A DNA stretch of 38,854 nt from a virus: IMG/VR virus record IMGVR_UViG_3300044623_000555, positions 1-38,854 of that record; one strand, 5' to 3'. The position numbers and the translations under genes were made by a program. This document shows positions 1-38,854 of this stretch, piece by piece; position 1 is the first letter of the stretch; each line of letters opens with the position of its first letter. A model generated the notes under the pieces. It saw only the letters and a list, made by a program, of their open reading frames with translations. It was not told where the DNA came from and searched no databases.

Positions 1-126
1 GTGCATTGTTTGATGGCAATGCGCCAAGAAGCGCAATCCTCTTTCACGCTTGCGCTCTTCCCAACCGTTGGTTGGATCTGTAACAAACTTTCCGTCAAGT
101 GTTTCAAGAACATCTTGCCACAGTTG
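1..126. repeat. Terminal direct repeat, left copy (identical to 38712-38837)
   Basis: Bases 1-126 are identical to 38712-38837. The DUF932 reading frame passes across the joined ends without interruption, so this is best read as the overlap of a circular or permuted genome, not as two real copies in one molecule. Confidence 0.93.
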
Positions 127-828
127 TTTTGACTGCGAAACACTCATTGACTTAGAAGAAAGGCTAGTGGCAATTTGCTGACCCTTTTTGATGTTTGCGT
201 ACCACCGGGAAATGTCAGTTTGCAATTCTTCAACACGGGCTGAAATGTTGTGCGTGTGTCGAAAGCACCAACCATTTTTAGCAGCGTCAATTGCGCTGTG
301 AAATGTGTTGCTGCAAACGACTCGCACACTTGTAGGAATTACTCGCATTGCCATTGTTCCGTCATGGGCATTGGCAATCATTAAATAGGGTGTTGCAAAA
401 TCTTCACACCCGGTCATGTCAACGGTTGGTGACCGCAGCAACATCCATACTCGTCTGCCACCTTGAATACTCCCGGCAGATTCAACTTCAACTCCGCGAT
501 CCTCTCCGGCTTGACGAAACGACCAAGCCAATTCAGCAAGGGTAGCATTCTGCACCGGGCTGTATGAACTACCAACAACCCCAAGAATGCTGTAATCATC
601 GCTGCGAACAAGCATCTTGTGAGATCCGGTAGCAATTCGCTTTGGCTCTTGCGAATCTAAATCAAATCCGCAAACCATCGACTCAGACTCAAGAACACTC
701 CATTCCATCTTGGCAATCCGCAAAGCAGCAAACGGGTTCGGGGCTCCTTCAACAACAGTACCCAAGCCGTGCCAAGCAGCCTTGTCTGCAAAAACCTGAC
801 CATCATTCGTTTCAATTTCGTGCGCCAT
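1..828 (-). CDS. DUF932 / TIGR03299-type phage protein, N-terminal 276 codons (continues at right end of contig)
   Basis: The reading frame opens at ATG 828-826 and stays open to base 1. The contig ends overlap, so it continues from 38711 down to a TGA at 38528-38526, giving 337 residues in all. The start MAHEIETNDG, then AAWHGLGTVV near residue 20, and the later segment with VVCSNTF and the H-T-H-N stretch are typical of the DUF932 phage/plasmid-like family. The function of that family is not settled; it is often linked to replication or plasmid and phage maintenance. A GGAGAC ribosome site lies 6 nt before the start, at the end of promoter/leader module E. The gene is a single-gene leftward unit ending at the terminator at 38432-38475. 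The family call is from recognised motifs; the role is unknown. Confidence 0.85.
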   Translation of the reverse strand, partial: MAHEIETNDGQVFADKAAWHGLGTVVEGAPNPFAALRIAKMEWSVLESESMVCGFDLDSQEPKRIATGSHKMLVRSDDYSILGVVGSSYSPVQNATLAELAWSFRQAGEDRGVEVESAGSIQGGRRVWMLLRSPTVDMTGCEDFATPYLMIANAHDGTMAMRVIPTSVRVVCSNTFHSAIDAAKNGWCFRHTHNISARVEELQTDISRWYANIKKGQQIATSLSSKSMSVSQSKQLWQDVLETLDGKFVTDPTNGWEERKRERGLRFLAHCHQTMH

Positions 829-937
829 AACTTGTCTCCATGCCCTGCGTCCGGCAGGTGCGGTTGCCGTAATCTTTCGGCATGAGGATATTAACCCCGA
901 TTCATCGGGAAGTCAAGCAGCGGGGCGGCAATTCTAA
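829..937 (-). promoter_or_regulatory. Promoter/leader module E, drives DUF932 gene
   Basis: Read on the minus strand: an A-rich stretch, an AATTGCCGCCCCGC box, -35 TTGACT (916-911), a spacer holding the perfect inverted repeat CCCGAT-GA-ATCGGG (909-896), and -10 TTAATA or TAATAT (894-888). The leader follows with hairpin 1 (stem TGCCG/CGGCA, 882-865, loop containing AAAGAT) and hairpin 2 (stem CCTGC/GCAGG around loop CGGAC, 858-844), then GGAGAC and the ATG at 828. Its architecture matches modules A-D at 1846, 2951, 5347 and 38301. The stem bases differ from the other copies but still pair. Confidence 0.8.
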
Positions 938-1322
938 AGTTTTTTTAAACTGTTTGAAGTCAATCAAATTTAGTGCAACGGTGAACGCGAAGGAAACGAC
1001 CCCGTTTCCGGGGTCTTTTAGTGCAAACGGAGCCACGCTTCGGTTGTACGCCACGATTCCAAGCAGTATCGTTACTTGGTTCCATTTTGATATTCGGTTG
1101 ATATCCGCTGCCATCGTGAAGGAGCGCAAGCCCGAACAGGACATGGCGCGAGATAGGGTCAGTCCTCGCGTCTACACCGATCCCTCCCTACCGTGCCGGA
1201 GGGGCATTGCAACATTCTTGCAGCGGACTGCTTCACTCCCGGTGATTGAGCGGTAGAATGTGATCGCTCGGGTTTCGTCGCCGCACACTTTAGCAACACG
1301 CTCAAAGAGTGCAAGAGCAAAG
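938..1322. other. Hairpin-rich stretch without a convincing gene
   Basis: No open frame here has a ribosome site or a recognisable product. The stretch holds several short inverted repeats in series on the plus strand: GACCCC/GGGGTC (998-1015), CGCGAG/CTCGCG (about 1147-1170), CCCTCC/GGAGGG (about 1181-1202), TGCAA/TTGCA around 1210, GCAG-CGGA-CTGC (about 1216-1230) and GAGCG/CGCTC (about 1247-1270). It ends at a terminator (1323-1355). It could be a small structured RNA, a replication origin region or a divergent regulatory region; the sequence alone does not decide. One hairpin loop repeats the CGGA seen in the leader modules. Confidence 0.45.
998..1019 (+). terminator. Rho-independent terminator, rightward
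   Basis: Six-pair GC stem GACCCC (998-1003) / GGGGTC (1010-1015) with loop GTTTCC, followed by TTTTA. No gene on the plus strand lies just upstream, so it would end a short untranslated transcript or shield the region from read-through. Confidence 0.6.
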
Positions 1323-1355
1323 ACCGCCATATGTAAAAATATCGGCGGTTTTTCT
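1323..1355 (+). terminator. Rho-independent terminator, rightward
   Basis: Stem ACCGCC (1323-1328) / GGCGGT (1344-1349), extended inward by ATAT/ATAT with one bulged C, then TTTTTCT. It lies just before the first rightward gene, so it separates that gene from anything transcribed from 1020-1320. Confidence 0.75.
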
Positions 1356-1365
1356 ATTGAAGGGG

Positions 1366-1393
1366 TTGCGTTGTAGTGAGGTGTTGTTAATGT
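1366..1393 (+). promoter_or_regulatory. Possible leaderless promoter of the 1400 gene
   Basis: TTGCGT (1366-1371), 16-nt spacer, TAATGT (1388-1393). The 16-nt spacer and TTGC start match the leader modules. The distance from the -10 box puts the first transcribed base at about 1400, the A of the ATG, and there is no good ribosome site. The boxes are only partly consensus. Confidence 0.35.
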
Positions 1394-1399
1394 GGCAAG

Positions 1400-1897
1400 A
1401 TGATAAACACACTTGAAAAGCCTACATGGAATGAGACATGGCAAATGATTCGCGGGTTGTGGTCTGAGTGGGAACCGACCCCGCAAACCACTAAGTGGTT
1501 GTGGGAAAGATGGATGCCGCTTCATCAAGACAAATTAATGGATGCTGTCAAGCAGCATCGAATGGAAGCCGCATCGGAAAAATCAAACCGACCAATATTT
1601 AATCGCATCAACGATCTATACATAGAGAGAACGGTTCAGCAGCAACTCGTTGTTCACACGCGAGTTGAGAAAGAAAAAATACAGCCGCTTTCTGACAGAG
1701 ATTTTAAGGAGTGGGACAAGTGGGCTGCAAAGGTCATGGCAACTGCAACCGCTGAAGAAATCAAAGCCGCTCAAGAGGGTGTTGGCTTGCTTTCAATAAG
1801 TACCGAACGAGTTCTTGCTATTGCGGTGGATTTGTACCGCGAAAAGAATCTCACAAAATCTAGGAAAATACCGCCCGCGCCGCTTGCCCCCCGGTAG
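1400..1897 (+). CDS. Small replication-like protein, possibly helicase-loader type
   Basis: 165 residues. The first half (about 8-75) follows the pattern W-x-E-x-W...L...W.P......W....M...D.L..AV..H......P.....I, which resembles the helical N-terminal domain of phage helicase loaders of the G39P type. The rest is charged and ends in a short Pro-rich tail. If right, it would recruit the host DnaB helicase, which fits a genome with no helicase, primase or polymerase of its own. The resemblance is by pattern only and is weak. The last 50 bases of the gene also form the upstream part of promoter module A, so coding and regulatory sequence overlap. No clear ribosome site precedes the ATG. Confidence 0.5.
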   Translation: MINTLEKPTWNETWQMIRGLWSEWEPTPQTTKWLWERWMPLHQDKLMDAVKQHRMEAASEKSNRPIFNRINDLYIERTVQQQLVVHTRVEKEKIQPLSDRDFKEWDKWAAKVMATATAEEIKAAQEGVGLLSISTERVLAIAVDLYREKNLTKSRKIPPAPLAPR

Positions 1898-1969
1898 ATC
1901 GGTGCTATACTCTATATGTAAGGCAAGATGCCTTACCCGACCCGCCGGACGCGGATACAGGAGACAGTC
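1846..1969 (+). promoter_or_regulatory. Promoter/leader module A
   Basis: Upstream boxes AATCTCACAA and TACCGCCCGC lie inside the end of the preceding gene. -35 TTGCCC (1884-1889), 16-nt spacer holding CCGGTAGATCGG (1891-1902), -10 TATACT (1906-1911). Hairpin 1 is GTAAGGC-AAGAT-GCCTTAC (1918-1936), starting right at the expected first transcribed base. Hairpin 2 is CCGC-CGGAC-GCGG (1942-1954). Ribosome site AGGAGAC (1959-1965), ATG at 1970. The ATG at 1928 in hairpin 1 is in frame with the gene but is probably not the start. Confidence 0.85.
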
Positions 1970-2215
1970 ATGGAAACCACAGAAATCATTTACGAAGTAA
2001 CCGGAACCAAAGCATCTTGGACACGCGGCGGCACAATGCGATTTGTAGACCAAAACATCAAATCAGTTTGGATTGCCCGCCGAATTGCAAATCAATCATG
2101 GACAGCAACCGTTTGGACAGTTGATCCGATCACAGGCAAGCGCGTTCGGTTTGAAAATCAAAAGCAAGCAAAAATCGCGTATGCCGAATTCCTAAAAACC
2201 AACAAGGCTGTTTGA
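1970..2215 (+). CDS. Hypothetical early protein, 81 aa
   Basis: The start at 1970 is chosen because it follows AGGAGAC, although the frame is open up to an ATG at 1928 in the leader. The protein is small, basic and rich in Trp, Thr and Arg, with alternating hydrophobic stretches in the middle (WIARRIANQSW, ATVWTVD) that suggest a small beta fold. I do not recognise a family. It is the first gene of the module A unit with the three following small genes, a position typical of early host-takeover proteins in phages; that role is inference. Confidence 0.7.
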   Translation: METTEIIYEVTGTKASWTRGGTMRFVDQNIKSVWIARRIANQSWTATVWTVDPITGKRVRFENQKQAKIAYAEFLKTNKAV

Positions 2216-2240
2216 CAAATTTAATACCAAGGAGATCAAA

Positions 2241-2543
2241 ATGCCAAGTCAAACACGCAAACACCGCCGCTCATACAAAAATGCCGTTCGAGTAATCAAC
2301 AAGCGTATTTCAAACCTAGCAAGCCGAATTGATTTGGTTGCTAGCAAAGTTTGCCCGTCTTACGGCATGTCGTGGAGCGAACCAATTAATTCTGCAGCGC
2401 ACGGCGCATATGGAGATGAGGTGCGCCAATGGGCATATGAATTGGCTTTGCTTCAGCGCAAACTGTGGAGCGCGGAGTATTTCCAACACACCACTCACAA
2501 GCAACGTCGCATTTGGGCAGCAGAAGAAGCGAGTGAATCATGA
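2241..2543 (+). CDS. Hypothetical early protein, 100 aa
   Basis: Ribosome site AAGGAG at about 2229-2234, 6 nt before the ATG. The N-terminus is strongly basic (SQTRKHRRSYKN), followed by mostly helical sequence rich in Leu, Ala and Trp. No known family recognised; the basic start could contact nucleic acid. The stop overlaps the next start (ATGA), so translation is likely coupled. Confidence 0.7.
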   Translation: MPSQTRKHRRSYKNAVRVINKRISNLASRIDLVASKVCPSYGMSWSEPINSAAHGAYGDEVRQWAYELALLQRKLWSAEYFQHTTHKQRRIWAAEEASES

Positions 2544-2743
2544 ACGACATTCAACTTGCAACCTTTAGAACAATTGCTGACGCAATGCTTGGCAGCAACC
2601 GCATTTGGAATTGGCACTCCGACATTGACCGATGGGCTCCGGCTCAACAGTTAATTAGCGTGACCGAAAAACAAGCCCGCGATTGGCAGCGAAAGTACGG
2701 TGGCACGATTACTTGCGACTTCAAGATTGAGGCAAAGCCATGA
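2540..2743 (+). CDS. Hypothetical small protein, 67 aa
   Basis: Starts in a 4-base ATGA overlap with the preceding gene and ends in another with the next. The sequence has several Trp and His residues in the middle (NRIWNWHSDIDRW). No family recognised. The unbroken chain of ATGA overlaps supports it as real. Confidence 0.65.
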   Translation: MNDIQLATFRTIADAMLGSNRIWNWHSDIDRWAPAQQLISVTEKQARDWQRKYGGTITCDFKIEAKP

Positions 2744-2949
2744 TCAGATTCAACACCAATGCAAGATTAAATGAACTCATGGCTAAGAAGTCTGATGCCA
2801 TGACGGTGTTTACAAACGCCAAGATTGCCCACAGCAAAGCCGTTGCGGCATTGCCTGAAACGGCAGCACTCGCAGAGGCTCAAATTAAATTCAACAAAGC
2901 ATCTGTAGAGATGTTGAATTACCACAAGAAATTGAATCCGGAGACATAA
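2740..2949 (+). CDS. Hypothetical small helical protein, 69 aa
   Basis: ATGA overlap with the preceding gene. It is rich in Ala, Lys and Asn and looks wholly helical, with heptad-like spacing of Leu, Ala and Val from about residue 10 to 65. It is the last gene before promoter module B. No family recognised. Confidence 0.65.
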   Translation: MIRFNTNARLNELMAKKSDAMTVFTNAKIAHSKAVAALPETAALAEAQIKFNKASVEMLNYHKKLNPET

Positions 2950-2950
2950 A

Positions 2951-3078
2951 AGAATCTCACAATCTTTCAATAATTACCGCCCGCCCCTCTTGCATACCGA
3001 TGAATCGGGGGTATACTACTAATGTAAAGCAAGATGCTTTGCCCGCGACCCCCGGACGGGGAACACAAGGAGACTGAT
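2951..3078 (+). promoter_or_regulatory. Promoter/leader module B
   Basis: Upstream AATCTCACAATCTTT and AATTACCGCCCGC boxes, -35 TTGCAT (2990-2995), 16-nt spacer with the perfect inverted repeat CCGAT-GA-ATCGG (2997-3008), -10 TATACT (3012-3017). Hairpin 1 is GTAAAGC-AAGAT-GCTTTGC (3024-3042). Hairpin 2 is CCCC-CGGAC-GGGG (3049-3061). Ribosome site AAGGAGA (3067-3073). Compared with module A, both stems have changed on both sides while the loops are the same. Confidence 0.87.
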
Positions 3079-3381
3079 ATGGCACAACTACAAATTACAC
3101 CCGCAGTACTAAGTCAAACCTATCGGGGCAAGCCCGGAAAATGCTGCTGCGGATGCAGCGGAAACTACTACGAAGATGCAAAGACAATGCAGCGGTGCAT
3201 TAACAAGGTTGCAAAGCACATTGCAAACGGAGGCGAGTATCAACTTGGCGGGACATATATGTCGGCTGACATTGGGAATGTCCAATACAACATTTACTTC
3301 AACGACAATTGGAATGTTGAAGAGTTAAATGGCGTAATCGCAGTATGCAAGTCAGTAGCCCGAATTACTTTTAATGACTAA
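3079..3381 (+). CDS. Cys-cluster small protein, 100 aa
   Basis: The start at 3079 follows AAGGAGA; an in-frame ATG at 3034 lies in the leader hairpin and is not preferred. Residues about 17-28 hold a compact Cys cluster (KCCCGCSGNY), with a further Cys in the following helix, so metal binding is possible. The rest is a small alpha/beta sequence rich in Asn, Gly and Tyr. I have the impression that this Cys cluster occurs in other phage hypothetical proteins but cannot name a family. First gene of the module B unit. Confidence 0.7.
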   Translation: MAQLQITPAVLSQTYRGKPGKCCCGCSGNYYEDAKTMQRCINKVAKHIANGGEYQLGGTYMSADIGNVQYNIYFNDNWNVEELNGVIAVCKSVARITFND

Positions 3382-3391
3382 GGAACCCACC

Positions 3392-3754
3392 ATGAGAACT
3401 CAAAAACAAATTTTTGAAACAATGACATTGCGATTAGCAACTGCTGAAGGATCAATTGCTGAAGGCAACATGGACAATTACAGGCGTGATGCTGCTGTAG
3501 ATACTGCCAATGCGTTTATCTCGTTTGCGTGTGCAATTGGCATCTTTACTGCGAAAGACAGACTTGAATGGTCAGGGCGCATTTTGATAGCGCGAAACTA
3601 TGCGACCATGCGAAGGTTTCAATTAATGAAAGAAGAATTGGAAAAGGAAACAGAAAATGCAGTCAAGATTTTGGCTGCAAGTCATAGCGTAATTTCACCC
3701 CGTGCAGATGCGACCCCCTCTTGGATGCAGGGTCTACCTGTAGAAATGGATTGA
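3392..3754 (+). CDS. Hypothetical helical protein, 120 aa
   Basis: The start at 3392 follows AAGGA at 3380-3384; an ATG at 3374 overlapping the previous gene is less likely. The predicted product is mostly helical, with a hydrophobic stretch (FISFACAIGIF, about residues 42-52) too short to be a clear membrane segment, then an Arg/Glu-rich helix. No family recognised. It sits between the Cys-cluster gene and the recombination genes. Confidence 0.65.
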   Translation: MRTQKQIFETMTLRLATAEGSIAEGNMDNYRRDAAVDTANAFISFACAIGIFTAKDRLEWSGRILIARNYATMRRFQLMKEELEKETENAVKILAASHSVISPRADATPSWMQGLPVEMD

Positions 3755-3758
3755 TGCC

Positions 3759-4055
3759 ATGTTGACAGAAGAAGAAAAGTTTGCGTTGAAGATGTATCAA
3801 AGGTTGGTACAGGAAGATCCAAGGGAGGTTTTCCGTGACATGAGAAAACAAATCTTGCGCGATTTTGAGTTTGGCTACAAAGCGGGATTTGAAGGAAAGT
3901 ACGAAACCCACAAACTTCTGTATCCCGAATATGTTTTGTTAAATGACCAAGATCGACAGAAATTGCACTTGATGATTTTGCAATCATTGCAAGCGGGCGC
4001 ACAGGCTTTTACGGCTATAAGATTGACAAATTTATTAAACACGAAAGCGGAGTAA
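3759..4055 (+). CDS. Hypothetical protein, 98 aa
   Basis: Begins 4 bases after the preceding stop. Predicted helical throughout, with an acidic and basic N-terminal half and a Leu-rich C-terminal half. It ends just before the ERF gene, whose ribosome site GGAG lies in its last codons, so the two are probably translated together. It could be an accessory to recombination by position only. Confidence 0.65.
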   Translation: MLTEEEKFALKMYQRLVQEDPREVFRDMRKQILRDFEFGYKAGFEGKYETHKLLYPEYVLLNDQDRQKLHLMILQSLQAGAQAFTAIRLTNLLNTKAE

Positions 4056-4057
4056 TC

Positions 4058-4837
4058 ATGCAACGAAGCGAAACGATTGGAACTATCGCAAGCGCGATGG
4101 CGAAAGCAAATTTGGAAATCAAGAACCCTGAACTAGACGGGATCAACCCGCATTACAAGAGCAGGTTTGCCACTCTTGCGGCTGTGTTGAATGCCGTGCG
4201 GTCACCACTAGCAAAGCAAGGGATCGCCGTTCTACAGCCCGTCACAATGGATGGGAACTTCGTAGCGGTCACTACGACCCTTGCACACTCAAGCGGTGAG
4301 TGGATCTCTGAAACCCTGTCGTACCCGCTACCTGACCGTAGCACGGTGCAGCAGATTGGCTCGACTGTTTCCTACCTTCGGAGGTATTCACTTATTAGTT
4401 TCTGCGGTCTAGTGGGTGAGGATGACGATGGGGACTCTGATCGCCAAGCCCCTACTGAAGATCGCAAGCCCTTCAAGCCACAGAATGCCCGTGGAGCCAC
4501 CCCGGTTCAGGCGAAGCCCCAAGCCGCCCCAACGGCTGAAACCGCGCCCAAAGCCAACCCTGCCCCGGCATCCGGGGTGGCGGACGCGTTCCCGGATGAT
4601 GGTGAGTTCGTAGTACGGGTCAACAAGGTTGTTCGCAGGAAAGGAAAGCCGACTGCAATATCGGTTACAAGCGAAGACCATGGTGCTTGTTATGCATCCA
4701 CGCTTGTAGACGGCTACGCGGATTACCTTGAAGACATTACAGGGGAATTGGTTACCCTTGGGTTGACCCGAAACGGTTTGATTCTTGAAATTACTCACAT
4801 CACAAAGCCTGAGACAGTATCTAAACTAGAATTCTAA
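4058..4837 (+). CDS. erf: ERF-family single-strand annealing protein
   Basis: 259 residues. The N-terminal about 125 residues carry the ERF pattern: H-Y-K-S-R-F-A near residue 32-38, alternating hydrophobic strands, then YLRRYSL (106-112) followed by the acidic EDDDGD (121-126) that closes the domain. A Pro/Ala-rich linker (about 135-190) leads to a small beta-rich C-terminal part. ERF proteins anneal single-stranded DNA during phage recombination and genome circularisation. Ribosome site GGAG precedes the ATG. The gene ends 36 bases before a strong terminator. The next gene is a nuclease, a common partner for annealing proteins. Confidence 0.9.
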   Translation: MQRSETIGTIASAMAKANLEIKNPELDGINPHYKSRFATLAAVLNAVRSPLAKQGIAVLQPVTMDGNFVAVTTTLAHSSGEWISETLSYPLPDRSTVQQIGSTVSYLRRYSLISFCGLVGEDDDGDSDRQAPTEDRKPFKPQNARGATPVQAKPQAAPTAETAPKANPAPASGVADAFPDDGEFVVRVNKVVRRKGKPTAISVTSEDHGACYASTLVDGYADYLEDITGELVTLGLTRNGLILEITHITKPETVSKLEF

Positions 4838-4873
4838 GCCATTGGCTACGCCCCACACGGGCGAGTCAGTCTC

Positions 4874-4925
4874 CCCCCGCGCATCCGGTTCCTAGACGGG
4901 TCACCCATGCGCGGGGGTTTTCTTT
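4874..4925 (+). terminator. Strong rho-independent terminator after erf
   Basis: An 11-pair stem, CCCCCGCGCAT (4874-4884) / ATGCGCGGGGG (4907-4917), followed by TTTTCTTT. The next gene starts at 4926, directly after the T-run, and its only plausible ribosome site is the G-run in the 3' arm of this stem. Confidence 0.9.
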
Positions 4926-5345
4926 ATGCGCCCGATCTACGAACAGCCACACAATCGCAAGATGCAGCGCGAGTTGATTGCATTGCTTCGGGCTGAACGC
5001 CCGGAGTTGCATTGCATTGAAACGGATCGCCTTGAGCCGTATGACTTTGAATTTAAGCGTGACGGGAAAGTCACCGCAATTGTGGAAGTAAAGGTTCGGC
5101 AACTTTCGTTTTACCGATTCCCCAACTACATGATTGCCGCAAAGAAGTCTGATAATCTTCGCAGACTGTCACGCGAAATGAAATGCGGAGCGCATTTGCT
5201 TGTTGGATTTCCTGATGCGGCTGCGCTGTTTACATTTACCGACCAAGTATTTCCACGCGCACAGGCAGGACGCAAAGACCGCAATGACAAACAAGACATA
5301 GAACCATGCGAGTTTATTCCGCTGTCATTGTTTAGAAGGCTGTAA
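4926..5345 (+). CDS. PD-(D/E)XK-like nuclease (Holliday resolvase / VRR-NUC type)
   Basis: 139 residues. Motif D40-(13)-E54-V-K56 within a strand-turn-strand (YDFEFKR ... TAIVEVKVR) fits the core of the PD-(D/E)XK nuclease fold; a conserved Lys pair follows at the AAKKSDNL helix. The length fits small phage resolvases or RecB-like exonucleases. It probably cuts DNA in the recombination pathway with ERF. It starts immediately after a terminator, so it may be expressed only when transcription reads through or from RNA where the hairpin opens. The alternative start at 4962 has no ribosome site. Confidence 0.65.
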   Translation: MRPIYEQPHNRKMQRELIALLRAERPELHCIETDRLEPYDFEFKRDGKVTAIVEVKVRQLSFYRFPNYMIAAKKSDNLRRLSREMKCGAHLLVGFPDAAALFTFTDQVFPRAQAGRKDRNDKQDIEPCEFIPLSLFRRL

Positions 5346-5346
5346 A

Positions 5347-5471
5347 AGAATCTCACAATCTTTTGAGAATTACCGCCCGCGCCCCTTGCACCCCGCCGGA
5401 TCGGTGCTATACTACTGATGTAAGGCAAGATGCTTTACCCGACCCGCCGGACGCGGACACAGGAGACACTC
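5347..5471 (+). promoter_or_regulatory. Promoter/leader module C
   Basis: Upstream AATCTCACAATCTTTT and AATTACCGCCCGC boxes, -35 TTGCAC (5386-5391), 16-nt spacer with CCGCCGGATCGG (5393-5404; right half-site kept, left half changed), -10 TATACT (5408-5413). Hairpin 1 is GTAAGGC-AAGAT-GCTTTAC (5420-5438). Hairpin 2 is CCGC-CGGAC-GCGG (5444-5456). AGGAGAC follows, with the ATG at 5472. Confidence 0.87.
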
Positions 5472-5846
5472 ATGACAAACAGCAACGACATCAAGACGGT
5501 TGATCTCATCCCATTACTCGTCCGCGACCACGCTTTCAAGTTCTCAGTCGTGTTTTGCGAATACGCAAACAACATGAACGACAAGACTTGGGACGATGTA
5601 ATGCAGGTGTTTGCCGACTTCAAAAAGTGGCTCGACAAGGACAAGAATCACAATGCAAATGAAGCGTATGTATTTAATGACGAAGGTGACACCGAGTATC
5701 GCGAATCAACAAGTGATCGGTTGCAGCGTTACATGGACAACCTCAAGGAATTTCATGGCTCAGAAGTGACATCGTGGTCAACAGTTGATGACATCGTTTC
5801 AATCCTAAACTCGCTTGGATGCTCAATCGCCGACCAAGCCTTTTGA
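5472..5846 (+). CDS. Hypothetical acidic protein, 124 aa
   Basis: The start at 5472 follows AGGAGAC at the end of module C; the upstream in-frame ATG at 5430 lies in the leader. The protein is acidic, rich in Asp and Asn, and looks alpha-helical. No family recognised. It is the first gene of a run of small genes up to the HTH-like gene. Confidence 0.7.
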   Translation: MTNSNDIKTVDLIPLLVRDHAFKFSVVFCEYANNMNDKTWDDVMQVFADFKKWLDKDKNHNANEAYVFNDEGDTEYRESTSDRLQRYMDNLKEFHGSEVTSWSTVDDIVSILNSLGCSIADQAF

Positions 5847-5864
5847 CACACACAGGAGACACTC

Positions 5865-6260
5865 ATGTACACACCACAAGTAATTTTGCGAGGCGCGGCT
5901 CGAAGGAATAAGTTGGCAGTTACTATTGCCGGGATGATTGATGACAACTTTGAGGCAATGCTAAATAGCAACGGGCGAGAACAAGCCCGCATAGATCGTT
6001 ACAACGAAGCAGAGATTCAAAAGATCAAAACCCACAACGAGGCGTACATTGCCGTATTGGAGTCGGGCGGGATTATTAACTACCACCAAGGTACTAGGCT
6101 TTTGGACTTTAATGAGGGTAGCGCGGAAATCGCCATAGTCGCTTGGAAGAATCTGCAGGACGAGTTCTACAAGTACGAAAGCCTTGGTGACGGCAAGGGA
6201 GACTTTGAGGCTTGGGCGAACGCACGATCTAATTTGCCCGAATACGCGGAGGGTACTTAA
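5865..6260 (+). CDS. Hypothetical protein, 131 aa
   Basis: The ribosome site and start context (ACACAGGAGACACTCATG, 18 bases) is identical to that of the preceding gene, as if copied with it. The N-terminal segment is basic (ILRGAARRNK), the rest mixed and acidic. The stop overlaps the next start by one base (TAATG). No family recognised. Confidence 0.68.
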   Translation: MYTPQVILRGAARRNKLAVTIAGMIDDNFEAMLNSNGREQARIDRYNEAEIQKIKTHNEAYIAVLESGGIINYHQGTRLLDFNEGSAEIAIVAWKNLQDEFYKYESLGDGKGDFEAWANARSNLPEYAEGT

Positions 6261-6445
6261 TGTTTCCGCAAGACGAAATTGAGTTCAAGGCAGCAATGCC
6301 ACGCGATAACGAGGATGTGTTCGTCCGGGCAGCGTATTGGTTAGTGTGGGATGACCGCTATGGATGCCCGCAAGGACAATCTGCCCGCAAGGTTATAAAG
6401 TGCTTGCGAGATTTAGTCACACAGACTGCGGAGAATTGCAAATGA
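6260..6445 (+). CDS. Hypothetical small protein, 61 aa
   Basis: Starts in a TAATG overlap with the previous gene and ends in an ATGA overlap with the next. Acidic N-terminus, then an aromatic segment (AAYWLVWDDRYG), then a basic C-terminal part. No family recognised. Confidence 0.6.
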   Translation: MFPQDEIEFKAAMPRDNEDVFVRAAYWLVWDDRYGCPQGQSARKVIKCLRDLVTQTAENCK

Positions 6446-6843
6446 CGGTTGACCGTAGCGGGTGGCTAAAGAAGCCCGTGCGTGGGATAGTTACTTCTGT
6501 CAAGCCGTATGTTACTCATGCTCTGTTTGAAACGCACCACGGCAACCACAGGCGCAGTTGGACAAAGATTCACAAGGACTACGAGCAGCCCATTACAAGG
6601 TTGTGCGTAGTACTTCTTATGGACGAGGGGTGGCTTCTTTGGGGAGCCGTTGGCGGTGGGCTAAAAGGTCTTGACCCATTACCGCCAATTAAAATCGGGC
6701 ATCGAATTCAAATTGATTCAGCCTGTCTAAAGCAACTTCAAAGCGAGTTGTATGTTGACACCTCATATGCAGACCGAATTATTCATGGCAAAATCCTAAA
6801 GAATACGACCCCGATACTTGACAATTATAAGCATCGGGGCTAA
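6442..6843 (+). CDS. Hypothetical protein, 133 aa
   Basis: The start at 6442 is chosen for the ATGA overlap; the frame is open upstream to 6364 but that would lie inside the previous gene. The middle has alternating hydrophobic strands (ITRLCVVLLMDEGWLLWG) suggesting a small beta fold, followed by Gly-rich turns. No family recognised. Its last codons form the promoter and half-sites of the HTH-like gene. Confidence 0.65.
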   Translation: MTVDRSGWLKKPVRGIVTSVKPYVTHALFETHHGNHRRSWTKIHKDYEQPITRLCVVLLMDEGWLLWGAVGGGLKGLDPLPPIKIGHRIQIDSACLKQLQSELYVDTSYADRIIHGKILKNTTPILDNYKHRG

Positions 6844-6846
6844 AAT
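6809..6846 (+). promoter_or_regulatory. Strong tac-like promoter with flanking CCCCGAT / ATCGGGG half-sites
   Basis: Consensus -35 TTGACA (6818-6823), 17-nt spacer, -10 TAAAAT (6841-6846); the layout closely resembles the tac hybrid promoter. CCCCGAT (6809-6815) and ATCGGGG (6833-6839) flank the -35 box as an inverted repeat and match the half-sites in the module spacers. The expected first base (about 6853) is within 2 nt of the ATG at 6855, so the transcript is nearly leaderless. It would drive the HTH-like gene and the ParB/methyltransferase cassette. Confidence 0.75.
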
Positions 6847-6854
6847 GGCAATCA

Positions 6855-7097
6855 ATGAAGCAGCGTGTAATTGCCAAGCCAATGGACATTCGTGATTCCC
6901 TGTTGGCGAGTCTAAAAGAACAAGGCAAAACGAAGTATCGGTTTGGTGTTGAATGCTCAATGTCGGGCATTTGTCAACATCACACCGTAGATGAAATTCT
7001 TTCAACTACCGGGAACTCAGACAGAGTCCCATCTCTTGCTACTGCAATTGCTATGCTGAATGCTGTTGGGTTAGAACTAGTAGTTCGCCCGGTTTAA
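6855..7097 (+). CDS. Small HTH (Xre-like) protein, candidate regulator
   Basis: 80 residues. Residues about 15-78 follow a Cro/CI-like pattern: a first helix with LLASLKEQGK, a putative recognition helix-turn-helix around SMSGICQHHTVDEILS, and a C-terminal segment RVPSLATAIAMLNAVGLELVV that matches the usual last helix and strand of Xre/antitoxin-type domains. There is no ribosome site; with the tac-like promoter above, a leaderless mRNA is likely, as for lambda cI. Half-sites like those in the early promoters flank its own promoter, so it may repress both itself and the early units. The fold call is by pattern; the target is inference. Confidence 0.55.
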   Translation: MKQRVIAKPMDIRDSLLASLKEQGKTKYRFGVECSMSGICQHHTVDEILSTTGNSDRVPSLATAIAMLNAVGLELVVRPV

Positions 7098-7108
7098 CAA
7101 GGAAACAT

Positions 7109-7678
7109 ATGGAAATCGAAGAAATTCTGATTGGCGATCTTATTGGTGACCCAAATAACGCACGGCGGCACAGCAGGTCAAACATTGAAGCCATTAAGGC
7201 AAGCCTTGAAGCCTTTGGTCAGCAAAAGCCAATCGTTGTTACCCATGACAATGTAGTTATTGCAGGTAACGGATTTCTTATGGCGGCGGCTGAACTTGGT
7301 TGGAAGACGATTGAGATCGTCCGAACATCCCTAACCAAGAAAACTGCTGCTGCATTTGCTATTGCAGACAACCGAACCGCTGAGTTGGCTGATTGGGATC
7401 TAGAAGCACTTCAGCGAGTTATTGATGAAATGCCAATGCCGCTCCGAATGGCATCGGGATGGAATGAATCTGAAATCGCAGACATTCTAAAAAAGGCTGC
7501 TAGCGCAGAGCATTACAAGCCAATCGTTACGCCTGATTTTGGCAACTCATTGGTTACTGCTAAGGATGTTGACCGTGCAAACAATGTGTTTGATGTTGCT
7601 AGGAGCGAGTCGTTAAAGGTTGGGATTTGCTGCCCGCGCTGCGGAGGGGAGTTTGAAATTGACGCTCCAAATCAATAA
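7109..7678 (+). CDS. ParB-like (ParB/Srx fold) protein with C-terminal Cys motif
   Basis: 189 residues. The N-terminal about 90 residues match the ParB/sulfiredoxin-like domain seen in phages: DPNNARRHS near 14-22, GQQKPIVV (37-44), IAGNGFLMAAAELGW (51-65) and ADNRTAE. A CCPRCG pair of Cys sits near the C-terminus, a possible zinc knuckle. Domains of this family bind or nick DNA or nucleotides and are often fused or adjacent to DNA methyltransferases in phages, as here. Ribosome site AAGGAAA precedes the ATG. The 3' end overlaps the methyltransferase gene by about 20 bases. Confidence 0.8.
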   Translation: MEIEEILIGDLIGDPNNARRHSRSNIEAIKASLEAFGQQKPIVVTHDNVVIAGNGFLMAAAELGWKTIEIVRTSLTKKTAAAFAIADNRTAELADWDLEALQRVIDEMPMPLRMASGWNESEIADILKKAASAEHYKPIVTPDFGNSLVTAKDVDRANNVFDVARSESLKVGICCPRCGGEFEIDAPNQ

Positions 7679-8471
7679 TTGGGACAGGCACTTTTATCTC
7701 GCAAAATGGATTGACGAAGCGCGATGGAAATACGCGGCATCTATGCCCAAGTTCCCTCACGAATATACCCTTCGTAAATGGAACAGCGATGCGGAGTTTG
7801 ATGACGCGGTAATGTTTATCCGCGAATTTGGGTATCCTCAAAAGTTCTACAAGTCAACCTATATGTATTTTGACTTTAACGGGTGGCATCATTGGTCTAT
7901 GGGTGCGCCCGTAAAAGACACCATTCTGATTAACCGTGGGATAAAAAAGTACAACACCGTCTATGACGAAATAGCAGCGTCTTATGACGGACTGTTTGCA
8001 GACCCCGAATCCAACAAAGAAACCAATGAAGTTCTTGAAATGATCGGCGCGGTTGACGGGCGCGTTTTAGATGTCGGATGTGGAACCGGGCTTTTGCTAG
8101 ACGGGTGCAAGGTGGGCGATTACACGGGCATTGACATATCAACAGGAATGCTTGATGTCTTGCGAAAGAAGCACCCCGATTCTTCAGGGAAGATTATGTG
8201 TTCGTCTTTTGAAGATTGCTACATGACCGGGTTTGACAAGATTGTCGCGCTGTTTGGGGTAGCCAATTACATCCCCGAAAAACATCTAGAACGCATCCCA
8301 ATGATGTTAAATCCCGGCGGGTCTGCATTTCTCATGTTTTACGGACCGGATTACAGCCCTGTTACATATTCTAAAACCGGAACCGTTGTGCCAAGCAACT
8401 CAGCCTACGAGCCCAAAGACGGCGATGTCCCGTACAACAATTACTTTATCCGCAAGATAACAGCCCAATGA
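7659..8471 (+). CDS. Class I SAM-dependent methyltransferase with extra N-terminal domain
   Basis: 270 residues from TTG 7659, chosen because GGAGGGG lies 9 nt upstream and the conserved-looking N-terminus begins here; a TTG at 7653 is also possible. Residues 1-95 form a separate domain (DRHFYLAKWID; YTLRKW; MGAPVKDTILINR) that I recall only as an uncharacterised phage domain. Residues about 97-250 are a Rossmann methyltransferase: motif I VLDVGCGTG (136-144), then the acidic DISTGML. The substrate is unknown. There is no DNA-methylase NPPY/DPPY motif, so the target may be a small molecule, RNA or protein instead of a DNA base. ATGA overlap with the next gene. Confidence 0.82.
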   Translation: MTLQINNWDRHFYLAKWIDEARWKYAASMPKFPHEYTLRKWNSDAEFDDAVMFIREFGYPQKFYKSTYMYFDFNGWHHWSMGAPVKDTILINRGIKKYNTVYDEIAASYDGLFADPESNKETNEVLEMIGAVDGRVLDVGCGTGLLLDGCKVGDYTGIDISTGMLDVLRKKHPDSSGKIMCSSFEDCYMTGFDKIVALFGVANYIPEKHLERIPMMLNPGGSAFLMFYGPDYSPVTYSKTGTVVPSNSAYEPKDGDVPYNNYFIRKITAQ

Positions 8472-9625
8472 AGATCTATTTAAAGCAAAATGTCTATGAC
8501 GCTGCGCTTGACAGGATTCGGTATTTGTTTGACGAGTTCCCAAATGTAGTCGTTGGATTCTCCGGCGGCAAAGACAGCACGGTAACCCTGCAATTGGCAT
8601 TAATAGTAGCGGAGGAGAAAAACAGGCTCCCGCTAAAGGTTATGTTCTTAGACCAAGAGGCTGAATGGGAATGCGTTATTGACTACATTCGATCCGTTAT
8701 GAACGATCCACGGGTTGAGCCTATGTGGGTGCAGGTTCCCTTCAAAATTGCCAACGCGACCTCTTCCGCTGAACCGTGGCTGCATTGTTGGGACGAAAGT
8801 TCTGAAAGCCAATGGATGCGACCCAAGGAGCCAAACTCCATCAAGGTCAACAAATACGGCACAGATCGCTTTGCAGCCATGTTTACCAAGTTTGCGGAGG
8901 TTGAGTTCCCGGACAGCCCAATGTGCTATCTAGGGGGAGTTCGATGCGAGGAATCAGTAAGCAGAATGGTTGGTCTGACCGCAGCCGCGACCTACAAGCA
9001 CATTACTTACGGCAAGTATCTAAACCGCAAGAAGCACCATTACACCTTTTACCCAATTTACGATTGGTCGTACACGGATGTTTGGAAGGCAATCCATTCT
9101 CACAAATGGACTTACTGCGAACTCTATGATGTCATGTTCCAATATGGGGTGGCTCCCCGTGATATGCGCGTGTCCAATGTAAACCACGAAACAGCAGTAA
9201 AGAGCCTGTATTACATGCAGGAGTTTGAACCGCTGACTTGGAACAAATTGACCAAGAGAATTGGCGGCATCAAAATGAGCGGTCAACTCAAAGGTGGTGC
9301 GTTTTCGGTAGTTAAATCGCTGCCTGATATGTTCTCGTCTTGGAAGGAATACCGGGATTTCCTGCGAGACAAACTATTAACAGACGCTGCTAAAGAGAAA
9401 ATGACGAAGATTTTTACCCGAATGGACGCTTCATATGACACTTACAACGACCATGACGATATGTACCGGGTGCAAATCAATGCCATCTTGGCAAACGATT
9501 ACGAGGGTACAAAGTTGAATAATTGGGAAAGATCGCCGATCCGTCACCTTTATCGCCGTATGAAACGCGACCCAAGCGTTGTTGCTTACACGGGCGCGTA
9601 CAAGGATGCACTCAATGCTAAATGA
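8468..9625 (+). CDS. PAPS-reductase-like PP-loop protein (IbrA-like)
   Basis: 385 residues. The PP-loop SGGKDS (32-37) follows a strand VVVGF and begins an ATP-pyrophosphatase domain of the phosphoadenosine phosphosulfate reductase family. Downstream LGGVRCEES and the IYDWSYTDVWK segment are typical of the longer phage and mobile-element branch that includes IbrA. The reaction is unknown; members activate a substrate with ATP and some relatives handle sulfur. It overlaps the methyltransferase (ATGA) and the following ParB-like gene by 11 bases. An IbrA-like gene followed by a ParB-like IbrB is a known pairing. Confidence 0.85.
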   Translation: MKIYLKQNVYDAALDRIRYLFDEFPNVVVGFSGGKDSTVTLQLALIVAEEKNRLPLKVMFLDQEAEWECVIDYIRSVMNDPRVEPMWVQVPFKIANATSSAEPWLHCWDESSESQWMRPKEPNSIKVNKYGTDRFAAMFTKFAEVEFPDSPMCYLGGVRCEESVSRMVGLTAAATYKHITYGKYLNRKKHHYTFYPIYDWSYTDVWKAIHSHKWTYCELYDVMFQYGVAPRDMRVSNVNHETAVKSLYYMQEFEPLTWNKLTKRIGGIKMSGQLKGGAFSVVKSLPDMFSSWKEYRDFLRDKLLTDAAKEKMTKIFTRMDASYDTYNDHDDMYRVQINAILANDYEGTKLNNWERSPIRHLYRRMKRDPSVVAYTGAYKDALNAK

Positions 9626-10265
9626 GATCAAAAAACAGTTTGATGCCGCAGAAGACAAGATCGCCTTCGTATCCGAATTGCGGAAGTGGATTCATACCGA
9701 ACTGTCCCTGTTGTCCGGTCAGCCTATTGACAATGTACTTTGGGTTCCCGTAGAGAAAGTCACGCCCAACGAGTACAACCCCAACTCCGTAGCACAGCAA
9801 GAGATGGGACTGCTTTACACCTCCATTATGCACGATGGGTACACGCAGCCTATTGTGACCGTATATAACGAAACGACAGGGCTTTACGAAATTATTGACG
9901 GGTTCCACCGCTATTACACCTGCAAGACTCAAAAGGATGTCAGGGACAGGAACATGGGCATGGTTCCCATTGTCGTGCTAAAGAAAAGCATCAACGACCG
10001 CATGGCTTCAACCGTGCGCCACAATAGGGCTAGAGGCAAGCACTCAGTAGCAGGGATGAGCAACTTAGTATTTCAGATGCTTAATGGCGGGTGGCTAGAT
10101 AACGACATTTGCAACGAATTGGGCATGGAGCCGGAAGAACTGCTGCGGCTCAAGCACATCACCGGATTTAGCAAGTTGTTTGACGATGCCGAATACCGAA
10201 AGTCTTGGGTCACCAAGCAACAAATTCGCCTTCACAAGGAACACGGAGTGCCATGCCCGGAGTAG
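9615..10265 (+). CDS. ParB-like protein (IbrB-like), partner of PP-loop protein
   Basis: 216 residues from ATG 9615, with AAGGA 8 nt upstream. After a helical N-terminus (1-40), the ParB-like domain runs from VPVEKVTPNEYNPN (44-57) through GYTQPIV (75-81) to EIIDGFHRYYTC (92-103), with H and R in the family's usual G-x-x-R position. The C-terminal half is helical and may bind DNA. The order PP-loop protein then ParB-like protein is that of IbrA/IbrB. Translation is coupled to the neighbours on both sides. Confidence 0.82.
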   Translation: MLNEIKKQFDAAEDKIAFVSELRKWIHTELSLLSGQPIDNVLWVPVEKVTPNEYNPNSVAQQEMGLLYTSIMHDGYTQPIVTVYNETTGLYEIIDGFHRYYTCKTQKDVRDRNMGMVPIVVLKKSINDRMASTVRHNRARGKHSVAGMSNLVFQMLNGGWLDNDICNELGMEPEELLRLKHITGFSKLFDDAEYRKSWVTKQQIRLHKEHGVPCPE

Positions 10266-10741
10266 ACTCCTCCAACTCCCCCCGGCGGCGGGGTAGACCT
10301 AAGAACCCCACGCAGAGCGGCGGGGTAGGGGAAGGTTTGCCCGCAAAGTCAAAGAAGCCCAAGAAGAAGCCACCCGCTCCTGTTGAGAAGGTGGTAGGCG
10401 ACACCCTCATTCAAGACCTTAATGACCCACACCGTAAGCGTGGCACATATGCCTTGTTACAGCGGGCAATTGATGTGGCAATGGACATCCCGTTTGAAGC
10501 CATGAGGATGGCAAGCATGACCGCAGTCCGCGACCTAAGCAGTTCGGATGACCGGATACGGTCAAGGGCGCGGGAGTTCTTACTAAAGGTGCAGGACAGC
10601 GGGGTCGGATCTGCTGTCGGTCTTGACCGCATGGTTCGGCTTGATGACGGCACATCTACTGAAAATGTCGCAATAGCGTCAATAACACCCGAAGCATTGG
10701 CTGCGGTGGTTCAGACCATTCGCGGAAACTACCCCCGGTAA
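10253..10741 (+). CDS. Putative terminase small subunit
   Basis: 162 residues from ATG 10253, with GGAG just upstream. The N-terminal 45 residues are Pro/Lys/Arg-rich and probably disordered (RRRGRPKNP; KSKKPKKKPP). The middle is helical (about 60-115) and the C-terminus ends a residue before the large terminase start (TAAATG). Position and the basic tail plus helical core fit a small terminase subunit, which recognises phage DNA for packaging. I see no decisive motif, so the call rests mainly on position. Confidence 0.55.
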   Translation: MPGVDSSNSPRRRGRPKNPTQSGGVGEGLPAKSKKPKKKPPAPVEKVVGDTLIQDLNDPHRKRGTYALLQRAIDVAMDIPFEAMRMASMTAVRDLSSSDDRIRSRAREFLLKVQDSGVGSAVGLDRMVRLDDGTSTENVAIASITPEALAAVVQTIRGNYPR

Positions 10742-12196
10742 ATGACCCCCGAACAGGCAATCCAACAAGCAAGGGTCAACCCCTTGGCATTTAACGCCTT
10801 GATCTTGGGGCGGGAAATTGGCAATATTCACGCCTCGCTGATGTCTGTAATGTTGGATACTAAGGATTGTTACGCTGAATTGCCCCGTGGTCACGGCAAG
10901 ACCACAACGGGTGCTAACTGCATTGCGTGGCTATTAGGGCATTACCCAACACTCAGAATCAAGATCGTTGGATCTACTGACCCGGAAGCAGCCAAGACAT
11001 CCGGCATGATCCGGGAGATTATTGAAAGCGAAAGATACCGGGCGGTCTTCCCGCACATTAGGATTCGCGCCGGAGATAACTCCCGCTCCGCATGGAGGTT
11101 AAGTGCGTCAGCACGGGGAACGCGAGATGCAACCGTGGAAGCCCTTGGAATCATGGGTCGAGCGGGTGGACGCTTTGACATCCTTTGGACGGACGATATC
11201 AGCGACTTGCGAAACGCCGTCTTGATCCCGGCAGAGCGCGAAAAGGTCAAAGAGGCTTATTACTCCAATTGGATGCCCATGCGTGACATTGCATCCAAGG
11301 GTCCGTTCTTGCCACGGGTGTGGAATACCGCCACCCCTTACCACACAGATGACATTACAGCCGACTTCAGAAGGGAACATGGGGCGCAGGGGACTATGTT
11401 GCGGATGCCCTGTACGGTCAAGGACGGGCGGCGTGTCAGCCCGTGGTCGGATGTGTTTACATCTGAGCAGTTGGACAATCAGTACCGAAAGATGGGGGCG
11501 ATGGCGTATGCCCGTGCATACGAACTTGTCCCGCTTTCAAGCGACCTGCTTATTTACCGCCCTGAATGGTTTGGCTATTACCAACAATCCGAATTGCCAA
11601 CTATGACCCGAACCATTGCAGCAATTGATTGGGGCTATGGCAAGCAGGAACAAGATCGCGCCCACCCCGATTACTCTGTGTGCATTGTTGGGGAAATTGA
11701 TTTCCAACGCAACTTGTATGTAACCGATGTTATGCGGGTCAGGGAGTCCTTCCCAACCTTTGCCAAGATGGCTTCCCAACTGCTTGAACGCCGTGGAGTG
11801 TCGGTCGTGTTGGCTGAAGGCAACGGTCCGCAAAGAGGCATCTTTGACCAATTTGGAACGATTACCAACTTCCCAATGGTGTCCGTGGAGCGAACCAAAG
11901 ACAAGCATATTCGGGCTGCGGGCAGTCAACCATTCGTGCAGGGCGGGAAACTCAAGTTTCCAACCGATGTATCCGGGAAACTGCTCCCCTCGTTTCAGCC
12001 CGTAATGGACGAACTTCTGTCGTTCCCCGCCGGGGCGCACGATGACTGCGTTGATGTAATCGTGGATATGTGCAGCGAGGCGGTTCGTGGGAGTCTTGGT
12101 GCATCGGACAGGCAACGGCTTACTGAGCCACACGAAACGGTTAACCGGATCTTTAGCGCACGGGAGCCCAAGGGGGGCAAGGCGTTCTTTTCTTGA
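10742..12196 (+). CDS. terL: Terminase large subunit (TerL)
   Basis: 484 residues. ATPase domain: Walker A ELPRGHGKTT (46-55), Walker B FDILWTDD (145-152), coupling motif NTATPY (195-200). Nuclease domain: AAIDWGYG with D296, a mid acidic AEGN, and HDDCVD near 440. This is the packaging motor that pumps DNA into the prohead and cuts it. The start codon directly follows the stop of the small-subunit gene. Length and motif order are normal for the family. Confidence 0.93.
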   Translation: MTPEQAIQQARVNPLAFNALILGREIGNIHASLMSVMLDTKDCYAELPRGHGKTTTGANCIAWLLGHYPTLRIKIVGSTDPEAAKTSGMIREIIESERYRAVFPHIRIRAGDNSRSAWRLSASARGTRDATVEALGIMGRAGGRFDILWTDDISDLRNAVLIPAEREKVKEAYYSNWMPMRDIASKGPFLPRVWNTATPYHTDDITADFRREHGAQGTMLRMPCTVKDGRRVSPWSDVFTSEQLDNQYRKMGAMAYARAYELVPLSSDLLIYRPEWFGYYQQSELPTMTRTIAAIDWGYGKQEQDRAHPDYSVCIVGEIDFQRNLYVTDVMRVRESFPTFAKMASQLLERRGVSVVLAEGNGPQRGIFDQFGTITNFPMVSVERTKDKHIRAAGSQPFVQGGKLKFPTDVSGKLLPSFQPVMDELLSFPAGAHDDCVDVIVDMCSEAVRGSLGASDRQRLTEPHETVNRIFSAREPKGGKAFFS

Positions 12197-12220
12197 ATGT
12201 CATTGGCTTCGGGGTAGCAT
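12193..12220 (+). promoter_or_regulatory. Possible leaderless promoter of the 12227 gene
   Basis: TTGAAT (12193-12198), 16-nt spacer, TAGCAT (12215-12220). The expected first base falls on the ATG at 12227, and there is no ribosome site before that gene. Same spacing as the candidate at 1366-1393. Confidence 0.35.
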
Positions 12221-12226
12221 CAAGCC

Positions 12227-13426
12227 ATGAACAACACTCGGAAAGACATCATCGCCCGCCTTGGATCAGCGCAAACTAATGCTCGTCCCGGTGCAGGTCA
12301 AAAGGTAATGAAGAAACCACCTACGGAATTTAATCTTGAAGACGCTTGTTGGGATGGATACGAAGCGGTTAACACAAAGAAGAAGGATGGCAGGACTGTC
12401 CCCAACTGTGTCCCCAAAGCCAAGTCAGCCCGTCCGGGTCCACGAAGAGCAACAAGTGAAGCGGCACGAAGTATTGCGGCAGACCTTGACGCAACCTATG
12501 GAATTCAAGCGTGGGTTGAAGATGCCATTGTGTTTGTTGATGCCAAGAATTTTGAAAGGGCAAAGCAAGCCCGTGCCGAACAAAACAAAAAGCATTACAA
12601 CCCAAGAATTGCTTTAAGGGCTGTGACTTCTTCCCGCCCCGGCAACGCAGTAAAGTTTGCAACACCTGAGCAGATCAAAGAGGAATACAGACAACTTAAG
12701 CAAGTTCCTAAGCAAAGGTTGTTTGATATGTGGGCGCGTGAAACATTAGGTCGAGTTCACAACGCTAATATTCAAGATCAAGACAAATCTAATATGGCTG
12801 TTGATTTAATTCGCAGCCGTTTCCCGCGCAAGGATTATGAAGCAGCGGGTTTCAAAGTAGAGTCCTCCCGCCCCGGCGCGAAGGTAAAGATGGCAGAGCC
12901 ATTGCCTACCCGTCCAATCGGTAGTGGGCAGAACAGACATTTGGTTTATCACCAAGCAGTTGCTGAAGAAATTAAGCAGATTAAAGATGTGCGTGACAGC
13001 CTCTCTTATCTTCGCGAACAACTTGTTAATGCCAAGAGTGATATGAACGGAGCAATTGCATCCTTTATGAAAGTAAAGGAGTTTGAAGACGAAGCCAAAG
13101 CAAAAGCGCAATTTCAACTTGCTGAAAATCAATTCAAAACGGCAAAAGACATGGCACGGGCTTACCTAAAACAACTTCGTTTTGCCCGTCCCGGCGCGAA
13201 GGCGAAGTTTGAAGCAACAGGATCAAAGAAATACTTTCTTGGTGAACTCGACACCATTATCGCGGGCATTTCTGAAATGAATCGCCTGTTAGAAAAGCAA
13301 GCAAAAGGAAATCCTAAAATCAAAGAGGTTTTAACTGCTCTTGCCAAAGCCGAATCTTTGATGGTAACCGCTGAATCAAAATTAATGCAAATTGATTTTG
13401 CCCGTCCCGGCGCGAAGGTCAAGTAA
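12227..13426 (+). CDS. Modular protein with six RPGAK linkers
   Basis: 399 residues. Short domains are separated by near-identical linkers with RPG at residues 20, 69, 137, 215, 321 and 393; the best copies read ARPGAKVKF or ARPGAKAKF. Between them: residues 30-65 hold CWDGYEAV...KKKDGRTVPNCVP, a motif I associate with phage head and protease proteins; 77-131 a small alpha/beta unit; 145-210 and 230-315 helical units (the latter coiled-coil-like); 332-390 another helical unit. The N-terminus matches that of the gene at 18026. It lies between terminase and portal, so it is probably a virion or assembly protein. The linkers may be protease sites, flexible spacers or recombination seams; none is shown. 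Its stop overlaps the next start (TAATG). Confidence 0.8.
   Translation: MNNTRKDIIARLGSAQTNARPGAGQKVMKKPPTEFNLEDACWDGYEAVNTKKKDGRTVPNCVPKAKSARPGPRRATSEAARSIAADLDATYGIQAWVEDAIVFVDAKNFERAKQARAEQNKKHYNPRIALRAVTSSRPGNAVKFATPEQIKEEYRQLKQVPKQRLFDMWARETLGRVHNANIQDQDKSNMAVDLIRSRFPRKDYEAAGFKVESSRPGAKVKMAEPLPTRPIGSGQNRHLVYHQAVAEEIKQIKDVRDSLSYLREQLVNAKSDMNGAIASFMKVKEFEDEAKAKAQFQLAENQFKTAKDMARAYLKQLRFARPGAKAKFEATGSKKYFLGELDTIIAGISEMNRLLEKQAKGNPKIKEVLTALAKAESLMVTAESKLMQIDFARPGAKVK
12281..13423 (+). repeat. Dispersed linker repeat (RPGAK-coding), six copies plus one at 18086-18115
   Basis: A GC-rich DNA word around CGTCCCGGCGCGAAGG recurs with changes at about 12284, 12431, 12635, 12869, 13187 and 13403, and again at 18092. 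The last three copies in this gene are the most alike at the DNA level. Confidence 0.8.
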
Positions 13427-13935
13427 TGAACATGACCGCCGAATCAGTTGCCAAACGAGCAGCCGCTTCGGGGCGTTCGTTTACTCAGCAATGGATGCTT
13501 GACAACCAAGCGGAGCGCGATGCCTATGTAAAGCAACGCGATGCTGCTGAACAGAAGCGGGCGTTAAAATCAGCGGTTAACAACTCGCCGGAAGTCAAAC
13601 AGGCTGAAGCCAACTTGGCAAAAGCAAAAGCCGATCTTGCGGACTTTGAGGTTCGCCGCCGCGCTGCGGAGATTGCGGGCGAACGCCTTGCGCGGCGTGA
13701 ACAAGAACACGCCGCGTTGACCGCTAAATTGGAGCAGCAGAAGCGTGAAGCGGATGCCCGTGTTGCTAAGTTGGCTCAAGACAGGCAAGCAATGGAAGCC
13801 CGTCACGCAGCGGATAGCAAGGCAAGGGAAGAACGCACCGCTGAGTTGAAGCGCAAGATGGAAGAAAGCAAAGCGATGTATAAAGGCAACACCACGATTT
13901 CAGCGTCCTTACTACGAAAGATGAGAGCACGATGA
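13426..13935 (+). CDS. Coiled-coil protein, possible scaffold or internal head protein
   Basis: 169 residues with a long unbroken helical region from about 30 to 155, rich in Ala, Glu, Lys, Arg and Gln with heptad-like spacing (for example KQAEANLAKAKADLADFE; EQEHAALTAKLEQQKRE). No membrane segment. The start overlaps the previous stop (TAATG) and the end overlaps the next start. A long coiled coil in the head gene cluster could be an internal or scaffold-like protein; the stand-alone scaffold is more likely encoded at 18902. Confidence 0.72.
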   Translation: MNMTAESVAKRAAASGRSFTQQWMLDNQAERDAYVKQRDAAEQKRALKSAVNNSPEVKQAEANLAKAKADLADFEVRRRAAEIAGERLARREQEHAALTAKLEQQKREADARVAKLAQDRQAMEARHAADSKAREERTAELKRKMEESKAMYKGNTTISASLLRKMRAR

Positions 13936-14444
13936 GCGCATTCTTTGCCAATCAGGCTGAACAAGCAATCACGATAGTCAAGTTTATTCCACAGACATCA
14001 ACCCCTGATTTGCTTCCGTTTCGAGGAACAGCATTTTCATTTCAACAAGGACCGAGTCCTACCCGTGCGGCGAGTTGCAACATTACGCAGATTTCAGGAG
14101 CCTCTCAAACGCAGTATTTCTATGGCGTTACCGATGGTTCCGTTGAATCGTTTAATGAAACCGTTCACGCCACAAACGGAAACCCAATTAAGATTCAAAC
14201 TGATAGTGCTGTGCTCTTAACTATTTCCGAAGCCACAACAGTTGGAAGCACCTTGTACATGAAGCGCGGTCAAGACGGGAAATGGGCAAACATTCCCGAC
14301 CCCGGTTATATAAACCCGGTTGGTGGCGATAATGTTTATTGGAATGAAGAACGATGCTTTGTTGCTTTGCAATCAGGAAATGCAAATGATTTGATTTGGG
14401 CTTATCGAATTGCCGTGTTCCCTAATTGGAGTTTCCAAATATGA
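13932..14444 (+). CDS. GVTDGSV-family protein 1 (decoration-like)
   Basis: 170 residues. Beta-rich, with FYGVTDGSV at about 63-71 followed by a Gly/Val-rich run, the arrangement of DUF2190-like capsid decoration proteins. It is one of four paralogues here (with 14441, 14905 and 19560). This copy has longer loops and a C-terminal aromatic tail (IAVFPNWSFQI). It starts in an ATGA overlap with the coiled-coil gene. Probably a virion surface protein; the exact site is unknown. Confidence 0.7.
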   Translation: MSAFFANQAEQAITIVKFIPQTSTPDLLPFRGTAFSFQQGPSPTRAASCNITQISGASQTQYFYGVTDGSVESFNETVHATNGNPIKIQTDSAVLLTISEATTVGSTLYMKRGQDGKWANIPDPGYINPVGGDNVYWNEERCFVALQSGNANDLIWAYRIAVFPNWSFQI

Positions 14445-14893
14445 CTATTTCAGACAACAGCATTTCACTCAAAGCGGGCGTGGCGATCTTGCCAAACCGA
14501 ATAGTGTATGTGTCATCATCGCACGGCGATTTTACGGTTATCCCTACCCCGTTTGTTAATCTTCCAAATCAAGCAGAACAAGTAATTCCAATTGGTGTAA
14601 CTGATGGCTCTGTATCTAAAGTTGACGGTGTTTATCACGCGTTAGCGGGTGAAACAGTCACGCTACAGCGAAACATTGTTGTGACCCTAACCGCAGGAAA
14701 CACAATTGCGGCAGGAGACTTTATTGAATCATCAACAGATGGAATAGCCGAAAGCCGAATGCCTCCGTTTGAAACCTTTCAAATCTTTCGTTTTGCTTTC
14801 TATCAAGCACTTGAACCTGCCGCTTCCGGGCAAAAGTTTCAAGCAATTAAAATTGGATCAAGTGCTTATCGCGTTCAACTAAATGCCGGATAA
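14441..14893 (+). CDS. GVTDGSV-family protein 2 (decoration-like)
   Basis: 150 residues from ATG 14441 (ATGA overlap). IPIGVTDGSV is followed by YHALAGETVTL and AAGDFIESSTDG, the same order of elements as in the decoration-like protein at 19560 just before the major capsid gene. The final third (FQIFRFAFYQALEPA) resembles the ends of the other copies. Predicted small beta-barrel virion protein. Confidence 0.72.
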   Translation: MTISDNSISLKAGVAILPNRIVYVSSSHGDFTVIPTPFVNLPNQAEQVIPIGVTDGSVSKVDGVYHALAGETVTLQRNIVVTLTAGNTIAAGDFIESSTDGIAESRMPPFETFQIFRFAFYQALEPAASGQKFQAIKIGSSAYRVQLNAG

Positions 14894-14904
14894 CAGGTGA
14901 CAAA

Positions 14905-15417
14905 ATGCTAACAGGAAACTCAGTTGTAAGTTTATATGCGAGCGAGCCCATACTCCCATATAGTTGCGTTTGTATTTCCGGCGCGTACACGGTAAAGGGA
15001 ACCAACAGCCCATCTGAATATATTGTGGGAGTTGTAGATGGCTCTGTTTCTGACCCCGAAGGAATTTACCACGCCGTAGCGGGTCAACCCGTTTCATTTC
15101 AAACAGGCTTGGTGGTTGAAATAAGAGTTGAGTATTCAACAGTTCTTATTGAAAATGACTTTTCAATTGTGCGTGGTAAATGCTTGAGCGCAACGGCTAC
15201 GAATGGTGGAGTTAGTCAATTTAAGAAATTAAATGTTCCGGTTTTCAGCAGCCCGGTTCAATTCGTTGCAATGGAATCAATTTCCGCTCAAAACAGCCCC
15301 ACCGAGGCTAATGACAAGCCATTGGTAACAGCGTTTCGAGTTGCCTCGTACAACCAAATGCTTGAGGAAGTCACGCCTTTTGCAGTTGCACCGCCCCTTG
15401 AACCGCTTGAAGACTGA
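14905..15417 (+). CDS. GVTDGSV-family protein 3 (decoration-like)
   Basis: 170 residues. VGVVDGSVSDPEGIYHAVAGQPVSF matches copy 2 (GVTDGSV...VYHALAGETVTL) closely, so this pair is the most recently duplicated. The C-terminal tail is Pro/Glu-rich (PPLEPLED). No convincing ribosome site by eye. Directly followed by the portal gene. Confidence 0.7.
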   Translation: MLTGNSVVSLYASEPILPYSCVCISGAYTVKGTNSPSEYIVGVVDGSVSDPEGIYHAVAGQPVSFQTGLVVEIRVEYSTVLIENDFSIVRGKCLSATATNGGVSQFKKLNVPVFSSPVQFVAMESISAQNSPTEANDKPLVTAFRVASYNQMLEEVTPFAVAPPLEPLED

Positions 15418-15419
15418 AA

Positions 15420-16865
15420 ATGCAAAACGACAACCTACTTCAAAACGGTCTGCCTCCTGCCAAGCGTCCCCGCAAGCCACTTCCGGCTCCGGTTGATCGT
15501 GGCATTCAACAGCCGTTGGCAACGAGCGTTGAATTACAGCGTTCGTTCTTTGCGTCAGCAGACAAGATGCTGCGGAACAGCAGCATTGCGTATCGGCTAA
15601 ACCCGCAGTATCAGCAAATGATGCGGGCAGACGCGGACATTGAAGGCGTGTTGCGTTCGCTTCAAGTTACGCTTGCCTCGCTTGAATGGGCAATCATTTC
15701 AGCGGATGACGAAGATGAGCGAGTCAAGGCGTTCGCAAAGCGCATTGGCGAGATCTTTGATGCCATGCCGCGCCGGAGCGATTTCGTCCGTGCTATGCAC
15801 GAAGCGGTTTGGTACGGGAACGCGGCTTGTAATTTTGTGTACGCCAAGGATGAACGCTTGGGCATTATGGTGAAGGAGTGGTATCCATTCCACCCCGACA
15901 CGCTTGCATACGATCAGCGTGGCAACCTAGCCATGCGCGTAGGCGCGTTGTATTCAGGTGATGGTCCATCCCAACAGAACATCGGCTTTGATTCGCGGGT
16001 TCACATCTTTACTGATGTAGAGCGCAAGGCTGTCATTCTCCACAAGGTGTTTATTAACGCACCTGACTTTAATGACCCTAACACTTCTGAATCAATCTAT
16101 CGGGGTGTGGGTGCGCGTGACATCTGTTGGTTTATGTGGCTTGCCAAGCAAGAGATTCTGCAAGATGCCATTACCTACGCGGAGCGATACGCGATGGGCA
16201 TTCGCGTTGGCTACTACCCGTTAGGGCAGGATGCAGGGCGGGGCATGATGGAGAATGTCCTTGCCAATTTGACCAACGACAACAGCGTCCTGCTACCAAT
16301 GACAGGCACGGACAAGATTTACGACATTGACATCAAGGAGCCAAACGCCGGACGGGCGCAGATCTTCTTGGAGTTGGTGAATTGGTTCTCCGGCAAGATT
16401 AAAGAAGCCATCCTTGGGCAGTCGCTGTCAAGCGAATCGGGCGGTACGGGCATGGGTAGCGGGGTAGCAAACCTTCACGCTGACACGCTTTCCCGGATTA
16501 TCCGTTACCACGCTGACGCACTTGCGGACAGCATGACCACCGATTTCGTGCGGGTGGTTGCTAAGATGCTTGGGGCTACTGACAAGGAAGCATCTGCGCT
16601 TCGGTTCGTGTTTGCCCCTGAGCGTCCTGATCCAAAGGAGCGGTTGGAAGCCATTGAGAAGTTCGTAGCGATGGGTGGTCGCGTCAGCGAACGCGAAGTC
16701 CGCGATCTCCTTGGACTATCGCAACCTGCCAATGACGAGCCAATCCTTGGGGCAGAGAAAAGCGGTAATCCCATAAGTGACATGATGGGGTCGCTTGCGG
16801 CTCCTGAAGGCGAACAACCGGAAGCGAACGCTCCTACCGCCTTTAGCCGCCGTGCATGGGTCTAA
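15420..16865 (+). CDS. Portal protein (DUF935, Mu gp29-like)
   Basis: 481 residues. After a Pro-rich N-terminus, the DUF935 features appear: ADADIEGVLRSL (71-82), a W-Y-x-N-A segment, KEWYPFHPDTL, and the C-terminal ILGQSLSSESGGTGMGSGVANLHAD region that is characteristic. The portal forms the ring at the capsid vertex through which DNA passes. The last 60 residues are Pro/Glu-rich. TAATG overlap with the next gene. Confidence 0.88.
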   Translation: MQNDNLLQNGLPPAKRPRKPLPAPVDRGIQQPLATSVELQRSFFASADKMLRNSSIAYRLNPQYQQMMRADADIEGVLRSLQVTLASLEWAIISADDEDERVKAFAKRIGEIFDAMPRRSDFVRAMHEAVWYGNAACNFVYAKDERLGIMVKEWYPFHPDTLAYDQRGNLAMRVGALYSGDGPSQQNIGFDSRVHIFTDVERKAVILHKVFINAPDFNDPNTSESIYRGVGARDICWFMWLAKQEILQDAITYAERYAMGIRVGYYPLGQDAGRGMMENVLANLTNDNSVLLPMTGTDKIYDIDIKEPNAGRAQIFLELVNWFSGKIKEAILGQSLSSESGGTGMGSGVANLHADTLSRIIRYHADALADSMTTDFVRVVAKMLGATDKEASALRFVFAPERPDPKERLEAIEKFVAMGGRVSEREVRDLLGLSQPANDEPILGAEKSGNPISDMMGSLAAPEGEQPEANAPTAFSRRAWV

Positions 16866-17986
16866 TGGCACAGCGTTCTATCGCTGATCTGTTCCGTGCC
16901 GTCTATGCAGACGGAGACAAGGCGTACCGCGCTGCGGTGGCGGCTCAGATCACCAATGAGAACCCAACGGAAGCATGGGAGAAATGGAAGAGCAACACGG
17001 CTGCGCTTCTTTTAATTTCATGGGCGGCGGGCGCACACGCAAGCCTATATGCTGCAAAGGTTAAGACCGTCAAGAAGCCTCAGCCTGTCAAGTTTGACCG
17101 TGACATTCCTGAGTTCTTGCTTCGCTTTGAAAGTGGTGCAGCCCGACAGGTCGTTGACCGATACATGGAATTGCTCCCGATTACGAGGGAGCGTTGGAAC
17201 GCGCTTGTGGACTACGCGTTTCAGGCTGCTGACGAGATGACAAAAGACGAGGCGGCAACCGCGCTCCTGAAGATGGTTGAGCGCAGCCCGGATCTTGCCA
17301 AGATTATCTTCCCGGCGGCAATGGGCGCGAAACCGAAGCCCGTTCCCGGCATAAAGATTGTGACCGGGTTGCCTGAAGAGGTGCAGAAGCGGCGCACTCC
17401 CGGAGTTCAAGCGGTAGTTCAAGGCACATTCTTTGTCACGGGGATGACTCAAAAGCAGGTTGAATCAACGCGGAACCTGTTGGCAAAGACCATCAAGGGT
17501 GAGGTGACTCAATCCGTTGCCGGGAAAAGACTCCTTGAATTGGGCGTGGGCGATTTCGTGCAACAATCCGTGATTGCCACGGGTACGGACTTGACCGCTG
17601 CTCGGCTTGAAACCGTCTACCGCACCAACTTGAACCGGGCGCAGACTCAAGGACGGCTTGACATTTGCCGGGACGATACGGTCAAGGCGTTTGTGCCTGT
17701 AATGCAGTTCCGGGCTACCAAAGACAACCGAACTCGCCCAAGCCATAAAGCCATGAACGGCTATATCGCAACGGTTGAGCAGATTGACGCTCAGGGAATT
17801 CCCGCCCCGCTTGGCTTTAATTGCCGTTGTTCTTGGACTCCGGTTTCGTTGTTTACCGCCGTGTCAAACGGATGGGCAACGGAAGACGGAAGACCGAACT
17901 ACGAGGGGATTAGAAAGCACAACGGTCAGCGTCAAGTTTTGATTGACAGCGGTGCAGTTCCCGACCCCGGTTTCATCTCAGGATAA
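16865..17986 (+). CDS. Head morphogenesis protein (Mu gpF / SPP1 gp7-like)
   Basis: 373 residues from ATG 16865 (TAATG overlap); an ATG at 16856 is also in frame. The C-terminal third has the family signature: ETVYRTNLNRAQ, then TKDNRTRPSHKAMNG, then PLGFNCRCSWTP. These proteins bind the portal and help start head assembly, usually one or a few copies per virion. The N-terminal 250 residues are helical and not distinctive. Confidence 0.87.
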   Translation: MAQRSIADLFRAVYADGDKAYRAAVAAQITNENPTEAWEKWKSNTAALLLISWAAGAHASLYAAKVKTVKKPQPVKFDRDIPEFLLRFESGAARQVVDRYMELLPITRERWNALVDYAFQAADEMTKDEAATALLKMVERSPDLAKIIFPAAMGAKPKPVPGIKIVTGLPEEVQKRRTPGVQAVVQGTFFVTGMTQKQVESTRNLLAKTIKGEVTQSVAGKRLLELGVGDFVQQSVIATGTDLTAARLETVYRTNLNRAQTQGRLDICRDDTVKAFVPVMQFRATKDNRTRPSHKAMNGYIATVEQIDAQGIPAPLGFNCRCSWTPVSLFTAVSNGWATEDGRPNYEGIRKHNGQRQVLIDSGAVPDPGFISG

Positions 17987-18025
17987 TCCACACTACATAT
18001 GGTGGTTTTTAAGAAAGACGATACT

Positions 18026-18334
18026 ATGAGCAGTATGAGCAACACTCGCAAGGACATCGCAGAGCGTCTTGGATCAGCGCAGCCTAATAATCGCCCCGGC
18101 GTGAAGGCGAAGATGGCTACCCCTGCTGAATTTGAGCAGCAAAAACTAATGCTTAAAAAGGGCATTGCTTCAATCAACAAAAACATTTCAGCGGCTGAAG
18201 CAAATTTGCGAGACGAACTTAAACGCGCTAATTGGTCAAATGTCATTGGGTATTGTCAATCCCTAAGCAGTTTGTATCTTCGTCTTAAAGAAATGTATTC
18301 GCAATTAAACAGTCTTGCTCAATCAATGGAATAG
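18026..18334 (+). CDS. Short protein sharing the N-terminus of the RPGAK-linker protein
   Basis: 102 residues from ATG 18026; ATG 18035 (MSNTRKD) is an alternative. MSNTRKDIAERLGSAQ then NNRPGVKAKM repeats the start of the 12227 gene (MNNTRKDIIARLGSAQ then NARPG), and the DNA is also similar there. After the single linker comes one helical unit (about 40-100) unlike the units of the larger protein. It lies between the head morphogenesis and protease genes, so it is probably also a virion or assembly protein. Confidence 0.75.
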   Translation: MSSMSNTRKDIAERLGSAQPNNRPGVKAKMATPAEFEQQKLMLKKGIASINKNISAAEANLRDELKRANWSNVIGYCQSLSSLYLRLKEMYSQLNSLAQSME

Positions 18335-18343
18335 GACTACTCA

Positions 18344-19540
18344 ATGAATCCTTCCCATCAAATTACTGACAACGGCAAGACGGTAACAGTTCACGACCTT
18401 GAGGTTTTCTGCGCCTATGACCCATCTATTGATGGTGACAACGACACAGAACTTGAAAAGTTTGACAATGCGCGTGTCCGCGAAATAGTTGCTTGCACTC
18501 AAAAGTACATGGCGAAGGGATCAAACCCGCGCCTTGTAGTCATGCACGAAAAGGACGGCAACGAACCCAAGTCATCCGTTGGACGGTTTACCGCGCTGCG
18601 CTATGACGAGCGTGATGGCGTGGGTTACATCGTTGGTGACTGCGAAGTTGAACGCGCCGTGTTTGACAAGTTGCTTGCCACTAATGCCTTCCCGCGCAGG
18701 AGCGCGGAGATTTGGGCAGATCAAAACCATTTATCAGAGGTGGCGTTGTTGGGTCGCGAGACTCCGCGCCGTCCTTTGCCTGATACACACTTTACTCGCA
18801 AGGGCGAGTTAGTTCGGTTCTCTCGTTCGCTACGCTTCGACATGGGGACAGTCGGCGGCGGGCTTTCAACCTTTGTCCCCAACACGAAGAAGGAAACGCA
18901 CATGGCAGACGATTACCGGAAGGAAATCGACTCTCTGAAGGCTGCAATGGAAGAAATGAAATGCTCAATGCAGAGCCATTTCGGCACGGCAGACAAGGAA
19001 GAGGACAAGGAAGAAATGGCTGCGGACGATATGTTGTCTGAGCAGTTCGGCGAGGATATGGAAGAGGGCGAAGAAGGCATCCACATCGACATCGGCTCGC
19101 ACGATGACGAAAAGAAGGATGAGATGGACATGGAAGACGATGCAATGTTCCCGGCTTCGCGCCGTGGTGCAGCAGACACCTTCGCGCTTCGCCGCGAGAA
19201 CTCCAAGATGGCGCGTGAACTTCACGCCATCAAGGCAGAGTTGAGCAAGGAACGCTTCAGCCGTGAACTTGATCTCATGGAACAGGATGGCTACTCCATT
19301 CCGTCCAAGATGCGCCCGCGCCTCTTGGCAGAACTTTCGCGTTCTACTGACCCCGCCGGAACAATTGAGGGATGGCGTGAGTTGTTCGCGCAGAACCCTA
19401 TGGGCGTTCGCATTGATATGAGCCGCGCAAGTATGCCATCGGGCGATCTTGATGCGCGTCAAATTTCCGATCTCGTCCGCGAATTTGCGGGCAAGCCGGA
19501 AGAGTTCCGCAAAGCAGTCAACAGCCGCATTAAGCGGTAA
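18344..19540 (+). CDS. Prohead protease fused to scaffold
   Basis: 398 residues. The protease part (1-165) has a His in LVVMHEKDG (H68) and a Ser in FPRRSAEIW (S120), with a second His at 129, the arrangement of phage prohead proteases of the HK97/Mu I type. Residues 170-181 (VGGGLSTFVPNT) match the N-terminus of the major capsid protein. From 187 on, the sequence is a scaffold: strongly acidic (about 210-265) then helical to the end. Proteases of this kind mature the prohead by cutting scaffold and capsid. An internal start at 18902 could give free scaffold, as lambda C does for Nu3. Confidence 0.8.
   Translation: MNPSHQITDNGKTVTVHDLEVFCAYDPSIDGDNDTELEKFDNARVREIVACTQKYMAKGSNPRLVVMHEKDGNEPKSSVGRFTALRYDERDGVGYIVGDCEVERAVFDKLLATNAFPRRSAEIWADQNHLSEVALLGRETPRRPLPDTHFTRKGELVRFSRSLRFDMGTVGGGLSTFVPNTKKETHMADDYRKEIDSLKAAMEEMKCSMQSHFGTADKEEDKEEMAADDMLSEQFGEDMEEGEEGIHIDIGSHDDEKKDEMDMEDDAMFPASRRGAADTFALRRENSKMARELHAIKAELSKERFSRELDLMEQDGYSIPSKMRPRLLAELSRSTDPAGTIEGWRELFAQNPMGVRIDMSRASMPSGDLDARQISDLVREFAGKPEEFRKAVNSRIKR
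18902..19540 (+). CDS. Possible free scaffold from an internal start
   Basis: ATG 18902 in the same frame as the protease, preceded by AAGAAGGA at 18886-18893, 8 nt upstream. The product would be 212 residues, MADDYRKEID onward, made only of the acidic and helical scaffold part. The layout is that of lambda C/Nu3. It is supported by a good ribosome site exactly at the domain border; expression is inferred. Confidence 0.55.
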   Translation: MADDYRKEIDSLKAAMEEMKCSMQSHFGTADKEEDKEEMAADDMLSEQFGEDMEEGEEGIHIDIGSHDDEKKDEMDMEDDAMFPASRRGAADTFALRRENSKMARELHAIKAELSKERFSRELDLMEQDGYSIPSKMRPRLLAELSRSTDPAGTIEGWRELFAQNPMGVRIDMSRASMPSGDLDARQISDLVREFAGKPEEFRKAVNSRIKR

Positions 19541-19559
19541 TCAATAGAAAGGATTCACT

Positions 19560-19991
19560 ATGTCAGATATGGGCTTTATGCCACAACTCGCAACGGCAAC
19601 ATCGGATTCAACCGGAATCCTGCCGTACCGTTTCGTCAAGTTGACCGCGGTTTCTTATGTTGGTGCTGCTTGCACAGCAATCACGGATCAGCAGATTGGT
19701 GTAACCGATGGTTCGGTTTATCAATTCAATAATCCATCCGCAACACAGAACTCAGTTTCGGGTTCGCCAATCAATCTTCAGCCAAACAATACGGTTCTGA
19801 TTGAAGTTGGAGCCGGAGTAACTGTTGCCGCAGGTGATTACCTTTGCCCGCTTGCAGCAGGTGCAGGTACTTGTCGAACAGCAGCCGGAAACACGGCAAT
19901 TAGTAACTACATGGCTCTTGAAGATGGAACCGCAGGGTCAATCATCAAGGCGTTCCGCTTTGGTCAGCGCGGCGGTCCTGTCTTCGCTTAA
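19560..19991 (+). CDS. GVTDGSV-family protein 4, capsid decoration protein
   Basis: 143 residues. IGVTDGSV, then INLQPNNTVLIEVGAGVTVAAGDYL, then a Gly/Ala-rich loop and KAFRFGQRGG. It is shorter than its three paralogues and sits between the protease/scaffold and major capsid genes, the standard place for a decoration protein. Ribosome site AAAGGA precedes the start. This copy is the likely major decoration protein; the other three may mark other virion sites. Confidence 0.75.
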   Translation: MSDMGFMPQLATATSDSTGILPYRFVKLTAVSYVGAACTAITDQQIGVTDGSVYQFNNPSATQNSVSGSPINLQPNNTVLIEVGAGVTVAAGDYLCPLAAGAGTCRTAAGNTAISNYMALEDGTAGSIIKAFRFGQRGGPVFA

Positions 19992-20015
19992 TCAATTTAG
20001 AAAAGGAAATCTCTC

Positions 20016-21062
20016 ATGGCATTTACAGCAGTCGGTGGAGGTCTTTCGACCTACATCCCATCCACGAACGACCTCGCAACCGGAGCGTTGCAGGTGGAGT
20101 TCACGCGTTCAGTTAACTCATTCGCACTCAGCCGTTACGCACAGTTGGTTCCAACGACCAAGATGCAGGGTTACTACCTGCGTCAAGATGTGACGGACAA
20201 CCTCCGCGTTACCGATCCAAATGAATTCATGTGGTCATTGGGCAATGATCGCCCTGTTGGCAAGCAGAATTCGTTTGACTTCGTGCAGTACACAACTGCG
20301 CGATATGCGTTCCCTTTCTACATCCCACAGGAAACCGCCACTCAGTCGGTGTGGGATACGGTTGCTCAACACGCCCGAACCAAGGCTCAATTGGCAATGA
20401 CGCGGCGTACCATCGCTGCGGCAACGCTTTTGGGTACTGCGGGTAGTTGGGCAGGAAACCAAGTCGCTACCGCCAATACCACCGCAGGTGGTTGGACAGC
20501 GGTCGGTGGTCAATGGAACACCGGAACTGCTACCAACAATTACATTCAGAAGTCCATTCAGCAAGTGATGCAACTTGTCAACTTCTCAGCAGGTGGTGCG
20601 GTTTCCCCGAACCAACTGATTATGGTAATCAGTCCTGCTGTTGCTCTTGTAATTTCTCAGTCACTTGAACTGCGTAACTATGTGGTCAACAACCCAAGCA
20701 CTCTGCAATTCTTGCAGGGCAACGACACTTACAGCCGTTGGGGCATTCCTCCGACCCTGTTTGGTCTTGGTGATGTCGTGGTTGATGACTCCGTGAAGAT
20801 CACTTCAAAGCGCGGTGCAGCGTCAACGACTTATGCGTCCTGCCTTGGCAACGGCGCGTACTTCTTGTCTCGTCCGGGTGGACTCGTTGGCGTTGAGGGT
20901 GCAACTTCGTTCAGCACCCTGCAAATCTTCGCTTACGAAGACATGACGGTTGAGCAGTTCAGCGATCCGCTGAATCGCCGCATTGAAGGTCGCGTTATTG
21001 ACAACAGCGTTCCTGCTGTTGTTGCCCCGGTTTCGGGTTACGCGATCCTGAATGTTCTGTAA
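20016..21062 (+). CDS. Major capsid protein (HK97-type by position)
   Basis: 348 residues, with a strong ribosome site (AAAAGGAAA). N-terminal AVGGGLSTYIPST (5-17) matches a segment at the protease/scaffold border. An extended arm region (PFYIPQETA), a long helix (residues about 118-136), a Gly/Thr-rich loop and a C-terminal VEQFSDPLNRRIEGRVIDN are consistent with the HK97 fold. Position after scaffold and decoration genes, length, and a stable 3' hairpin support the call. There is no obvious long N-terminal delta domain, so processing, if any, would be short. Confidence 0.85.
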   Translation: MAFTAVGGGLSTYIPSTNDLATGALQVEFTRSVNSFALSRYAQLVPTTKMQGYYLRQDVTDNLRVTDPNEFMWSLGNDRPVGKQNSFDFVQYTTARYAFPFYIPQETATQSVWDTVAQHARTKAQLAMTRRTIAAATLLGTAGSWAGNQVATANTTAGGWTAVGGQWNTGTATNNYIQKSIQQVMQLVNFSAGGAVSPNQLIMVISPAVALVISQSLELRNYVVNNPSTLQFLQGNDTYSRWGIPPTLFGLGDVVVDDSVKITSKRGAASTTYASCLGNGAYFLSRPGGLVGVEGATSFSTLQIFAYEDMTVEQFSDPLNRRIEGRVIDNSVPAVVAPVSGYAILNVL

Positions 21063-21078
21063 TTAGCCTCTCAGGAAT

Positions 21079-21110
21079 GGGGTGGGTGGGGATTCGTCCC
21101 CACCTACCCC
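21079..21110 (+). terminator. Very stable hairpin after the major capsid gene, no T-run
   Basis: A 14-pair stem (21079-21092 / 21097-21110), one G-U pair, closed by a TTCG tetraloop. No T-run follows, so it is more likely a barrier protecting the capsid mRNA 3' end or a weak attenuator than a full terminator. Confidence 0.75.
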
Positions 21111-21128
21111 GCTCTGTAGGAAACCCCA

Positions 21129-21617
21129 ATGACCGCATACGCAACCTATTCGGATCTTGAGGCAACACTTGATAGCAATATCATCGCGCAATTGTGCGGC
21201 GATGGCGGGACACCGATGCCGGGTCCCAACCCAATTACTACGACCGCGCTTGAGCGGGCTACCGGAATTGTTCGTTCATACATCCGGGTCGGCGGAATCT
21301 ACAGCGAAGCAGAACTAACCATTCTTTCCGCTGCCAATGACCCGCTTATGATTAACCTTGTTGTGGATCTTGCAGCAGAGTTCCTGTTTCAACGGCGTGG
21401 CTCCAAGTTGACCCCGGCGATTGAGCAGCGAATCAAGCAAGCCTATTCCATGCTTGAGGCTTTGCGTGACGGCAAGATGCTCTTTGGAACCGTGGATTCC
21501 AATGTGGCGGCAGGTCAACCGATGGTGGCTGCTGTCCCGACATCAAATCTCGCTTGGTACGCACAGGCTTCTAACTCACAGTTCTTCCCATTCCGGCGTG
21601 GAAGTACTTCCCCGTGA
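21129..21617 (+). CDS. Head-tail connector, DUF1320/gp36-like
   Basis: 162 residues. It begins with TAYATYSDLEATLD and a helix rich in Ala and Leu, followed by an L-V-V-D-L-A-A-E-F-L helix and a Lys/Arg turn; this is the usual pattern of small helical connector proteins (Mu gp36 / DUF1320-like). Position right after the major capsid gene fits an adaptor that joins portal to tail. The last residues overlap the GTG start of the next gene. Confidence 0.68.
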   Translation: MTAYATYSDLEATLDSNIIAQLCGDGGTPMPGPNPITTTALERATGIVRSYIRVGGIYSEAELTILSAANDPLMINLVVDLAAEFLFQRRGSKLTPAIEQRIKQAYSMLEALRDGKMLFGTVDSNVAAGQPMVAAVPTSNLAWYAQASNSQFFPFRRGSTSP

Positions 21618-22318
21618 GTTGGGGAGGCAAAGTGCGTAAGGCACTTGGCAACGCTTCGGTGCGGAACGGTATCGCCATGATGTTTGTAGAGGCGATGACA
21701 AATCACATTGATCGCAACGAGGGGCGCGGAACTAATGGTTCTGAGGTCAAGCACAAGCCCTTGAAGCCCATGTTTGGGCAGCATTGGACTCGTAAGCCTG
21801 TCACGGGCGAATCTGTGGTGCAGACCCGTGATGAGGTAGTCGTGGTCTACAAGAAGCCTACGAAGGCTGCAAAGTTGCGGGCGCGGGGACAGCACATCCC
21901 GGTAACTCGTACCGAAAAGACCGTAACTGAATACCTTGTCCGCTCCCCGTCCTATCGCAATGGCGGTCAACCGCTGCGAAATACCGGGAAGATGGAGCGA
22001 AGCCTGAACGCCAAAGGGTCTTCGTCCGGCTCAGGAATGACTATCACTTTGCGTGGTGTCAAATATGCGTTGTTTCAAGATCGTGGTTTTACGACAAGTA
22101 AGCCCAACTACATCCCCATTTCCCCAAAAGGGGCGCGTGGTCATGGAACCGGAATGAATCCACGAAAAGAAGGCTTGCGTAAAGGCAAGGACTATATGAT
22201 GGCATGGGGTGGCGTAACGGTTCCCGCCCGTCCTTTTCTCTTGCCTACGAAGCGCGAAATTCAGGACATTGGCAGATCAATCGCTATGTCACTTAAGAAC
22301 ATACTCAAAGGAACATAA
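21614..22318 (+). CDS. Tail completion / head-tail joining protein (gp10 or gpG-like)
   Basis: 234 residues from GTG 21614 (GTGA overlap). Basic throughout, with R-N-T-G-K-M-E-R-S-L (about 115-125) and VPARPFLLPTKREI near the C-terminus, followed by a final amphipathic helix. The late PxRPFL segment before a terminal helix is typical of phage virion morphogenesis / HK97 gp10-type proteins that finish the head-tail joint. The insertion about residues 50-110 is longer than in most relatives. Confidence 0.65.
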   Translation: MSWGGKVRKALGNASVRNGIAMMFVEAMTNHIDRNEGRGTNGSEVKHKPLKPMFGQHWTRKPVTGESVVQTRDEVVVVYKKPTKAAKLRARGQHIPVTRTEKTVTEYLVRSPSYRNGGQPLRNTGKMERSLNAKGSSSGSGMTITLRGVKYALFQDRGFTTSKPNYIPISPKGARGHGTGMNPRKEGLRKGKDYMMAWGGVTVPARPFLLPTKREIQDIGRSIAMSLKNILKGT

Positions 22319-22809
22319 TGGCAGCGACAATTCAAGTAGCGGGTCCCACAGAAGTATCAATTGATTCTGTGGTTTTAGGGTACTCCGACAATGACAATCT
22401 TCCATCGTTTTCGTTTAACGATATTATTCATGAAGTTAAGACGGTGCTGTTCGGCGGGGCTCCCGAAGAGTTAGTCCTTCAAAACACTATTGCGACTATT
22501 ACGCTCACGCTTGTAAAGTGGGATGAGGCGGTATTGGCAACTACCCTCGTAACTCAACGAGGCACATACAACACCACAACCGTTGGACGGCAAATTGTCG
22601 CTGATAACGGAACATTTGAACTAGTGGTTGAAAGCATCGGCGGCAACGCGATTTATACCTTCCCGCGTTGTTACATTAAACCTGATGGTCTTGCGGACGC
22701 TCAATGGGGAAACCGTGAGCGAACGCTAACATTGACGATTAACGCAATCCCTGACGCCGACAATCTTCTTTACACCTACACCAACACAGCACCTGCACCA
22801 CCTCCATGA
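22318..22809 (+). CDS. Tail tube (major tail) protein, putative
   Basis: 163 residues. Predicted almost all beta, with strands such as IATITLTLVKWD and RTLTLTINAIPD, ending in a short Pro-rich tail. Order (connectors, this gene, frameshifted chaperone, tape measure) and the beta-rich character fit the protein that polymerises into the tail tube. One-base overlap with the previous gene (TAATG). Confidence 0.62.
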   Translation: MAATIQVAGPTEVSIDSVVLGYSDNDNLPSFSFNDIIHEVKTVLFGGAPEELVLQNTIATITLTLVKWDEAVLATTLVTQRGTYNTTTVGRQIVADNGTFELVVESIGGNAIYTFPRCYIKPDGLADAQWGNRERTLTLTINAIPDADNLLYTYTNTAPAPPP

Positions 22810-23069
22810 TTGACTTAAATGACGAAAATGATCCCATGCTGTTCGCAGTCACTCTTCCAAATGGAAGGTTGATTGTGCAATACATGGAAGTAGTAGCAAC
22901 GATTCAGGGCATGGTTGCTAATGGATCAGATCCCGGTATCCCGGAAGTCTGCCGTGCTATTCGTGATATGTCCCGGACTCCTGAAGTTGCTAAGGGTGCA
23001 TCTGACGCTGTGCTTACAGCCGCATGGGCGCGAATGACACAGGCGGTGAACAGCGCGGGAAACGGCTAA
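22806..23069 (+). CDS. Tail assembly chaperone, short product (G-like)
   Basis: 87 residues ending at TAA 23067-23069. It lies directly between tail tube and tape measure genes and contains a -1 frameshift site six bases before its stop. Acidic N-terminus (IDLNDENDP), then helical. In lambda the equivalent G protein coats the tape measure during tail assembly. ATGA overlap with the tail tube gene. Confidence 0.75.
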   Translation: MIDLNDENDPMLFAVTLPNGRLIVQYMEVVATIQGMVANGSDPGIPEVCRAIRDMSRTPEVAKGASDAVLTAAWARMTQAVNSAGNG

Positions 23070-23320
23070 GGGCAGTCGCACGATTCTTAAGTGTCTACGG
23101 GCGACTGCCAAGCGAATTTACACCGGAGACAGCAATGGGCTTGTACGCAAATATCACAGCGGTTGAAGCCTCTCAAAGCCTTGTAACGGCAAAGGCTATC
23201 GCTATTGTTATGGGCGATAGCAAGTCACACGCTGATTGTGTTTACCGATCTACCGGGAATGCAAAATTGGCAAAGCGCATTCAAATTGAAGGCATCAAGG
23301 CTAGAAACAATCATGGCTAA
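22806..23320 (+). CDS. Tail assembly chaperone, frameshifted product (GT-like)
   Basis: A -1 slip at GGGAAAC (23057-23063) joins the first 86 codons to the frame CGG CTA AGG..., giving about 171 residues that end at TAA 23318-23320. The downstream frame is open from 23006 and starts inside the short gene, with no ribosome site of its own, as expected for a frameshift extension. The added part is helical and basic. Coordinates span both frames, so simple translation from 22806 will not give it. Confidence 0.72.
23057..23109 (+). promoter_or_regulatory. Programmed -1 frameshift signal: GGGAAAC plus hairpin
   Basis: Slippery site G-GGA-AAC (23057-23063) in the frame of the short product, 7-nt spacer, then a perfect 9-pair stem GGCAGTCGC (23071-23079) / GCGACTGCC (23101-23109). 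The stop of the short frame (23067) is inside the spacer. This is the canonical arrangement. Confidence 0.85.
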
Positions 23321-23771
23321 CACGGGAATCATTCTCACAACGATGCGTGATGATCTTGCCGAATGGATGCAAGAGCGCGGATACGGCAGCACCGTCTATG
23401 TTGTTGAGGCTCCAATTGACGAAATCGTTGGTCAATACGCGTTGCAGATTGTGCCGGGTCCCGACACCGCAGCGCATCCCAATAGTGGGGTTGGGCTAAT
23501 TAAGTCATCCATTGACATTGTTGTTTGGTGGCGCGGCTTCCTTGATCCAATGGAGCGCGGCACAGAGCGCATTGCGGGCAATCTTGGCATTCAGCAGTTT
23601 ACGGATGTGCTTCGTTCATGGCTCGTTCAACGAACCTTTGGTGGGCTCATGATTGTGCCGTTGGTGTTTAAAAATGGTGGCACGGTTTCTGCGGTTCCTG
23701 AGTTGTCCGGGTGGCTAACGCTCAAAGACACTTACGAGTACGGTTATGAAATGACATGGGAGGTTAAGTAA
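23313..23771 (+). CDS. Tail-associated protein, possibly tail terminator
   Basis: 152 residues from ATG 23313, overlapping the chaperone end by 8 bases. Mixed alpha/beta, with IDEIVGQYALQIVPGP (50-65) and GLIKSSIDIVVWWRG, ending in a beta stretch. In many siphophages a protein of this size near the tail tube closes the tail end, but this one is downstream of the chaperone. The call is from context. Confidence 0.5.
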   Translation: MANTGIILTTMRDDLAEWMQERGYGSTVYVVEAPIDEIVGQYALQIVPGPDTAAHPNSGVGLIKSSIDIVVWWRGFLDPMERGTERIAGNLGIQQFTDVLRSWLVQRTFGGLMIVPLVFKNGGTVSAVPELSGWLTLKDTYEYGYEMTWEVK

Positions 23772-24781
23772 TGGCTGAAGATCTAGGACAAATCAATATT
23801 AACATCCTTGGCGGCGAGGGTGGTGGCGGCGGGAGTGGTGGCATTGGCGGTGGAATGGGGAAAGCGATTACCGGAAAACTCTTCGGTCCCACAACCCGTG
23901 ACGAATTTAACGCCGCAATCGGCATGAAGAGCATTCGTGAACGGCTAACAAGTGGCAAGGATTTCGGGCTTGCCGCTGAGTCGTTTAAGCGTCAACTCTT
24001 GCGCGGGGGCGAGGGTCAGCGGAAAGCGGTTGGATCAGCATCTGAATTTAAGAATGAACTAATGGGGTTCTTGCGTAACCCGTCCGGCGGCTCCGCTTCT
24101 GCGCTATTGCAAGAAGGCACAAAGACATCCGCAGTATTGAAGACAATGGGCAAGGCGGGAGCGATTGCAGGTACTGCGATCTTGGCGGTTGGTGTTGCTT
24201 TTACGCTTGTAAAGGGCGCGTGTGAAATGCTTGAAGCGGGGCTAGAGCAGGTTCTTAAAAGAGCGGATGACCTATACAGGTATGACGCACGAATTGCAGA
24301 AGCCAAAATGCGTGAGAGTGTTCAAAAAATGAATGATGCTTTTGCAGAAGCCGGAAGAAGCGGGAAGATCTACGCGGACATCGTTGACATGAATACAAAG
24401 TCAGAAAGCATGAAGACTTGGATGTCTGAGCAATGGATGGTTGGAACTTCCGCATTTATTCGCGGATGGGCTGCGCTTAAAACCGCAACATATGCGGCAA
24501 TTGGCGCAATCATGTACCCGGCTGCTAAATTGGCTCAACTGTTTTCATGGATGGGTGAAAAAGTTATGGCGGCTAGCGAGTCTATTGAGTACTTCATTGG
24601 CTTGGGTGGAATGTTTACCTCTTGGCTTATCCCTGTGCTTAAAGCACTTGGCATTATCGCGGACAACACTAAGCCTACGACCTCTGCAACTACCTTTAAC
24701 AATTGGATTAAGGCAGATATCAAGGCAATGACAGGCGTTGATTACAACTCTTCGCGTACATATGGAATTGGAAGACCATGA
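23771..24781 (+). CDS. Tape measure protein (short)
   Basis: 336 residues. A Gly-rich N-terminus (14-29), a helical body, one clear hydrophobic segment (AIAGTAILAVGVAFTLV, 131-147) and further hydrophobic stretches around 230-285. Position right after the chaperone region and this mix of helical and membrane-like segments fit a tape measure. At about 1.5 angstrom per residue the tail would be about 50 nm, short for a siphovirus. TAATG overlap with the previous gene. Confidence 0.75.
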   Translation: MAEDLGQININILGGEGGGGGSGGIGGGMGKAITGKLFGPTTRDEFNAAIGMKSIRERLTSGKDFGLAAESFKRQLLRGGEGQRKAVGSASEFKNELMGFLRNPSGGSASALLQEGTKTSAVLKTMGKAGAIAGTAILAVGVAFTLVKGACEMLEAGLEQVLKRADDLYRYDARIAEAKMRESVQKMNDAFAEAGRSGKIYADIVDMNTKSESMKTWMSEQWMVGTSAFIRGWAALKTATYAAIGAIMYPAAKLAQLFSWMGEKVMAASESIEYFIGLGGMFTSWLIPVLKALGIIADNTKPTTSATTFNNWIKADIKAMTGVDYNSSRTYGIGRP

Positions 24782-26625
24782 CCGCATCATGCTTAATGAC
24801 ATTAGATGTCGCTCAAGACCCCGTTACGCTTGACAACATTTTTATAGATCAATTCAATACTGAACTTGTGCTTGCCGCTGACAATTTCACTCCAATTGGT
24901 CAATCTATTACTGTAAGTGGAACGGCAACAATTGATATTACGACCGCATACTCAACTCTCTTAGACAAACTACAAAGAGGAAGTAATCGATGTACTTCAA
25001 TCGTTATTAGTATTGACGGCTCAAACTTAGTAGATCTACAGGCTTTAAAAGATGACACCGGGGGTCCCTTTTGTAAGTTGTCAACCACTCAGGTAATCGG
25101 CAAGAAAACCGCTTTAATTCAATTTCTTGTAACGGCTCAACAGTCGTATGTAACAGATCAAACCGTAGTAGCGCATCGGTGGGATCAAAAGATGTCACTT
25201 GACGCAGCGGGTCGATTAACTCGTAGTGTGTCAGGGACATTGACGGTTGCGCGTGGTAGCACGGGAGTGCAGACTTCGCTTGCATCTAACTCTGTGTGGG
25301 AAAACAAAATCGCTTATGCCGATCTGTTTCGCAGAGCAATTATTCCGGATGTCCCCGGAATAGGTTGGCGCAGGGAGGCGCAGGAATTTGCAATGGACGA
25401 AGGTGGATCAATGCTTGTGTATTCGTTTGTTGACAAGCGATACGCTTTTGATTTACCTAACGGTGTTCGTACGGGCGATATGTCATTTACTTACGAGCGT
25501 TCTCTTGAAAACCCCGTTCAAGCGGTTTGCAGTTTTTCATGCGAACTAGAAGGAGATTTAGGTCTTAATAACATAGCGGGAACTACGCCTAATCGAAGGC
25601 TCGTTGAAATTGCTGTTGAGTTGTCAAAGACTCGCATTGATTTGAATTACGCCCGGACTATTGTGCAGAGAATGCGTGTAACTGAGCAGAATTTGCTAAG
25701 TGGCTTTTCAATTCGATTTGAACTTGATGCCGTAGTAATGCCGCGAGAGGCTAACGATAGCACCACAATCACCGCCATTGGATACATGGTTGGTAACGCA
25801 TTTACGATTACGCGCACAGACTCAAGAGCCGTAGATGCTTACGGTCCGTATGGCTACATAGGCGAGGACGATGGAGCCGTGCAAGGAACATACGGGATGA
25901 TCCCTCATTGGGTAGCCAATGCTGTTTCGGGCATGGAAACAACTTCAGGGGATATGCCTACTGCTTCTTTGTTTACGATTGTAGATGCAAACACTCACGG
26001 CGCGGTTACTGTTGCAGTAGTAAGTGGCGCGGATGGTGTTTCTGAAATGAACACGCTGTTTAATGGGTTTTACCAAGACTCACAAAATCAACCTGCGGAT
26101 AACGAGGATGAGTATCAAACGCTTGTTCAACACACGGTTTCAAACACAAAAGCCCGGTATGACAGCGGAATTGTTCGGCTTTCGCCTATGTATGTAAGTA
26201 CGGCTGATTTCGTGTTTCAAACGCGAAAGCCAATTGCGACAGTCGTTGAACGAGTTGAAGTCTCACGAATGAATCAATCGCCTCCCAAGGTGCTTCGTCA
26301 ACTTCCAAGTAACGCGTACCTCTTAAATGACGATTGGCAAGTCTCATGGGGTCAATATGATTCACAGGGCAATCGGTTGTTCTCCGGCGTTTATACGCGT
26401 GAGTATGCAATGTATGATCCCGGTGGAGATGCTCTAGCCACATCAGGATTTTCTACACAAACGGCTCCTTCCGGAGCAGGTTTGCGAGCGTGGGGCGCAC
26501 CAAATGAAACTGTCCTGCCTTCGTTCTCTCCTACGGCGGCTAATGAAGTCGCAGGGTCGGTTTTCTCTTTTGGTTCAGATGTTCCGGCTGAATACAGCGT
26601 TCCTCAAGAAGATTTTATTACATGA
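24778..26625 (+). CDS. Tail tip / distal tail structural protein
   Basis: 615 residues, beta-rich, with no clear coiled coil, signal or membrane segment. It follows the tape measure in an ATGA overlap, the place of distal tail and hub proteins. The N-terminal third has repeated short strands (SITVSGTATIDITTAYS), the rest larger beta domains. No catalytic motif recognised. Named from position. Confidence 0.6.
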   Translation: MTASCLMTLDVAQDPVTLDNIFIDQFNTELVLAADNFTPIGQSITVSGTATIDITTAYSTLLDKLQRGSNRCTSIVISIDGSNLVDLQALKDDTGGPFCKLSTTQVIGKKTALIQFLVTAQQSYVTDQTVVAHRWDQKMSLDAAGRLTRSVSGTLTVARGSTGVQTSLASNSVWENKIAYADLFRRAIIPDVPGIGWRREAQEFAMDEGGSMLVYSFVDKRYAFDLPNGVRTGDMSFTYERSLENPVQAVCSFSCELEGDLGLNNIAGTTPNRRLVEIAVELSKTRIDLNYARTIVQRMRVTEQNLLSGFSIRFELDAVVMPREANDSTTITAIGYMVGNAFTITRTDSRAVDAYGPYGYIGEDDGAVQGTYGMIPHWVANAVSGMETTSGDMPTASLFTIVDANTHGAVTVAVVSGADGVSEMNTLFNGFYQDSQNQPADNEDEYQTLVQHTVSNTKARYDSGIVRLSPMYVSTADFVFQTRKPIATVVERVEVSRMNQSPPKVLRQLPSNAYLLNDDWQVSWGQYDSQGNRLFSGVYTREYAMYDPGGDALATSGFSTQTAPSGAGLRAWGAPNETVLPSFSPTAANEVAGSVFSFGSDVPAEYSVPQEDFIT

Positions 26626-28496
26626 TTCAAGCATGGTTTGAAACATCTCAAGCAGGAATCATTCCCGTCCTTGTCCCGGATGGTGAGGTGTTAGACATTG
26701 CGCTCTCACTCGGCTTGTCGGAAGCCGATCTATTCAGCATCAACATTCCATCCGGGGCAACACGGGAAGCACGGATTTGCGTTCTTGTACCCAAGGAAAA
26801 CTTAAACGCGCTTTATGCTTCAGTTTTTGAAGGAAACCCGGCAGCGATTTTCCATTGGAAAGAAACAACCAACGGATACCAACAATCAATGGGTGTGTGG
26901 TTGTTGCCTCCGCGCCCGCTATATATTGTTGGTGGTGGCAGCGGGGTCGCAATTGTTGAGGCAGTTGATAAGCGTTGGTGGTGGAAGCAATCTCAATCAA
27001 ACGAATTGAATGACGCGGCTTTCCGCGCTTACTTGTATTCGTCTGATGGAAGGTGGTTAGTTGAGGATCGCGGAAATCAAAGCCCGCCCGCTCCGTTGTT
27101 TTATGTGACCTACATTCGTGATCTGCTTCAAGTTCAAATTGAAGGATTTGACATTCCCGCCGGGTTTTCTCCATCTGTCACATTGAGTTCGCGCTTTGCT
27201 GATTATGTCTTTACTCCTGAATGCAGTTTGGCTATGGCTCTTGACATCATCTTGTCAGCCTGTGGTTGGATGCTTCAATGGGATTGCGGCAGTCAACAAC
27301 TCACGCTTGTTGAGGTCGGCAATGACATAAACATTCTTGAAGGGTTTATGGATGCAACTAAACGGGCGTTTCGCGGAGGGCAGGAAGCGGCAAGTCAAGA
27401 TTCTCAACCTGCCGATGAATTAACCGTTGTTTGGTTTGGTAATTCGAATTGGCAAAAGAACGCCTTCCCATCGTTGGTTACCGCATCGTTCCCGTTTCGA
27501 ACGGTAGAAGGAAAAACACATTACGACAACACGCTTGGTGTCGCTGATGTGGGCGTGTCAAACTTCTCATACCAAAAAGAGTTTGGTTGGGAGAATGATC
27601 TTGTAACTGACCGCGAACGATCAGACGCAGGTCTTAGGATTCTTAAAGAGCCTAGATCGCTTGTTGCGTCAAACACGGTCGCGTTCTTTAACGCCGTATA
27701 CAACACGAATTTGGCTCCAACTGCGGGAGCGTCTGTTGGTGTGGGTTGGAATTACGATGGGTTCGTAACTGCAATTATGACTGTGTTTGAGGCTCGTACG
27801 ACCGTTATGCACGGGAGGACGATGTGGGCAGGATGGGCAAATATTCCGATGGGTTCGTATCGCTGCACTATGTTGCGCTATGGGTTAACGCGCTCAAAGG
27901 GTGAATGGCTCCCGGTCGCATTGACGGTTTGCGAAAAGGACGATTGGATTCTTGGCGCGGACGGCATCCCAACAAGCAATCCCAAAGAGATCATCGCTAG
28001 TAAGGGCATGATTCATGCTCGTAAGTTGAACAACGGTGTGACGCAAATGGATGTTGCACCTCCAAGTTGTCGTGTGTTCCCGGCAAAGATTACGGGTCAC
28101 GAACAGTTTTCAACATGGAAATGGGGTTACAGTTTTGTAGAAGTGGAGCCGATTGTCCTTGATGTACCCGTTTCGCCGATTTCCCCAATGACTGTCAGTA
28201 TTGGAAATTGGGCTAGAACCTCAACTACTTTTAAGGCTCGTAATTTAATTGAGGATTCCAATGTGTATATATCGGCAGGAAGCGCGTCAAACATTATTGC
28301 TCCGGGCGTGTTGCAATCTGACTATACCAACGCCGCTATTGAGCCAATTGCAATCCGCACCAACACGGTAGTCATGATGGTTGAGCAGTTCCCGTCATCA
28401 AAGGAGAATTACACTCTTGATGCGGATATGCCACCGCGATTTTGGTTTGTAATGCCGAATGCAATAAAGGTAGTCTGCCAAGAGCAGCAACAGTAA
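26622..28496 (+). CDS. Tail tip structural protein
   Basis: 624 residues. Mixed beta-rich sequence with many Trp (for example VDKRWWWKQ near 115-123 and GWENDL). It follows the previous tail gene in an ATGA overlap. By size and place it could be a tail hub or tip protein that contacts the cell. No peptidase or lysozyme motif is visible. Confidence 0.58.
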   Translation: MIQAWFETSQAGIIPVLVPDGEVLDIALSLGLSEADLFSINIPSGATREARICVLVPKENLNALYASVFEGNPAAIFHWKETTNGYQQSMGVWLLPPRPLYIVGGGSGVAIVEAVDKRWWWKQSQSNELNDAAFRAYLYSSDGRWLVEDRGNQSPPAPLFYVTYIRDLLQVQIEGFDIPAGFSPSVTLSSRFADYVFTPECSLAMALDIILSACGWMLQWDCGSQQLTLVEVGNDINILEGFMDATKRAFRGGQEAASQDSQPADELTVVWFGNSNWQKNAFPSLVTASFPFRTVEGKTHYDNTLGVADVGVSNFSYQKEFGWENDLVTDRERSDAGLRILKEPRSLVASNTVAFFNAVYNTNLAPTAGASVGVGWNYDGFVTAIMTVFEARTTVMHGRTMWAGWANIPMGSYRCTMLRYGLTRSKGEWLPVALTVCEKDDWILGADGIPTSNPKEIIASKGMIHARKLNNGVTQMDVAPPSCRVFPAKITGHEQFSTWKWGYSFVEVEPIVLDVPVSPISPMTVSIGNWARTSTTFKARNLIEDSNVYISAGSASNIIAPGVLQSDYTNAAIEPIAIRTNTVVMMVEQFPSSKENYTLDADMPPRFWFVMPNAIKVVCQEQQQ

Positions 28497-28510
28497 GGGT
28501 AAGGAATCAA

Positions 28511-28846
28511 ATGGACAAGTGGAACATTATCTTTAACGCGGGCGCAACCTACACACAGAACATAACTGTTGAAGGGGTAGACGATATCGCTACGGCAACT
28601 CTTTGGCGCGTGACTTGTTCGTTTGCGGGTGAAGCCCCGTTTGTTATTGCGACTACTGCCAACGGAATGATTATCGCGGGCGCAACTCCTAACGCCAAGA
28701 CTATGGTGGTTTCTGCTGCTGACACCGCTGATTTCCCAATCGGGAATGCCCGGTTTGACTTTGATATTGAGTGGGAAGGCGGCGATGTTGTTCGCCGTTA
28801 TTACGCAAACGGATCAGTTCAAATCAATCCATCGGTAGGTGCATAA
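28511..28846 (+). CDS. Small beta-sandwich tail protein, 111 aa
   Basis: The start at 28511 follows AAGGA; the frame is open upstream but that part lies in the tail gene. It starts WNIIFNAGATYTQNITV and ends VRRYYANGSVQINPSV. This pattern (N-AGATY..., then a strand pair, then V-R-x-Y-x-G-x-V-x-I-x-P) is common in small phage proteins just before a fibre gene. Likely a tail accessory or fibre-base protein. TAATG overlap with the fibre gene. Confidence 0.65.
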   Translation: MDKWNIIFNAGATYTQNITVEGVDDIATATLWRVTCSFAGEAPFVIATTANGMIIAGATPNAKTMVVSAADTADFPIGNARFDFDIEWEGGDVVRRYYANGSVQINPSVGA

Positions 28847-31800
28847 TGGAAGTCACCGTCATTGTCTCAAGTACAGGCGTAACGATTGAAGTCCCAAACG
28901 GAACGAATGGCATCGGCGTTCCTGCGGGCGGCATTACGGATCAAGTGTTGACAAAATTGTCTGACACTTCGTATGACACGGGTTGGGCTTATGTTTCCGG
29001 CTTGCCCGCAGGTGGCACAACAGGGCAAGCGTTATTGAAATACAGCAATACGGATTACCTTGCTGATTGGCAAACGATTCCGTTGCTTGGCAGCACAAAT
29101 ACTTTTACAGGCACAAACACTTTTACCGAAGCGACAGTCTTTGATGCGCCGGGTACAAGTTTTGGTTCCTTGAGTGACATATCTGTTTACAGTACCTCTC
29201 TTGTGTTGCAAATGGGGCTTGTTACTCCTCCTGATGGTTATGTGCTGACATCATCAGAATTAGACGGAACTGCTGTTTGGGCTCCTCCTTTTTCTCCTGA
29301 GCCCGGTCCACCAACCGGAGCGGCGGGTGGTGATCTAAGCGGCGAGTACCCAAATCCAACTATTGCAGAAAACGCGGTGACATATGACAAGATGCAAACA
29401 ACATCTGCGCCTTCGGTTTTAATTGGACGCGGGGAGCCAACCGCAGGAGAAATTCAAGAAATCGCGCTTGGCATAGGTTTGACAATGACGGGTACGACTA
29501 TTGATGTCACAGGCGGATCTGCGGAAGATTTGATTGTGATTTGCCGGAACAATTCAGGAGTCACTATTCCCAAGGGATCTGCGGTCAAAATTGATTCTGC
29601 TCAGGGTCAAAATCCGGTCATTACTCTTGCTAGAGCAAACGCATATTCAACATCTGATGCAGTTGGAATTACTAATGTTGCAATTTCAAACAACAGCAAC
29701 GGAGCCGTAGTTGTAAACGGATTGATGCGAAATATGAACACATCGGCGTATGTCGATGGTGACCATCTGTACCTATCAACAAGTGTAGCGGGCGCGTTTC
29801 AAATCACAGTTCCTGTGAAGCCGAACATTGTTGTTCAGGTTGGAACCGTAATTCACGCTCACCCCACGCAAGGCAAGATCCTTGTAGAGCCAATTATTCG
29901 TTCTGTTCCCGTGGCGTACATCTATGATTCTACAACTACGGGTGACGCGCTTCTTCAAGCCGCTACCGCGCCCGCAGCGCGAACAACGCTTGGATCAACA
30001 ACGACAGGTGACGCGTTATTCACTACAGCAAGCGCGGGAGCCGCAAGAACAACGCTTGGCTCAACAACGACAGGTGACGCGCTATTTATATCCGCTTCAG
30101 CGGGAACCGCACGGACTACGCTTGGATCTACGACTGTTGGTGATGCGTTGTTTATTACAGCGAACGCGGGAGCAGCAAGAACAACACTTGGTGCGACAGT
30201 AACGGGCAGTTCATTATTTACTACAACAAATGCGGGTACAGCGCGGACTACGCTTGGTTCAACAACCGTTGGTGATGCTGTATTTATCGCCTCCACAGCA
30301 TCAGCGGGCAGAACAGCACTCGGTGCTACAGTAACGGGCGATGCCTTGTTTGTTACCGCAAGTGCAGGGGCAGCGCGAACGACTCTTGGCTCAACAGTTA
30401 CGGGTGATGCGCTGTTTATTGCCACTTCCGCAGGGGCAGCACGGACAACGCTTGGATCTACGGCAACAGGTGACGCGCTGTTTATTACAGCGAACGCGGG
30501 GGCGGCAAGAACAACACTTGGTGCAACGGTCACGGGCAGTTCGTTATTCACTACAACAAATGCGGGTACGGCGCGGACTACGCTTGGATCTACGACTGTT
30601 GGTGATGCGTTGTTTATTGCAACTGACGCTCCCGCAGCAAGAACAACGCTTGGTGCAACGACAACAGGTAGTTCTCTGTTTACGGCAGCAACTGCTCCCG
30701 CAGCGCGGACAACACTTGGATCAACGACTGTTGGCGATGCCGTATTTATCGCCGCTACAACATCGGCAGGTCGAACAGCACTTGGCTCAACGGTTACAGG
30801 TGACGCGCTGTTTATCGCTGCAAACGCAGGAGCAGCGCGGACAACGCTTGGCTCAACAGTTACGGGCGACGCGCTGTTTACTGCTACTTCCGCCCCCGCA
30901 GCGCGGACAACACTTGGATCAACGACTGTTGGCGATGCGGTATTTACTGCGGTTAATGCAGCGGCAGCGCGAACCGCGATTGGGTTGACGCAAAGTGTCG
31001 ATGTGCAGACCTTTGACAGTAGCGGCACATGGACTAAGCCCGTCGGGGCTGTGAGTACAACTATTCAACTCTGTGGCGGTGGCTGCGGTGCTAACGCAAG
31101 TTCAAATGCGGCGGGTAGTACTGGTGGCGGAGCGGGTGAGCCGTTTTTGATTACTGTGATTTCGGCGACATTAGGCGCAACTGAAGCGGTTGAAATCGGA
31201 GCAGGTGGACTTGGTGGCACAAATGACGGCGTAATTAATACTAACGGAAGTTTTGGAAACACAACTACTTTTAATAAGTTCTTTGCTTTTAAAGGAGGTC
31301 ATGGTCTTTCCGCTTCTCAGCGTCAGGCTTTGAAACAAACGACTCCCCAAAGTGGACCCGGGATTTACGGCTCAGGAGGCGATCAAGGTGCTGCGGGATA
31401 CATCAATCCGCTTGGTGCGGGAGGTGGTGGTGGCGGTGCGAGTGCAGTAAATGGAGCGGGTGGAACGGGTGGCAGTTCAAGTGCTACTCGACCAATTAAT
31501 TACGGATTTCCATCAATAATTGCTTCTCAAGGTGGTGGCGCGACCGGAGGAGCAACAGGAAATCCGGGAGCAAATGGTTCTAACGGAGTGATTGACGCGA
31601 ATGGATTTGGGTCAGGCGCAGGCGGCGGCGGTGGCGCAGCAACGGGATTTAACAACGCACTCGGCGGCAACGGTGGTAATGGTGTTCGTGGCTCAGGTGG
31701 CGGCGGTGCTGGTCGAGGTGGAACATTATCAATTGGAGGCGCATCAGGCGGCAATGGTGGCGATGGGTTCGCAATTATTACAACGGTGTGCTACTCATGA
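28846..31800 (+). CDS. Tail fibre with 16-unit repeat and glycine-rich tip
   Basis: 984 residues. N-terminal fibre part with G-x-x-G-Q-A-L-L repeats (about 45-80) and GGDLSGEYPNPT (about 163-174), a classic fibre motif; a beta domain (about 220-345); then a 22-residue repeat array (363-714), TTVGDALFITANAGAARTTL as typical unit; then TWTKPVGAVSTTIQL and a Gly-rich end (about 735-984) with long G/A/S/N runs, ending in CYS. Gly-rich tips like this bind host surface receptors in some phages. The true start is 28846, not an upstream in-frame ATG at 28771. Confidence 0.85.
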   Translation: MEVTVIVSSTGVTIEVPNGTNGIGVPAGGITDQVLTKLSDTSYDTGWAYVSGLPAGGTTGQALLKYSNTDYLADWQTIPLLGSTNTFTGTNTFTEATVFDAPGTSFGSLSDISVYSTSLVLQMGLVTPPDGYVLTSSELDGTAVWAPPFSPEPGPPTGAAGGDLSGEYPNPTIAENAVTYDKMQTTSAPSVLIGRGEPTAGEIQEIALGIGLTMTGTTIDVTGGSAEDLIVICRNNSGVTIPKGSAVKIDSAQGQNPVITLARANAYSTSDAVGITNVAISNNSNGAVVVNGLMRNMNTSAYVDGDHLYLSTSVAGAFQITVPVKPNIVVQVGTVIHAHPTQGKILVEPIIRSVPVAYIYDSTTTGDALLQAATAPAARTTLGSTTTGDALFTTASAGAARTTLGSTTTGDALFISASAGTARTTLGSTTVGDALFITANAGAARTTLGATVTGSSLFTTTNAGTARTTLGSTTVGDAVFIASTASAGRTALGATVTGDALFVTASAGAARTTLGSTVTGDALFIATSAGAARTTLGSTATGDALFITANAGAARTTLGATVTGSSLFTTTNAGTARTTLGSTTVGDALFIATDAPAARTTLGATTTGSSLFTAATAPAARTTLGSTTVGDAVFIAATTSAGRTALGSTVTGDALFIAANAGAARTTLGSTVTGDALFTATSAPAARTTLGSTTVGDAVFTAVNAAAARTAIGLTQSVDVQTFDSSGTWTKPVGAVSTTIQLCGGGCGANASSNAAGSTGGGAGEPFLITVISATLGATEAVEIGAGGLGGTNDGVINTNGSFGNTTTFNKFFAFKGGHGLSASQRQALKQTTPQSGPGIYGSGGDQGAAGYINPLGAGGGGGGASAVNGAGGTGGSSSATRPINYGFPSIIASQGGGATGGATGNPGANGSNGVIDANGFGSGAGGGGGAATGFNNALGGNGGNGVRGSGGGGAGRGGTLSIGGASGGNGGDGFAIITTVCYS
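29932..30987 (+). repeat. Minisatellite in fibre gene: 16 units of 66 bp
   Basis: Exactly 16 units of 22 codons, each of the form T-x-x-G-(D/S)-(A/S)-(L/V)-F...A-R-T-(T/A)-(L/I)-G. Units 4-5 and 9-10 are nearly the same, and units 5-8 resemble 12-15, so the array has grown by block duplications as well as single-unit steps. Confidence 0.9.
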
Positions 31801-31997
31801 TTTACAGATACGCGGTAATTTTAAATACAGACCTAATCGTGCAAACAGTTGTGGCGTGGGATGGGGTTTCTCCGTGGGATCCACCTGCCGGAACTTTCCT
31901 TGTCCAATTGGAAAAAAATGAACCTTGTGGGCAGGGTTATGAGTATTCTGCTGAGAATAGTCCCCGATTTATTGAACCATACATTCCACCGGAATAA
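31797..31997 (+). CDS. Small protein after the fibre, 66 aa
   Basis: ATGA overlap with the fibre gene. Mostly beta, with VVAWDGVSPWDPPAGTFLV in the middle and a Pro-rich C-terminus. Such small genes after a fibre are often fibre assembly or attachment factors; I see nothing specific. Confidence 0.62.
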   Translation: MIYRYAVILNTDLIVQTVVAWDGVSPWDPPAGTFLVQLEKNEPCGQGYEYSAENSPRFIEPYIPPE

Positions 31998-32000
31998 CCG

Positions 32001-32261
32001 ATGAGCGAATCAAATACATTGACCAAAAACGCCCTTGAAAAAATGCAACTCGTCCTCACGGCATCAATGCTGTGCGGTCTGCTGATCTATGTTGGATCAC
32101 GAAGCGAGTCAGACAACAATCAAGGTCGCTTGTTAAACAGCATCGCCGCTGATATCGCGGTAATGCGTGATCGCAATGCAGACGCTTCTGCATCCATTAA
32201 GGTCATTGCGGAGCGCGTTCGCTTAGTAGAAGAACGCCTTGGTCGCATTGAGTCACGATGA
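32001..32261 (+). CDS. Single-membrane-segment protein, candidate holin
   Basis: 86 residues. One hydrophobic segment (about 16-32) followed by a soluble helix that runs to the end (IAERVRLVEERLG), coiled-coil-like. Starts four bases after the previous stop and overlaps the spanin-like gene. By position in the lysis area it could be a holin or an inner-membrane partner of the spanin. Confidence 0.55.
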   Translation: MSESNTLTKNALEKMQLVLTASMLCGLLIYVGSRSESDNNQGRLLNSIAADIAVMRDRNADASASIKVIAERVRLVEERLGRIESR

Positions 32262-32749
32262 TCTATCTGTTGGTGGTCACGCTGTCTTTTCTTTGCGCCT
32301 GTAGTCCGGTGCAACGGATCGCCAATTCCGCTAACGAGATCCGGGCAGAAGCGCAAGTGGTAAAAATGCGTGGTCTTGAAACCAATGACCCGCAAATTAT
32401 CTCAAGCGCAGACAAGATTATTGCGCTGTCCTCATCAATCCATGTTGACCTAGGCGGGGTTGAGGACAAGACCCCGGCTTGGATGTCTATGCTCACTTGG
32501 ATCGCCCTAGCGGCAGTCCTAGTGGCTGCGGCGGTCATTCTGTGGCAGACCGGGATTGGGACGGCTATCAGGTTGGCTATCGGGTGGATTCCGCGCCGGA
32601 AAGCAGCGGCGGCAAACCTCGCGGTAGATATGCTTGACCCCTCTAGACCGGAAGGGGATCGCGAGTATATTGCGGCTCAACGGGCGCAAGACCCCCTATT
32701 TGACGCGGCATACCGCCGTGCCAAAAAACAGAAAGAGGTAACACCATGA
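32258..32749 (+). CDS. Lipobox and transmembrane protein, candidate unimolecular spanin
   Basis: 163 residues. Lipoprotein signal with lipobox LCAC at 12-15 (C15), a periplasmic helical part (16-75), and one transmembrane segment (about 78-98), then an unusually long basic tail (about 65 residues). Spanins join the inner and outer membrane at the last step of lysis in Gram-negative hosts; lipobox plus internal membrane segment fits the u-spanin type. The long C-terminal tail is not usual for that type. ATGA overlaps on both sides. Confidence 0.6.
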   Translation: MIYLLVVTLSFLCACSPVQRIANSANEIRAEAQVVKMRGLETNDPQIISSADKIIALSSSIHVDLGGVEDKTPAWMSMLTWIALAAVLVAAAVILWQTGIGTAIRLAIGWIPRRKAAAANLAVDMLDPSRPEGDREYIAAQRAQDPLFDAAYRRAKKQKEVTP

Positions 32750-32847
32750 GTGACTTCCTAGGAAATCTGTGGTTCGCAGGACTTGTTGGCGTGTGCGGAG
32801 TAATCGCGGGTTGGTTCCTGCGCGGCAAGTACGGCAGCAAGTTTTGA
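32746..32847 (+). CDS. 33-residue membrane peptide, candidate small holin
   Basis: ATGA overlap with the spanin-like gene and an AGAGG ribosome site. One membrane segment (about residues 8-25, FAGLVGVCGVIAGWFL) with a basic C-terminus (RGKYGSK). Size and place fit a pinholin-like or regulatory membrane peptide. Confidence 0.6.
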   Translation: MSDFLGNLWFAGLVGVCGVIAGWFLRGKYGSKF

Positions 32848-32850
32848 TTT

Positions 32851-34698
32851 ATGAGCGCAATCCTCGCATCATCGTGCTGTTGCGGCGGGGTGCTGTGGTA
32901 TGCGCTCCCATGTCCTGACTATTACGATGGGATGTGTTGTGATCCCGGTTGCGGAAAGAATGCGGAAGATCGCATTGAGTTCTGCCCTGAGTATCTCAAG
33001 GGGCAGGGCGTTCCTATGCCCGTCCCTGACCCAACGAAGTGTTATTACTTCTTGTACAACTGCTGCGTCTATGTGTTGACGGATTTTGAAGCAACGGTTT
33101 GTCCTAATCCGGCATCAATTTATCCGGTTAATGAAGGCGATTTAATTCGCGTTGGTAACAAGGTTGGGGGCTTGTGCTGTTTTCCACAACAACAAGATCA
33201 ATCACCCGTTGGCGGCATCGGTGATCTTGACACGGAGCAAGGTCCCGTAGTTACAGAACCGCAAGATCCATGCGAAGAATTGATTGCTGAGTGTTATCCG
33301 TTTGCCGATCAATTTGGAACAAAAAAAGGATCAGAACCAACTATTACTTCAACTCTCACGGCTTGCATTACCACCTACGGTGTTCCATATAATGTTCGTT
33401 GCGAATCAACCGCTAAGAAGATTGAGATTGTTGAGGTAACCAAGTCGGTTACGCAGAAAATGGGCTATTGCATTCCGTGCGAACAAATTGATGGTGTTGA
33501 TGTCCCGCCGCCATGCAGTTGGATTGCAGAATGCCCGAATGAAAAAAGGCAGTATTTTACTGCGTATTCTTCGTGTACAGATGATCCCAATTGCGTACCT
33601 GAAGATAATTGCTGTGGCAACGAAGGCATTTGCGATATTTTCCCGGAATTTTGCGACACGCAATTTGATCCGTACGGAACCTACGAAGCCAAGACTTGCT
33701 ACTCAGTTCAAGAGGGCGGAGCCCCACATATTGAAGACATCTTAAAGATCACTTTCCCGTGCTGTTATGCGGTAGCCAACGGGGTTGATTGTCTTGACCA
33801 ACAGGCAATTACGGCGTTCTTTGTCAATGGCGTAGTTTCAATTGATTCTGAACACCCGGTAAATACGGGATGGGGTCAATTGTTTGCACCTGCTGTAACG
33901 GTGTGCGATCTGACTGTAATTTGTTTTTCAGGCAACGCCGCACACATCGCAGAGCGAATCAATAACCGCATGAATGGATGGGTAACCGCATCCGGCATTG
34001 CTCCTTGGTCAGCGTTCTTTTGGTTTGGGTATCGACAGACCTGTCTGCTGTGTGATTGGCAAACTCCAAATGACCGCCCGCCTTTTACATTCGGCGATGG
34101 TCTTTCTGTTGATCGCGCTGAATACAATGCAACTAACGACACGATTGATGTTTACATTGTTGCTCAAACGCCGCGTTATTTCGTATGCGCTTCACAAGAA
34201 ATAACGATGTACGCGAGTTGTGATGGCGGTACGGTTCGGCAAAGCGCAATTTCAGCAACGGGTAGTTCTGTGCCGTATGTGCTTGATGTTCTTTCAATGC
34301 CTGAATATGCGTTTGGTCAGCGGTATCAAATGAAGTCTGTTGAGCAGGTTGCCGACTTGCCAATTCAAATCTGTATTGGTGACAATGTTTATATCAATGC
34401 GCCTCATTGCGAGGCTGTGCAAGGATTCCCGCAAAATGATGTTTACATTTTCCCTCCCGGCTTTCCTCCAATATTAGTACAGGAAGGATTTCTTACTCTT
34501 TGCAATTCAATTTCTTTGGCATTATCAAAGTGCAACTGCTACCCATACGAATACAATCTTGCGCCTTGTTGCCCGCCAAATTATCCTGACTGCAATCAAT
34601 GGAACGCTGACAATCCAATTCCTGTCTTGTGCGATAATGTGTACCAAACCACTCAAAACAAATGCACAACTGACGCATCTACTATAAGCATCACATGA
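32851..34698 (+). CDS. Cys-rich 615-residue protein of unknown function
   Basis: 615 residues with about 48 Cys, many as CC, CxxC and CCC (SSCCCGG at the start; DDPNCVPEDNCCGNEGIC; LAPCCPPNYPDC). The Cys are spread over the whole length, with beta-rich stretches between. No signal peptide, though a short hydrophobic start is present. Cys-rich virion or adhesin proteins of this kind are rare in phages; disulfide or metal binding is possible. It sits after the lysis cassette where an endolysin would be expected, but no lytic motif is visible. ATGA overlap with the next gene. Confidence 0.7.
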   Translation: MSAILASSCCCGGVLWYALPCPDYYDGMCCDPGCGKNAEDRIEFCPEYLKGQGVPMPVPDPTKCYYFLYNCCVYVLTDFEATVCPNPASIYPVNEGDLIRVGNKVGGLCCFPQQQDQSPVGGIGDLDTEQGPVVTEPQDPCEELIAECYPFADQFGTKKGSEPTITSTLTACITTYGVPYNVRCESTAKKIEIVEVTKSVTQKMGYCIPCEQIDGVDVPPPCSWIAECPNEKRQYFTAYSSCTDDPNCVPEDNCCGNEGICDIFPEFCDTQFDPYGTYEAKTCYSVQEGGAPHIEDILKITFPCCYAVANGVDCLDQQAITAFFVNGVVSIDSEHPVNTGWGQLFAPAVTVCDLTVICFSGNAAHIAERINNRMNGWVTASGIAPWSAFFWFGYRQTCLLCDWQTPNDRPPFTFGDGLSVDRAEYNATNDTIDVYIVAQTPRYFVCASQEITMYASCDGGTVRQSAISATGSSVPYVLDVLSMPEYAFGQRYQMKSVEQVADLPIQICIGDNVYINAPHCEAVQGFPQNDVYIFPPGFPPILVQEGFLTLCNSISLALSKCNCYPYEYNLAPCCPPNYPDCNQWNADNPIPVLCDNVYQTTQNKCTTDASTISIT

Positions 34699-35084
34699 GC
34701 ATTTATTGCGGCGAAGTTAAAGTAGGCGAGTTATCAATCAACATTGTTGATTGTAAATCTTGGTCTTTGTACCAAATGCAACCGCGATGCGGTCAAGAGC
34801 ATGATGTGTCTCAATGCGATTCGTGCAGCCATAGGCAATCACGCGAAGGCAACTTGCAAGACCCGCCAATCTTTATTGACATCAACGCAAGCCAAGTGGA
34901 AAAGCCATTGCCGAAACGCATAAAGGGTCTTGGTGATGTTGTTGAAGCCATGACCAAAGCGGTTGGAATTAAGCCGTGCGGTGGATGCGCTCAACGGCGC
35001 GACAAGTTGAACGCGCTTGTACCGTTTCGCCGATCACCTGTGCCGCCACATCTACAGCACTATCTTAGGGATGCTCAAAAATAA
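34695..35084 (+). CDS. Cys-containing protein with a GLGD...PCGGC C-terminal motif
   Basis: 129 residues. Cys at several sites in the first 45 residues (YCGE, VDCKSW, RCGQ, QCDSCSH) and a C-terminal GLGDVVEAMTKAVGIKPCGGC motif followed by QRRDKLNALVPF. I have seen this C-terminal motif in other phage and bacterial proteins of unknown function. Paired with the large Cys-rich gene. It converges with the leftward operon over a shared hairpin. Confidence 0.68.
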   Translation: MSIYCGEVKVGELSINIVDCKSWSLYQMQPRCGQEHDVSQCDSCSHRQSREGNLQDPPIFIDINASQVEKPLPKRIKGLGDVVEAMTKAVGIKPCGGCAQRRDKLNALVPFRRSPVPPHLQHYLRDAQK

Positions 35085-35517
35085 CGCGTCCCTCTGCAGG
35101 TGCGTTTGACAAGAAGATTGTGGCTCCCGGCAGTTCGCCTTTGTTGCACCACACTCGTTGAATTGCAAGTACAGCAACTTGACGGTCATCGGCGTAGGCA
35201 ATTCCGGTGAGCGCATCGCAAATAGAACGAGCGATCTTGTCGCAATCTAACTTGCCGGGTCGCGCCGGGGCTGAGGCTTTTAATTCCTTGTTCGCCTTGA
35301 ATTGGTTAGCAGGGCGAGTGAATCGCACTATTGCGTACATCGCAACATCGCCAACATAGATCGGGCATTTCTGCTTTGTTGCCTGAATGGCTACTGCTTC
35401 GCGCCACGGCTTGACCTTCTTGGATTGCTCAAGCAAGACGGTGCGCCCGTTCTTTAAGCGAACCATTCGCTTTGATCCCTGTGCAGCCGGGTCACCAATC
35501 ACATAGATAGTGTTCAC
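35065..35517 (-). CDS. rusA: RusA-family Holliday junction resolvase
   Basis: 150 residues from GTG 35517 (GTGA overlap with the gene before it). ARPGKLDCDKIARSICDALTG with D91 and D93, followed by AYADDRQVAVL, is the RusA signature with its catalytic acidic residues. RusA cuts Holliday junctions and helps resolve recombination intermediates before packaging. It is the last gene of the leftward operon. Confidence 0.88.
   Translation of the reverse strand: MNTIYVIGDPAAQGSKRMVRLKNGRTVLLEQSKKVKPWREAVAIQATKQKCPIYVGDVAMYAIVRFTRPANQFKANKELKASAPARPGKLDCDKIARSICDALTGIAYADDRQVAVLAIQRVWCNKGELPGATIFLSNAPAEGRVIFEHP
35067..35093. terminator. Hairpin at the convergent gene ends
   Basis: AGGGATGC (35067-35074) / GCGTCCCT (35086-35093) with one G-U pair, spanning the overlapping ends of the rightward late genes and the leftward operon. 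No clean T-run follows on either strand. Possibly a weak two-way terminator. Confidence 0.42.
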
Positions 35518-35792
35518 CCTTCACCCTCGTACATTGATTTTACAATCATTGATTTCAATTGCTCAGGAGTAAGTTTGGGCTTGCAATCAAGTTCAATAAC
35601 AAGCGCGGTATTTCGTTTTGCAAATGCATCGCATTGAACATTGAGGCGGCTAATTTCATCAATCGCGTCAAGTAGACCTTCTCGCAGATTGGCACGGACG
35701 GGATCAAGAGAATCACAGAGTGTTCCCTTGTTGTTTTTTTGATAAGTGCCAAATCTTGCAAGAGCGCGTAGTGAAATCAAGGTGTGCTTCAT
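35514..35792 (-). CDS. Hypothetical protein, 92 aa
   Basis: ATGA overlap with the gene before it and GTGA overlap with rusA. Basic N-terminus, helical middle (LLDAIDEISRLNVQ) and a second helix near the end. No family recognised. Confidence 0.62.
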   Translation of the reverse strand: MKHTLISLRALARFGTYQKNNKGTLCDSLDPVRANLREGLLDAIDEISRLNVQCDAFAKRNTALVIELDCKPKLTPEQLKSMIVKSMYEGEG

Positions 35793-36133
35793 TGTGGTGC
35801 GTTTTTAATCTGTGACGGGACGGGGCGTTTAGAAACTTGGAGTTTGCGTGGAGGGCTTTTGCCTGTAGTGTCTTGTGTCCACACGGTAAATGCGGAAATC
35901 TGCTTGTCAAACCATTCAATGTCAGGAACTCCACGGCGATTCTCAATGTTAAATTTCCCGGATTTTGGATGCTTGACTTGAGCAAACACTCTAAATTTGC
36001 TGCACAAAAACACAATTCCATCATCGTCTATAGCAACGAATCCGGTATTTATTTCGCCAACAACAAACCCATTTGCTTTTAAATAAATACTGATGTCAAG
36101 CATTAACTTGGTCATTGACTTGCGTGGTGTCAT
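35789..36133 (-). CDS. Hypothetical protein, 114 aa; paralogue of the 36342 gene
   Basis: Pattern YLKANGFVVGEINTGFVAID...G and a later VPDIEWFDKQI, shared with the gene at 36342 (YLRGEGFHAGETRTGFCAIN ... ISWFQETI). A small alpha/beta domain is likely. ATGA overlap at both ends. Function unknown. Confidence 0.66.
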   Translation of the reverse strand: MTPRKSMTKLMLDISIYLKANGFVVGEINTGFVAIDDDGIVFLCSKFRVFAQVKHPKSGKFNIENRRGVPDIEWFDKQISAFTVWTQDTTGKSPPRKLQVSKRPVPSQIKNAPQ

Positions 36134-36360
36134 AGGTGTTCAATCGTATCGCGGCGTTGTCTAGCATCGCTAAATTCAGTTCCCATGCTTGATCGGTTTG
36201 CAATAACGGTCACGGGAAGATAAAGTTTTTCGTAGTCCCGTAATGTCTCGGAATAAATTTGAATCTTTTTGTTCATGGCAATCATTGTTGCTTCAAGTTG
36301 CTCAATGTGCTTCTGCTTTTCAACGCACTTGGCGCAAACGATTAAATCTGTGCTGTCCAC
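36130..36360 (-). CDS. Hypothetical coiled-coil protein, 76 aa
   Basis: GTG start at 36360 with AGAGG upstream. CAKC near the N-terminus (residues 9-12) followed by a helix (HIEQLEATMIAMNKKIQIY) with heptad pattern. Could bind a metal through the Cys pair. No family recognised. Confidence 0.6.
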   Translation of the reverse strand: MDSTDLIVCAKCVEKQKHIEQLEATMIAMNKKIQIYSETLRDYEKLYLPVTVIANRSSMGTEFSDARQRRDTIEHL

Positions 36361-36626
36361 GGAATGCTTACCTCTCTTGAAATTCGGTCAATTGTTTCTT
36401 GAAACCATGAAATTGTTTGCGGTGAACCAAACCGCTCACCGCGCATTTGCCCGGATGCGTCTTTGTATTCAATTAGGGTTCGTAGCGGTGAAACCGTAAT
36501 TACCATCCCTGATTTGTTTATGGCGCAGAACCCGGTTCGCGTTTCGCCCGCGTGAAATCCTTCTCCCCGTAAGTACATCATCGTTGATGCCCTGTGCATT
36601 TGAATTGGCTTGCTGTGGTATCTCAT
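36342..36626 (-). CDS. Hypothetical protein, 94 aa; paralogue of the 35789 gene
   Basis: Start chosen at ATG 36626 (ATGA overlap with the winged-helix-like gene); ATG 36638 is also possible. It shares the YL..GF..GE..TGF.AI pattern and the WF..I helix with the 35789 gene; only moderately similar, so an old duplication. Function unknown. Confidence 0.62.
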   Translation of the reverse strand: MRYHSKPIQMHRASTMMYLRGEGFHAGETRTGFCAINKSGMVITVSPLRTLIEYKDASGQMRGERFGSPQTISWFQETIDRISREVSIPWTAQI

Positions 36627-36925
36627 TTTAGTTGCCATACTTTGATCATTCGTCCGTGTGTTGATGCCCTTGATGAAGAAATTACTTTGCCCGTCCAACT
36701 AAATCCATTGAATACGCTGCCCGCAGCGTTTTTTAACTCAGAATAATTTAACCCGGATGCTTCCATGTCTCGCGCAACATCATCTGATGTCACTTGCCCA
36801 AGCGTGTGTGCTATTCGTTTTGCTGACTCTTGAGCAAGTTTGAGCAGTTCTTGTCTTGCGCCCGCCGCAAGATTCATTCCGTAGTCTTTGCGCCGTTGCG
36901 CTTCTGCGTGGTCAAAGAGTTCCAT
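36623..36925 (-). CDS. Winged-helix-like phage protein, 100 aa
   Basis: Start at 36925 after a strong AAGGAGG. TSDDVARDMEASG (about 45-57) then GSVFNGFSWTGKVISSSR and a final HGRMIKVWQL strand follow the pattern of small winged-helix proteins common in phages. Could bind DNA or regulate early genes. No named family. Confidence 0.6.
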   Translation of the reverse strand: MELFDHAEAQRRKDYGMNLAAGARQELLKLAQESAKRIAHTLGQVTSDDVARDMEASGLNYSELKNAAGSVFNGFSWTGKVISSSRASTHGRMIKVWQLK

Positions 36926-37175
36926 GATATTGTTCCTCCTTGGTTGGGATGTCGGCGTGTGGAACGCGCTTGATTCGCACGGCTGCGGGCGCGACAATTC
37001 GCATCCGCGCCTTGCGTAATTTTGATCCGCAGCGGCAAGCCTTCAAGCCGGAAGCCAACTCAATGTAGACCGGGATTGGTTCGCCGTCCGGGTTGTGTGC
37101 TAGAAGCATAATTGCTTCCGCTGAATCACATTCAACCCGTAGCGTCAAAACTAAGCATTTGTAGTCAGGGATCAT
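36912..37175 (-). CDS. Hypothetical protein with a Cys pair, 87 aa
   Basis: ATGA overlap with the gene before it and a 14-base overlap with the next. A CRC pair in the middle (KACRCGSK, about residues 46-53) and a basic run after it (KLRKARMRI). Function unknown. Confidence 0.6.
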   Translation of the reverse strand: MIPDYKCLVLTLRVECDSAEAIMLLAHNPDGEPIPVYIELASGLKACRCGSKLRKARMRIVAPAAVRIKRVPHADIPTKEEQYHGTL

Positions 37176-37516
37176 TTGCGCTCCATTTCTTCAATCAAAT
37201 CAACTGCCACAATTTCAGCGACCATTTTTGCCCAATACTCCTTGGCGGCTTCTACGGTCATATCAATCCACGGAGCGTTGGCATTGATTTGCCATTTTTG
37301 ATATCGCATACATCCCGTGCGGACGATAATTACGGCTGTAAGTTCCCACGACCATTTTGTCTTGCCGTCAACCGTCTTTTTAGCAGCCATTGCGGTTGGC
37401 TCGACAATTCCAATAAGCGAACCTTCGGGAGCGGAAGCGGCAGTCTCGTCAATCTTTTCAAGATCGCTTGCATTAATAGCGGCAGTCTCAATTTCAATTG
37501 CAAATCCATTAACCAT
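37172..37516 (-). CDS. Hypothetical protein, 114 aa
   Basis: Start chosen at ATG 37516; an in-frame TTG at 37546 would add ten residues but is inside the preceding gene. Mixed alpha/beta with WSWELTAVIIVRTGC in the middle and a helical C-terminus (AKEYWAKMVAEIVAVDLIEEME). No family recognised. Confidence 0.6.
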   Translation of the reverse strand: MVNGFAIEIETAAINASDLEKIDETAASAPEGSLIGIVEPTAMAAKKTVDGKTKWSWELTAVIIVRTGCMRYQKWQINANAPWIDMTVEAAKEYWAKMVAEIVAVDLIEEMERK

Positions 37517-37895
37517 TTGGGATGCTTTCTGAGTGGTAGTAGGCAACTTTTAATGTTTCAACTTGTTCGATTTCGACTCGAAGAAGTCGGACATCGTTAA
37601 TTATGCGTCTGAGGTCTTGCAGAGATTGACCCTTTAACTGAACGTCAATCCATTCTGAAAGCGTGTAAATTTGAACGGGATTTTCCCTTGTGTAATTGTC
37701 GTTGCAGCACCACCCCTTTACTGCTTCGGCTGCAAGTTTCTTAGATTCAAAGCCTTCGCAGTAATAATCAAACCCTCCTTTGAATTTCCAATACTGCGGG
37801 CAATCTGTTTCGGTGCTGCTATCCCAATCGTGCGCCCCGTAGTTCTCTTGAAATTGCGTCATTACGATAAAGGTTTCGGGTGTGTTAGTTGGCAT
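37509..37895 (-). CDS. Phage protein with FQENYGAHDWD motif, 128 aa
   Basis: TQFQENYGAHDWD followed by CPQYWKFKGG near the N-terminus is a motif I recall in other phage proteins of unknown function. The C-terminal half is helical (LQDLRRIINDVRLLRVEIEQV). It is the second gene of the leftward operon. Confidence 0.65.
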   Translation of the reverse strand: MPTNTPETFIVMTQFQENYGAHDWDSSTETDCPQYWKFKGGFDYYCEGFESKKLAAEAVKGWCCNDNYTRENPVQIYTLSEWIDVQLKGQSLQDLRRIINDVRLLRVEIEQVETLKVAYYHSESIPNG

Positions 37896-37916
37896 TGTGA
37901 AATCCTTTCTTGATTC

Positions 37917-38300
37917 TTAGAAGTTGTAGTCGTAGTGCTTGACGGGCTGCGTGTGCAATCGGTATGACGCGTTGTGTGCTGAACGCCATCCCTTGTTCTT
38001 TGACAGGCGAATTCGATAGATTGGATTAGCAGGGTTTGAAGTGCAATCCCAATGCTGTTGCCCGTTGTTAGTGCAGATTGCTGAGAACCCGCCCGGAACG
38101 AATTCGGGCTTCCAATCCGGAGAGTGAACTGCATCCATCTCGCGAATCTCAATGCACTTGTCGCTTACGAACCGGATGATTTCGCATGGGGTGACATCGC
38201 TGTAGCCAATGCGATTTGCGTAAATTAACCTGCCCTGCTCATAGGATTCGCGTTCGGTGAGTGGGCGCCAAATTTCAACGGTGGTGGTTGCATTGCTCAT
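37917..38300 (-). CDS. Hypothetical protein, 127 aa, first gene of the leftward operon
   Basis: ATG 38300 follows AAGGAGA at the end of module D. The sequence is mixed, with many Arg, His and Trp residues, and no motif I can name. In this module copy the leader ATG at 38340 opens a 15-codon frame (MPRPNRRTRN start) whose TGA overlaps this start (ATGA), so the leader frame could couple to it. Confidence 0.68.
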   Translation of the reverse strand: MSNATTTVEIWRPLTERESYEQGRLIYANRIGYSDVTPCEIIRFVSDKCIEIREMDAVHSPDWKPEFVPGGFSAICTNNGQQHWDCTSNPANPIYRIRLSKNKGWRSAHNASYRLHTQPVKHYDYNF

Positions 38301-38418
38301 ATCAGTCTCCTTGTGTTCCGCGTCCGGCGGTTCGGGCGGGGCATCTTGCTCCGCATATACATAATAGCACCGATTCGCCGGGGCGCAAGGGGGCGGGGCG
38401 GTAATTCCCCAAAGATTG
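38301..38418 (-). promoter_or_regulatory. Promoter/leader module D, drives the leftward operon
   Basis: Read on the minus strand: ACAATCTTT and GGAATTACCGCCCCGC boxes, -35 TTGCGC (38388-38383), 16-nt spacer with CCGGCGAATCGG (38381-38370), -10 TATTAT (38366-38361). Hairpin 1 is GCGGAGC-AAGAT-GCCCCGC (38354-38336, one A/C mismatch). Hairpin 2 is CCGC-CGGAC-GCGG (38330-38318). AAGGAGA, then ATG at 38300. Confidence 0.85.
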
Positions 38419-38431
38419 TAAAAAAGTTTTC

Positions 38432-38475
38432 AAGTAAAAACCCGGTCAGGAACCTTGGCGATTCAACTGACCGGG
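38432..38475 (-). terminator. Rho-independent terminator after the DUF932 gene
   Basis: On the minus strand: a nine-pair stem CCCGGTCAG / CTGACCGGG (38475-38467 / 38449-38441) followed by TTTTTACTT. It separates the DUF932 transcript from module D just beyond. Confidence 0.9.
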
Positions 38476-38525
38476 CTTCCGGGGGCATAGATGGGAGCCG
38501 TCCGTGGCTACCCGTTTCAATCCTA

Positions 38526-38837
38526 TCAGGCTTGCAGCACTAAATCAAATGCTTTTGCCGTGGCATCTGCAGTCGTGCCATCCCAACGGGCGTAGTTGAC
38601 TGCATTGGCATCCTTGCTTCGGATTGCTTGGTGGGCGCGGTAGTGTTGAATTGCGCTTGTCGCTGCATTCACCGCCGTCCATGCGGTCACACCGTATTTT
38701 GTGCTTTCGGTGTGCATTGTTTGATGGCAATGCGCCAAGAAGCGCAATCCTCTTTCACGCTTGCGCTCTTCCCAACCGTTGGTTGGATCTGTAACAAACT
38801 TTCCGTCAAGTGTTTCAAGAACATCTTGCCACAGTTG
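38526..38837 (-). CDS. DUF932-type protein, C-terminal part (overlaps the left-end copy)
   Basis: The C-terminal codons of the gene at 1-828. The frame enters from the repeated segment and ends at TGA 38528-38526. The part at 38712-38837 is the same sequence as 1-126. It ends in an Ala-rich helix (ATSAIQHYRAHQAI) and TAKAFDLVLQA. Joined to the left part it gives 337 residues. Confidence 0.85.
   Translation of the reverse strand, partial: QLWQDVLETLDGKFVTDPTNGWEERKRERGLRFLAHCHQTMHTESTKYGVTAWTAVNAATSAIQHYRAHQAIRSKDANAVNYARWDGTTADATAKAFDLVLQA
38712..38837. repeat. Terminal direct repeat, right copy
   Basis: Identical to bases 1-126; marks the point where the contig closes on itself. Confidence 0.93.
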
Positions 38838-38854
38838 ACGGAAAGTTTGTTACA
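38835..38854. repeat. Fold-back at the contig end
   Basis: The last 20 bases are the reverse complement of 79-98 (and of 38790-38809). The join lies at a shared TTG. This looks like a chimeric or template-switch end, not genome sequence. Confidence 0.85.

Follow-up and report, generated by a model that had tools for sequence, protein, structure and literature searches.

A repeated promoter and two-hairpin leader cassette as a probable phage gene switch of a family that seems undescribed

We found a ~125-nt promoter/leader module in five copies that head early transcription units of a ~38.7-kb circular phage. Since relatives of this phage carry up to eight copies, and since the hairpins of the leader are kept while their sequences change, we regard the module as a real family of phage gene switches that seems not to have been described before, the switching role being what we infer from sequence comparison. 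We consider it probable that the module is a reusable two-layer early-gene cassette, in which a regulator operator acts at the DNA level and a hairpin leader acts on translation or mRNA stability. The window, that is the whole stretch of 38,854 nt that was analysed, is a circular record with an end overlap of ~115 nt, so that the module at 829-937(-) heads a DUF932 gene spanning the contig ends.

By using the module at 5340-5475 as a blastn query, we recovered three other copies at E = 2e-39, 1e-31 and 1e-20. The copy at 829-937(-) is diverged past the reach of blastn and scored 70 bits (E = 1e-19) with a profile HMM and 86 bits with a covariance model, both built with that module included. 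All five modules of a preliminary description of this DNA lie where it placed them (Table 1), and its shared order of parts was borne out: a -35 TTGNNN, a spacer with a CCG...CGG inverted repeat, a -10, hairpin 1, hairpin 2, (A)GGAGAC and ATG. Some of its details changed. First, it had given a 16-nt spacer, of 16 or 17 nt in its module E; the spacer is indeed 16 nt in four modules, and the 17-nt one sits in the 829 module. Second, all five copies in the window have its (A)ATTRCCGCCC box, as do some copies in G001, the closest relative; the other copies lack it, and it is therefore not part of the wider family. Third, its view that nearly all small early genes fall under a module is fair, except that genes 1400-1897 and 6855-7097 lie outside any module. 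The -35, -10 and start sites of the modules are predictions: a generic sigma-70 scan of the window found promoters no more often than in shuffled DNA and, apart from 6818-6846, picked up just two of the five modules. An 18-nt SD/start piece of the leader is found again at 5850-5867.

Table 1. Positions of the modules, the candidate regulator and the CsrA-like protein in the window (promoter and operator assignments are predicted).
Feature	Coordinates	Strand	Promoter	Leader and start codon	Remark
Module 1	826..944	-	-35 TTGACT 916-911; spacer with CCCGATGAATCGGG; -10 TAATAT 893-888	hairpin 1 882-865 (AAGAT inside loop); hairpin 2 858-844 (loop CGGAC); GGAGAC; ATG 828-826	heads DUF932 gene
Module 2	1846..1972	+	-35 1884-1889; spacer inverted repeat 1890-1905; -10 1906-1911	hairpin 1 1918-1936 (loop AAGAT); hairpin 2 1942-1954 (loop CGGAC); SD 1959-1964; ATG 1970	
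Module 3	2951..3081	+	-35 2990-2995; -10 3012-3017	hairpin 1 3024-3042 (AAGAT); hairpin 2 3049-3061 (CGGAC); SD 3068-3073; ATG 3079	
Module 4	5347..5474	+	-35 5386-5391; -10 5408-5413	hairpin 1 5420-5438 (AAGAT); hairpin 2 5444-5456 (CGGAC); SD 5461-5466; ATG 5472	
Module 5	38298..38418	-	-35 38388-38383; -10 38366-38361	hairpin 1 38354-38336 (AAGAT); hairpin 2 38330-38318 (CGGAC); SD; ATG 38300	
Regulator gene	6855..7097	+			small HipB/XRE-like protein, 80 aa; candidate repressor of modules and itself
Regulator's leaderless promoter	6809..6846	+	TTGACA-17-TAAAAT with inverted repeat		
Regulator-promoter repeat	CCCCGAT 6809-6815 / ATCGGGG 6833-6839	+	ATCGGGG directly before -10		half-site same as in modules
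CsrA-like protein	36912..37175	-			small protein of module-5 operon, weakly CsrA-like family; candidate RNA-binding partner of leader hairpins

The possibility that no other genome carries the module, raised in the preliminary description, did not hold. At 86-122 bits, the covariance model matched five sites in the window phage (G000), six in G001, seven in G002 and six in G003, and G002 and G003 each have one extra leader without promoter, which brings their totals to eight and seven. More distant phages (G007, G008 and G010) carry one or two copies each, with scores of 35-49 bits, and G010 was recovered from the RNA pattern alone. The DUF932 gene is module-headed in all four genomes G000-G003, with an orthologous module in the three relatives, and three other genes that have a module in relatives have none in the window, where they are internal. 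This comparison indicates that copies were gained or lost before different genes during phage evolution. The earlier statement that no described family matches also stands: Rfam gave no match at the gathering threshold and none relevant at E <= 5, neither megablast of window positions 1-20000 nor blastn of one module gave a match in 50,697 phage records, and the literature yielded analogues only. The leader pattern gave no convincing leader among the matches listed from GTDB genomes (120 stretches), of which the best by covariance score read as ClpP-like coding sequence. A loose DNA pattern, CCGCCC...CCGGACG...GGAGAC, was discarded, as its >118 matches in viral contigs were chance ones and none had the module by profile HMM.

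Sites of the form TTG...CGGKG-TA...T occur 6-7 times per genome in G000-G003 compared to 0-0.25 expected. In each of the four genomes they fall at the modules and at the promoter of the regulator gene, with one other site in the window, and the spacer repeat recurs in this leaderless promoter in all four. The two half-sites are separated by 17 nt in the window's regulator promoter versus 2-6 nt in the modules. This clear match of operators comes from about two lineages, since G000 is related to G001 and G002 to G003. The half-sites shared in G006-G010 are short (e.g. CCCTACGC in G006 and CCTACGC in G008). A test across eight genomes for k-mers that occur both in the operator and in the promoter of the regulator gave a combined p of 0.026, which was taken only as a hint. 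The AlphaFold2 model of the regulator (pLDDT 82.8) suggests a lambda-repressor-like helical fold, since Foldseek against the PDB returned HipB as best match together with other lambda-repressor-like HTH proteins (probability 0.97-1.00, TM 0.57-0.65, E 0.07-0.2). Sequence-level matches were weak (PHROG repressor, E = 0.24), and searches with the protein gave no match in GTDB genomes, phage isolates or plasmids. Orthologues are present in every relative examined (G001-G003 and G005-G010), G010 included. Together, these data suggest that the spacer repeat is the operator of the phage's own HipB/XRE-like regulator. Phage repressors are known to occupy operators in early promoters, as at lambda OL/OR and the L5 stoperators. 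Like these, the putative operator is repeated in several early promoters and common to the regulator's own promoter; it differs in lying within the -35/-10 spacer of a cassette with a structured leader, and its candidate regulator, a short HipB-like protein, is encoded by a leaderless gene.

The leader is conserved as a structure. Both hairpins carry compensatory changes, in 9 pairs and 50 cells (0/500 shuffles), and 93.7% of the cells in the leader alignment are paired compared to 74.8% when shuffled. The covariation value was 0.470, against 0.158 +/- 0.019 in shuffles (0/500) and at most 0.092 in every slid control. The other concern of the preliminary description, a recent duplication without conserved structure, is thus answered by hairpins that covary. 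While stems change, loops are kept (mostly AAGAY in hairpin 1, CGGAN in hairpin 2): hairpin 1 has AAGAT in 18 of the 30 aligned leaders and hairpin 2 has CGGAC, CGGAT or CGGAA in 29, and one G002/G003 module has CGGAT as its hairpin 1 loop. The distance from the hairpin 2 loop to the ATG is 19-23 nt in 30/30 leaders, including those of distant phages with unrelated downstream genes, and the RNA part therefore appears tied to translation initiation. The predicted accessibility of the SD is intermediate (mean 0.56 unpaired).

The idea of one shared switch reused across the genome, put forward in the preliminary description, gains strength from the multicopy relatives, the hairpin covariation and a regulator with a matching putative operator. 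At the DNA layer, the regulator would bind the inverted repeat of the -35/-10 spacer and would also act on its own leaderless promoter. By sitting on both, it would turn down all early units and its own gene jointly as it accumulates. At the RNA layer, the transcript would begin almost directly with two tandem hairpins. Through a partner that reads their loops, these would most likely affect either the initiation of translation or the stability of the mRNA. Different phages carry the cassette in front of different genes.

Could the cassette be passive instead, a strong promoter with 5' stabilising hairpins and a good SD, spread by recombination and needing no trans-acting factor? mRNA is generally protected by 5' hairpins, copies within a genome are alike (the leaders of modules 4 and 2 are 89% identical), and the isolated SD/start fragment also fits such a spread. 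Yet phages with differing stems and operators have kept the AAGAY and CGGAY loops, whereas a purely stabilising hairpin needs no constant loop. The CGGAT found as a hairpin 1 loop and the spacer repeat common to modules and regulator promoter also argue against a passive cassette, which we consider unlikely.

Equally doubtful is a Csr-like regulon, in which the leader hairpins are bound by a CsrA-type protein, from the phage (36912-37175) or from the host, that controls translation of all early units. CsrA/RsmE proteins recognise GGA in hairpin loops, best in ANGGAX hexaloops but in pentaloops too (PMC4005645). As in CsrA/RsmA/RsmE leader sites (PMC4005645), the module has a loop GGA near the SD, in hairpin 2 of 29/30 aligned leaders, and a second one in the SD (AGGA); it differs by its CGGAY pentaloop and by a first hairpin whose loop is usually AAGAY rather than GGA. 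Phages are known to carry csrA genes (PMC7366521). The weakly CsrA-like family is encoded within module-headed operons of G000-G003, and homologues of the window protein were found in G001, G002, G003 and G006, but no member was found in the searches of G007, G008 and G009. Only one of the five homologues, the syntenic G006 protein, matched the CsrA family PF02599 (E = 6e-4, below the curated cut-off), with weaker CsrA matches in PHROGs (0.077) and NCBIfam (0.11), whereas the window, G001, G002 and G003 proteins matched no CsrA model. The AlphaFold2 model places five strands before a helix, which is the CsrA order, but it is of low confidence and had no CsrA match in the PDB, although a monomer model tests this fold poorly, because CsrA forms an intertwined dimer. 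Profile-profile comparison gave CsrA a probability of 2%. The CsrA identity of the family is thus unsupported by both profile-profile comparison and PDB fold search, and a CsrA-like protein is only a candidate partner. It is rather unlikely that the cassette, with up to eight sites, forms an undescribed regulon governed jointly by the HipB-like repressor on DNA and by a highly diverged phage CsrA-like protein on the tandem pentaloop hairpins of the RNA.

Lambda N acts at nut sites made of boxA (CGCTCTTA-like) plus a boxB hairpin; reading the alignment by eye, we saw no GCTCTT in the aligned leaders. The lambda-N-like arginine-rich start of gene 2241-2543, noticed by eye, was set aside, having no homologue in the relatives searched and no boxA. 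Least probable of the readings weighed here is a cis antiterminator like HK022 putL/putR, in which both hairpins bind RNA polymerase so that downstream terminators are ignored: two tandem hairpins straight after early promoters on both strands do resemble putL, which lies directly downstream of an early promoter (PMC9378689), and a long GC-rich terminator-like hairpin (4866-4921) inside the module-3 unit lies immediately ahead of the PDDEXK gene (4926), both in the window and in G001, but few strong internal terminators were seen, and translation is the better fit both for the fixed spacing of the hairpin 2 loop and for the promoterless leader, with its two hairpins and SD, that G002/G003 have ahead of an internal gene. 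The put elements allow read-through without a protein, via the zinc-binding domain of the RNAP beta' subunit (PMC9378689). They are ~70 nt long, lack linkage to an SD or start codon and occur in two copies per genome, whereas the module leader has its two stem-loops at predicted early transcript starts within ~40 nt, ends at the SD, is tied to the position of the start codon and reaches eight copies.

The closest analogue of the module is the SAS/ESAS system of cluster K mycobacteriophages. The SAS has a 13-bp consensus, GGGATAGGAGCCC, located within 3-7 bp of the start codon and containing AGGAG, and about half have upstream an inverted repeat, the 17-bp ESAS, whose consensus varies among subclusters (PMC3203893). 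Like the module, it is a repeated element directly before the start codons of many non-structural genes and attached to different gene families (PMC3203893). In contrast, the module has a promoter with a putative spacer operator, followed by two hairpins that covary and keep their pentaloops. None of the 30 aligned leaders contains GGGATAGGAGCCC; their SD context is (A)CANGGAGAC or similar.

Taken as a probable two-layer cassette, the module offers a clean natural example of how a phage may join many early genes in a single circuit through copies of one compact promoter-operator-leader unit. Its candidate repressor is named, and its RNA elements are open to direct reporter testing. Related uncultivated phages could also be sought by means of the cassette, one of those found in this way having a terminase only 55% identical. 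If the RNA layer does have a dedicated protein, the phage would possess a post-transcriptional regulon of its own, a rare observation.

With one module copy as blastn query we recovered three others (E <= 1e-20) and, with a profile search, the remaining one upstream of the DUF932 gene, so that the five promoter/leader modules of the preliminary description are real and lie where it had placed them. The order of parts also held, that is a -35, a 16-17 nt spacer with an inverted repeat, a -10, hairpin 1, hairpin 2, GGAGAC and ATG. The upstream ATTRCCGCCC box is found in the window copies, but beyond them it is confined to part of the closest relative.

Positions in the window of the modules and of features discussed with them
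Feature	Position (strand)	Remark
Module 1	826-944 (-)	
Module 2	1846-1972 (+)	
Module 3	2951-3081 (+)	
Module 4	5347-5474 (+)	
Module 5	38298-38418 (-)	
Candidate phage non-coding RNA	1027-1374	apparently gene-free, between divergent module 1 and gene 1400; no Rfam match
Terminator-like hairpin ending this stretch	about 1323-1352	compensatory changes
Small gene of the module-2 unit	2241-2543	
Terminator-like hairpin with T run	4866-4930	long, GC-rich, reaching the PDDEXK gene ATG (4926), without SD
Copy of the module-4 SD/start region	5850-5867	exact, 18 nt, before gene 5865, without hairpins
Candidate regulator promoter	6791-6858	
Candidate regulator gene	6855-7097 (+)	80 aa
PAPS-reductase-like auxiliary gene	8468-9625	PHROG 2302, E = 2e-85; adjoins ParB-like and methyltransferase-like genes
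Further CGGKG-pattern match	12193-12220	TTG...CGGGG-TAGCAT, 6 nt before the gene 12227 ATG
The same promoter-like site, taken to the gene 12227 ATG	12193-12229	module half-site
CsrA-like candidate gene	36912-37175 (-)	
Probable fold-back	38835-38854	final 20 nt, inverted copy of nearby sequence

The window is a virus contig of 38,854 nt whose two ends share ~115 nt, so that it represents a phage genome of about 38.7 kb, either circular or terminally redundant. The fold-back at the end of this circular contig is probably an assembly artefact. It encodes terminase, portal and head proteins, an Erf annealing protein, a RusA resolvase, a PDDEXK nuclease, and ParB-like and PAPS-reductase-like proteins. 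No tRNA was found in the window, and no DNA similar to its first 20 kb among 50,697 phage records.

By searching viral contigs for the conserved hairpin loops plus SD, and for Erf, we recovered three close relatives, G001 (3300036978_000205), G002 (3300044971_000892) and G003 (3300036770_002143). A covariance model based on 24 module copies found six, eight and seven sites in them, respectively, and five in the window; matches were weaker but clear in two more distant phages, G007 and G008, showing that other genomes do carry the module. The last site in G002 and in G003 is a promoterless hairpin 1-hairpin 2-SD leader upstream of an internal gene. G010 was found by a narrower RNA pattern alone, and its second copy is divergent (loops ATGAT and CGGGA in hairpins 1 and 2). 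A possible relative lies in G006: downstream of a single diverged promoter come one hairpin and a CTGA-AGGAT-TCAG hairpin with an SD-like AGGA in its loop.

We then aligned 30 leaders (28 distinct). Pairing was kept in 93.7% of the alignment cells, and in nine of the 13 pairs both partners had changed. Covariation scored 0.470, whereas shuffles gave 0.158 (0/500) and slid controls 0.092 or less. The leader structure is thus under selection and conserved beyond mere duplication. Within one genome the stems differ in sequence yet still pair, which speaks for hairpins formed in RNA at these positions and against DNA operators. Stems are variable and loops conserved across the leaders: the hairpin 1 loop is AAGAT in 18/30 (otherwise AAGAC, ATGAT, ATGAC and others), the hairpin 2 loop CGGAC, CGGAT or CGGAA in 29/30. 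Hairpin 1 of one G002/G003 module carries the CGGAT loop instead, suggesting that the two loops may replace each other. Moreover, the hairpin 2 loop lies 19-23 nt from the start codon in all 30 leaders, despite unrelated downstream genes across phages; together with the promoterless copies, this distance points to a role in translation initiation rather than in transcription alone.

The module heads the DUF932 gene in the window and its three close relatives, and three genes that are internal and unheaded in the window (2540, 3374 and 37509) have module-headed homologues in relatives. The cassette moves. Its history mixes vertical inheritance with copying, because mean module identity within a genome (0.61-0.64) about equals that between the window and G001 (0.60), and the window DUF932 module has that of G001 as best partner.

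Around the modules, G001 retains the candidate non-coding RNA at 84% over 354 nt, and G002/G003 retain it at 71% over 219 nt. The terminator-like hairpin and T run directly at the PDDEXK ATG, arranged likewise in G001, suggest that this gene needs read-through or antitermination. The 2241-2543 protein, beginning MPSQTRKHRRSYKNAV, resembles by eye the arginine-rich start of lambda N, and has no homologue in the relatives searched.

The covariance model also matched a promoter without hairpins before the candidate regulator gene, the best sigma-70-like promoter in the first 20 kb (11 of 12, tied with an overlapping antisense match). This gene is predicted to be leaderless, as the -10 ends 8 nt before its ATG. 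Orthologues occur in G001, G002, G003, G005, G006, G007, G008 and G010, and by reading the sequences of these eight relatives we place their -10 a few nt (mostly 6-8) before the start codon; in G009 the gene is interrupted by the contig end. In its AF2 model (pLDDT 82.8) the protein takes a lambda-repressor-like fold, and HipB is the top match; with E values of 0.07 and above, this is a fold call rather than proof of homology. A promoter pattern with CGGKG directly upstream of the -10 matches the modules and the regulator promoter in 4/4 close genomes (chance expectation 0-0.25 per genome); through the one further match, a late unit could fall under the same candidate regulator. In the distant genomes both the module repeat and the regulator promoter have sequences other than those of the close genomes; the two have short half-sites in common there, at weak significance. 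We infer that the regulator would bind the spacer repeat and repress the early modules and its own gene.

A weakly CsrA-like protein of the module-5 operon, which G001-G003 and G006 also encode, is a candidate partner of the leader hairpins; the link is attractive, though unproven, because GGA occurs in both the hairpin 2 loop and the SD. Of the homologues, that of G006 reached 6e-4 with Pfam CsrA when the whole library was searched, which falls below the curated cut-off, and it gave weak matches to the CsrA models in PHROGs and NCBIfam; the window protein had no match. Its predicted model shows the CsrA strand order at low confidence and had no match in the PDB, and profile-profile comparison with manually entered CsrA sequences gave a probability of 2%.

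The preliminary description knew of no described family that fits, and this was borne out: no Rfam family matched in the window, and the known systems each differ. Lambda nut is excluded for the leader, boxA being absent. HK022 put (PMC9378689) likewise has two hairpins after early promoters, but lacks the tie to the start codon. Nearest in kind are the SAS/ESAS of cluster K mycobacteriophages (PMC3203893), which differ in sequence and lack paired pentaloop hairpins. The module, whose mechanism we infer, is real and conserved, and belongs among the repeated start-associated control elements of phage early regions.

Follow-up and report, generated by a model that had tools for sequence, protein, structure and literature searches.

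A covarying two-hairpin mRNA leader repeated on a phage genome, and a possible Csr-type regulon around a divergent CsrA-like protein

The window analysed here is the stretch of viral DNA, 38,854 nucleotides long, that corresponds to positions 1 to 38,854 of IMG/VR record IMGVR_UViG_3300044623_000555. It raises the question of why one arrangement, a promoter followed by two inverted repeats, stands before several of its genes, and of what might read it. Inspection of the sequence defines five copies of this promoter and two-hairpin leader, A, B and C on the plus strand and D and E on the minus strand (Table 1). All the stems quoted for them in the original prediction are present; the interval that it gave, 1918-5456, covers A, B and C, but D and E lie outside. 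Modules D and E are near the ends of the contig, which looks circular. The ORF that follows module D is the first gene of the operon that contains the CsrA-like gene discussed below.

Table 1. Coordinates of the leader modules and associated genes in the window.
Feature	Position	Strand	Description
Module A promoter	1884..1911	+	-35 TTGCCC; 16-nt spacer with CCG-N6-CGG palindrome; -10 TATACT
Module A hairpin 1	1918..1936	+	GTAAGGC/GCCTTAC, loop AAGAT; begins at predicted +1
Module A hairpin 2	1942..1954	+	CCGC/GCGG, loop CGGAC at 1946
Module A Shine-Dalgarno and start codon	1959..1972	+	AGGAGA; 81-aa ORF 1970-2215
Module B hairpin 1	3024..3042	+	GTAAAGC/GCTTTGC, loop AAGAT
Module B hairpin 2	3049..3061	+	CCCC/GGGG, loop CGGAC at 3053; precedes 100-aa ORF 3079-3381
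Module C hairpin 1	5420..5438	+	GTAAGGC/GCTTTAC, loop AAGAT
Module C hairpin 2	5444..5456	+	CCGC/GCGG, loop CGGAC at 5448; precedes 124-aa ORF 5472-5846
CsrA-like protein, long form	36912-37175	-	87 aa; candidate trans-acting regulator
Partner gene	37172..37516	-	114 aa; stop overlaps start of CsrA-like gene
Module D	38354-38318	-	Two hairpins; precedes 127-aa ORF 38300-37917
Module D hairpin 1	38354-38336	-	GCGGAGC/GCCCCGC, one A.C mismatch
Module D hairpin 2	loop at 38326	-	CCGC-CGGAC-GCGG
Module E	882-844	-	Two hairpins; precedes DUF932 gene
Module E hairpin 1	882-865	-	TGCCG/CGGCA, 8-nt loop AAAGATTA
Module E hairpin 2	loop at 853	-	CCTGC-CGGAC-GCAGG
DUF932 gene	start 828	-	Crosses contig end

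Paired changes between the stems of the five modules had been taken as the signature of a selected RNA element, and a covariation test on homologues had been proposed. The exact pattern of the window leader matched no further copy in viral contigs, and relatives were therefore gathered by looser patterns and protein searches. They amount to 78 distinct covariance-model matches (E<0.01) on about 20 viral contigs. Both helices covary in this set, with 95% of the alignment cells paired and 11 of 12 pairs changed on both sides. In a tree-based null, a home-made equivalent of R-scape, the two strongest column pairs are stem pairs, as are five of the best six. Folded singly, the sequences do only a little better than shuffles (z -0.4 to -1.95), so the claim rests on comparative evidence and not on energy. 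Since compensatory changes affect both helices in homologues from many contigs, the comparison of sequences strongly supports that the two-hairpin leader is an RNA element under selection. The family is absent from Rfam, where the leader had zero matches at the gathering score or at E up to 1. A DNA search of isolated phages gave no match to the window, and by TerL they reach about 25% identity only. Eleven pattern matches in bacterial genomes, in which the leader context is absent, were judged to be due to chance, and no prophage or host was found by them.

The two loops had been described as fixed, which holds at short range. AAGAT of hairpin 1 is constant in close relatives but gives way across the family to AGGTC, ATGTC, ATGAC, AAGTC, GGGGC and others. 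CGGAC of hairpin 2 is found in all modules A to E and, together with CGGAT and CGGAA, dominates among the relatives; the rare variants are CGGGA, CGGGT, CGGTT, CGGTA and CGAA, of which the last four lack GGA. The CCG spacer between the two hairpins is nearly invariant. When CGGA[ACT] sites were examined in the window and its relatives, a stem of at least 4 bp was present at 69 of the 140 that precede a Shine-Dalgarno (SD) sequence and a start codon, against 152 of 5843 elsewhere. In the resulting 69-copy set the loop of hairpin 2 is CGGA[CTA] closed by a C-G pair.

Hairpin 1 had been placed at the 5' end of the transcript, and this agrees with its start at the predicted +1, exactly 6 nt past a TANNNT -10 box in 36 of the 54 copies of the promoter tally. 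Hairpin 2 lies just upstream of the SD, 12-18 nt from the start codon. The distance from the loop GGA to a GGA in the SD is 13 nt in 38 of the 69 copies and 13-18 nt in 63, while the SD lacks GGA in six. In these 63 copies the second GGA falls inside the 10-46 nt range of CsrA-type site spacing (PMC6028588). Hairpin 2 is also found at operon-internal sites that have no promoter, again just before an SD, where the CGGAC/T loop is kept and the CCG spacer is absent; this recurrence argues that hairpin 2 is tied to translation and not to transcription.

An unlikely explanation of this layout, though one that deserves some weight, has no dedicated regulator: hairpin 1 would guard the 5' end and hairpin 2 would keep the sequence ahead of the SD in a fold that leaves the SD clear, the whole forming a strong constant translation leader. 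The start of hairpin 1 at the predicted +1 and an SD that is mostly unpaired in predicted folds are consistent with it, as is the possible occurrence, in the two relatives G001 and G002, of leaders whose only stem resembles hairpin 1. Stability alone, however, would not keep the loop of hairpin 2 constant while its stem varies freely, and CGGAC/T dominates in groups that otherwise share little.

A candidate for the protein that reads this loop is encoded by the window itself. Its 87-aa product is the long form of a homologous family found in 15 contigs, window included, and is related to the short form with 97% probability (E 4.7e-11); the partner genes upstream of the long and short forms have no detectable homology. 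Compared with PDB sequences, the family has RsmF/RsmN, RsmE and CsrA as leading matches. Three relatives match PF02599 below threshold (best 19.3 bits, cut-off 27), and the window protein has no Pfam or NCBIfam CsrA match. The AlphaFold model of the short-form relative from G002 has only CsrA, RsmA or RsmE structures among its top 12 PDB Foldseek matches, with an rmsd of about 1.5-2.6 Å in most of them; its VIA-align Z with CsrA folds is 3.8-5.0, every value above those of the unrelated rows. The window protein is modelled as five strands and one helix (pLDDT 84), and a fold search with this model did not retrieve CsrA. The same search placed TRAP at a Z of about 3.

In a comparison with a CsrA set entered by hand, column-shuffled controls equalled or exceeded the real score of the short-form set in 0 of 100 trials and that of the full set in 1 of 100; the long form alone matched the CsrA set weakly. 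An arginine invariant in 15 of 15 family members aligns with R44 of CsrA, a residue without which RsmA loses virtually all of its binding (PMC4066749). The window protein carries in addition an inserted CRCG segment. The wider family alignments are too divergent for scanning viral contigs, and a three-sequence alignment matched two contigs, both already known. The window ORF appears to belong to a phage-encoded, very divergent CsrA-like family.

This family is present in most phages that have the leader. Contigs of at least 17 kb with the CsrA-like gene contain 0-8 leader model matches, with a mean above 4, and the four without it contain one match each, in a small comparison from which phylogeny was not removed. 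The correspondence has exceptions: G002 has the gene and zero leader model matches, while in G003, G008 and G009 the leader is present and the gene was not detected.

The original prediction had likened the GGA of loop 2 to its presentation by Csr/Rsm targets and called the link speculative. The GGA is indeed in a hairpin loop, but the A of the canonical ANGGAN is absent. The link is strengthened by the phage CsrA-like family that includes the window ORF and by an architecture of hairpin plus SD like that of glgC, in which a hairpin GGA lies just upstream of the SD site and a CsrA dimer bridges the two (PMC7652899). We propose, with a probability of roughly one half, a phage-borne Csr-type translational regulon. 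Each module joins a phage promoter to an mRNA leader with two RNA hairpins. The first of these, at the extreme 5' end, would probably protect the mRNA from 5'-end-dependent decay, and the small loop of hairpin 2 exposes a GGA immediately before an SD that usually bears its own. The CsrA-like protein, presumably a dimer, would hold the loop in one of its binding sites and the SD in the second, thereby blocking the 30S subunit; repression seems a better guess than activation. As the protein accumulates, all genes bearing the leader would be turned down together. Tentatively, and with somewhat less than even confidence, the system may even be self-contained, the divergent protein acting on its own RNA operators before a phage regulon that includes the protein's own operon, with a loop preference shifted to CGGAY and perhaps also to the NNGNY loops of hairpin 1.

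Covariation, enrichment of stems next to the SD, the tight GGA-GGA geometry, the CsrA-like family with its invariant arginine and the co-occurrence speak for the Csr-type regulon. Against it stand the loop C-CGGAC-G, in which the A expected from a canonical A(N)GGA hexaloop is missing, the few hairpin-2 loops and six SDs devoid of GGA, the exceptions to co-occurrence, and the failure of the window protein to match CsrA in Pfam or NCBIfam or through its own model.

A reader from the host is quite unlikely. Host CsrA/RsmA could bind the GGA loops, the phage tapping a host signal, and a hairpin-loop GGA beside the SD is the classic layout of host CsrA targets (PMC7652899), but the phages bear their own CsrA-like gene and their loop lacks the A that host CsrA prefers. 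We give similarly little credence to the idea that loop conservation reflects another phage protein or a tertiary pairing of the spacer CCG with the loop CGG. The near-invariance of the spacer and the CGG retained in the rare loops CGGGA, CGGTT and CGGTA would suit such a pairing, but operon-internal copies have CGGAC/T without the CCG spacer, and as spacer and loop are both constant no covariation between them is visible. In phage HK022, putRNA has two stem-loops near the phage transcript start and put acts on RNA polymerase. A put-like antiterminator would account for two hairpins at phage transcript starts behind several promoters; it is very improbable here, where the element is tied to the SD, promoterless copies precede it, the spacing to the start codon is fixed and stem sequence is not conserved. 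That the inverted repeats are operators in DNA, adjoining promoters that have a separate spacer palindrome, is hardly credible when arms change in pairs around a conserved centre, the reverse of a DNA operator.

The proposed Csr-type regulon shares with CsrA/RsmA and glgC-type leaders (PMC7652899) a hairpin-loop GGA shortly before the SD, itself a second site, and a small beta-strand protein with a key arginine. It differs by its loop, a CGGAY pentaloop with a closing C-G pair where the known sites have ANGGAN, by a regulator that is phage-encoded, very divergent and, in its window form, has the CRCG insert, and by the repetition of one leader at many genes. CsrA-family genes have precedents among phages in the csrA alleles of 30 out of 2517 of them (PMC7366521), which came from PSI-BLAST searches started with E. 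coli CsrA and resemble it more closely; the portion of that study drawn on here describes no RNA operators on the phages' own genes and calls for loss-of-function experiments to establish what csrA does on phages and plasmids, on both of which such genes are already listed. Here the likely targets lie on the phage genome itself, as a covarying repeated RNA, so that a single protein and a 50-nt RNA would be enough to examine the role directly. T4 RegA (PMC3014915) is likewise one small phage protein that acts on many phage mRNAs, at their initiation regions, but its sites are A+U-rich and without clear secondary structure, in contrast to the G+C-rich covarying hairpins and CsrA-like protein described here. 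If true, the Csr-type regulon would be a second, unrelated solution by which one translational repressor shuts a set of phage messages. A leader peptide starting at an ATG inside hairpin 1 was also considered and rejected; its frame relative to the gene is kept in modules A, B and C and not in D and E.

All five leader modules of the original prediction, with the stems quoted for them, are found in the window sequence, a 38.9-kb virus record with an end repeat of 126 bp. The predicted interval encloses modules A, B and C, while D and E are encoded on the minus strand near the contig ends. They share one order: -35/-10 promoter, hairpin 1, spacer CCGNN, hairpin 2, Shine-Dalgarno sequence (SD; e.g. 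AGGAGA) and start codon. From its ends, the window looks like a genome that is circular or terminally redundant, with a snap-back introduced in assembly.

A DNA search of isolated phages gave zero matches to the window. Related fragments were collected from viral contigs by TerL and DUF932 searches (lowest identity among the TerL relatives, 44%), and further ones by leader patterns. The element was already present in contigs retrieved by protein alone (G003-G007, G015, G016); the pattern search thus does not account for its presence. At E<0.01 a covariance model detected 78 distinct copies among the collected phage contigs and zero in four phage contigs with only a distant DUF932 in common. 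Its one bacterial match, locus L082 (E=0.0019), had itself come in through a pattern and has the look of a chance hit. The hairpin 2 loop is mostly CGGAC or CGGAT, with CGGAA in G003 and CGGGA, CGGGT, CGGTT, CGGTA and CGAA as rare forms. Hairpin 1 loops vary from group to group, position 3 being usually G.

CGGA[ACT] sites located before an SD and start codon carry a stem 4 bp or longer in 69 of 140 cases, against 152 of 5843 elsewhere; in this count, as in pattern-retrieved contigs, loop conservation is partly built in by the query. The closing C-G pair, which was no search requirement, is present in 69/69 stem-bearing sites. In a MAFFT alignment of 33 distinct leaders 95.2% of cells are paired, a percentage flattered by the choice of leaders with at least 5/7 hairpin 1 pairs. 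Both-sided changes occur in 11 of its 12 pairs (shuffled mean 6.5), the covariation score is 0.615 versus 0.158 after shuffling, and shifting the partner by 1-3 columns lowers pairing to 28-46%. The predicted covariation was borne out in 50 distinct leaders anchored on CCG and loop, without selection on hairpin 1 pairing: under a tree-based null two stem pairs reach E <0.005 and three more 0.01-0.04; one pair outside the stems, located in the SD region, also reaches 0.03. This set omits three copies without clear hairpin 1 and was built from copies whose hairpin 2 pairs over at least 4 bp, so that for hairpin 2 only pair variety is informative; one spacer base is repeated in some shorter-spacer copies, leaving the stems unaffected. 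RNAalifold recovers both hairpins unaided. Single-copy folding energies are unremarkable.

Hairpin 1 starts exactly 6 nt past a TANNNT box in 36 of 54 leaders and 7 or 8 nt past it in 12 more (background rate at one offset, 0.3%). Between hairpin 2 and the start codon lie 12-18 nt, and the loop GGA is spaced 13 nt from that of the SD in 38/69 copies. Some copies in G005-G007 and G015 are promoterless, lying before an SD and after a GC-rich hairpin 3' of the previous gene; this GC-rich hairpin is very stable, with loop ACGTT or GCGTT. L056 and L037 (G001, G002) may have leaders of hairpin 1 alone, in which a TATATT box precedes the loops AAGTT and GAGTT. In most leader promoters, in the window as in its relatives, the -35 and -10 boxes flank a palindrome (CCCCG-N6-CGGGG or CCGA-N4-TCGG type), likely an operator for a DNA-binding phage regulator.

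Coordinates of features in the window and in related loci
Feature	Record	Position	Strand
Direct end repeat, 126 bp	window	1-126 and 38712-38837	
Inverted copy (48 bp) of 79-126 that closes the window	window	38807-38854	
Module A promoter with palindrome between -35 and -10 (matching promoters in modules B-E)	window	1884-1911	
Consecutive ParB-like, methyltransferase and PAPS-reductase/DUF3440 genes	window	7109-9622	
66-bp tandem repeats within a 1009-aa ORF with weak tail-fibre match	window	29902-30993	
CsrA-like gene	window	36915-37175	-
Promoterless hairpin 2 copy (example)	L044	1729-1785	
Promoterless hairpin 2 copy (example)	L046	13559-13615	
Leader-type promoter before CsrA-like gene	L043 (G006)	upstream of 19136	

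A search for CsrA (PF02599) matched small proteins of three related contigs below the threshold, and iteration from these led to a family in 15 contigs, including the window. Short forms (63-68 aa) are found in G002, G021, G023 and G024; the long forms of the remaining contigs have an inserted CRCG segment. The short-form profile matched RsmF/RsmN, RsmE and CsrA among PDB sequences (best E 0.0043). The 12 best Foldseek matches of the G002 short-form model (pLDDT 79) are CsrA, RsmA and RsmE, other families being uncompetitive; for so short a chain weak E-values are expected (here 0.2 and above), and most probabilities are 0.9 or more. CsrA is absent from the fold-search results of the window long-form model (pLDDT 84). 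Long and short forms align with 97% probability (E 4.7e-11), and the family has an invariant arginine at the aligned position of CsrA R44. The window protein is termed CsrA-like and may be a formal member of the CsrA family.

In the glgC case a CsrA dimer grips a hairpin loop, bridging to the SD (PMC7652899). The layout of phage hairpin 2 and SD matches this arrangement, but the loop is a pentaloop without the canonical A and the phage protein is divergent; the leader RNA is therefore filed as a new element that would work like a Csr target, with the CsrA-like protein as its likely partner. The Csr link, speculative in the original prediction, thus gains a glgC-like layout and an encoded candidate regulator, while the loop lacks the A expected of such a site.

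The commonest gene after the leader is DUF932 (11 contigs). The CsrA-like gene lies downstream of a same-strand leader in eight contigs (G000, G004, G013, G014, G021, G023, G024, G029), at about 0.4-1.2 kb in seven and 3.7 kb in G021, and so may belong to its own regulon. Leader and gene co-occur with p 0.012 in a rank test that counts related contigs as independent; gene absence is weak evidence since the contigs are mostly incomplete. Note that in G006 the leader-type promoter before this gene has its predicted start on the ATG, a sequence arrangement suggesting that the message would be leaderless.
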